A stretch of DNA of 34,699 nt from Gallionellales bacterium GWA2_55_18 (GTDB lineage Bacteria; Pseudomonadota; Gammaproteobacteria; Burkholderiales; Gallionellaceae), in assembly GCA_001801055.1 (NCBI GenBank), contig MGWP01000050.1, positions 1-34,699 on the forward strand. Direction: 5' to 3'. Shown piece after piece: positions 1 through 34,699 of the stretch. Within the stretch, counting starts at the first letter, position 1. The number at the start of each line of letters is the position of its first letter. Below the pieces are notes generated by a model. That model searched no databases, was not told the DNA's origin, and saw nothing but the letters and a program-made list of their open reading frames with translations. A program made the position numbers and the translations under genes.

Positions 1-17
1 TCAAAATTGACCTAAAC

Positions 18-929
18 TTAAGTAAAATCAAACAACTGCCCTAATGGTTTCCATTTGAAATCTCGGGCTAATGGAAAATCTCGGTTAAAACGATAAAGCC
101 AACTCGCGCGCAACTCGGTATTGTCATAACTGTGACCGCCGACAGCATCGGCGTGAAAACGGCGCAGACCAATATCCAGAGTGTTGGACGAGTTCAAGGG
201 CGTGCTTACCCCCAGTTCCAACGCATCGGCAATGGCATCCATACGATAGGCGCGCCGCACACCGAAAACCGGGTCTTTGGCAATAGCTTTGGAATATTCG
301 CGAAGTTCCAGGTTGGGCGTGGTCGTGAAAACTTGATCGCCGAAGTCCCGTAACAGGCTGACATGCAAGGTGCTGTTCAGATCAAGTTTATAGTCGGCCA
401 TGACATAGATGCGGTGGCGTTGCCACTCGAATACATCCGCCACGTCTGCCCGGCGTTGTTCCCGGCTGATGCCGACACGCGCGCCGATGCGGTCGGTCAA
501 GCGCTTGCCCGCGATAGCTTCCATTGCCAACAGCCTGCCATCGCGGATAGCGCTGTTATTGAAAGATTGCCGCGTCAGCATGGCGCCAAACTCGATCCAC
601 GGCGCAACGTAGCCCGGTACCGGCTGGACGCGGTAGCTGACACCGATATTGGCCGATACCAGGTTGAGATCAGTATATTTGGCGTGTTCCGCCAAGTGCA
701 GCCCACCCCTGAACCGCAGGCCACTGTTGGGCGTGAGTAACATGCTGCGAGTTACCGTCAAGCCAAAATCCAGAATGTTGTCGCCGAAAATATCGTGTGC
801 CGATTCCGCACGGCCAAGATTGTTGTCGTAGCTGGCGGCGAGTTCGGCATCGACATGCGTGGTATCGGCTTGCGCCGCTCCGGTGCAAGCCAACAACCAA
901 ACAACTATGCATAACTTGTAGGCATCCAT
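18..929 (-). CDS. outer-membrane beta-barrel-like protein
   Basis: The 303-aa product starts with a signal peptide (hydrophobic residues 5-18, cleavage probably after the Ala-Gln-Ala at 19-21). The rest has no membrane helix and shows alternating polar/aromatic stretches such as GVSYRV, HRIYVMADYKL and ASWLYRFN, as expected of beta strands in an outer-membrane barrel. The C-terminus is FDFT, not the classical terminal Phe alone. The pattern recalls the C-terminal barrel of surface-lipoprotein-assembly-modifier (Slam/DUF560) proteins, but I cannot confirm the family. It is divergent from a FecR-domain gene with a 50-bp gap, so the two probably share a promoter region and may form a periplasm/outer-membrane pair. 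Barrel topology is inference; the substrate is unknown. Confidence 0.6.
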   Translation of the reverse strand: MDAYKLCIVVWLLACTGAAQADTTHVDAELAASYDNNLGRAESAHDIFGDNILDFGLTVTRSMLLTPNSGLRFRGGLHLAEHAKYTDLNLVSANIGVSYRVQPVPGYVAPWIEFGAMLTRQSFNNSAIRDGRLLAMEAIAGKRLTDRIGARVGISREQRRADVADVFEWQRHRIYVMADYKLDLNSTLHVSLLRDFGDQVFTTTPNLELREYSKAIAKDPVFGVRRAYRMDAIADALELGVSTPLNSSNTLDIGLRRFHADAVGGHSYDNTELRASWLYRFNRDFPLARDFKWKPLGQLFDFT

Positions 930-979
930 GAAAGTATTGTACTCTGGCCGAAACGGGGGCTACCTGATGGTTAATTAAC

Positions 980-1669
980 ATGGCTGATGATATGGACGAA
1001 ACCCGCCGCATCTTTCTGTTGCGCGTGCTTGCTGCGGGATTATTCGCGGTATCTCCGTTGGCGCGTGCCGACCTGCTCGGCAATGTGCCACACGAACTTC
1101 CCGCCGGGAAGTCCATTTACAGCCTGCAAGGCAGCCTGCGCATCAACGGACAAGTTGCCACAACCGATACTGTCATCGGCAACAACGACACGCTGGTTAC
1201 CAGTGCTGGCAGCCAAGCGATTTTCGTGGTCGGCAAGGATGCCTTCATGTTGCGCGAGAATAGCGAATTGCAGCTTTCCGGCGACAATTTGCTGGTCGAC
1301 GGACTCAGGCTCGTCACCGGCGCGCTGCTCTCGGTGTTCGGCAAAAGCCGCCATCGCATCGAAACTCCCACGGCCACTATCGGTATTCGCGGTACCGGGT
1401 TATATGTCGAGTCACAGCCGGATTTGACTTATGTGTGCACTTGTTACGGCACCACGGATATCGGCGTGGCCGCCGATCCCGGCAAAACCGAGACCATAGA
1501 ATCCAAACATCACGATGCACCGCGTTATGTGACGGTTGATGGCAGGATAAATCCGGCACCCATGTTCAACCACACTGACGAAGAACTCATGCTGATCGAA
1601 GCACTGGTGGGTAGAACCGCACCGTTCGCGCTGTTCGATGATAGTTACGGTGGGCCGAAGCGTTACTGA
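980..1669 (+). CDS. FecR-domain periplasmic protein
   Basis: The product is 229 aa. An N-terminal Arg-Arg pair (RRIFLLRVLAAG, residues 9-20) precedes a hydrophobic stretch ending in ARA, so this is an exported protein, possibly a Tat substrate. The middle (about residues 45-145) matches the FecR fold: a run of short strands around a GDNLLVDGLRLVTGAL-like core, then TPTATIGIRGTGLY, the FecR signature-like segment. There is no sigma-regulator N-terminal domain and no membrane helix after the signal, so it is not a canonical anti-sigma factor. Stand-alone FecR-domain proteins of this sort are common beside outer-membrane barrels and adenylate-cyclase modules in betaproteobacteria. An in-frame ATG at 992 would put the RR pair close to the N-terminus and may be the true start. 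No sigma-70-like ECF gene lies nearby. Confidence 0.75.
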   Translation: MADDMDETRRIFLLRVLAAGLFAVSPLARADLLGNVPHELPAGKSIYSLQGSLRINGQVATTDTVIGNNDTLVTSAGSQAIFVVGKDAFMLRENSELQLSGDNLLVDGLRLVTGALLSVFGKSRHRIETPTATIGIRGTGLYVESQPDLTYVCTCYGTTDIGVAADPGKTETIESKHHDAPRYVTVDGRINPAPMFNHTDEELMLIEALVGRTAPFALFDDSYGGPKRY

Positions 1670-1715
1670 TTGAACTATGCGGGCGTTTGCAGCCTGCTCC
1701 TGTACTTGGTGCAGG

Positions 1716-1721
1716 TATAAT
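1716..1721 (+). promoter_or_regulatory. candidate -10 box for uppP
   Basis: A perfect TATAAT lies 23 bp before the uppP start codon. No good -35 is present at 16-18 bp upstream; a TTGCAG at 1687-1692 is too far away. The box predicts a short leader of about 17 nt. Confidence 0.45.
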
Positions 1722-1744
1722 CGCGGCTTACTTTCAGGAACACC

Positions 1745-2569
1745 ATGGATATCGCACTGCTACTTAAAGCCGCCATTCTCGGCATCGTCGAGGGCCTCAC
1801 CGAATTCCTGCCTATCTCCAGCACCGGCCACCTGATCCTGGCGGGCGACCTGCTCGACTTCAACGATGAGAAGGGCAAGGTGTTCGAGATCGTAATTCAG
1901 TTCGCCGCAATTTTGGCGGTGTGCTGGGAATACCGCGCGAAGATCGCCTCCGTAGTGAGCGGCCTGCCGCGCGAACAAGCAGCGCAACGCTTTGCCGCCA
2001 ATCTCTGCGTCGCTTTCATGCCCGCCGCCGTACTGGGGTTGTTGTTCGCCAGCAAGATAAAGCAGTATCTGTTTTCTCCGGTGCCGGTGGCGCTGGCTTT
2101 CATCGTCGGCGGTATTTTTATCCTGTGGGCGGAAAAACGCGACCACAAAATCACTGTCGAATCGGTGGACGACATGGGCTGGAAGGATGCGCTGAAGGTG
2201 GGCTGCGCGCAAGCGCTGGCGCTGATTCCCGGCATGTCGCGCTCCGGAGCCACGATTATCGGGGGGTTGCTCTTCGGGCTGTCGCGCAAGGCGGCGACGG
2301 AATTTTCATTCTTTCTCGCCATTCCCACGCTGACCGCCGCCACAGTTTATGAAGTGGTTAAATACCGCCACCTGTTTCACGCGGAAGACATCGGCATGTT
2401 CGTAGCGGGCGGGATTACCTCGTTTATCAGTGCCTTTCTGTGTGTGCGCTGGCTGCTGCGTTACATCAGCCACCACGATTTCACGGTGTTCGCCTGGTAC
2501 CGCATCGTGTTCGGGCTGGTAGTGCTGGGCACGGCGTACAGCGGCATGGTGAACTGGTCGGTGGCATAA
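1745..2569 (+). CDS. uppP: undecaprenyl-diphosphate phosphatase UppP/BacA
   Basis: This integral membrane enzyme dephosphorylates undecaprenyl diphosphate to recycle the lipid carrier for peptidoglycan and other envelope glycans, and its overproduction gives bacitracin resistance. The 274-aa length is normal. The first signature is [14 protein letters not shown] at residues 16-29, with the family's catalytic-site residues Glu16, Glu20 and His29. The second is PGMSRSGAT at 162-170, with the conserved Arg. Several hydrophobic helices fill the remainder. The start codon follows a CAGGA ribosome-binding sequence at 1735-1739. It is probably monocistronic: a candidate -10 lies just upstream and a strong intrinsic terminator follows within 20 bp of the stop. 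Confidence 0.97.
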
Positions 2570-2584
2570 TTGCATTGCTGATAA

Positions 2585-2616
2585 AAAAAGCCGCTGGTGT
2601 TATTCGGCGGCTTTTT
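2585..2616 (+). terminator. intrinsic terminator after uppP
   Basis: AAAAAGCCGC at 2585-2594 pairs with GCGGCTTTTT at 2607-2616 around a 12-nt loop. The stem ends in a T run, and being A-rich on the left it could work in both directions. It separates uppP from the convergent kinase-like gene. Confidence 0.9.
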
Positions 2617-2726
2617 CGTTTTAATCACGGTTTTATTCAGCCCAGTGCAAACAGACGAAGTGCTGTTCCAAAGCATAATGAAATCAGCAACTGCTGGTGA
2701 TTAAGATTTGCCGCGACATTGGCATT

Positions 2727-2747
2727 CCAGAACCCATGGAGTTCTGG
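2727..2747. repeat. short perfect inverted repeat
   Basis: CCAGAAC (2727-2733) and GTTCTGG (2741-2747) flank a 7-nt loop. It lies in the 195-bp gap between the two convergent genes. There is no T tract, so I cannot say whether it terminates transcription of the minus-strand gene. Confidence 0.5.
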
Positions 2748-2811
2748 CACTACGCTCAAGCGGCACGGCACAAAAGTGCGCCGCCCCTCGGCTCCAGGTA
2801 AGCAAAAAATA

Positions 2812-4395
2812 TTAGTCACACAACCCAATCGGCGTTTCCGTGCCCGATACCATCGCCACCTCAGGCAGTTCATCATCCCCAAGCGGCAGCGCAGTTTCAA
2901 TCTGGTGTTGCAGGACACGCAGATCGGCTTCCGACGCATCTTTGCCCTGTGCGTTACGCAAGCCGACGCGTTCGCGCAACGTGGCGTGATCGACCTGAAT
3001 ATCCAGTATATGGAACGACACCCCACGCCGTTGTGCGATTTCGCGCAGCAGGTCGCGTTGCCAGCGTTCCAGGAAAGCGGCATCGACGATCACTTGCCAG
3101 CCGACCTCCAGCAACCCGCCCGCCAGTTGCGCAAGATGCGCATAGGTGCGACGGCTGGTTTCCTGCGTATATAGCCCCTCGTTGATCGCGCCGCCGCTAC
3201 ACGCCAACGCGTCGAGTCCGACCAAGCGTTTGCGCTCGACATCAGAGCGCAGGCGGATCATGCCGCGCTTCTCCAGCAGCGACTGGGTAAGCGTGGTCTT
3301 GCCGGAGCCGGACAGGCCGTGTGTGATCCAGAGTTGCGCCGGGGCATCCTGAGCCAGTTGTTCGGCCAGTTGCAGGTAAGCGCCAACTTCGGCGGCACTG
3401 CCCGGCACGGCGCGCAGTGCGGCGACTTTGGCGCGCACCACGGCGCGGTACACGGCGTAATAACGCAGCAGCGCCACACCGCCGTAATCGCCGCTGGCTT
3501 CCAGCCACGCATTCAGGAAGCGCACTGCCAGGTCGCGGTGTTCGCGATACAGCAAATCCATGAAACAGAATGCGACTTCCGAGATGACGTCGATCCAGCG
3601 CAAGGCCGGACTGAATTCGATGCAGTCGAAGATCAGCAACTCGCCGTTCACCCAGGCCAGGTTGCCCAGATGCAGGTCACCATGGCATTCGCGAATCCAC
3701 CCGGTGCGCTTGCGTTCGCGCATCAACGGTGTGAGGCGCTCATGTTCGACCATGCTCCAAGTGCGCAGTTTTTCCAGCAGCCGGATTTCTGCCGGATCGT
3801 CCAGCCGCTCAGCCAGCAGCCGGAAATTATCCCTGACCAGCTGGGCTATTGCGCCCGGCTCGCCCCACGGGCTATCGGGCGAAGCGCTGGGGCATTCGTC
3901 GAGATGGAAGCGGGCCAGCCGCGCGGCGAGCGTGTCTATCTGCACGGCACCCAACTCGCCGCGTTCGTCCAGATGATCCAGCGTAGCATCGAGCGAGAAC
4001 TGGCGCATCTTCACGGCGTATTCGATGGCTTCGCGCTGTTTGTTTTCAGTTGGTTTGTCTAGATGCGGCACACCGTTAATTTTCGGCATATCGGGGCTGC
4101 CGGTGATGGCGATTACGCCGAGATACAGCTCGGGTGCCAACCGTCGGTTCAAACGCACTTCATCGGCACAGGCCTGCTGCCGGAGCGCCAGCGTGCTGAA
4201 ATCCAGAAATCCCAGGTTCACCGGTTTCTTGATCTTGTAGGCGTATTCGCCAGTGAGCAGCACCCAGGAGATATGCGTTTCGATCAACTCGATTTGCGTT
4301 ATCGCATGGCCGTAACAGGCCGGGTCAAACAAGGCGCGGATCAGCGGCGGAAGGTTTTTGTGGTTCGTTGTTGGCGTGTGGGACTGCATCGCCAT
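2812..4395 (-). CDS. two-domain APH-like / P-loop kinase protein
   Basis: The 527-aa product has two parts. The N-terminal two thirds resemble an aminoglycoside-phosphotransferase/kinase fold, with a Brenner motif HGDLHLGNL at about residues 238-246 and the following IFDCIEF in the metal-binding position. The C-terminal third is a small P-loop kinase with Walker A GLSGSGKTTL at about 360-369, a RSDVERKRL segment and an Arg-rich lid. This exact fusion is a common uncharacterised proteobacterial family, usually annotated bifunctional aminoglycoside phosphotransferase/ATP-binding protein; its physiological substrate is not known and resistance should not be assumed. It is last in a probable operon, 5 bp after the PPOX-family gene. 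Two in-frame ATGs (4395 and 4389) compete; the second has better spacing from the AGGA at 4402-4399. Confidence 0.85.
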   Translation of the reverse strand: MAMQSHTPTTNHKNLPPLIRALFDPACYGHAITQIELIETHISWVLLTGEYAYKIKKPVNLGFLDFSTLALRQQACADEVRLNRRLAPELYLGVIAITGSPDMPKINGVPHLDKPTENKQREAIEYAVKMRQFSLDATLDHLDERGELGAVQIDTLAARLARFHLDECPSASPDSPWGEPGAIAQLVRDNFRLLAERLDDPAEIRLLEKLRTWSMVEHERLTPLMRERKRTGWIRECHGDLHLGNLAWVNGELLIFDCIEFSPALRWIDVISEVAFCFMDLLYREHRDLAVRFLNAWLEASGDYGGVALLRYYAVYRAVVRAKVAALRAVPGSAAEVGAYLQLAEQLAQDAPAQLWITHGLSGSGKTTLTQSLLEKRGMIRLRSDVERKRLVGLDALACSGGAINEGLYTQETSRRTYAHLAQLAGGLLEVGWQVIVDAAFLERWQRDLLREIAQRRGVSFHILDIQVDHATLRERVGLRNAQGKDASEADLRVLQHQIETALPLGDDELPEVAMVSGTETPIGLCD

Positions 4396-4400
4396 TCGTC

Positions 4401-4946
4401 CTACTTTGCGCCGATTCCCGTCGGCTTGCCGTCAATGCTTTGCTGATTTCTTTCTTCCCAATACTTCCGTATTCCTTCGGGGCCTTTATTTTCAGCCCAC
4501 TTTTCCAGTTGATCCCGTTCGGCCTTGAAATCAAACAACGGTACTGCCCATCCGCAGGATGTTTGCACCAGGTCAATCGAGACATCAATAATCTGGCGCG
4601 CGCCGGGAATTCCCATGAAGAAGGGGATAAGGCATTCCCACTCAGCATCGCGCGGGTGAAAAACTTGTGCTTGCCCATACAGGCGCAGGATCAGCGGCGC
4701 TCCTTCGAATGAGCAGAACATCAGCGTGATGCGATTGTTTTCAAGCAGGTGCGCCGCCGTCTCGTTGCCGCTTCCGGTGAGGTTGAGCCAGACGACGCGG
4801 TTTGCCGAAACGATGCGCAGTGTATCCATCCCTTTCGGCGACACGTTCACCCGGCCATCGCTGGCTGCAGTGCCTACAAAGAATATTTTCTGTCGCCGGA
4901 TGAAATCGGACAGGTCATCGGTTAATTGTGAATATTGTTTAGCCAT
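4401..4946 (-). CDS. pyridoxamine 5'-phosphate oxidase-family protein
   Basis: The 181-aa product has a split-barrel flavin-binding fold. The N-terminal half carries the typical strand pattern FFVGTAASDGRVNVSPKG (residues 22-39), then VVWLNLTGSGNETAAHL and ITLMFCSF. It belongs to the PPOX-like group (PF01243) that includes FMN- and F420-dependent oxidoreductases, but it is not PdxH: the PdxH C-terminal dimerisation domain is absent. The C-terminus ends in a charged helix. It sits between pmbA (24-bp gap) and the kinase-like gene (5-bp gap) on the same strand, suggesting co-transcription. Cofactor and substrate cannot be told from sequence. Confidence 0.85.
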   Translation of the reverse strand: MAKQYSQLTDDLSDFIRRQKIFFVGTAASDGRVNVSPKGMDTLRIVSANRVVWLNLTGSGNETAAHLLENNRITLMFCSFEGAPLILRLYGQAQVFHPRDAEWECLIPFFMGIPGARQIIDVSIDLVQTSCGWAVPLFDFKAERDQLEKWAENKGPEGIRKYWEERNQQSIDGKPTGIGAK

Positions 4947-4970
4947 GGTGTGTTCTATGGGCGTGTTCGA

Positions 4971-6353
4971 TTACCGCCCCGCGACCGTCATGCCTTCCAC
5001 CAGAATCGAGCCGCATTGCCGCGAACCCTGCACCAGTATGTCATTGCCTACCGCGACGATATTGCGGAACATGTCCTTCAAATTTCCGGCGATGGTGATC
5101 TCCTGCACCGGATACTGAATCTCGCCGTGCTCCACCCAGAAGCCCGCCGCACCGCGCGAATAATCGCCGGTCACGTTATTTACGCCGCTACCCAGCAGCT
5201 CGGTGACCAGCAGCCCACGCGACATGGTTTTCAGCAGTCCGGCGAAATCCAGCTCACCGCCCGATTCACCGGGTCGCCCGCCCGACGGTTTCAGGATCAG
5301 GTTGTGGTTTCCGCCCGAATTGCCGGTAGAGCGCATGCCCAGTTTGCGCGCCGAATAACTGCCAAGAAAATAACCGCGCAGCACGCCGTTCTCGACAATG
5401 GCGCGGCGCTGCACCCGCACTCCCTCGTCATCGAATGGGCTGGAGGCCAACCCCTTACTGATGTCGGGGATGTCTTCGATGTTGATGTGCGGCGCAAAAA
5501 CCGGCTTGTCCATGTGGTCGAGCAGGAACGAAGACTTGCGGTACAGGCTGCCACCGCTCACCGCGCCGGTGAAATGTCCCAGCAGGCTCGACGCAATCGG
5601 CGCTTCGAACAGCACCGGCACTTGCATGGTGTCGAGCTGGCGTGCGTTCAGGCGGCGCACCGTGCGCTCCGCCGCGATCCGTCCGACCTGTTGCGCATCC
5701 TGCAAATCCCCGGCGTCGCGCGCCACGCTGTACCAGTAGTCGCGCTCCATCGCGTCGTCCGCACCGGCGATCACCGCGCAGCTCAGGCTGTGGCGCGAAG
5801 AAGGATAGCCGCCGATAAAACCGAGGCTGTTGGCATGCACGAACTGCCCCTCATGCACATTCACCGTCGCGCCTTCCGAATTGCCGATGCGCGCATCCGC
5901 GTCCAGCGCGGCCTGTTCGCACCGTTTGGCCAGCTCGATCGCATCATCCACCGGCAGATCCCACGGGTGGTACAGATCCAGGTCGGGCCAGTCGTGCGCC
6001 AGCATGTCGGCATCCGGCAAACCCGAGCAATCGTCTTTGGCGGTATAGCGGGCAATCGACAACGCGGCATCCACCGTGTCGCGCACCGCCTGCGGCGAAA
6101 AATCCGAGGTGCTGGCGTTGCCGTGCTGCTGGCCGATATAGACGGTGATGCCCAAACCTTTATCGCGGTTGTATTCGATGGTCTCCACCTCGCCGTGGCG
6201 CACCGTGACGGCTTGCCCGAAGCCTTCCGATATTTCGGCGGAAGCGGCCGAGGCGCCGCGCTGTTTGGCATATGCCAGCATGTCCTGGGCGATGTTGCGC
6301 AATGCATCGGCAGAGTGAGAAAAGCGCGGGGCAGACGAAACTAAAGCATTCAT
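4971..6353 (-). CDS. pmbA: metalloprotease PmbA (TldE)
   Basis: PmbA/TldE pairs with TldD to form a zinc metalloprotease heterodimer that degrades unfolded or modified peptides and matures small peptides such as microcin B17; the CcdA antitoxin is also a reported target. The product (460 aa from this start; E. coli PmbA is 450) shows the family pattern: ASAAEISEGFGQAVTVRHGE near the N-terminus, YNRDKGLGITVYIGQ, and the C-terminal GDYSRGAAGFWVEHGEI, which marks the TldD/PmbA core. I chose ATG 6353 because the longer frame to 6446 would run into the divergent darP gene and its extra 31 residues look random. No tldD is in the window. pmbA next to divergent darP is a conserved arrangement in gamma- and betaproteobacteria. 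Confidence 0.93.
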   Translation of the reverse strand: MNALVSSAPRFSHSADALRNIAQDMLAYAKQRGASAASAEISEGFGQAVTVRHGEVETIEYNRDKGLGITVYIGQQHGNASTSDFSPQAVRDTVDAALSIARYTAKDDCSGLPDADMLAHDWPDLDLYHPWDLPVDDAIELAKRCEQAALDADARIGNSEGATVNVHEGQFVHANSLGFIGGYPSSRHSLSCAVIAGADDAMERDYWYSVARDAGDLQDAQQVGRIAAERTVRRLNARQLDTMQVPVLFEAPIASSLLGHFTGAVSGGSLYRKSSFLLDHMDKPVFAPHINIEDIPDISKGLASSPFDDEGVRVQRRAIVENGVLRGYFLGSYSARKLGMRSTGNSGGNHNLILKPSGGRPGESGGELDFAGLLKTMSRGLLVTELLGSGVNNVTGDYSRGAAGFWVEHGEIQYPVQEITIAGNLKDMFRNIVAVGNDILVQGSRQCGSILVEGMTVAGR

Positions 6354-6417
6354 GTAGTGAGCGATGAAATTGTGAAAGGCGTTATCATAGCAGCATCGAC
6401 TAGCCACACACACAGAC

Positions 6418-7077
6418 ATGAATCCGCACAACAAAGACCACGACAAAAACCAACCTCTGCATATTCATCTGGGAGATGACGAAGACGAGCATGATGACGG
6501 TGAAGTGGAAGTCATCCCGCCCCAGGCTCGCAACAACGCGACCACACCGGGGCGCTGGCTGCGCAACAAGCCTGTTCCTGCCGAAGGCGAGGAAGAGCTG
6601 CCGCCCAGCAAGACCAAGATCAAAAAGCAGATGCACGAATTGCGCGATCTCGGCGAAGAACTGACCGATCTCAGCAAGGATCAACTCGCGCAACTCGACA
6701 TCCCGGAAAATCTGCGCGATGCGGTACGCGAGATGAAGAACATCAATAAATTTGGCGCGCAACGTCGCCAGCTGCAATACATCGGCAAGCTGATGCGCGA
6801 TGTCGACCCCGCACCGATCATCGCCAAACTCAACGCATGGAAAGGCTACTCGCAACAGCACACCGCCTATATGCACCAGTTGGAACGCTGGCGCGACCGT
6901 TTACTGGAAAGCGATGCCGCGTTGACCGAACTGCTCGCCGACCATCCGCAAACCGATGTGCAGCGCCTGCGCGCACTGATCCGTAATGCGCAAAAAGAGC
7001 GCGAAGCTGCCAAGCCCCTAAAGAGTTTTCGCGAAATCTTTCAGGTACTGAAAGAGCTCATCCCTGAACCGGATTGA
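6418..7077 (+). CDS. darP: ribosome biogenesis factor DarP (YjgA, DUF615)
   Basis: DarP/YjgA associates with late 50S precursors and promotes peptidyl-transferase-centre maturation. The product is 219 aa against about 183 in E. coli. The extra length is an acidic, His-rich N-terminus (many Asp/Glu/His in residues 1-35) that could be disordered. The DUF615 core begins near residue 60 (PSKTKIKKQMHELRDLGEEL) and continues through QRRQLQYIGKLMRDVD and the helical C-terminus KEREAAKPLKSFREIFQVL. It is divergent from pmbA with a 64-bp gap. No strong Shine-Dalgarno is visible before the ATG. Confidence 0.93.
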   Translation: MNPHNKDHDKNQPLHIHLGDDEDEHDDGEVEVIPPQARNNATTPGRWLRNKPVPAEGEEELPPSKTKIKKQMHELRDLGEELTDLSKDQLAQLDIPENLRDAVREMKNINKFGAQRRQLQYIGKLMRDVDPAPIIAKLNAWKGYSQQHTAYMHQLERWRDRLLESDAALTELLADHPQTDVQRLRALIRNAQKEREAAKPLKSFREIFQVLKELIPEPD

Positions 7078-7100
7078 TGTGGGTCGCACAGGCCGGAGGC

Positions 7101-7124
7101 CACTTCGACAGGCTCAGGACAGGC
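7101..7124. repeat. common dispersed intergenic repeat
   Basis: CACTTCGACAGGCTCAGGAC and the following bases match a short intergenic repeat that I know from many proteobacterial genomes, where its spurious translation contains the peptide PEPVE. Here it lies just after darP and abuts the long palindrome at 7131. Recognition is from memory, not from a search. Confidence 0.5.
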
Positions 7125-7130
7125 TTGCGA

Positions 7131-7273
7131 TCTTACTGTGTCACAAAGCGCTGAAGAGCGCATTGCGGCGTTAAAATCAGGCTCAAAATGCTCATTTACT
7201 CTATGTAAACTCCGCTTTTTCGCCCGATTTTTCCTTGCACTGCATCCCTTGATCGCTTTGTGACACAGTAAGA
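7131..7273. repeat. 143-bp long imperfect palindrome
   Basis: The outer arms are a perfect 20-bp inverted repeat: TCTTACTGTGTCACAAAGCG at 7131-7150 and its exact reverse complement at 7254-7273. The 103-bp interior is itself imperfectly self-complementary (7161-7182 against about 7227-7248) and closes with TTTAC-TCTAT-GTAAA near 7196-7210. The whole unit could fold into one long hairpin. It contains no gene and resembles a non-autonomous palindromic element. Confidence 0.8.
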
Positions 7274-7284
7274 CTAATCCTTGA

Positions 7285-7345
7285 TGAAACAACTAGCCAT
7301 TCCACTAAGCTGCCAAAAGACAGCAACCAAGTGGCTGGTTATCCC
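7285..7345 (+). repeat. palindromic core repeat, copy 1
   Basis: This is the first of four copies of a core of about 60 bp (others at 17841, 19401 reversed and 23448). Landmarks are TGAAACAACTAGCCATT at the left and GTGGCTGGTTATCCC at the right; the two halves are partly self-complementary. This copy stands alone downstream of the 143-bp palindrome and is the most diverged from the others in its middle. The remaining intergenic sequence to 7446 shows nothing else I can name. Confidence 0.8.
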
Positions 7346-7458
7346 ACACCAAAAGGCTTCGCTCCACCGTGTCATGGCGCACTGACTGGCAAACGTGCTG
7401 ATTAGATGTATGATGCAAAATAAAATACAAAAAAACACGGGCAATTTAGGAGGCTAAT

Positions 7459-9093
7459 ATGAAAAACTTGAATATTGGTGTCAGGCTTGCCGTTGGCTTC
7501 GCCACCGTAGTGGGATTATTTGCAGTGACTTTAGTGCTGGTAGGAATGGCGCTTTCCAATCTCACAAAAGATGTCAATCAGATCAAGGAAGAAACCCTGC
7601 CGTATGTGCTGATAGTGGAGGAAATGGATCTCAGCCGCTCCGAGGTTCAGCAGTTTCTGACCGATGTTTCAGCCACCCATGACCGGGCTGGCTACAAAGA
7701 GTCCGATGAAGCTGCCAAACGCTTTCTGGACGGCGCGGCCAAATTCAAGCAGATGTACCAGCGCGAAAACGATACCAAGAAACTGAAGCAAATGGAAGTT
7801 ATTGAAGCGCGCTTTAACGCTTTCAACGCCAAAGGGAAGGAAATGGCGGAAGCGTATATCACCAAAGGCCTGGATGCCGGCAATATACTGATGAAAGGCT
7901 CCGATACCGAATCCGGATTTGACAAGGAAAGCGAATCGATTTCCGATGCGCTGACAGAATTCCGCGTACAACAAATATCCGAAGCGCACCAAGTTGTTGA
8001 AGACACGGCAAACGCCGCCAAATCTGCTACCCGCGTAATGATCATCGGTAGCGCGCTGGCTATATTGCTGGCTGCTGTTTTAGCCTTTTTGATTACCCGA
8101 TCCGTCACTATCCCGATGGGCATGATGAAATCGACGATAGTAGACATCGGGAAAAACGGCGATTTTACCCGCCGCATCAAGGTAGCCGGCCACGACGAGG
8201 TCGGCGAAACAGCGCGTTCGTTCAACGAGCTGATGGGCAATCTGCAAACTGCATTTCGCCAGATACATGACAACATAGACAAGGTATTCGATGCGTCCCG
8301 CGCCTTGTCTTCATCCTCCCAGCAGGTTGCCGCTGCCTCTGCGCATCAAAGCGAAGCCGCATCCGCGATAGCAGCAACAGTGGAGCAGGTTACCGTCAGC
8401 ATCAATCATGTCGCGGAAAGCGCGCAGGAAGCATTAACGACCTCCCGCAAATCAGGCGACCTGTCCGACCAAGGCAGCAAAATCATTCATAACACCGCCA
8501 CGGGGATGCAGCAAATTGCCGACACCGTGCGCCAAACGTCCGGCTCTATTGAAAACCTCGGGGAGCAATCCAGCCAAATATCCTCCATTGTCCAGGTCAT
8601 CAAGGAAATTGCCGAACAGACCAATCTGCTGGCCCTGAATGCCGCCATCGAGGCGGCGCGCGCCGGTGAACAAGGGCGCGGTTTTGCGGTGGTAGCCGAC
8701 GAAGTGCGCAAGCTGGCGGAACGCACCGCCATCTCCACCAAGGAAATTTCCCAAATGATTGACGCCATCCAGAACACCGCCAGCATCGCGGTTGCCAGCA
8801 TGTCAAGCGCGGTCACTCAGGTAAGCGGCGGAGCTGCGCTGGCGCAACAGGCGGGCGATGCAATCAATCAGATCAAGGAAGAATCCAATCGTGTAATTGC
8901 AACGGTCAGCGGCATTTCCTCCGCATTGGTGGAGCAAAGCAAAGCCAGCAACGATATCTCCGCACATGTTGAAAAAGTGGCGCAAATGACTGAAGAGAAC
9001 CATGCGGCCACAGAAGCAACAGCCGATGCGGCCAACAACCTCGCGCAACTGGCAGACAGCATGCGCGCTGCAGTAAACCGGTTCAAGGTGTAA
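7459..9093 (+). CDS. methyl-accepting chemotaxis protein
   Basis: This is a transmembrane chemoreceptor that would signal through CheW/CheA. The product is 544 aa. TM1 is at residues 8-30, followed by a helical periplasmic sensor of about 160 residues consistent with a four-helix bundle. TM2 is at about 193-213 and the HAMP domain at about 214-268, including [15 protein letters not shown]. The cytoplasmic coiled-coil hairpin has its highly conserved tip at about 383-423 ([20 protein letters not shown], then [17 protein letters not shown]). The C-terminus ends in NRFKV and lacks the NWETF-type CheR/CheB tether. A strong Shine-Dalgarno, TAGGAGG at 7447-7453, precedes the ATG. No che genes lie nearby, so it is an orphan receptor; the ligand is unknown. 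Confidence 0.96.
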
Positions 9094-9123
9094 TTCCATT
9101 TCCAAATTGAAAATGCTATTTCA

Positions 9124-9170
9124 AGGGTGCGTTCCACGCACCATTTGCACTGGTGCGTGGAACGCACCCT
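9124..9170. repeat. 20-bp perfect hairpin repeat
   Basis: AGGGTGCGTTCCACGCACCA (9124-9143) is followed by a 7-nt loop and its exact reverse complement (9151-9170). It lies 30 bp after the chemoreceptor stop. No T tract follows, so it is better described as a dispersed hairpin repeat than as a textbook terminator, although a stem this strong could end transcription or protect the 3' end. Confidence 0.85.
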
Positions 9171-9240
9171 ACGTGATTATTATTGTTTCAAAATAGAATT
9201 GGTATAACACCGGACTAACCGGATTCAAATGCAGGTCTGG

Positions 9241-9333
9241 CTGCGACCCAACCCGCAACACCAACCCTTTGAGATATGCCTCTTCCGGAAAGCTGAGCAG
9301 CAACGGATGGTCGGCACTGGCATGCAGATGATG
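9241..9333 (-). pseudogene. displaced 3' end of rlmI
   Basis: This segment encodes, in the minus direction, HHLHASADHPLLLSFPEEAY and then LKGLVLRVG, the C-terminus of RlmI. Aligned by eye with the end of the intact gene (16934-17023), 79 of 90 positions agree. The 11 differences give seven synonymous codon changes, two replacements (Val to Leu, Gly to Glu) and loss of the stop codon (TAG to TCG). The excess of synonymous changes means the two copies diverged while both were functional, so this is not simply a recent local duplicate left to decay. It starts 6 bp beyond the stop of the TacT-like toxin gene and marks the left edge of the accessory block. Confidence 0.85.
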
Positions 9334-9338
9334 TAGTC

Positions 9339-9815
9339 TTATGTCTTTGCTGACAGGAACAACAGCAACGGATTATCCGGGGATGCTTCGAAGCCGAAGC
9401 GTCGATAGTAGCCTGCAGCTTGCCCGTCGAGGGCATCAACGAACAGCCCGATGCCGCCAGCCTCAGTATAGATTCGCTGTGCCCGGATCAGTGCATCGAC
9501 CAGCAGCAATTCGCCGAGGCCTTTGTTCTGATATTGCCTATCGACAGCCAAGCGACCCAGCCGTACTCCAGGAATGCGGCGTGGCAACTTTTTCCGCCAT
9601 GCTTCCGGTAGGTGATGGTTTTCGAGCTCAGCCAAAGTCAGCGCGTAATAGCCGCAAATTAAATCCGGTGCTTCCTCGCGGGCGGCGACAAAGGTTTTCG
9701 ATAACCCCTTGTCCTGATGCTGGCGGGCAACCTGCCGCAGCCAGTCGTTCAGTTCCTGACGACCGCAATCGAACCCCTGCCGGTTATGGTTTCCAGCTAA
9801 AGGAAGAATCCGCAT
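9339..9815 (-). CDS. TacT-type GNAT acetyltransferase toxin
   Basis: TacT-family toxins acetylate the amino group of charged aminoacyl-tRNA and block translation. The 158-aa product has the family's N-terminal GFDCGRQELNDWLRQVA (residues 14-30), the acetyl-CoA loop in RLAVDRQYQNKGLG (88-101), and the C-terminal AAGYYRRFGF (133-142), which holds the tyrosine used as general acid. All key positions look intact. It overlaps the upstream DUF1778-like antitoxin gene by 32 bp, the usual gene order and coupling for this toxin-antitoxin type. The stop lies directly against the displaced rlmI fragment. I leave the symbol empty because several related names (tacT, ataT) are in use. Confidence 0.9.
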   Translation of the reverse strand: MRILPLAGNHNRQGFDCGRQELNDWLRQVARQHQDKGLSKTFVAAREEAPDLICGYYALTLAELENHHLPEAWRKKLPRRIPGVRLGRLAVDRQYQNKGLGELLLVDALIRAQRIYTEAGGIGLFVDALDGQAAGYYRRFGFEASPDNPLLLFLSAKT

Positions 9816-10095
9816 CGCCTCGCTGGGCCTTCTGGTAGCGCTTCATGGCAGCCTTCAACTTGGCATTTGGCTTGGGCGGATTCTCAATCAATTCGAGCAG
9901 CCAGTTCCAGTCGCGCGGCGACAAGCGAATGACATCTGCCCGTTCGATAACAGCCTGCGCCTCCTTCAGTGCCGATTGCACCAGAAATTGATTGACTGTT
10001 GCACCCGTCAATTCAGCGGCCCGACACAGTGTTTCATAGACCTCATGGGGGACGCGAGCGCCGATGCGGTCTTGCTTGGCAATGGTGGTTCCCAT
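9784..10095 (-). CDS. DUF1778 ribbon-helix-helix antitoxin (TacA-like)
   Basis: The antitoxin binds operator DNA through an N-terminal ribbon-helix-helix and neutralises the GNAT toxin through its C-terminal tail. The product is 103 aa from this start. KQDRIGARVPHEVYETLCRA carries the DNA-binding strand and first helix, and TGATVNQFLVQSALKEAQAV the second. The tail has IRLSPRDWNWLLELIENPP, the typical toxin-contact region of DUF1778. I prefer ATG 10095 because the Shine-Dalgarno AAGGAGG at 10107-10101 lies 5 nt before it; the adjacent ATG at 10098 would be only 2 nt away. A longer frame reaching 10143 would start upstream of this ribosome-binding site. Confidence 0.9.
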   Translation of the reverse strand: MGTTIAKQDRIGARVPHEVYETLCRAAELTGATVNQFLVQSALKEAQAVIERADVIRLSPRDWNWLLELIENPPKPNAKLKAAMKRYQKAQRGDADSSFSWKP

Positions 10096-10124
10096 CATCT
10101 CCTCCTTAATAATCAAGGGCAGCA

Positions 10125-10155
10125 AGTGTACCATTGTCGCCAAAATGACGCCAAA
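10125..10155 (-). promoter_or_regulatory. candidate tacAT promoter and operator
   Basis: On the minus strand TTGGCG (10154-10149) and TACACT (10130-10125) are spaced by 18 bp, a plausible sigma-70 promoter about 30 bp before the antitoxin start. On the plus strand CGCCAAA occurs at 10138-10144 and again at 10149-10155, 11 bp apart, one helical turn. Such in-phase direct repeats suit a ribbon-helix-helix autorepressor. Confidence 0.5.
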
Positions 10156-10348
10156 TGATTTTCAGATGTTTATGATTGGGTTGGCAGAGATAAAGAGAAA
10201 ATACTGTACAACTAAGCGGAGCCATTTCTGTACCGATCCGTGAAACCCTGTTTGTCACCTTCGTCCCAGGCAATATGTGCGCCAATAAATGCAGTATTAA
10301 ATACATTTATTTGTTTGTTTTTAACTGATTGCCAAACGCAAACAATAT

Positions 10349-10374
10349 CAATTGCAAATTACCTGCCAATTGCC
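10349..10374. promoter_or_regulatory. CAATTGC direct repeat next to promoter
   Basis: CAATTGC at 10349-10355 recurs as CAATTGCC at 10367-10374, 18 bp apart, the second copy ending 2 bp before the -35 box of the plus-strand run. It is a candidate operator for the ribbon-helix-helix-like product of the first gene. This is inference from position only. Confidence 0.3.
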
Positions 10375-10375
10375 A

Positions 10376-10404
10376 TTGACATGTCCTTTCGAGCTATGGA
10401 TAAT
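10376..10404 (+). promoter_or_regulatory. strong sigma-70 promoter of accessory run
   Basis: TTGACA (10376-10381) and GATAAT (10399-10404) are separated by exactly 17 bp, close to consensus. The predicted start site is near 10411, about 25 nt before the first gene. It is the clearest promoter in the window. Confidence 0.75.
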
Positions 10405-10435
10405 ACATCCATCGAACAACAGGAGACTTGAGAAT

Positions 10436-11086
10436 ATGGAAATAATTAAAAAAATCGCAGTCAAGGTTTGGCAACCTGTGATTGACAAACTCGACAAAAA
10501 AATTGAATCGGGATGTTTAAGACGCGATGCCTACATAGGCAAAGTGTTAGCAATTGAATTGGAGCGGCTTGATGAAGAAATAACGCAACCCAATTCCACA
10601 GCAGCGCGCGATTTTGTAGCGGCGAAGTTGAATCTGCTCAATCGTAAAGTGGTTACCTTCTCACTGCGAGCTGATCTGATTGATAGGCTGGATAAAATCT
10701 GCAACGAAAAGCGAATTGTCCGTGATGCCATCTTTAATCGTATTCTTCTGTTACTGACGGCAACACCACCACAGATTGATCGGCTGCTTCTTTTGGATAG
10801 TGATTGGCGAAATACAGTTTGGATGGCGCACGGTTGTGATTGGAGTTTCTTTCCAAACATATTTTATCCACTGGAGCCGAATGTTGATCCGTTCTGGGTA
10901 ATACGTGAGGGTATCAAGTTAACTAATTCAGCAACTGGCTCGGATAATTCGTTTTATCGGGCTGTGCTGACAGACAAACATTTCAAGAGCGCAGACATTT
11001 GGGGCTTGAATTGTTATCTCCCTGACGAGTACGTGCCAAATACACCTGTTAGGCAGAAATTTTTAGACGATTTAGACGATCTATAA
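10436..11086 (+). CDS. tandem RHH-like protein, first gene of accessory run
   Basis: I do not recognise this 216-aa protein by name. The N-terminal half looks like two ribbon-helix-helix units. Unit one is KIAVKVWQPVIDKLDKKIE with LRRDAYIGKVLAIELERL. Unit two is RKVVTFSLRADLIDRLDKIC with IVRDAIFNRILLLLT, which has a clear strand-helix-helix pattern. The C-terminal half (DSDWRNTVWMAHGCDWSFF to the acidic end LDDLDDL) is rich in Trp and Phe and may bind a partner protein. ATG 10436 is preferred over upstream in-frame ATGs because AGGAGA at 10421-10426 lies 9 nt before it and the promoter lies inside the longer frame. Inferred role: autoregulator or antitoxin-like partner for the downstream genes. 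Confidence 0.7.
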   Translation: MEIIKKIAVKVWQPVIDKLDKKIESGCLRRDAYIGKVLAIELERLDEEITQPNSTAARDFVAAKLNLLNRKVVTFSLRADLIDRLDKICNEKRIVRDAIFNRILLLLTATPPQIDRLLLLDSDWRNTVWMAHGCDWSFFPNIFYPLEPNVDPFWVIREGIKLTNSATGSDNSFYRAVLTDKHFKSADIWGLNCYLPDEYVPNTPVRQKFLDDLDDL

Positions 11087-11105
11087 CAATTATGAGGAGC
11101 ATAAA

Positions 11106-11390
11106 ATGAGTCATGTCACCAGCAAACATGCAGTCATTCGGGCGCAGCAACGCGGTATTCCGCCGTTCATAGATCAGTTGCTTGATCTATATGGAATGGA
11201 GCAGTACGACGGCTGCGGCGGCGTAGTTCTTTATCTGGACAAGGGTAGCATTCGACGCATGGAGCGAGACATGGGACGTGAACCTGTCCGTCGGTTGTCA
11301 ACATGGCGTAACGCATACAAGGTGAAGAGCAGTCTTGACGGCTGTACGATTACTACCGGACTTCGCAGTGAACGGATTTGGAGGAAATAA
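11106..11390 (+). CDS. DUF4258-like small protein
   Basis: The 94-aa product begins SKHAVIRAQQRGIPPFIDQL, resembling the opening of DUF4258 proteins (His, Arg and RGI positions). It ends with a two-strand pattern NAYKVKSSLDGCTITTGLRS followed by an Arg-rich tail. This small alpha/beta layout is similar in size to RelE/ParE-like toxins, and it follows a ribbon-helix-helix-like gene by 19 bp, so a toxin-antitoxin-type relationship is possible but unproven. A good ribosome-binding site (GAGGAG at about 11093-11098) precedes the ATG. Its stop overlaps the next start by one base (TAATG), indicating translational coupling. Confidence 0.7.
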   Translation: MSHVTSKHAVIRAQQRGIPPFIDQLLDLYGMEQYDGCGGVVLYLDKGSIRRMERDMGREPVRRLSTWRNAYKVKSSLDGCTITTGLRSERIWRK

Positions 11391-11956
11391 TGAATTACAC
11401 AATCGACTCGAATAATTTACTGATAGAACTTCGGCATACTGAGCATGCAATTGATGCTGCGGAGACCTTGATTCAAACACTAAAAGCAAAACAAGCAAGC
11501 ATAACTAAAATTCTTGATGAAATAACTCGGCCACCCAAAAGGAGTATACGAGAAATACTTGAAGAAGCGAAAGCACACGCCAATCAATCTCATGCCACAA
11601 CAGAAAAAGTAAAAATCGGTTTTGAAATCCATGGGGAGTTTGTTGAATGCACCAGTTGTTTGGATATTCACCGAAAGTTTCTAAAGAGGATGTGGAAAGA
11701 TTTTCCTAATCAGCGCGAGGCTATGGCATCAGCAGTTAAAAGGGTTGGAAACAATAGACAGTACATTTCAAAGGAGCGAGAAAATCTCTTTAAGTGGAAA
11801 GATGCGTGGTGGGTCAGGAAGCATAGCCGAGAGCTGTCAGATGGCTGGTATTTCGACATCAATGTCACACCAGAACGCATCAAGAGGATCTTGCCAATTA
11901 TTGTCAGCACCATAGGTCTAAAATGGGACGCAGATGTTGTTATTACTTGGAGTTAA
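11390..11956 (+). CDS. unrecognised 188-aa protein of accessory run
   Basis: I cannot assign a family. Residues 8-50 (LLIELRHTEHAIDAAETLIQ, then TLKAKQASITKILDEI) look like an alpha-helical coiled coil. The middle contains a Cys pair (CTSCLD) and a basic segment. The C-terminal half is rich in Trp (FKWKDAWWVRKHS, DGWYFDINV) and ends ITWS. The start is ATG 11390 with GGAGGA just upstream; an in-frame ATG at 11378 lies inside the ribosome-binding region and the previous gene. The protein is basic overall in the middle, so nucleic-acid binding is possible. It is followed after 73 bp by the helicase gene on the same strand, and by context is probably part of the same system. Confidence 0.65.
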   Translation: MNYTIDSNNLLIELRHTEHAIDAAETLIQTLKAKQASITKILDEITRPPKRSIREILEEAKAHANQSHATTEKVKIGFEIHGEFVECTSCLDIHRKFLKRMWKDFPNQREAMASAVKRVGNNRQYISKERENLFKWKDAWWVRKHSRELSDGWYFDINVTPERIKRILPIIVSTIGLKWDADVVITWS

Positions 11957-12029
11957 GCCTTGGCTCAATTAGGTAAATTTATTCAGTAAAAAATGAAAGC
12001 CGACGAATGTTTCCACAAAAAAGGAAAAT

Positions 12030-15000
12030 ATGACCTCACCTCGTGATCTGCTTAAAGGTTTACTGGAATATATCGAAGAGCAAGCAAAAGAAATTGACCC
12101 GAGAGGCTATCGCATCTCTGATGCTAAGGGATTCGTACGTCGCAATACTGACTTGGCGGGACTACCCGGCCTTGAGTTTGATCTTCGCCCAGAAGGTGAC
12201 CACATTTGGTTGCGGCTGGCGCGTATCGAAGCCCATATCCCGCCAGTTGTCCCTGATCTATTCAAGGGCTTATTCAAAATCAGCAATGACCCGTTTGGTG
12301 CGCAGCCCTCCTTGGATGAAGGCTATCTAGCGACCTGGATGCGCAGTGTGATCAAGCTTGAGCCTCAGTCGGCAGAGACTTATGACGCAAAGCTGAGACA
12401 AGAGCAGTTGATGCAGAAAGCCCAAGCAGCCCTCCAAGAATACTTGCCTCAATGGAAAGCTTGGGCTGAGAGCGAACGTCCGCGCCGCAAGAGCATTTCC
12501 CTCTATGGTGATCTGTTCGCTTTGAAGCACCAGATTGGAGCAGAAGAAACAGCCAATCCACAAGAATTTGTATGGGGCATAGGTGTTGCGTCATGGCAGA
12601 TTCCGTTCGTGGAAAGCCCCGTCAACTTTGAATATCCGATGCTCACCCAAGCCGTTGAAATATCCATAGACGAGAATAGCATGGCACTGGAGGTTCGCCC
12701 CCGTGCTACCGATACGCGGGTGGAAATGGCAGCGTTTGTCGCTTGTTCGGTTATTGGGGCTGCTGATGTTGAACACGATATCAAGGAGCAGCTTCAAAGG
12801 CATAAAGACTGTCCAGTTACCCCATTTGATTCTTCGAGCTATACCGATGTCCTAAAACTCGTCGGGTCAAGCCTTGATAGCAAAGGGAGCTACCGAGAGA
12901 TACTCACAAAAGGTGAGCCGATTCCTGCTGCTGGCACCGACTTGATAGTTACGGATGCCTGGGTTCTATTTTCACGACCGCGCAACAATCACTATATAAC
13001 GGATGACCTGCAACGCTTGAAGGACAAGCTGGATTCTGGGTGCGATATTCCAGTTGGCCCGCTTGCCCTTGTTACCCCGCCTTCAGATGAACCCGTTGAA
13101 CACGAGGCCATTCATTTCAGGGGATTGTCGAGTCGCGGATCAAGTCACGGTAAATCTGAAGAGCTTTATTTCCCTCTGCCCTATAACGAAGAGCAGGTCA
13201 CTATTATTCAACGGCTGGAAAAAGCAGCCGGTGTCGCTGTGCAAGGGCCACCAGGCACCGGAAAGACACACACCATCGCCAACGTCATTTGTCACTACCT
13301 GGCAACAGGCAGGAGAGTACTCGTCACCTCGCGGGGCGAACCCGCACTTGAGGTACTGCAGTCCAAAATTCCAGAAGAGGTGCGATCTTTAACTGTGGCG
13401 CTTATGGCTAGTGACCGCGAAGGTGTCCGCCAATTTCAAGCGTCAATCGAGGCAATTCAGCATCAGGTATCCCAGTTAAATCCGGAACAGATACGCCAAG
13501 CCATCGCAACACTGGAAGGTGCAATTGACCGCGCCCACCATGAACTTGCTTCCATTGACAAACGCATTGACGAAATTGCGATTGTGCAACTTTCAGAAGT
13601 TAAGGTTGATGGCGTACCGATGCGCGCACAGAAGCTTGCTGAGTTGGTCATTTCCGGCTTGGAACAGCACGGCTGGTTTGATGATGACATTACGCTTTCG
13701 CCCGAAAATGCGCCTCCACTATCCGAAGATGAGGCAGGTAAACTTCGTGAAGCACGGCGGAAGGTAGGGCAGGATTTGGTTTATGTACAGGCCAATTGCC
13801 CGTCCGCTGACTCACTTCCTGCAACAACCGCAATCGCCGAGTTGCATGAAGTGTTATCCAGTATGCGGATGATCGAGGCTGAGGTTGAGCGGGGTGACCT
13901 CCCTGATCTTAAGGCTACAACTGCCGAAGTAATCATTGCAGCAAGAGAGCTTCTCAATCTAGTCGAAGAAGCCAAGGCATTGGTCGAGGAACTGGAGGCC
14001 GCCGATGGTGGTTGGCCCCTTGACGTGCGCATAAAATGCCAACTACGGTCGACTGTTTCCGAACGGCAAGCACTTGAGTCTTTATTTACGGACATTGACG
14101 CACTCACTGAGGCGCGCGCTGAGTTCCTCAAGCGACCAGTTGACTTCCCCGATGCAGGCTTGCGTACTGTCAAGACGCGGGAAGCTGTTGCCCGTGCAGT
14201 CGAGACCGGGAAGCCATTTGGTTTTATTTCTCTTGGAACAGGAGAGGCGAGAGAGCATATTGCTGCCGTCAGAGTTTCAGGACTCTCACCCGCGTCGATA
14301 GACGACTGGGTTCATGTGCAACGACACATCGTGCTTCACGAACAAGTAGTGTCTTTTGTGAGTCGTTGGAATCAATTTGCTGACGAGCTTTCCATCCCCC
14401 GCCTGGAAGGTGGTGTCTCTGCTTTGCGCCGAATCGAAATGGTTACCACCTTAGCAAAAAAAGCACACCGGCTGGCTACAGAATTTGATACCGCAATACC
14501 CAAGAAGGCCGAGGCCGTATTCTCCTCGCCTCCCGGCAGGGGTTGGATGGGCAGCTCTGCCAAACTTCATGAAGTTAAGACCCAATTACTACGCCACCTT
14601 ACCAAGACGGAGTTGTCCAAAGCGGCAACCCAGCTCAGCACTTTGCAGGAAAAACTTGCTGGCAAGACAGGGCCGATGTCGATTGCGTTAAAGCAGTTCG
14701 TCGAAAAGCAACTTGGAAATCTGGGCATTCCTTCTGATCGTGCAGCAGCACAATATGCAGAACTGACGGCAGAACTAAGGCGTATTGCCTCAATGACAGT
14801 TGAACTCACACGAATCAAAGATTACGCCGCCCGTATTGAGCAGGCGGGAGCACCTAAACTGGCATCTCGCATCCGTTCTCAGCCGGTTGAAATGTCGGGT
14901 GAAGATACCTTTTTTCCTGTTACTTGGCGGCAAGCATGGAATTGGGCTCGTATGAGGACTCACCTTGACAATATTGAGGCTCGCAACGAATTGATTGCTT

Positions 15001-16601
15001 TATCTGCCAGACGCCGGAACCTTGAGGGTGGACTCTCTCGCCTCTACAAGGGGATGGTTTCTAAGGCTGCATGGTTGGCAACCAAACGGAAGGCCACACC
15101 AAGAGTTCTCCAAGCCCTTGCAGGTTATGCAACTGCAATTCGTCGTATCGGTCAGGGAACAGGACCAAACGCTACGCGGTATCGTAGAGATGCCCGAGAG
15201 GCGATGTTAGATGCCGCCGGTGCTATTCCCTGTTGGATTATGAGCCATGCCCGCATATCGGAGGCCATACCGTCAGATATTGGTGCGTTCGACCTCGTGA
15301 TTGTGGATGAAGCCAGCCAATCCGATCTCTGGGCATTGCCTGCCATCCTGCGAGGCAAGAAAGTTTTGGTGGTGGGTGACGATAAACAGGTATCTCCGGA
15401 TGGAGGTTTTATTGCCAGCCAGCGGATTCAGGAGCTGAAGGTTCGTTTCCTTTCCGAGCAGCCTTATGGAACGGAAATGACTCCGGAAAAATCCCTCTAC
15501 GACCTAGCGGCTCGCGTATTTGCTGCCGAGCAAGTGATGTTGCGCGAGCATTTTCGTTGCGTCCCGCCCATCATTGCTTACTCCAATCGTGTGTTTTATA
15601 AAGGCGGTATTCAGCCGTTACGCATCCCAAAAGCGTCTGAGCGAATTGATCCGCCGCTTGTCGATATTTATGTCCCGGATGGTTTCCGTGATAAGCACGA
15701 CCGTAACGATTACGAGGCTCAGTCCATCGCCGAGGAAATCTTGTCCATTCTAAAAAATGAGGCTTATAAAGGTCGTACGATTGGTGTTGTTTCGCTGCTC
15801 GGAATGGATCAAGCCAAACACATTGATTCTGTCGTGCGCCAACGGTGTGATGCAGCCGAATTGCTACACCGCAAATTTGAATGCGGGGATGCACGAACTT
15901 TTCAGGGTAGCGAACGGGACATCATGTTCCTGTCTATGGTTGCAGACAGCAAAAACCACCACGCGCTTTCAGGCCTAAAATTCGATCAGCGGTTTAATGT
16001 TGCAGCCAGCCGCGCACGGGATCGAATGTATTTGGTTCGATCGGTGCAAACGTCTGAGTTATCGGACACGGATTTGCGCCTTACCTTGCTCAGTCATTTC
16101 AACAAGCCGATGGTGACTGACAACGAGGAAGCGGAAGTGCTGATTGATCGGTGCGAGTCAGGCTTCGAGCGGGACGTATTTTCTATTCTTGTGTCTCGTG
16201 GGTATCGGGTCATTCCACAAGTAAAGACGGGGGCTTATCGCATCGATATGGTCATTGAAGGCGCGGGAGACAATCGCTTGGCAATTGAGTTGGATGGCGA
16301 CGAATATCACGGTCCAGACAGATGGCAACATGACATGAATCGTCAGCGAGTCTTGGAACGGGCAGGCTGGGTGTTTTGGCGCTGCTTCGCTTCTACATGG
16401 TCACTTCGCAAGGAAGATGTTCTACATGAGCTACTGGCACGCCTTACGGCAATGGGTATTGAGCCGATGGGAGCCATAGAACATGCTCCAAGCTTGGTGG
16501 AGAAACGGATATGGAAACCCACACTGGTGAAAGATGATGGGCAGGTCATTGATGAAACGCAAGCTGCGTTGGAACTTGCAATTTTAGGCTCAGGTTCGTG
16601 A
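12030..16601 (+). CDS. SF1 helicase fused to Vsr/DUF559-like nuclease
   Basis: This large 1523-aa protein has four parts. The N-terminal 400 residues are an uncharacterised domain. Walker A GPPGTGKT is at 406-413, followed by TIANVICHYLATGRRVLVTS. A very long, mainly helical insertion (about 470-1085) follows. The second half of the helicase core has DLVIVDEASQSD at 1088-1099 (Walker B DEAS), VVGDDKQVSP, HFRCVPPIIAYSN, FQGSERDIMFLS and FNVAASRARDRMYLV, the UPF1/Dna2-like SF1B set. The C-terminal domain (about 1377-1475) is a PD-(D/E)XK nuclease of the DUF559/Vsr-like (MTES_1575) type, with Asp1406 and the IELDGDEYH strand (Glu1420, Asp1422). Domain order resembles Hhe-type antiphage proteins (DUF4011-helicase-Vsr); I could not verify the N-terminal domain. 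Likely role: nucleic-acid-targeting defence effector. AAGGAA precedes the ATG. Confidence 0.88.
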   Translation: MTSPRDLLKGLLEYIEEQAKEIDPRGYRISDAKGFVRRNTDLAGLPGLEFDLRPEGDHIWLRLARIEAHIPPVVPDLFKGLFKISNDPFGAQPSLDEGYLATWMRSVIKLEPQSAETYDAKLRQEQLMQKAQAALQEYLPQWKAWAESERPRRKSISLYGDLFALKHQIGAEETANPQEFVWGIGVASWQIPFVESPVNFEYPMLTQAVEISIDENSMALEVRPRATDTRVEMAAFVACSVIGAADVEHDIKEQLQRHKDCPVTPFDSSSYTDVLKLVGSSLDSKGSYREILTKGEPIPAAGTDLIVTDAWVLFSRPRNNHYITDDLQRLKDKLDSGCDIPVGPLALVTPPSDEPVEHEAIHFRGLSSRGSSHGKSEELYFPLPYNEEQVTIIQRLEKAAGVAVQGPPGTGKTHTIANVICHYLATGRRVLVTSRGEPALEVLQSKIPEEVRSLTVALMASDREGVRQFQASIEAIQHQVSQLNPEQIRQAIATLEGAIDRAHHELASIDKRIDEIAIVQLSEVKVDGVPMRAQKLAELVISGLEQHGWFDDDITLSPENAPPLSEDEAGKLREARRKVGQDLVYVQANCPSADSLPATTAIAELHEVLSSMRMIEAEVERGDLPDLKATTAEVIIAARELLNLVEEAKALVEELEAADGGWPLDVRIKCQLRSTVSERQALESLFTDIDALTEARAEFLKRPVDFPDAGLRTVKTREAVARAVETGKPFGFISLGTGEAREHIAAVRVSGLSPASIDDWVHVQRHIVLHEQVVSFVSRWNQFADELSIPRLEGGVSALRRIEMVTTLAKKAHRLATEFDTAIPKKAEAVFSSPPGRGWMGSSAKLHEVKTQLLRHLTKTELSKAATQLSTLQEKLAGKTGPMSIALKQFVEKQLGNLGIPSDRAAAQYAELTAELRRIASMTVELTRIKDYAARIEQAGAPKLASRIRSQPVEMSGEDTFFPVTWRQAWNWARMRTHLDNIEARNELIALSARRRNLEGGLSRLYKGMVSKAAWLATKRKATPRVLQALAGYATAIRRIGQGTGPNATRYRRDAREAMLDAAGAIPCWIMSHARISEAIPSDIGAFDLVIVDEASQSDLWALPAILRGKKVLVVGDDKQVSPDGGFIASQRIQELKVRFLSEQPYGTEMTPEKSLYDLAARVFAAEQVMLREHFRCVPPIIAYSNRVFYKGGIQPLRIPKASERIDPPLVDIYVPDGFRDKHDRNDYEAQSIAEEILSILKNEAYKGRTIGVVSLLGMDQAKHIDSVVRQRCDAAELLHRKFECGDARTFQGSERDIMFLSMVADSKNHHALSGLKFDQRFNVAASRARDRMYLVRSVQTSELSDTDLRLTLLSHFNKPMVTDNEEAEVLIDRCESGFERDVFSILVSRGYRVIPQVKTGAYRIDMVIEGAGDNRLAIELDGDEYHGPDRWQHDMNRQRVLERAGWVFWRCFASTWSLRKEDVLHELLARLTAMGIEPMGAIEHAPSLVEKRIWKPTLVKDDGQVIDETQAALELAILGSGS

Positions 16602-16610
16602 GTAATAGAA

Positions 16611-16916
16611 ATGACTGCTCCGTTAAATGCCAAGCAACAGCAAAATAAAGTAGCCAATCAATCCGGGCGATTTCGCGGTGCGCTGCTAGGCATGGCCTGC
16701 GGCGATGCGGTCGGCACAACCGTGGAATTTAAACCGCGAGGCACATTTCCGCTCGTCACCGATATGGTGGGTGGTGGGCCGTTCAAACTTAAACCCGGCG
16801 AATGGACTGACGACACATCTATGGGGCTATGCTTGGCTACCAGTCTTGTGGAGTATGGGCAGTTTGACGCAACAGATCAGATGCGCAGATATGTGAAGTG
16901 GCGCGATGAAGGCTAG
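16611..16916 (+). pseudogene. truncated ADP-ribosylglycohydrolase
   Basis: Only 101 residues remain of a family that is normally about 250-350 aa. The N-terminal ARH/DraG signature is intact: FRGALLGMACGDAVGTTVEF (21-40) and GEWTDDTSMGLCLA, with the metal-binding Asp-Asp-Thr-Ser at 67-70. The frame then ends at WRDEG-stop, where homologues continue (WRDEGY...), and the C-terminal metal-binding aspartates are missing, so activity is not expected. The truncation point lies 18 bp from the rlmI stop, i.e. at the right edge of the accessory block. It starts 9 bp after the helicase stop, so the intact ancestor was probably co-transcribed with it. A short product may still be made. Confidence 0.8.
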
Positions 16917-16933
16917 CCACCCTACAAACACTA

Positions 16934-18433
16934 CTACCCAACCCGTAGCACCAACCCCTTGAGATATGCCCCTTCCGGAAAGCTGAGCAGCACTGGATGA
17001 TCGGCGCTGGCGTGCAGGTGATGCACGATCTGCGCATCCACGCCGGCATCGAGCGCGGCACCGGCGATAATCTTCTGGAACAGGTCTGCGCTGATGCCGC
17101 CGGAGCAGGAATAGGTTGCGAGCAGTCCACCCGGCCTGAGCAGCTTGAAGCCGAGCAGGTTGATGTCCTTGTAACCGCGCGCGGCCTTTTCGGCAAAGGC
17201 GGCAGTGGGCGCAAACTTGGGTGGATCGAGGATAATGAGGTCGAAGGATCTGCCTTGGTCGCGCAGCTTGCGCAATGCTTGGAACACGTCCGCCTCTTGC
17301 CATTCGGCACGTGTTGCATCCAGGCCATTGTTTAATAAATTTTGTTCGGCATTGCGTAGCGCATCGCCCGATGCGTCGATCGACAGCACCGATTTTGCGC
17401 CACCGCGTAGCGCATACAGCGAGAAGCCTCCGGTGTAGCAGAAGCAGTTCAGCACATCGCGGCCAGCAGCCAGTGTTTCTGTCAGCGCGCGGTTGTCGCG
17501 CTGGTCGAGATAGAAGCCGGTCTTCTGCCCAGCCGCGACATCCACCTTGAAGCGCAGGCCGTTCTCTACTACCTCCACGCCATCCGGCAACATGCCGCGC
17601 AGCACGCCGTTGCGCGGCTCCAGCCCTTCCAGTCCGCGTGAATCGGAATCGGAGCGCTCGTAGATGCATAAGGGATTGCATAGTTCTTGCAGGATGCCAA
17701 CGATGATGTCGCGCCAGCGTTCCGCACCCGCGCTGCCGATCTGCATCACCAGCGTATCGCCATATCGGTCGGCAATTAATCCCGGCAGCCCGTCCGATTC
17801 GGCGTGGATCAGGCGCAACCCCTCTCCCCCAGCCCCTCCGATAAAACCCCTAGCCATTCGACTAGGCTGGCAAAAAACTCCAGCCAAGTCGCTGGTTATC
17901 CCGCCTGCGGGAGAGGGGAGCAGAGCGTCGCGCGCCGCCAGCGCATTGGCAATACGGCGGCGAAAAAACTCTGCGTCAATGACCTCCTCTTCACGCCACG
18001 ACCAGACACGCGCGGTGATTTGCGAACTGGCGTTGTACGCCGCCCAAGCGAGAAAATTTCCCGAAGCGTCGCGCACTGGCAGCGTGTCACCGCTAAGAGG
18101 CACGCCATCCACGCGTTCGACCGCGCCGGAAAAAATCCACGGATGGCGGCGCAGCAAGGATTTTTCCCGCCCCGCCCTGAGGGTGATGCCGGGTTGCGCA
18201 GTAGCGGAGCCAACGTGAAATTGCGGTGCGCTGCGTGCAATACTCTTTTGCTCGCCGGACTGTTTCTCGTCGCGCTTGGTTCGGTTGCGAAAATCCCGGT
18301 TGCCTTGCGAGGGGCGTCCCCTCTCCTCAATCCTCTCCCGCTCACGGGAGAGGAAGCGATCGTCCTTTCTCCCCTTGGGAGAAGACTGTGATGATGACGG
18401 TGTCGAATGTGGTTTGGGTTTCTGGGTGGTCAT
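16934..18433 (-). CDS. rlmI: 23S rRNA m5C1962-type methyltransferase RlmI
   Basis: RlmI methylates C1962 of 23S rRNA using SAM. The product is 499 aa against about 396 in E. coli. The conserved protein starts near ITLRAGREKSLLRRHPWIFS (PUA domain), then HAESDGLPGLIADRYGD, the SAM-binding NCFCYTGGFSLYALRGG, the catalytic LDPPKFAP, and TYSCSGG with the second cysteine. Two extra pieces explain the length. One is a basic, low-complexity N-terminal extension of about 85 residues containing a repeat-encoded SRERERIEERGR. The other is a repeat-encoded insertion of about 33 residues between ARDALL and LRLIHAESDG. Both are in frame and no key motif is broken, so the enzyme may work. Start 18433 lies 22 bp after the xerC stop; a longer frame to 18607 only overlaps xerC. 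Confidence 0.9.
   Translation of the reverse strand: MTTQKPKPHSTPSSSQSSPKGRKDDRFLSRERERIEERGRPSQGNRDFRNRTKRDEKQSGEQKSIARSAPQFHVGSATAQPGITLRAGREKSLLRRHPWIFSGAVERVDGVPLSGDTLPVRDASGNFLAWAAYNASSQITARVWSWREEEVIDAEFFRRRIANALAARDALLPSPAGGITSDLAGVFCQPSRMARGFIGGAGGEGLRLIHAESDGLPGLIADRYGDTLVMQIGSAGAERWRDIIVGILQELCNPLCIYERSDSDSRGLEGLEPRNGVLRGMLPDGVEVVENGLRFKVDVAAGQKTGFYLDQRDNRALTETLAAGRDVLNCFCYTGGFSLYALRGGAKSVLSIDASGDALRNAEQNLLNNGLDATRAEWQEADVFQALRKLRDQGRSFDLIILDPPKFAPTAAFAEKAARGYKDINLLGFKLLRPGGLLATYSCSGGISADLFQKIIAGAALDAGVDAQIVHHLHASADHPVLLSFPEGAYLKGLVLRVG
17819..17918 (+). repeat. nested palindromic repeat inside rlmI (core copy 2)
   Basis: CCCCTCTCCC (17819-17828) and GGGAGAGGGG (17909-17918) are perfect terminal inverted arms of one repeat family. 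Inside them, at 17841-17902, lies core copy 2 (CTAGCCATTCGACTAGGCTG ... GCCAAGTCGCTGGTTATCCC). The 99-bp addition is a multiple of three and opens no stop codon in the rlmI frame. Confidence 0.85.
18318..18353. repeat. CCTCTCC hairpin repeat in rlmI N-terminus
   Basis: CCTCTCCCG (18332-18340) and CGGGAGAGG (18345-18353) form a perfect hairpin with a 4-nt loop, preceded by CCCCTCTCC at 18318-18326. This is the same family as the outer arms at 17819-17918 and 23427-23520, here without the nested core. It encodes SRERERIEERGR in RlmI. Confidence 0.75.
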
Positions 18434-18455
18434 ATCTTTTCTTTGGTATTTTTTC

Positions 18456-19364
18456 TTAGGTCTTTTTCTTGGCGCGCGGATGCGCCGCGTCGTAAATCTT
18501 GCTGAGATACTGGAAATCGAGGTGCGTATAAACCTGCGTGGTGGAGATGCTGGCGTGGCCGAGCATTTCCTGCACCGCGCGCAAGTCACCGCTGGATTGC
18601 AGCACATGGGTGGCGAACGAATGGCGCAGCAAATGCGGATGCACGTTGCTGGTAATGCCCTGTTTGATGCCCCATTGCTTCATGCGCAGTTGCACCACGC
18701 GCGGCGAGATGCGGCTGCCGCGCTGCCCGACGAACAGTGCGGTTTCGCCCGCATTGGCGAACTGGTCGCGCACCGCCAGCCAGGCCTGCAACGCGGTGAT
18801 GGCGTGGCTGCCGAGCGGTACGATGCGCGTTTTGCTGCCCTTGCCGGTAACGCGCACTTCGCCCGCGTTCAGGTCGGCTCGCATCGGTTCAAGCTCAAGG
18901 CCGACCAGCTCGGCCAAACGCAGACCGGAGGAGTAGAACAATTCGAACATCGCCTTGTCGCGGATCGCTTCCGGCGTATCGGCGGGCAAATTGACCATGC
19001 GCACCGCCTCGTCTGGCGACAGGGCTTGCGGCAGGTTCTTCGGCGATTTGGGCGCGCGCAGGCCTACGCAGGGGTTATCGGATAGACCATAGTCGCGTAT
19101 CAAATAAGTGAAAAAGCCGCGCCACGCTGACAACATACGCGCCAGCGAACGACCACCCGAACCCTTGCTGTGCAGTTGCGCGATAAAACGGCGGATGTGA
19201 TGATGCTTAAGGTTAGTCAGCGGCGTGGCGGCAGCCAGCTCGAACAGATGCCCGATGTCGCGCGCATAATTTTCGGCGGTCAGCGCGGAGTATTGCTTCT
19301 CGTTGCGCAGCCACGCCAGATAGCCGTTCAGATATTGATGATTAGGTGCTGCAGCATCGGTCAT
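18456..19364 (-). CDS. xerC: tyrosine recombinase XerC
   Basis: XerC acts with XerD at dif to resolve chromosome dimers. The product is 302 aa. The SAM-like core-binding domain is N-terminal (LNGYLAWLRNEKQYSALTAE and HHIRRFIAQLHSKGSGGRSL). The catalytic set is complete: Arg in SSGLRLAELVG, Lys in VTGKGSKTRIVPLG, His-x-x-Arg in HPHLLRHSFATHVL, His in LGHASISTTQ and the nucleophile Tyr in VYTHLDF. Start ATG 19364 gives the standard length; the frame open to 19541 consists of repeat-derived sequence. Gene order dapF-DUF484-xerC is conserved, but here a 347-bp repeat-filled gap separates DUF484 from xerC. Confidence 0.95.
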   Translation of the reverse strand: MTDAAAPNHQYLNGYLAWLRNEKQYSALTAENYARDIGHLFELAAATPLTNLKHHHIRRFIAQLHSKGSGGRSLARMLSAWRGFFTYLIRDYGLSDNPCVGLRAPKSPKNLPQALSPDEAVRMVNLPADTPEAIRDKAMFELFYSSGLRLAELVGLELEPMRADLNAGEVRVTGKGSKTRIVPLGSHAITALQAWLAVRDQFANAGETALFVGQRGSRISPRVVQLRMKQWGIKQGITSNVHPHLLRHSFATHVLQSSGDLRAVQEMLGHASISTTQVYTHLDFQYLSKIYDAAHPRAKKKT

Positions 19365-19395
19365 AACGAATGGGCGATTCCAAATAATTCCACAG

Positions 19396-19471
19396 GGGCG
19401 CGATTTAACCGGCAACTTGGCTGGCATCTCTTGCCAGTTTAGTCGAATGGCTATGCAAAGCCATCGCGCCC
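19396..19471 (-). repeat. nested palindromic repeat upstream of xerC (core copy 4)
   Basis: GGGCGCGAT (19396-19404) and ATCGCGCCC (19463-19471) are perfect arms of a palindrome that occurs unfilled at 34657-34677. Between them, read on the minus strand, lies the core (TAGCCATTCGACTAAACTGG ... CAGCCAAGTTGCCGGTTA), about 19401-19457. Confidence 0.8.
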
Positions 19472-19501
19472 TTTTTGGATGCATGAATAAACATGAAAAA
19501 A

Positions 19502-19630
19502 CAGTTGTCCACGAAAGCCACGAAATGTGACAAGCAGGCATTTACCACAATGCGGAAGTTCATAAAAAATTAACAGTGCTCCACACCGCCAATGAATACC
19601 CAATGTGTGGGACGCCAAGTCAATGCAACT
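19502..19630 (-). repeat. dispersed intergenic repeat, shared with 27742-27834
   Basis: Read on the minus strand it starts AAGTTGCATTGACTTGGC, contains CATTGGGTATTCATTGGC, and ends CTTTCGTGGACAACTG. The copy at 27742-27834 shares the start, middle and end but is about 35 bp shorter. Neither contains a gene. Confidence 0.7.
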
Positions 19631-19691
19631 TATTGTTCTTCCGTGCCTTTCGTGTTTTTCGTGGATGAATTACCGTTTTTAGGATGAATCA

Positions 19692-19711
19692 GGGCGCGAT
19701 GAACCGCACCC
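19692..19711. repeat. GGGCGCGAT half-degenerate palindrome
   Basis: GGGCGCGAT-GA-ACCGCACCC is an imperfect version of the palindrome whose perfect arms flank core copy 4 and which recurs at 34657-34677. It directly abuts the DUF484 stop codon at 19712. Confidence 0.6.
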
Positions 19712-20338
19712 CTACGATATGAGATGCGGGTGCAATGCGCTGCTTACCGCTTCGGCGATGCGCTCCAAAAATACCGTGCCCATCTCCGGGTAGAAACGCT
19801 GTTTGTCTTCGCTGGACAGCACCAGCAGGCCGATGGTTTCGCTGCCCGCGTGCAGCGGCAGGTAAGCGAACGAATGCAGCTGCGCGGCAGTTTCGCCGAA
19901 CCAGCCAGAGGTGTCGTGCATGGCATGGTGCAAGCAGACCGGTTGCCCCTGCGCATCGGCGAACGCCAGCACTTCCGCGCTGGGCGGGTTGACTTGCCAC
20001 AATTGCAACGCCGTATGCGGCACAGAAAAAATATCGCGCAACAGGTGCGGGATCATTTCCCGCAAAGTAGCCAGATCGCGCGCGGCAAACAGCGCGACAA
20101 CGAATTCATGCACCTTGTGTTGCAGCGCATCGTTCATTTTGGCGAATTCGATCAGTTCGTGCAGTTTTTTTTCCAGCTCCTTGTTCTTGTCGCGCAACGC
20201 CAGCAACTGCCGTTCGCTTAATGAAACCATGCGCCCACCATGTGGATGCGGCAAAGTGATTTGCGCCAGTGTATCGATGTGCTGTTCAAAAAACTGCGGG
20301 TTGTCCTGCAAATATTGTGCGACGTCTTCCGATCTCAT
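19712..20338 (-). CDS. DUF484 family protein (YigA-like)
   Basis: The 208-aa product matches the DUF484 family in length and layout. The N-terminal helical segment is SEDVAQYLQDNPQFFEQHID. It is followed by HPHGGRMVSLSERQLLALRD and a coiled coil at about 45-70 (KNKELEKKLHELIEFAKMN). The C-terminal two thirds form a GAF-like domain ending VLSSEDKQRFYPEMGTVFLE. The function is not established; its fixed position between dapF and xerC is the main clue. A Shine-Dalgarno AGGGAG overlaps the dapF stop region and lies 5 nt before the ATG, so translation is probably coupled to dapF (9-bp gap). Confidence 0.92.
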   Translation of the reverse strand: MRSEDVAQYLQDNPQFFEQHIDTLAQITLPHPHGGRMVSLSERQLLALRDKNKELEKKLHELIEFAKMNDALQHKVHEFVVALFAARDLATLREMIPHLLRDIFSVPHTALQLWQVNPPSAEVLAFADAQGQPVCLHHAMHDTSGWFGETAAQLHSFAYLPLHAGSETIGLLVLSSEDKQRFYPEMGTVFLERIAEAVSSALHPHLIS

Positions 20339-20347
20339 CGTGGCTCC

Positions 20348-21178
20348 CTATAGAATAATTTCGCCTTCAAATACCGTTATCGCCGGGCCGGTCATCAGCA
20401 CCGGCTGGCCTTCCCCGCCCCACGCAATAATCAACGCGCCGCCACGTGTCGCGACATTGACCGGGCTGTCGAGCAAACCGCGCCGGATGCCCGACACCGC
20501 TGCCGCACAGGCCCCGGTGCCGCACGACAGGGTTTCGCCCGAGCCGCGTTCATATACGCGCAAACGGACATGCTGGCGATCCATCACTTGCATAAAACCG
20601 GCATTGACGCGCTTGGGAAAACGCGGGTGATGCTCGATGAGCGGCCCCAGTTTTTCCACCGGCGCATGCTCGACATCCGCCACCACTTGCGCCGCATGCG
20701 GATTGCCCATCGACAGCGCGCTGATTTCCAGCATCTCTCCTGCCACATTCAACGGCTCGCTCGCCGCGCCACTGCCGCCGTCGAACGGAATGAGCGCGGC
20801 ATCGAAAACCGGCGCCCCCATATCAACCGTCACGCGCCCGTCGTCTTCGAGGCGCGGCCTGATCAGGCCGCTCTTGGTTTCCACCGTTATTTCACGTTTC
20901 GACGTGAGCCGCTTGTCGTGAACAAAGCGCGCGAAACAGCGTGCGCCATTGCCGCATTGTTCCACTTCGCCGCCGTCGGTATTGAAAATACGGTAGCGGA
21001 AATCGGCCTCGGGGTGCTGCGCCCTCTCCACCAGCAATATCTGGTCGCAGCCTACGCCGAAATGCCGGTCGGCAAGCAGGCGCAACTGCTCCGGGCTGAG
21101 TTCAATGTGCTGGCGTACCCCGTCCAGCACCACGAAGTCGTTGCCTGCGCCGTGCATCTTGGTAAATTTCAGCAGCAT
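20348..21178 (-). CDS. dapF: diaminopimelate epimerase DapF
   Basis: This PLP-independent racemase converts LL- to meso-diaminopimelate for lysine and peptidoglycan synthesis. The 276-aa length is normal. The two catalytic cysteines are present: Cys75 in [11 protein letters not shown] and Cys219 in [10 protein letters not shown]. Other family landmarks are [13 protein letters not shown] at 7-19, [12 protein letters not shown] and SMGNPHAA. It lies 21 bp downstream of tag and 9 bp upstream of DUF484 on the same strand, so tag-dapF-DUF484-xerC-rlmI probably form one transcription unit, with the caveat of the repeat-filled gap before xerC. Confidence 0.98.
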
Positions 21179-21199
21179 TTCCGATCATTCCTTTTTGGA

Positions 21200-21808
21200 T
21201 TATCCCTTTTTGCCGCTTAATTCGGCATGCCTGAAGCAATTCACGGTATGGTCGTTCACCATGCCGGTCGCCTGCATGTGTGCGTAGCAAATCGTCGTGC
21301 CGACAAACTTGAATCCGCGCCGTTTTAACTCTTTGCTCATCATATCCGACTCGGGTGTGCTCGCCGGTACATCAGCGGGGCTGCGCCATACATTCTGTTT
21401 CGGTGCGCCGCCGACAAATTGCCAGATAAATTTCGAAAAACTGCCGAACTCATCCTGCACATCGAGAAATTTTTTCGCGTTGGTCACCGCTGCTTCGATT
21501 TTCAGGCGATTGCGCACAATGCCCGCATCCTGCAACAGCGATTCTATTTTATCAGCGCCATAACGGGCAATGCGTGTCGCGTCAAAATCATCGAAGGCGG
21601 CGCGGTAATTTTCGCGCTTGCGCAAAATAGTGATCCAGCTTAAACCCGCCTGTGCGCCTTCCAGAATCAGAAATTCGAACAGGCGCTGATCGTCATACAA
21701 CGGCACACCCCATTCGCAGTCGTGATAAGCCTGGTACAGGGCATCGTTACCCGCCCACGCGCAGCGCGGTTTAGAAGCAGAAATCGAGATTATGGGAATT
21801 GGATTCAT
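21200..21808 (-). CDS. tag: DNA-3-methyladenine glycosylase I (Tag)
   Basis: Tag removes 3-methyladenine from alkylated DNA to begin base-excision repair. The 202-aa product aligns well by eye with E. coli Tag. The zinc ligands correspond to Cys16 (RCAWAGND), His29 (YHDCEWG), His187 and Cys191 (NDHTVNCFRH). The helix-hairpin-helix region and the LEGAQAGLSWITILRKRENY segment are conserved, as is KRRGFKFVGTTICYAHMQA. It has about 12 extra N-terminal residues compared with E. coli. It is first in the probable tag-dapF operon. Confidence 0.96.
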   Translation of the reverse strand: MNPIPIISISASKPRCAWAGNDALYQAYHDCEWGVPLYDDQRLFEFLILEGAQAGLSWITILRKRENYRAAFDDFDATRIARYGADKIESLLQDAGIVRNRLKIEAAVTNAKKFLDVQDEFGSFSKFIWQFVGGAPKQNVWRSPADVPASTPESDMMSKELKRRGFKFVGTTICYAHMQATGMVNDHTVNCFRHAELSGKKG

Positions 21809-21930
21809 AACTTATGGGAACATCAAAATTTATTTTGCGGACGAATCGATATGCAAGCGGCAAGCTGGCCTACCAGCCCGCAAAAAGCAAATTATGACAA
21901 CTCCCTTATGCTCGCAGAATTGCAGGGAAA

Positions 21931-23289
21931 TCAGTTTTTAGCCGGTGGCCTGCACAGCAGTGCGGCAATTTGTTTTTTGGGTTTGCCCGGGTCAAACTTG
22001 TCGGTGCCAAAAAAGGGGTGCTCTTCGATTTTTGCGGCGGACGGGGAAGGTTCATAAGGTTTAAGGAACCAGTCATCAACCGGTGCGGATTTTTTGGCAT
22101 AGACCTGCGAGGCAGGCTTGGCCGTCCGGTGGCTGGAGGATGCGCGCGATGACGGCGAAACTGTCGCCCGTTCGCGTGAAAATGAGCGTTTGAGCAGTTT
22201 CTCGATATCGACCAGCCGCCGTTCTTCTTCACCATCCACCAGCGATATTGCTTCGCCGCTGGCGCCTGCGCGCCCGGTGCGCCCGATGCGGTGAACATAG
22301 TCCTCTGCGTTAGTCGGGAGTTCATAATTGACCACCAGCGGCAACTGGTCGATATCCAGCCCTCGTGCGGCAACATCGGTCGCTACCAGCGCGGTAATCT
22401 TGCCTTCCTTGAACGCGTCCAGCGCCTTGATGCGCTCCAGTTGGGTCTTGTCGCCGTGGATGGCATCGGCGGGTATGCCCTCGCGCTCCAGCTTGCGCGC
22501 CAAGCGCGCCGCAGTCAGCTTGGTGCGGGTAAAGACCAGCGCCTGACTGCCGAGCCCGCGAGAGCGAAGCAGATCGGCCAGTACGTTGAATTTATTGTCC
22601 TGATCCACCATGAGAACGGATTGCTTGACGTTTTCTGCCGCAGTGTTGCGGCGTTCCGCTTCGACAGTGATCGGGTTAACAAGGAAATCCTGCGCGAGCT
22701 TTTTGATGTCGTCGGAGAACGTGGCCGAAAACAGTAGGGTCTGGCGTTGTTTGGGCAACAGCGTGAGAATACGCTTGAGATCGGGCATAAAACCCATGTC
22801 CAGCATGCGGTCTGCCTCGTCCAGAATCAGCACCTGCACCTGATTGAGCATCAGGTTGCGGCTTTCGACGTGATCCAGCAAGCGACCGGGTGTTGCCACC
22901 AGAATTTCCACGCCCTTCATCAGCTCGGGTTTTTGCGTTTTGATATCGACGCCGCCAAATACCACGGTGGAGCGCAACGGCACATGCCTGGAGTAAGTTT
23001 CCACGCTTTTTTCGACCTGGATCGCCAGCTCGCGCGTCGGTGCCAGAACCAGCGCGCGGATCGGGTGACGTGCCGGAGAGGCGCTGGTGCTGGCATGCGG
23101 CAGCAAGCGCTGCAACAGCGGCAGCGTGAACGCCGCCGTCTTGCCGGTGCCGGTCTGCGCCATCGCCATCAGGTCGCGGCCCGCCAGAACATGAGGGATG
23201 GCCTGCGCCTGAATCGGCGTCGGCTCGGTATAGCCCTCATCTTCAATGGCGCGCAGAATCTGCGGGTCGAGATTAAGGGATGAAAACAT
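21931..23289 (-). CDS. rhlE: DEAD-box ATP-dependent RNA helicase RhlE
   Basis: The 452-aa product has all DEAD-box motifs in order: Q motif [14 protein letters not shown], motif I AQTGTGKT, Ia [52 protein letters not shown] and [10 protein letters not shown]. The C-terminal tail of about 80 residues is basic and low in complexity, typical of RhlE-type RNA tethers. I chose ATG 23289 ([15 protein letters not shown]) because it matches the canonical RhlE N-terminus. A TATAAT on the minus strand (23332-23327) lies just upstream; with the alternative ATG at 23316 the transcript would be nearly leaderless. It follows a 122-bp gap from tag and is probably a separate unit. Confidence 0.95.
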
Positions 23290-23424
23290 TACTTTAGTTA
23301 CTGCCGGATCTGCCATAAGAGGCGGCATTATACCGGATTGCTGGGGCGCTTGGCGGTTACTAATTTAGTCACAAAGTTCAGCCGGGGGAATGATACGCTC
23401 CCTGTGCGGCGAAGTTAACGGCGG

Positions 23425-23520
23425 CCCCTCTCCCCAACCTCTCCGGGTGAAACAACTAGCCATCCGACTAGGCTGCAAACGACCGCAGCCAAGTCGCTGG
23501 TTATCCCGCAAGGGGAGAGG
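23425..23520 (+). repeat. nested palindromic repeat between rhlE and slt (core copy 3)
   Basis: CCTCTCCCC (23427-23435) and GGGGAGAGG (23512-23520) are perfect outer arms. The core lies at 23448-23507 (TGAAACAACTAGCCATCC ... CCAAGTCGCTGGTTATCCC). The rest of the 341-bp gap 23290-23630 holds only the candidate promoters of rhlE and slt. Confidence 0.85.
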
Positions 23521-23592
23521 CGCTTTTGCTTGCTGCCCACTACTTTCGAATGCCCCCCCTTTGACATGCCAAGTCTCCGCCCGCAAACGATG

Positions 23593-23601
23593 TGCTATGC
23601 T
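23593..23601 (+). promoter_or_regulatory. candidate extended -10 for slt
   Basis: TGCTATGCT has the TGn extension plus a TATGCT -10, 29 bp before the slt start codon. A TTGACA at 23561-23566 is too far upstream to pair with it (29-bp gap), so the match is weak. Confidence 0.35.
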
Positions 23602-23630
23602 TTGTCGGATTGATTTTTAGACGGTTCACG

Positions 23631-25766
23631 ATGAGGCTTTTTTTATTCTTTTTTTTACTGGCCGCCCTGCCGGTTTCTGCGGATCAGGTTGCGGGCGGAT
23701 CGCTGCAAACCGCCGTAAATGGAACGCTGCCGGACACTCGTGCTACGAGCGATCCTGGCGCAGGCAAATCGGCCTTGCAACAACCGGCTTTGCGTAGTCG
23801 CACGGCCAAGCCACAAGCATCAAGCCGCAGGCAATCTCATCCGAAAAGCGTACCCGCCACGCTTGCAGGCGATGCAGATTTTCTTGCGGCGCACGATGCA
23901 TTCCGCGCCGGCGACGCAGCCAAGTTGGAGCACTTTGCACAACGATTGAACCATACCCCGCTGGAGGTGTATACCAGTTACTACCGGTTGCGTCTCGGTT
24001 TGGAAAACGCCAGCGCCAAGGAAGTGAAGGATTTTCTTTCAATGCCGGAAGATACGCCGATAGTCGACCGGTTGCGCGGTGAATGGCTCAAACTGCTCGG
24101 CAAAAAACAGCAATGGGAGTTATTCGATGCGGAATACCCGCGCCTGGTTAACGAAGACACCGAGCTAACCTGTTATGCCTTGCAATCGCGCCTGCGCAAT
24201 CAGGAGCAAATTGCATTGCGCGAAACGCGCGGCTTATGGTTCAGCGGCAAGGGGCAGCCCGAGAGTTGCGGCGCTCCGTTCGAGGCGGCAATATCCGCCG
24301 GTATCATCAGCGAGCAGGATATTTGGCAGCGGTTGCGCCTGACACTTGAAACGGGCAATGTATCGCTCGCCATGCAGCTTGCCGAGCGGCTGACCGGCAA
24401 CTACACAGTACCGCCTGCGGCTTTGAAAAGTGCGGCGGCGGATGCGGATCGTTATCTGGAAAAGCTGACGCTGGACAAAGCAAATGAAGGCCAACGCACC
24501 GTCGCGTTGTTTGCCTTGCAGCGCCTGGCGAAACAATCCCCTGAATTGGCCGCTTCGCGCTGGTCAAAGATCGCGGCGCACTTTCCCGATACGGAACAGC
24601 ATTATTTTTACGGTTGGCTGGCTTATGAAGCGGCACGCAAACTAGACGGGCGGGCGCTGCAATGGTTCAAGGCGGCAGCAAACGCGCCGCTCAACGAACA
24701 ACAATCGGCGTGGCGGGTGCGTGCGGCATTACGTGCGCAGGATTGGCCCGAGGTGCTGGCAAGCATCAATGCGATGAGTGAACCGCAGCAACGCGATGCG
24801 ACCTGGCAATACTGGAAAGCGCGCGCCTTGCAGTCATTGGGCAAACCCGCCGAAGCAAGCAAATTGCTTGTGGCGTTAAGCGGCGAATACCATTTTTACG
24901 GGCAATTGGCGGGGGAGGAATTGGCTGGTTTGCCCGGATTGAGTTCTGCGATCGGGCGTAGGGCAGGTTTGCCGGTGGCTACATACAAGCCAGACAAACA
25001 GGATATTGCCGCGATGCTGGCGCTGCCCGGCATCCAGCGCACGCTGGCGTTGTATCGTATGGATATGCGCAGCGAAGCGATGAAGGAGTGGAACTGGGCA
25101 GTGCGCAATTTCAACGACCAGGAACTGCTCACTGCGGCGGAAATCGCGCGGCGCAACGAAATGTATGACCGTGCCATCAATGCGGCGGACAAGACAGTGA
25201 ATATTCACGATTTCAGCTTGCGCTATCTTGCCCCTTACCGCGATGCATTGCAGGCGCATATCCGCGAGAACGGGCTGGAAGAAGCGTGGGTCTACGGCCT
25301 GATGCGCCAGGAAAGCCGTTTCGTGACATCGGCCAGATCCACTGTCGGTGCAGCCGGGTTGATGCAAGTCATGCCGTCGACGGCGCGCTGGATAGCAAAA
25401 AAACTGGGGTTGAAAAGCTACAAACAATCCCTGATCCACCAACTGGACACCAACCTGCGCCTCGGCACCTATTACATGAAAACCGTACTATCCTGGTTTG
25501 ACGACAGCCCGGTGCTGGCTTCGGCGGCATACAATGCCGGGCCGGGCCGGGCACGGCTGTGGCGCGCCGACCAGCCGCTGGAAGGAGCGATTTATGCGGA
25601 GACCATCCCGTTCGACGAAACGCGCGACTATGTGAAAAAGGTGATGAGCAACACCATGTACTACGCCGGACGATTCGATACGCCGCAGCGCCCGCTCAAA
25701 CAGCGCATGGGCACCGTCGCGGGCAGGACAGCGGGAAACCAACAGCCCATCCCAGATGAGAAATAA
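23631..25766 (+). CDS. slt: soluble lytic murein transglycosylase Slt
   Basis: Slt cleaves the MurNAc-GlcNAc bond of peptidoglycan to form 1,6-anhydro ends. The product is 711 aa from this start. A signal peptide (RLFLFFFLLAALPVSA, residues 2-17) directs it to the periplasm. Residues about 90-530 are a helical superhelix that forms the Slt ring. The C-terminal catalytic domain has GLMRQESRFVTSARSTVGAA with catalytic Glu561, LMQVMPSTARWIAKKLG, and ASAAYNAGPGRARLWR. I used ATG 23631 rather than upstream 23592 because the longer version would mask the signal peptide. Its end overlaps the start of cca by 11 nt, so the two are coupled. Confidence 0.95.
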   Translation: MRLFLFFFLLAALPVSADQVAGGSLQTAVNGTLPDTRATSDPGAGKSALQQPALRSRTAKPQASSRRQSHPKSVPATLAGDADFLAAHDAFRAGDAAKLEHFAQRLNHTPLEVYTSYYRLRLGLENASAKEVKDFLSMPEDTPIVDRLRGEWLKLLGKKQQWELFDAEYPRLVNEDTELTCYALQSRLRNQEQIALRETRGLWFSGKGQPESCGAPFEAAISAGIISEQDIWQRLRLTLETGNVSLAMQLAERLTGNYTVPPAALKSAAADADRYLEKLTLDKANEGQRTVALFALQRLAKQSPELAASRWSKIAAHFPDTEQHYFYGWLAYEAARKLDGRALQWFKAAANAPLNEQQSAWRVRAALRAQDWPEVLASINAMSEPQQRDATWQYWKARALQSLGKPAEASKLLVALSGEYHFYGQLAGEELAGLPGLSSAIGRRAGLPVATYKPDKQDIAAMLALPGIQRTLALYRMDMRSEAMKEWNWAVRNFNDQELLTAAEIARRNEMYDRAINAADKTVNIHDFSLRYLAPYRDALQAHIRENGLEEAWVYGLMRQESRFVTSARSTVGAAGLMQVMPSTARWIAKKLGLKSYKQSLIHQLDTNLRLGTYYMKTVLSWFDDSPVLASAAYNAGPGRARLWRADQPLEGAIYAETIPFDETRDYVKKVMSNTMYYAGRFDTPQRPLKQRMGTVAGRTAGNQQPIPDEK

Positions 25767-26994
25767 CACCAAAATCTATTGCGTGGGCGGTGCGGTGCGC
25801 GACCGGTTACTCGGCCTGCCAGTGCAGGATCACGACTGGGTAGTGGTGGGCAGCACGCCGGAAGACATGGTGGCGCAAGGCTTCCAGCCAGTCGGCAAGG
25901 ATTTCCCGGTGTTCCTGCACCCGCACACCCATGAGGAATACGCGCTGGCGCGCACCGAGCGCAAAACCGCGCGCGGCTACAAGGGCTTTGCCATATATGC
26001 CGCACCGGATGTCACGCTGGAACAGGATTTGCTGCGCCGCGACTTCACCATCAACGCCATCGCCCAGGAATTTGATGACAAGCAAGGCGGTGGCAACCTG
26101 ATCGACCCGCATAACGGTATCGCCGATTTGCGCGCGGGCATATTGCGCCATGTCAGCGCGGCATTCGGCGAAGACCCGGTGCGTATTTTGCGCGCAGCAC
26201 GGTTTGCGGCACGCTTCGGCTTCAGCATCGCGCCGGAGACCCTGGCGCTGATGCGCGACATGGTGGACAACGGCGAAGTGGACGCGCTGGTAGCGGAGCG
26301 TGCCTGGCAGGAATTGGCGCGCGGCCTGATGGAAAAAAAACCGTCGCGATTTTTCGAGACGTTGCGCAGTTGCGGTGCGCTGGCAAAAATCCTGCCCGAA
26401 GTGGACGCGCTGTTCGGTGTGCCGCAGCCGGAAAAATATCACCCGGAAATCGATTGCGGCATCCACACCCTGCTGGTGGTGGACGATGCGGCGCGACATG
26501 ATTATTCGCTGGGGGTGCGCTTCGCCGCGCTGGCGCATGATCTGGGCAAGGCCACCACGCCCAAGGGTATCCTGCCGCGCCACATCGGCCATGAACTGCG
26601 CGGTGTGGAGCTGGTGAAGAAGCTGTCGCAGCGGATGCGCGTGCCGTGCGATTGCCGCGATCTTGCCTTGCTGGCGGCGCGCTATCACGGCGACATTCAT
26701 CGCGCCCGCGAACTGCGCGCCGAGACTGTCATCAAACTGTTCCAGTCGACGGATGCGTGGCGCAGGCCGGAACGTTTCACCCAATTGCTGCAAGTTTGCG
26801 CTTCTGATGCGCGCGGACGTACCGGGCACGAACAGGATGCCTATCCTCAGGCGGATTATTTGCTGCAACTGTTGGCAGCCGCACGCGCGGTGGATGCGGG
26901 TGAAATTGCCAAGCAATGTGCCGATAGCGGTACAATCGCCGCTGCCGTACAACGGGCGCGCATTGGCGCGATAAAAAATTTGGTGCTGCAATAA
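25756..26994 (+). CDS. cca: multifunctional CCA tRNA nucleotidyltransferase
   Basis: The enzyme adds or repairs the 3' CCA of tRNAs without a template and, in the proteobacterial form, carries an HD phosphohydrolase domain. The product is 412 aa, as in E. coli. Landmarks are CVGGAVRDRLLG (9-20), the metal site DHDW (25-28), RRDFTINAIA, EDPVRILRAARFAARFGF, and the HD motif ALAHDLGKATTP with His261-Asp262. The first few residues RNNT are extra compared with E. coli. It overlaps the slt stop by 11 nt and is followed after 11 bp by the EF-hand gene, suggesting an slt-cca-EF-hand transcript. Confidence 0.96.
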   Translation: MRNNTKIYCVGGAVRDRLLGLPVQDHDWVVVGSTPEDMVAQGFQPVGKDFPVFLHPHTHEEYALARTERKTARGYKGFAIYAAPDVTLEQDLLRRDFTINAIAQEFDDKQGGGNLIDPHNGIADLRAGILRHVSAAFGEDPVRILRAARFAARFGFSIAPETLALMRDMVDNGEVDALVAERAWQELARGLMEKKPSRFFETLRSCGALAKILPEVDALFGVPQPEKYHPEIDCGIHTLLVVDDAARHDYSLGVRFAALAHDLGKATTPKGILPRHIGHELRGVELVKKLSQRMRVPCDCRDLALLAARYHGDIHRARELRAETVIKLFQSTDAWRRPERFTQLLQVCASDARGRTGHEQDAYPQADYLLQLLAAARAVDAGEIAKQCADSGTIAAAVQRARIGAIKNLVLQ

Positions 26995-27005
26995 AAGGAA
27001 ACGTA

Positions 27006-27497
27006 ATGAACAAGTGGATACTGATTTTCATGTTTATCACCCTACCCTGCCTGGCCTTGGCTGCCGAAAAACCTGTGAATAAAAAATCGGAAAATATCAA
27101 CGCCAAAATCGACCAGCTTTTCAAGAGTGTGGACGCAGATGGCGATGGCAGGATTTCCAAGGAAGAAGCAGAACAGAAAGCCCCTGCCATTGCGGAGAAT
27201 TTTGACAAAATCGATGCCAATCATGACGAGGCATTGAACAAGAAAGAATTTAAAGCCTTCTGGACTGCTGCGGAAAAAAAACGCCGCGAATTTAGCCAGC
27301 GCCTGGAACAAGCAGACCTGGACAAAAACGGCATGCTATCAAAGGCAGAATCCGGTGCATTGCCTAATCTCAACGCGCGCTTTGACGCGATAGACAGCAA
27401 CCATGACGGGCAATTGGTCATCAAAGAAATATCCGACTATTTGCGCGCGCAAGCCAGTGCGGAAAATGTATCGGCTCCCGCTGCAACTGCGCAATAA
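27006..27497 (+). CDS. exported EF-hand calcium-binding protein
   Basis: The 163-aa product has a signal peptide (WILIFMFITLPCLALAA, residues 4-20) and four EF-hand-like loops. They begin at Asp43 (DADGDGRISKEE), Asp70 (DANHDEALNKKE), Asp104 (DLDKNGMLSKAE) and Asp130 (DSNHDGQLVIKE). The first, third and fourth keep the 1-3-5-12 acidic or Asn ligands; the second has Glu-Ala in place of the usual Gly at position 6. The protein would sit in the periplasm and act as a calcium sensor or buffer; no partner is evident. A clear AAAGGAA ribosome-binding site lies at 26994-27000, 11 bp after cca. Confidence 0.9.
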   Translation: MNKWILIFMFITLPCLALAAEKPVNKKSENINAKIDQLFKSVDADGDGRISKEEAEQKAPAIAENFDKIDANHDEALNKKEFKAFWTAAEKKRREFSQRLEQADLDKNGMLSKAESGALPNLNARFDAIDSNHDGQLVIKEISDYLRAQASAENVSAPAATAQ

Positions 27498-27621
27498 TTT
27501 TCTATTATTCCAATCATGTAGCACTCTATCGTAGTGTGTATTCCATGCACTCAGGGCAATCGCATCAACATCGAAGTGCAGTAAAAGCATAAATCGCAAC
27601 TGACGCTATAGCAATAAACAA

Positions 27622-27642
27622 CCCCGCGCCAAGAGCGCGGGG
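27622..27642. terminator. GC hairpin, possible bidirectional terminator
   Basis: CCCCGCGC (27622-27629) and GCGCGGGG (27635-27642) pair around a 5-nt loop. On the minus strand a T-rich stretch (TTGTTTATT) follows; on the plus strand only TATTAAT follows. It lies 125 bp after the EF-hand gene. Confidence 0.5.
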
Positions 27643-27741
27643 TATTAATCGGAATTTCGTTAACCACGCCCCCCCATCCCACCCTTCCCCCTGAAGGGAA
27701 AGGAGCGAACGTACCCCCACAGCAAGACTGCGGGGAATCAC

Positions 27742-27834
27742 AAGTTGACTTGGTGACTCACCCATTGGGTATTCATTAGCAGCATTGAGTCATTTGAATT
27801 TGTTCATATTTTTCGTAACTTTCGTGGACAACTG
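27742..27834 (+). repeat. dispersed intergenic repeat, second copy
   Basis: It shares AAGTTGACTTGG, CCCATTGGGTATTCATTAGC and CTTTCGTGGACAACTG with the minus-strand copy at 19502-19630. About 35 bp of the middle are missing or too diverged to align by eye. Confidence 0.7.
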
Positions 27835-28051
27835 CTTCTTCTAGGTTGATTCGATTTGCGCTACAGATGCAACCAGCTTCTTGTCAGCCATGCCTGGTTC
27901 TCCTCCCCTGCTTGTCGTGTAGTTTCGCAAACGCTAACAAATTTTGGGAGCTGCTGCCCCCGCTCATCGGCGAGCCTGTTTGCAGGTTATGAGAATCGTC
28001 CACCAGAATCGGGTAAACTTTCTCCATTAGTTATGCAGGATTTTTCAGTTT

Positions 28052-28519
28052 ATGGATATGGCAAGTTTGCTTTTGCTGCTGTCGTTGGCTGCGATAGGGT
28101 GGTTCTGGTTCGACAGCATGAATGCGCTTGAGGTCGCCCGAAACGCGGGGAGGCAAATTTGCAGCAATGCGAACCTGCAATTTCTCGACGATACGGTCGC
28201 CAGTAGCGGACTGGCGCTGGTGCGCGACGAGTCCGGGAGCAGGGTGTTGCGCCGTACTTATCGTTTCGAATTCAGCGAGACCGGCAACTCGCGGCTTGAG
28301 GGTAAAGTGGTCTTGCTCGGCAACAGGATCGAGTCGGTGACGATGGAACCTTATCAAATATTGCCCCCGACAGACAGCGAGCCGGTGCTTGCCCTGAATC
28401 TATGCGATGCCCCGAATTTACCCGATAACAGGAATACTTTTACTGATAATGGCGGTGCTTATGACAGACCTTGCGGCGGCTGCGGGAAGTGGGGCGGACC
28501 CGGTGGAGCAGGGCATTAA
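28052..28519 (+). CDS. DUF3301 family membrane-anchored protein
   Basis: The 155-aa product begins with a single transmembrane segment (SLLLLLSLAAIGWFWFD, residues 5-21). The DUF3301 core follows: RNAGRQICSNANLQFLDDTV, LRRTYRFEFSETGN and VVLLGNRIESVTMEPYQIL. Family members are usually near 100-110 aa. The last 50 residues are unlike the family, end in Gly/Cys-rich GGCGKWGGPGGAGH, and are encoded where the nitroreductase gene begins (113-bp overlap). This tail is either genuine overlap or the result of a frameshift that removed the natural stop. The function of DUF3301 is unknown. Confidence 0.8.
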   Translation: MDMASLLLLLSLAAIGWFWFDSMNALEVARNAGRQICSNANLQFLDDTVASSGLALVRDESGSRVLRRTYRFEFSETGNSRLEGKVVLLGNRIESVTMEPYQILPPTDSEPVLALNLCDAPNLPDNRNTFTDNGGAYDRPCGGCGKWGGPGGAGH

Positions 28520-29105
28520 CCTGCCTGCGCCGTCGATGGCGGGTGCGAAGAGCCTTGAAGATGCTCTGGCGCATCGCCGTTCGGTGCGCGAGTTTGCGCC
28601 GGGGGCGCTGACGCTGGCCGAAGTTTCACAGTTGATGTGGGCCGCACAGGGTGTGACTGCGCCGGAGCGGCGCACCGCGCCTTCTGCGGGCGCGACTTAT
28701 CCGCTGGAGGTTTATCTGGTGGTAGGCAAGATCGAGGGGCTGGGTGCCGGGGTATATCGCTATCTTCCGCTACCGCACCGCTTGGAGGCGTTGGCCGATG
28801 GCGATATTCGCGTGCCGCTGGCCATTGCCGCTGTCGACCAGCAATGGATGAGCCAAGCGGCTATGGTGGTGGTATTCGCGGCGATGTTCGAACGCACCAC
28901 GGTGCGCTACGGCCAGCGCGCCGAGCGCTATGTACATATGGAGACCGGTCACGCCGCGCAAAACCTGCTGTTGCAAGCGGCAGCCTTGGGGCTGGGAGCG
29001 ACGCCAGCTGGGGCTTTCAACGATGCGGAGGTTTCACGCCTGTTGCATCTGCCGGTCGGGGAGGTGCCTTTGTATTTTATTCCTGTGGGCAGGGCGTCGC
29101 GGTGA
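28407..29105 (+). CDS. SagB-type nitroreductase family protein
   Basis: The product is 232 aa. It begins with a probable signal peptide (ITGILLLIMAVLMTDLAAAA, residues 7-26), unusual for SagB-type enzymes but common in a periplasmic subgroup. The nitroreductase fold has the FMN-site pattern HRRSVREFAPGALTLAEVSQ, TAPSAGATYPLEVYLVVGKI, then GHAAQNLLLQAAALGLGATP and the C-terminal PVGEVPLYFIPVGRAS. The flavin-binding Arg residues near the N-terminus are present. No azole-peptide cyclodehydratase or precursor peptide is nearby, so a peptide-modifying role is not indicated; a general oxidoreductase is more likely. It overlaps the DUF3301 gene by 113 bp. Confidence 0.85.
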   Translation: MPRIYPITGILLLIMAVLMTDLAAAAGSGADPVEQGINLPAPSMAGAKSLEDALAHRRSVREFAPGALTLAEVSQLMWAAQGVTAPERRTAPSAGATYPLEVYLVVGKIEGLGAGVYRYLPLPHRLEALADGDIRVPLAIAAVDQQWMSQAAMVVVFAAMFERTTVRYGQRAERYVHMETGHAAQNLLLQAAALGLGATPAGAFNDAEVSRLLHLPVGEVPLYFIPVGRASR

Positions 29106-29162
29106 AAGATGGGCGACTTGCCTTTTCTCCCTTCCTCTCTCTCCTGCGCTTTCCGGATTTAT

Positions 29163-29207
29163 CCCAAATAATTCAAATGACGCTTTTGTGCCAATGAACT
29201 ATTTGGG
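29163..29207. repeat. inverted repeat after nitroreductase gene
   Basis: CCCAAATA (29163-29170) pairs with TATTTGGG (29200-29207), extended after one mismatch by TTCA/TGAA. It lies in the 128-bp gap between convergent genes and could be a weak terminator, followed by TTTATAT. Confidence 0.5.
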
Positions 29208-29233
29208 TTTATATCACTTCCGCCGCAGCGAGG

Positions 29234-29587
29234 TCATTTGCGGCAACTGCATGTGGGGGCGCATGATTCCTGGCTTTCGTGCAATGCCCGCTCATCGAAC
29301 AGGGCGCTGGAGAGTATCGCGACACCTTGCCTGGTGAAGGCGTAAGGCGCTGTCCGGGCTGATGCCGCAAGCCGCGCTCCGAGGGCGGCGAATTCTTCGG
29401 GGCTCAACTGGAACAGGGCGTCTTCCGGGAAGCGCCCGATGTTGCGCTCGATGGCCTGCTCCATCACCCGCGGCTCGATTCCATATATTTCCGCGAGGTG
29501 TAGGCTGAGCATGACTTTCTGCCCGCGAATAAAAAATATACTCGATTCGAGGCGCTCTTCGGGAGCGGCTGGTTGTTTGTCTGTCAT
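29234..29587 (-). pseudogene. truncated ORF6N-domain protein
   Basis: The 117 aa present start with a typical ORF6N domain: SSIFFIRGQKVMLSLHLAEI, YGIEPRVMEQAIERNIGRFP, DALFQLSPEEFAAL, and PYAFTRQGVAILSSALFDER. Family members continue with a helix like VNIAIMRAFVRLR and a coiled coil. Here the frame changes after about the ERAL segment: the read frame ends ESCAPTCSCRK, while the +1 frame reads GIMRPHMQLPQMTSLRRK before a stop. The gene is therefore frameshifted and cut short. ORF6N proteins are often phage-related regulators. ATG 29587 is chosen because AAAGGAAA lies just before it. Confidence 0.7.
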
Positions 29588-29621
29588 GGTTCGTTTCCTT
29601 TTTTGGGGCATTCTACGCAAT

Positions 29622-29650
29622 CGACACCGGTTCTGGCGAGGCCGGTGTCG
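29622..29650. repeat. 9-bp inverted repeat between kinase and ORF6N genes
   Basis: CGACACCGG (29622-29630) and CCGGTGTCG (29642-29650) flank an 11-nt loop. It lies 35 bp after the kinase stop on the minus strand and has no T tract. Confidence 0.55.
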
Positions 29651-29684
29651 TCGCAAGGAATGCAAGGCAGGCGCTTTTCAGCTT

Positions 29685-30962
29685 TCATCCATACATGCGC
29701 ACGATGCTGAGATCGGCGGCCACCAGCCTGCTGGTCATGGTGCTCAGCAGGGATTTCACAAAACGCAGTTCGCAGTCGATGCTCAGCTTTTCCAGCTCTG
29801 CAAAGGTGAATTCGGCCACTGTCGCGTCGGACGTGGTTTCCAGCGTAGCTTGGCGGTTCGACCCGCGCTGGATGTAGGCCATCTCGCCGAAGAATTCGCC
29901 GTCTTTGATGGTGTTGAGCAGGCGGCCCTGTTTGGTGACCCGCATGGCTCCGGAGATCAGGATATACATGCTCTGGCCCGGCTCGTCTTCCCGCAAGGCG
30001 ATAGCGCCCACCGGCAGTTTGCGCCACTTGCTGGCATGGACGAGCTCCCAGATTTCCGGGTCGGGAAATCCGCTTAACGCCTGTACCGCGCGCAGCATGC
30101 CGAATTTCTCGCTATCGGCTATGTCTTGTTCGGATATGCCGAGTCGGCCCAGCTTGGCGATCTCGGTTTCGAGTGCTGCCCAGTTGGGGTAGCGATCTTC
30201 CGGGTTTCTGGCGATCATCTTGAGGATGATCTTGTCCAGCTCGGCGGGTATCCCGCTGCGGCGCGCGCTCGGCGGCTCCACCATCTTGGTGGAGATGTCG
30301 TAGAGCAATTCGATGAGGGTGTCGGCCTCGAACGGCAGCCGTCCGGTAAGCAGCTCGTATGCGACGATCCCGAGCGAGTACATGTCGCTGAGATGGCTCA
30401 CGTTATCGCCCTTGATATGCTCGAGGGACATATAGGAAGGGGTGCCCGCCGTCACCGCCTGCTTGATCTGCTCCTTGTAAAACACCGAGGAGCCGAAGTC
30501 GGTGATCTTCACATTGGTGCCTGACACAACCATGATGTTTCCGGGTTTAATATCCTGGTGGACGATACCCTGATTGGAAGCATATTCCAGCGCGCTACAG
30601 CACTTGTAGATGATCTGAAGCACATCCACGACCGGCAACAGGTTGTCATAATAGGTATGCCGCACCAGGCTGTCCCCCGGCACGTATTCCATCACGATGT
30701 AACCGGAGTCTTCCGTTACGGATGCTTCGAGGATCGAGACGACATGCGGATGGGTCAGCTTTCCGGCGAGCGATGCCTCATTGATAAATTGCTTGCGTGC
30801 CGTTTCGTTGAACTCGCTATCATGGAGCACCGCTTCATCGATCAGTTTCACTGCCACTTCGCGGCCGGTAAACGTGTCCAGCGCGTGATATACCGCCCCC
30901 GTCGCGCCGATGCCGATCAGTTTATCCAGTTCGTATTTACCCAGCCTGTGTGGCAACTCCAT
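29685..30962 (-). CDS. Ser/Thr protein kinase with C-terminal cNMP-binding domain
   Basis: The product is 425 aa from ATG 30962; the longer frame to 30971 begins with TTG and AGGGG suits the ATG. The kinase domain (about 9-270) has the Gly loop GIGATGAVYHA at 17-27, Lys39 in VAVKLI, a catalytic loop VHQDIKPGNIM with Gln in place of the usual Arg before Asp, DFG in ITDFGSS and a SLE in place of APE. The C-terminal part (about 315-425) is a cyclic-nucleotide-binding domain with the phosphate-binding cassette FGEMAYIQRGSNRQATL. No membrane helix or PASTA repeat is present, so it is cytosolic. It lies 53 bp downstream of ald on the same strand. A second-messenger-controlled kinase is the likely role; the ligand is unknown. 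Confidence 0.92.
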   Translation of the reverse strand: MELPHRLGKYELDKLIGIGATGAVYHALDTFTGREVAVKLIDEAVLHDSEFNETARKQFINEASLAGKLTHPHVVSILEASVTEDSGYIVMEYVPGDSLVRHTYYDNLLPVVDVLQIIYKCCSALEYASNQGIVHQDIKPGNIMVVSGTNVKITDFGSSVFYKEQIKQAVTAGTPSYMSLEHIKGDNVSHLSDMYSLGIVAYELLTGRLPFEADTLIELLYDISTKMVEPPSARRSGIPAELDKIILKMIARNPEDRYPNWAALETEIAKLGRLGISEQDIADSEKFGMLRAVQALSGFPDPEIWELVHASKWRKLPVGAIALREDEPGQSMYILISGAMRVTKQGRLLNTIKDGEFFGEMAYIQRGSNRQATLETTSDATVAEFTFAELEKLSIDCELRFVKSLLSTMTSRLVAADLSIVRMYG

Positions 30963-31015
30963 GTATGGCAACCCCTAGAAATTTACATTTGCGAGCATCC
31001 GCTACGCGGCCCGAA

Positions 31016-32131
31016 TCAGTCAATAACGGATTCCGCAGGGTGATACTCCAGCCCGAATGCTTCGGCAACTTTCCGGTGCGTCACTTTCCCACCGATGATG
31101 TTGAGCCCGTTCAGCAGCGCCGGGGATTCCTTGAGCGCCTGCTGGTATCCCTTGTTCGCCAGTTTCAGCACATAGGGCAGGGTTGCGTTGGTCAGCGCCA
31201 GCGTCGAGGTGATCGGCACGCCGCCTGGCATGTTGGCGACGCCGTAGTGGATGACCCCCTCGATGATGAAGGTCGGGTTTTCGTGCGTGGTCGGGTGCAT
31301 CGTCTCGACGCAGCCGCCCTGGTCGATGGACACATCCACGATCACCGCGCCCTTGCGCATCGTTTTGAGGTCTTCGCGGCGGATCAGTTTGGGCGCAACG
31401 GCACCGTGGATCAGCACCGCACAGATGACCAGGTCGGCAGCGGCGATCTGCTCCAGCAGTTTGTGCCGATCCGAGAAGATCAGTTGCACGTTGGCGGGCA
31501 TAACATCGCTGAGATAGCGCAGCTTTTCCAGCGAGACATCGAGGAGGGCGACGCTGGCGCCCAAGCCGGCGGCCATTTTTGCCGCATTCACACCGACCAC
31601 GCCGCCGCCGAGTATCACCACTTTGGCGGGCGGCACGCCGGGTACGCCGCCGAGCAGGATGCCGCGTCCGCCGTATAATTTTTCCAGATACTTGGCGCCT
31701 TCCTGCACCGCCATGCGCCCGGCCACCTCTGACATCGGCGTCAGCAGCGGCAGTTCGCGCGACGGCAGTTCGACCGTTTCATAGGCGATGCACACCGCGC
31801 CGGATGCTATATGCGCCATGGTCAACAGCTTGCTCGCAGCGAAATGGAAGTAGGTGAAGATGACCTGTCCGGGGCGGATGCGCTTCCATTCCTGCTCGAT
31901 CGGTTCCTTCACTTTCACAATCATATCGGCTGCCGCCCAGACCGCATCGGCGTCCTTTGCGATCTGCGCGCCCACCGCGATGTATTGCGCGTCGCTGAAG
32001 CCGCTACCCATTCCGGCACCCGTTTCCACGATGACCGTGTGCCCCGCCAACACCAGCGCCTCCGCCCCTGCCGGAACCAGCGCAACGCGGTTTTCGTTGG
32101 TCTTGATTTCTTTTGGAATACCTATTTTCAT
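31016..32131 (-). CDS. ald: alanine dehydrogenase
   Basis: Ald catalyses the reversible NAD-dependent oxidative deamination of L-alanine to pyruvate and ammonia. The 371-aa length is normal. Landmarks are MKIGIPKEIKTNENRVALVP with pyruvate-binding Arg15, KVKEP with the substrate Lys, FTYFHFAAS with catalytic His, the Rossmann loop VVILGGGVVGVNAAKMAAGLG, and VDVSIDQGGCVET with catalytic Asp. Nothing is missing. It is upstream of the kinase gene on the same strand and may be co-transcribed with it, but there is no known functional link. Confidence 0.97.
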   Translation of the reverse strand: MKIGIPKEIKTNENRVALVPAGAEALVLAGHTVIVETGAGMGSGFSDAQYIAVGAQIAKDADAVWAAADMIVKVKEPIEQEWKRIRPGQVIFTYFHFAASKLLTMAHIASGAVCIAYETVELPSRELPLLTPMSEVAGRMAVQEGAKYLEKLYGGRGILLGGVPGVPPAKVVILGGGVVGVNAAKMAAGLGASVALLDVSLEKLRYLSDVMPANVQLIFSDRHKLLEQIAAADLVICAVLIHGAVAPKLIRREDLKTMRKGAVIVDVSIDQGGCVETMHPTTHENPTFIIEGVIHYGVANMPGGVPITSTLALTNATLPYVLKLANKGYQQALKESPALLNGLNIIGGKVTHRKVAEAFGLEYHPAESVID

Positions 32132-32420
32132 GGGTGCCCTTTGTTATTCATGAGATTAAAAATTGTCTTCCCGTTGGGCAAAGCGTAACGTGCCGAATAT
32201 TGTAGCGCACACAATATTTGTGGTGATACCACTGATCGTTGGCGACGAAGCAAAACTGCTAATAAATGCCACTGCATGAGGCAAGTTAAAATGGAATGAA
32301 CCATAGATGAATATACTGCCGCCAGTTATTCCGAATATCCGCTTTATTGTACATAGGAGATGGTCAGTTCGATGTGGTGCGAATATCTGGGATCGACACA
32401 AAGCGGTCTTCGCCTATGCG

Positions 32421-33854
32421 TCACGTCGTTTGAACTTCTGTCTCGTCCTGTTGAGGCTCTGTCGCAGGTGGCGCTGGCAGTGATACTCTGTCTGTAGATT
32501 CGAGGATAGCGACACGGCAGGCCCGCGCGTATTCAGCATCCGGGGCTTTAATCAGATACTGCACTGGCGCGAACAGGTCAGGCGTAAAGATGAGCGCCGT
32601 TGAAGATGTAGCTGCGGCGCTGTGACATTTGTCTGTAAAAGGATCCGCTCGCTCGTTTAACGGCTGAAGGCGAAACCCGTTCCCAAAGAGCACAGGCTTC
32701 GCTGGCGCAGTAACGCTTTCACGTTGGAGGTCTTCATGTATGTTCATCGACAGTTGTCTTAGCTTGTCGATGTTTACAGCTTTAGTGTCTTTGCCTTCCG
32801 CTTCGCCAATCAAACGGCCTTCGGCAGACTCGAACACCACATCAAATTCAGAGTCTGACTCTTTGAAAGAAGCTGCAGTAAAGCCGAGTAGCCGAAGCGA
32901 CTCGATAATCACAGCTTCCAGTGGTTTTCCCTTTTCATAAAGTAGGCCTCGAAACGCGCTCGCGGACGATAGTTCCTCTGCGATTTGCTCCTTACGCTTT
33001 TGCGCCTCTTCGACATCGCGCTCGACCTGCAGTAACTGTATGCGCAAGGCAGTTTCCGTCGATAGTGAGAATAGCGGAACCGATGCCCAAGCTGGTTCTG
33101 GTGTTACCTCTCCCGTAACGCGTAGTGCTTTATCGAGTGAGACTAAGGTAGAAACCATGCGCCCAGCGAATTGTATAGCTGCAGGAGTCCAAGTTTGCTT
33201 ATCTCCCTTTGTCTTAAAAAAGGATTCAGCGTAGAACTCAATGTCAGGTAGAAGCAGCATGCTGCCAGCGGATGCCTTGCTCCGGTAGATAGCGCCAACG
33301 GCCTTGTCACCAGTTCGGGTGACCACACATGCGGGCACCTTTGGGCTGGTTAGTACGACCGAGTACTTTGAGCTGCTCTCAAACTCGGCCCAATACGGTG
33401 CAAGTACCTCTGAGCCTTTCGCCGATAACTTCATAGAACTGCCGGTAGCCGTTACGGGAGAAAGCTCGGCTGGGATTGCTTGATAGTTGTTGTACTCGGC
33501 GACATGTCGCGTTGTACGTTGATTGCGTCCGGTTCCAGAGTATGAGCGTTGCCCTGTATCGACAAAAACTTCATCGAGACTCGGAAGGTAAATTATTACA
33601 GTCTTGCCGGTCTCAACCGCTTGTTTGATTTCGCGTCTCCAGTGCTCGCAGCACTCCTTGAGCTGAAAAGACAAGCTATCACTGAGGCTTCGCTTGCCCT
33701 GATAGAAGTCACCGTATCCGCTAAACTCCAAAATTTGCGGTTTGAAAAGGATAATGTCCCAGTCGAGAAGAGACATCTTTGATTGAAAGCTGGCGTACTG
33801 CGTATCTGATGAAGCCAGTTCAAGGCCGATGGTTAGTATTCGTCTTGCGCTCAT
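32421..33854 (-). CDS. orphan protein with C-terminal PD-(D/E)XK motif
   Basis: I do not recognise this 477-aa protein. The N-terminal part (about 1-240) is an alpha/beta region beginning RRILTIGLELASSD and containing VIIYLPSLDEVFVDTG and SMLLLPDIEFYAE, which recalls a Rossmann or GATase-like fold. A coiled coil follows at about 280-320 (VERDVEEAQKRKEQIAEELS). The next domain contains LGFTAASFKESDSEFDVVFE and GRLIGEAEGKD: Asp338 with Glu353-x-Lys355 fits a PD-(D/E)XK nuclease core. The C-terminal tail is Pro/Gln-rich. It stands alone, with 289-bp and 287-bp gaps on either side, and is visibly AT-richer than its neighbours, so recent acquisition and a defence-type role are plausible but not shown. 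Confidence 0.75.
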   Translation of the reverse strand: MSARRILTIGLELASSDTQYASFQSKMSLLDWDIILFKPQILEFSGYGDFYQGKRSLSDSLSFQLKECCEHWRREIKQAVETGKTVIIYLPSLDEVFVDTGQRSYSGTGRNQRTTRHVAEYNNYQAIPAELSPVTATGSSMKLSAKGSEVLAPYWAEFESSSKYSVVLTSPKVPACVVTRTGDKAVGAIYRSKASAGSMLLLPDIEFYAESFFKTKGDKQTWTPAAIQFAGRMVSTLVSLDKALRVTGEVTPEPAWASVPLFSLSTETALRIQLLQVERDVEEAQKRKEQIAEELSSASAFRGLLYEKGKPLEAVIIESLRLLGFTAASFKESDSEFDVVFESAEGRLIGEAEGKDTKAVNIDKLRQLSMNIHEDLQRESVTAPAKPVLFGNGFRLQPLNERADPFTDKCHSAAATSSTALIFTPDLFAPVQYLIKAPDAEYARACRVAILESTDRVSLPAPPATEPQQDETEVQTT

Positions 33855-34141
33855 AGTGATTGCTGGTTGTTATGCGACGCATAATTAGGGAGCTATTCTA
33901 CTCGCCAACGACTGCAACTGGCACACAAGAGATGGTCAAATTTCCATTTTATCAGGTCGCGAATGGCAGCTATATGACTTAAAGCAGCACCCTGATAACA
34001 GTCCATCCTTCTCAATTATCATCGTGCCGTGAAAGCCAAAATCCGTCATCTATAAGCGATTGTGATTATCTGTTCACACAGATCGTTGGCACGCTACACA
34101 TTACCCAACGCATCTATCACCCAACCTTTGTTAATGCTCGC

Positions 34142-34639
34142 TCACAACACCACCGGACTATCCGGCATTTCATTGGGTTTGCCGCTGCGCGCCGGAAAGT
34201 GGTGCGCCAGATGTTGCCCCACGGAGCGAATCCCGGCGAGCACACCCGCTTCAAACTGCCCGTTGCGGAACGCCGCTTCCATCTCGCGGCAGATCGCTTC
34301 CCAGATTTCCGTGCCAAGCTTGACATGGATGCCACGGTCGGCAACGATCTCGACATCGCGATCCGCCAGCAGCAAATAGATCAGCACGCCGTTATTGTGT
34401 TCGGTATCCCAGACGCGCAATTCGGAGAACACCTCAAGCGCCCGTTCGCGCGCAGACTGTCCTGCCAGCAGTGGTGCCCAGTCTAATGCGGCCTCGACCG
34501 CGAAACGAATTTGCCCGTCATGTTGCGCCTCGGTTTCACGGATGGCGCGCTTGATCGCCTCCAGCGCGCGCTGTGGAAAGGCCCGGAGCACCGCCGCCCG
34601 CCCGCTGGATAGATGTTGCATGATGCGTTTTAAATTCAT
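34142..34639 (-). CDS. TPM-domain protein (TPM_phosphatase family)
   Basis: The 165-aa product resembles the shorter, second TPM-domain protein often found in LemA-TPM-TPM gene sets. Landmarks are IKRAIRETEAQHDGQIRFAV, DTEHNNGVLIYLLLADRDVE, IVADRGIHVKLG and WEAICREMEAAFRNGQFEAG. No signal peptide or membrane segment is seen in this member. The family is linked to envelope maintenance and, in plants, photosystem II repair, but the bacterial role is uncertain. The first TPM gene and lemA would be expected just beyond the right end of the window. Confidence 0.88.
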   Translation of the reverse strand: MNLKRIMQHLSSGRAAVLRAFPQRALEAIKRAIRETEAQHDGQIRFAVEAALDWAPLLAGQSARERALEVFSELRVWDTEHNNGVLIYLLLADRDVEIVADRGIHVKLGTEIWEAICREMEAAFRNGQFEAGVLAGIRSVGQHLAHHFPARSGKPNEMPDSPVVL

Positions 34640-34655
34640 CTCATTTTCAGACTGT

Positions 34656-34678
34656 AGGGACGCGATTCATCGCGCCCT
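34656..34678. repeat. unfilled GGGCGCGAT palindrome
   Basis: AGGGACGCGATTCATCGCGC and the following CCT form a near-perfect palindrome. It is the empty form of the repeat that flanks core copy 4 at 19396-19471 and lies beside the TPM gene start. Confidence 0.7.
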
Positions 34679-34699
34679 GATTTATTACCTTACCCAAAA

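Follow-up and report, generated by a model that had tools for sequence, protein, structure and literature searches.

A REP-like hairpin element of about 60 nt in Gallionella relatives, inserted at C|T steps without target duplication and in frame within genes

The window, the whole stretch of 34,699 nt analysed here from Gallionellales bacterium GWA2_55_18 (contig MGWP01000050.1), contains four copies of one palindromic core within about 16 kb, as stated in the original prediction, with limits now corrected to those below (type A and type B denote two leader types; R1 is the covariance model of the element; palindromes and their arms were read from the sequence).

7282–7341, + strand: type A copy 1 (leader 7282–7293, hairpin 7294–7341; R1 match 7280–7341, E 3.0e-20)
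16934–18607, − strand: RlmI-type 23S rRNA methyltransferase gene (557-aa ORF, possibly with an internal true start)
17819–17918: host palindrome of copy 2, within the RlmI-like gene (arms 17819–17827 and 17910–17918)
17839–17898, + strand: type A copy 2 (leader 17839–17850, hairpin 17851–17898; R1 match 17837–17898, E 6.4e-20)
18318–18353, + strand: empty CCCCTCTCC-type host palindrome (vacant C|T step at 18335/18336)
19396–19471: host of copy 3 (REP arms GGGCGCGATT at 19396–19405 and CATCGCGCCC at 19462–19471)
19406–19461, − strand: type B copy 3 (leader 19454–19461, GCTTTGCA; hairpin 19406–19453; R1 match 19406–19468, E 1.7e-12)
23427–23520: host palindrome of copy 4 (arms 23427–23435 and 23512–23520)
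23444–23503, + strand: type A copy 4 (leader 23444–23456, hairpin 23457–23503; R1 match 23443–23503, E 6.1e-20)
34654–34677, + strand: empty GTAG-REP GTAGGGACGCGATTCATCGCGCCC, the GTAG-tagged empty form of the host of copy 3

Also as predicted, three copies (2, 3, and 4) are enclosed by the arms of another palindrome, and both kinds of host palindrome occur in the window without the core (18318–18353 and 34654–34677); copy 1 (7282–7341) has no enclosing host palindrome. Arms of the CCCCTCTCC/GGAGAGGGG type flank copies 2 and 4, and GGGCGCGAT/ATCGCGCCC arms flank copy 3, which lies directly upstream of the probable start of xerC (inferred near 19364). The best NCBIfam match of the RlmI-type gene (E 1e-126, 423 bits) is under that model's curated cut-off.

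The core repeat is 60 nt long and consists of a 12-nt leader (TGATGRAACWAC; mostly ending in CTAC or CAAC, by position frequencies and the alignment) followed by a covarying, bulged 48-nt hairpin, the 3′ foot of which (GGTTA|) is the exact right end of the element. In the alignment, 92.9% of hairpin cells are paired and both sides have changed in 13 of 18 pairs; cells with both sides changed number 71, against 18.9 after shuffling, and none of 500 shuffles reached the hairpin values. Covariation is weak by one measure, the number of further pair types: 28 against 24.7 shuffled, with 40 of 500 shuffles reaching 28. The pairing first drawn for the stem foot was dropped in favor of TAGCCA/TGGTTA (94.1 vs. 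89.6% of cells paired; A2), and the latter foot covaries in distant copies. A G.U pair at the foot is retained in 24 of 30 rows; because this reads as C.A on the opposite strand, one strand appears to be preferred.

In its own genome, GWA2_55_18, the element has at least 86 matches to R1 (E ≤ 0.01; a lower bound, with 150 of 698 candidates scored), and the core pattern with up to three mismatches has 73 matches vs. 7 for a reversed-pattern control; thus, the four window copies are not chance occurrences. The element was found in 35 of 37 genomes of the same genus, with tens of copies apiece in many iron-oxidising Gallionella relatives, and as four single copies outside the order; G023 and G036 had none. 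Copies nested within copies and head-to-tail arrangements were both seen. A search for an autonomous long copy with separated ends was made among the orphan halves (10 left and 21 right among 249 sequences), but these were judged by eye to be degenerate, nested, or due to chance. Scans of five sources gave no Rfam family at gathering score, searches for plasmid and for phage carriage, each with one window copy as query, had no match, and no paper in the open-access literature contains any of four core strings.

Comparison of filled and empty sites places the insertion between C and T (C|T), without target duplication. Joined-flank queries gave a match spanning the junction for 123 of 243, clean empty sites included (among the collected loci). 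At the site of copy 2, two relatives (G460 and G021) are filled, whereas in G018 (L393) and G435 (L397) the same host palindrome is uninterrupted at C|T. Of the 85 type A insertions whose flanks are dissimilar, 69 have C and 14 have T on the left, and 79 have T on the right; C|T is the junction as observed rather than a measured cut. The homologous sites, empty and filled, bear out the proposal of a small mobile unit. A 3-bp TCC target duplication, proposed with it, is refuted: the letters TCC and TATCCC are present where they had been noted, but they belong to the host, because empty sites contain them once. In related genomes, the collected loci gave some 90 different sites of insertion with exact ends.

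A preference for the loop or center of hairpins, also predicted, held for type B but not for type A. The longest stem enclosing the insertion site averaged 3.70, vs. 3.68 at other C|T steps (p = 0.45; 94 distinct sites, type A with few exceptions, against 705 C|T steps in the same flanks), and a general loop preference of type A was rejected because its stems are no longer than those at neighboring C|T steps. Type B sites with dissimilar flanks number 11, of which 7 fall within a loop (≤14 nt) that has a closing stem of ≥5 bp; 246 of 2000 control R|A steps do so (p = 1e-4). Palindromes are over-represented as hosts (20 of 94 sites vs. 26 of 605 intergenic C|T steps, p = 2e-7; arms ≥7 bp, loop ≤40, the control being one relative plus the window), and arms of this kind are absent around 74 of the 94 sites. 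Two outcomes had been named as counting against the prediction: copies mostly outside palindromes, which is what type A shows at the arm length tested, and arms forming part of the unit in every copy, which was not observed.

The minor type B, exemplified by window copy 3, has a different leader and the target R|A, and its sites are mostly the loops of GTAG-REPs or of type A copies. Type B also lies inside GTAG-REPs near RAYTs (L366 and L430; the RAYT position in L430 rests on a Pfam match at G102:C15:455258, since its translation in one frame contained stops). Leader and target are associated (Fisher p 7e-9 for the type B leader and R|A, 2e-9 for the type A leader and C|T), in a count that omits 66 of 330 copies matching neither leader pattern. 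A 59-nt sub-type (ACGAAA; 16 copies in the own genome) combines an A-like leader with A on the right, and so breaks a strict leader–target rule, unless it was amplified with its host; all 16 copies sit in one kind of host repeat. A hammerhead-like reading of CUGAUG..GAAA in this sub-type was set aside, as the GAAA is part of the host repeat.

Among known systems, the element resembles REP/REPtron units (TnpA-REP, RAYT) in its short bulged hairpin, high copy number, 5′ tag at the foot, use of C|T as a cut or insertion site (left C in 69/85 and right T in 79/85 for type A), and inverted and tandem pairs. Its hairpin falls within the range of 21–65 nt described for REPs (PMC6006769), and REPs inside other palindromes have already been reported (PMC3733652). 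Unlike REPs, it carries the 12-nt TGATGRAACWAC leader instead of a GTAG or GTGG tag 5′ of the hairpin foot, and no bordering tnpA-REP (RAYT) gene was found for it. With IS200/IS605 elements it shares the lack of target duplication, hairpin ends, a fixed left-flank base, and a leader in the guide position; it differs in having a single hairpin rather than two ends, no gene, and no orientation bias toward the lagging strand in G027, the single genome tested. Like MITEs (ERIC, NEMIS, and Nezha), it is small, present in many copies, and without a transposase gene, but it has neither target-site duplication nor separate terminal inverted repeats. Integron attC sites have the core sites RYYYAAC and GTTRRRY, and this pair is absent from the element ends (consensus, by eye).

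The reading that we prefer, with a probability of roughly 0.5, is of a REP-like hairpin, about 60 nt long (12-nt leader and bulged 48-nt stem-loop) and non-autonomous, that is moved in trans by an HUH/Y1 transposase. One strand would be recognized as folded, single-stranded DNA and cut on the left at C|T and on the right at the stem foot (GGTTA|), and the element would be joined into a C|T step elsewhere, leaving no target duplication. The likely enzyme, an HUH/Y1 tyrosine transposase, would belong with RAYT/TnpA-REP or with IS200/IS605, and the leader may help choose the target, type A directing the element to C|T and type B to R|A. In Escherichia coli, TnpA-REP is described as cleaving at CT 5′ or 3′ of its REP and as requiring the stem bulge (PMC8266576).

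Looking for a matching RAYT/IS200-type gene had been suggested. The genus does have Y1 genes, long ones (about 230–300 aa) among them, but no Y1 gene flanked by type A copies was found. In two surveys, 2 of 30 and 3 of 40 Y1 stretches had a good R1 match; the 201,548 bases of Y1 stretches contained 7 R1 matches, of which three form one composite cluster, with about 3 expected at the density of G027. The nearest other copy to a RAYT is 79 bp away, in G007. RAYTs read in sequence carry their own GTAG-REPs, and the RAYT of the own genome was rejected as a linked partner as it adjoins its own GTAGGGCGGGC REP. In four carriers no Y1 gene was detected: G159, and three genomes of the same genus that are 99% complete and have at least 9 copies apiece (G064, G061, and G375). 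Replication-strand (lagging-strand) bias was absent from G027, with a count of 18 vs. 18 covering the 36 of 45 copies that lie on contigs with clear skew (9 on C2 and C3 were left out). Given no linked enzyme, no GTAG tag, and no replication-strand bias, the Y1 enzyme is one that we infer. The missing linkage, the four carriers with Y1 undetected, and the lack of strand bias would suit movement without target duplication by a non-Y1 transposase or recombinase that would by now have become rare in many carriers or disappeared from them. We regard this as possible but the less likely case, since the C|T site, the hairpin foot as right end, the bulged stem, and the 5′ tag resemble Y1/REP chemistry, and no other enzyme was noticed by eye next to the four single copies found outside the order or in the listed clusters.

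It is improbable that the element is itself no longer mobile and has spread mainly by recombination or duplication of larger host repeats. Composite copies with common flanks (the ACGAAA sub-type of the own genome, G168, G128, L366, and L430) are consistent with such spread; against it stand the 94 distinct sites, the dissimilar flanks of 85 type A sites, the vacant host palindrome at the site orthologous to copy 2, and the occurrence of copy within copy. Movement as RNA, in which a transcript of the hairpin would be turned into DNA again at C|T, much as in a tiny retroelement, would accommodate the conserved G.U pair, the conservation of structure on one strand, and the absence of target duplication, but it is very improbable, as the same facts suit folded single-stranded DNA and no Rfam family reached gathering score in five sources.

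We also put forward a bolder and rather doubtful version, in which the element would be self-addressed: the leader TGATGRAACWAC would send it to C|T and the leader GCTTTGCA to R|A, mostly within hairpin loops. A single scaffold would then have given two lineages, one living inside the loops of GTAG-REPs and of its relatives, and at 60 nt with three open frames would serve as a 20-codon cassette in conserved genes; its enzyme would be new or belong to an orphan RAYT class without a known REP. RAYT group 1, subclass 2.1, is described in PMC6006769 as having no known REP partner, and the spread of REP-like palindromes is described as poorly understood (PMC8266576). Exact sites, a pair of leader types that differ in target, and the lack of an obvious enzyme make leader-guided targeting directly testable.

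The element is usually 60 nt, with three frames open, and copies lie in frame in 25 of 31 scanned ORFs (from a list of 50 rows, 18 of them without a family scan, several of which are antisense frames or orthologues of ORFs in the scanned set). How large a share of copies falls under ORFs was left unused, since most of this DNA is covered by ORFs that arise by chance. Host genes include those for LeuS, UvrC, MutS, GlnD, Mur ligases, and others. Palindromes in frame within conserved genes are known from Rickettsia palindromic elements (RPEs) and REPs in ORFs (PMC3733652). The present element differs from RPEs in its host group, its usual 60-nt length, its clean C|T insertion, and the nesting of some copies in a second in-frame palindrome. 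These in-frame insertions, in the genes just named and in others, suggest that a mobile palindrome can be carried as a coding peptide outside Rickettsia too, and that nested selfish DNA may make up some of the linkers in the encoded proteins. In the RlmI-type methyltransferase gene, copy 2, on the opposite strand, adds 20 codons in frame by protein alignment, and is nested in a second in-frame palindrome; an example of the peptide predicted from the inserted 20 codons is TSDLAGVFCQPSRMA.

All four copies of the core that the original prediction had placed in this window are present, as a check of the sequence confirmed:

7282–7341, forward strand: copy 1, type A
17839–17898, forward strand: copy 2, type A, in host palindrome 17819–17918, inside an RlmI-type methyltransferase gene (16934–18607, reverse strand)
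19406–19461, reverse strand: copy 3, type B
23444–23503, forward strand: copy 4, type A

Type A consists of a leader, TGATGRAACWAC, followed by the hairpin TAGCCA-TT-CGACT-A-AGC..GCC-A-AGTCG-C-TGGTTA, whose helices are set apart by an internal loop (TT/C) and a mismatch (A.A). Among the 292 copies with a placeable leader, the element measures 60 nt in 212, 59 nt in 33, and 54 nt in 25. An alignment of 30 sequences picked for diversity, some of them distant and from other families, has 92.9% of its cells paired, and both sides have changed at 13 of the 18 pairs (71 cells vs. 18.9 in shuffles; reached by 0 of 500), a signal that is lost when partners are slid; the number of additional pair types does not stand out (reached by 40 of 500 shuffles). 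The foot of distant copies is re-paired as TAAGCG/TGCTTA or CAGCCA/TGGCTG, with the leader kept. A G.U pair occupies the foot in 24 of the 30 rows, and thus folding favours one of the two strands. Short tandem arrays, made of hairpins arranged head to tail with GGTTA|TAGCCA or GGTTA|TGATG joints, occur at six loci (L185, L434, L436, L437, L442, and L443). Two inverted copy pairs on one contig of a relative (G027:C2, 77550/77672 and 155975/156097), both spaced 122 bases, resemble a duplicated BIME.

The joined flanks of 123 of 243 copies match a collected sequence across the junction, these matches comprising clean empty sites as well as loose, gapped, or self-overlapping ones. Two clean empty sites are TCGGCGAGGAC|TGTCTGAGCG (93.7% over 175 bases) and TTCATCCCAAC|TGCTGCGTTG (90.2% over 143 bases). 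Sites of type A with dissimilar flanks number 85, drawn from 242 of the 330 distinct copies; they have C (69), T (14), or A (2) on the left and T (79), C (5), or A (1) on the right. Outside this count are 22 type B copies and 66 that fit neither leader pattern, 16 of which form an ACGAAA sub-type (59 nt; leader TGATGAACTAAC; right flank A) in the window's own genome (e.g., L033 and L045). The host repeat of this sub-type is of the CAGTTGTCC|ACGAAAxCACGAAA type, and an empty copy of it lies in the window at approximately 19503.

For window copy 2, the orthologous position was compared across eleven loci. The site is filled in G460 and G021, and uninterrupted in G018 (CCCTCACCCCGACCCTC|TCCCGCCTGCGGGCGAGGG) and G435 (CCCTCTCCCCCAGCCCCTC|TCCCGCATGCGGGCGAGGGG); five loci (G464, G016, G017, G007, and G008) carry other or shortened repeats, G452 has no repeat, and the left anchor was not found in G463. 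Thus, the copy-2 palindrome exists without the element in relatives, and the element sits at the palindrome's C|T step with nothing duplicated, contrary to the 3-bp target duplication raised as a possibility in the original prediction. The RlmI orthologues form a stepwise series, from no insert (G452) through a palindrome remnant alone (G464 and G008) to palindrome plus element (own genome and G021). For window copy 3, neither a filled nor an empty REP was recovered in the orthologous loci examined. Two 93-base stretches of the window (9241–9333 and 16931–17023), on the same strand and 87% alike, one of them at the RlmI-like gene's end, may belong to paralogous genes.

At 94 distinct sites, nearly all of type A, the best enclosing stem does not exceed in length those at other C|T steps of these flanks; palindromic hosts are enriched (20 of 94 sites vs. 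26 of 605 intergenic C|T steps in one relative and the window). Together, these tests indicate landing in palindromic repeats above chance, at their C|T, and not in the loop as such. The preference for the loop or centre of hairpins proposed earlier is therefore not general: it fails for type A by stem length, although palindromes are over-represented as hosts, and it holds for the sites of type B. Type B (leader GCTTTGCA) has 22 copies, or 11 once similar flanks are removed; at these 11 sites the left base is G or A in nine and the right base A in ten. Two of these 11 sites share one host type in L366. Seven of the 11 lie in loops of at most 14 nt closed by at least 5 bp, a situation shared by 246 of 2000 controls. 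Among the hosts of type B are GTAG-tagged REP palindromes (GTAG-REPs; window copy 3, L366 in G013, and L430 in G102) as well as apical loops of other copies (twice in L185, and in L436 and L437). In L430, plain GTAGGAGCCCGATTCATCGGGC REPs flank a Y1 transposase match on both sides, and positions 1409, 4036, and 7805 hold REPs whose loop contains type B; this layout suggests that type B may ride inside REPs handled by a RAYT, a kind of Y1 transposase. At least three composite copies, with type B in the loops of GTAG-REPs near RAYT genes, occur in each of L366 (4424–7520) and L430 (1409–7805), possibly by hitch-hiking on RAYT.

Published work reports that TnpA-REP cleaves at CT 5′ or 3′ of the REP and needs the bulge (PMC8266576); the element resembles this system in its C|T step, a tag ahead of a bulged hairpin, and a foot as right end. 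The matching RAYT/IS200-type gene sought on the strength of the original prediction did not emerge: good-score covariance matches were found in 2 of 30, then 3 of 40, Y1-bearing stretches, with no Y1 gene flanked by type A copies to its left and right. In G007, one copy sits 79 bp from a RAYT. Set against the TnpA-REP likeness are this rare proximity, four carrier genomes in which a Y1 gene is undetectable, and an orientation relative to GC skew of 18 to 18 in G027, without bias; we therefore give movement by a Y1 transposase a probability of about one half.

The own genome (78 contigs totalling 1.69 Mb, with a completeness of 71.5%) has 73 core-pattern matches vs. 7 with the reversed pattern, and a covariance model built on 35 copies finds at least 86, a lower bound from 150 scored candidates out of 698. 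The first sampling contained 37 genomes of the same genus (own included), 35 of which had matches (between 1 and 91 listed for each), and 24 genomes from other families, none of which did. Extending the sampling across the order, at 13 scored candidates per genome, gave positives in 29 of 399 genomes and 13 of 158 genera; at the level of the class, a broader model detected four genomes besides the own among 369, with a single copy in each. Among the matches listed (80 of at least 119 stretches), organism labels are mostly Gallionella, Sideroxydans, Gallionellaceae, and Nitrosomonadales, with a few others (Sulfuricella, Sulfuricaulis, Gammaproteobacteria, and Betaproteobacteria).

Of 303 copies with enough flank, 48 lie in a reading frame uninterrupted by stops for 100 codons or more to either side, in some cases by chance. 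A family scan of 30 of these ORFs plus the window RlmI ORF found a conserved family covering or bracketing the insertion in 25 of 31; such support was absent in six (L091, L088, L020, L345, L095, and L322), the last being a CysS ORF matched on the N-terminal side alone, whereas the CysS ORF of another genome (L268) is matched on both sides. In-frame hosts include LeuS, GlnD, GlnE, SucB, CysS, CoaBC, PrmC, three Mur ligases, RND and MFS transporters, an AIRS-domain protein (labelled here as ThiL-like), a nitrogenase-type protein, and histidine kinases; besides RlmI, the own genome carries copies in GlnD (L041), the ThiL-like gene (L001), and a Mur ligase (L030). REPs within palindromes, and REPs or RPEs within genes, are already described in PMC3733652; searches of the open literature did not reveal the untagged 60-nt hairpin, its clean C|T insertion as shown by orthologous empty sites, the leader–target split, or in-frame nesting among relatives of Gallionella. 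DNA-repair and helicase genes recur among the in-frame hosts (UvrC, MutS, formamidopyrimidine glycosylase [MutM], a UvrD-type helicase, and a DEAD/Helicase_C_2 helicase; L083, L319, L170, L089, and L194), and a similar remark is made for REPs in the same paper (PMC3733652). One leucyl-tRNA synthetase gene (LeuS; L228, 2830–6315) holds two separate in-frame copies of 18 codons each.
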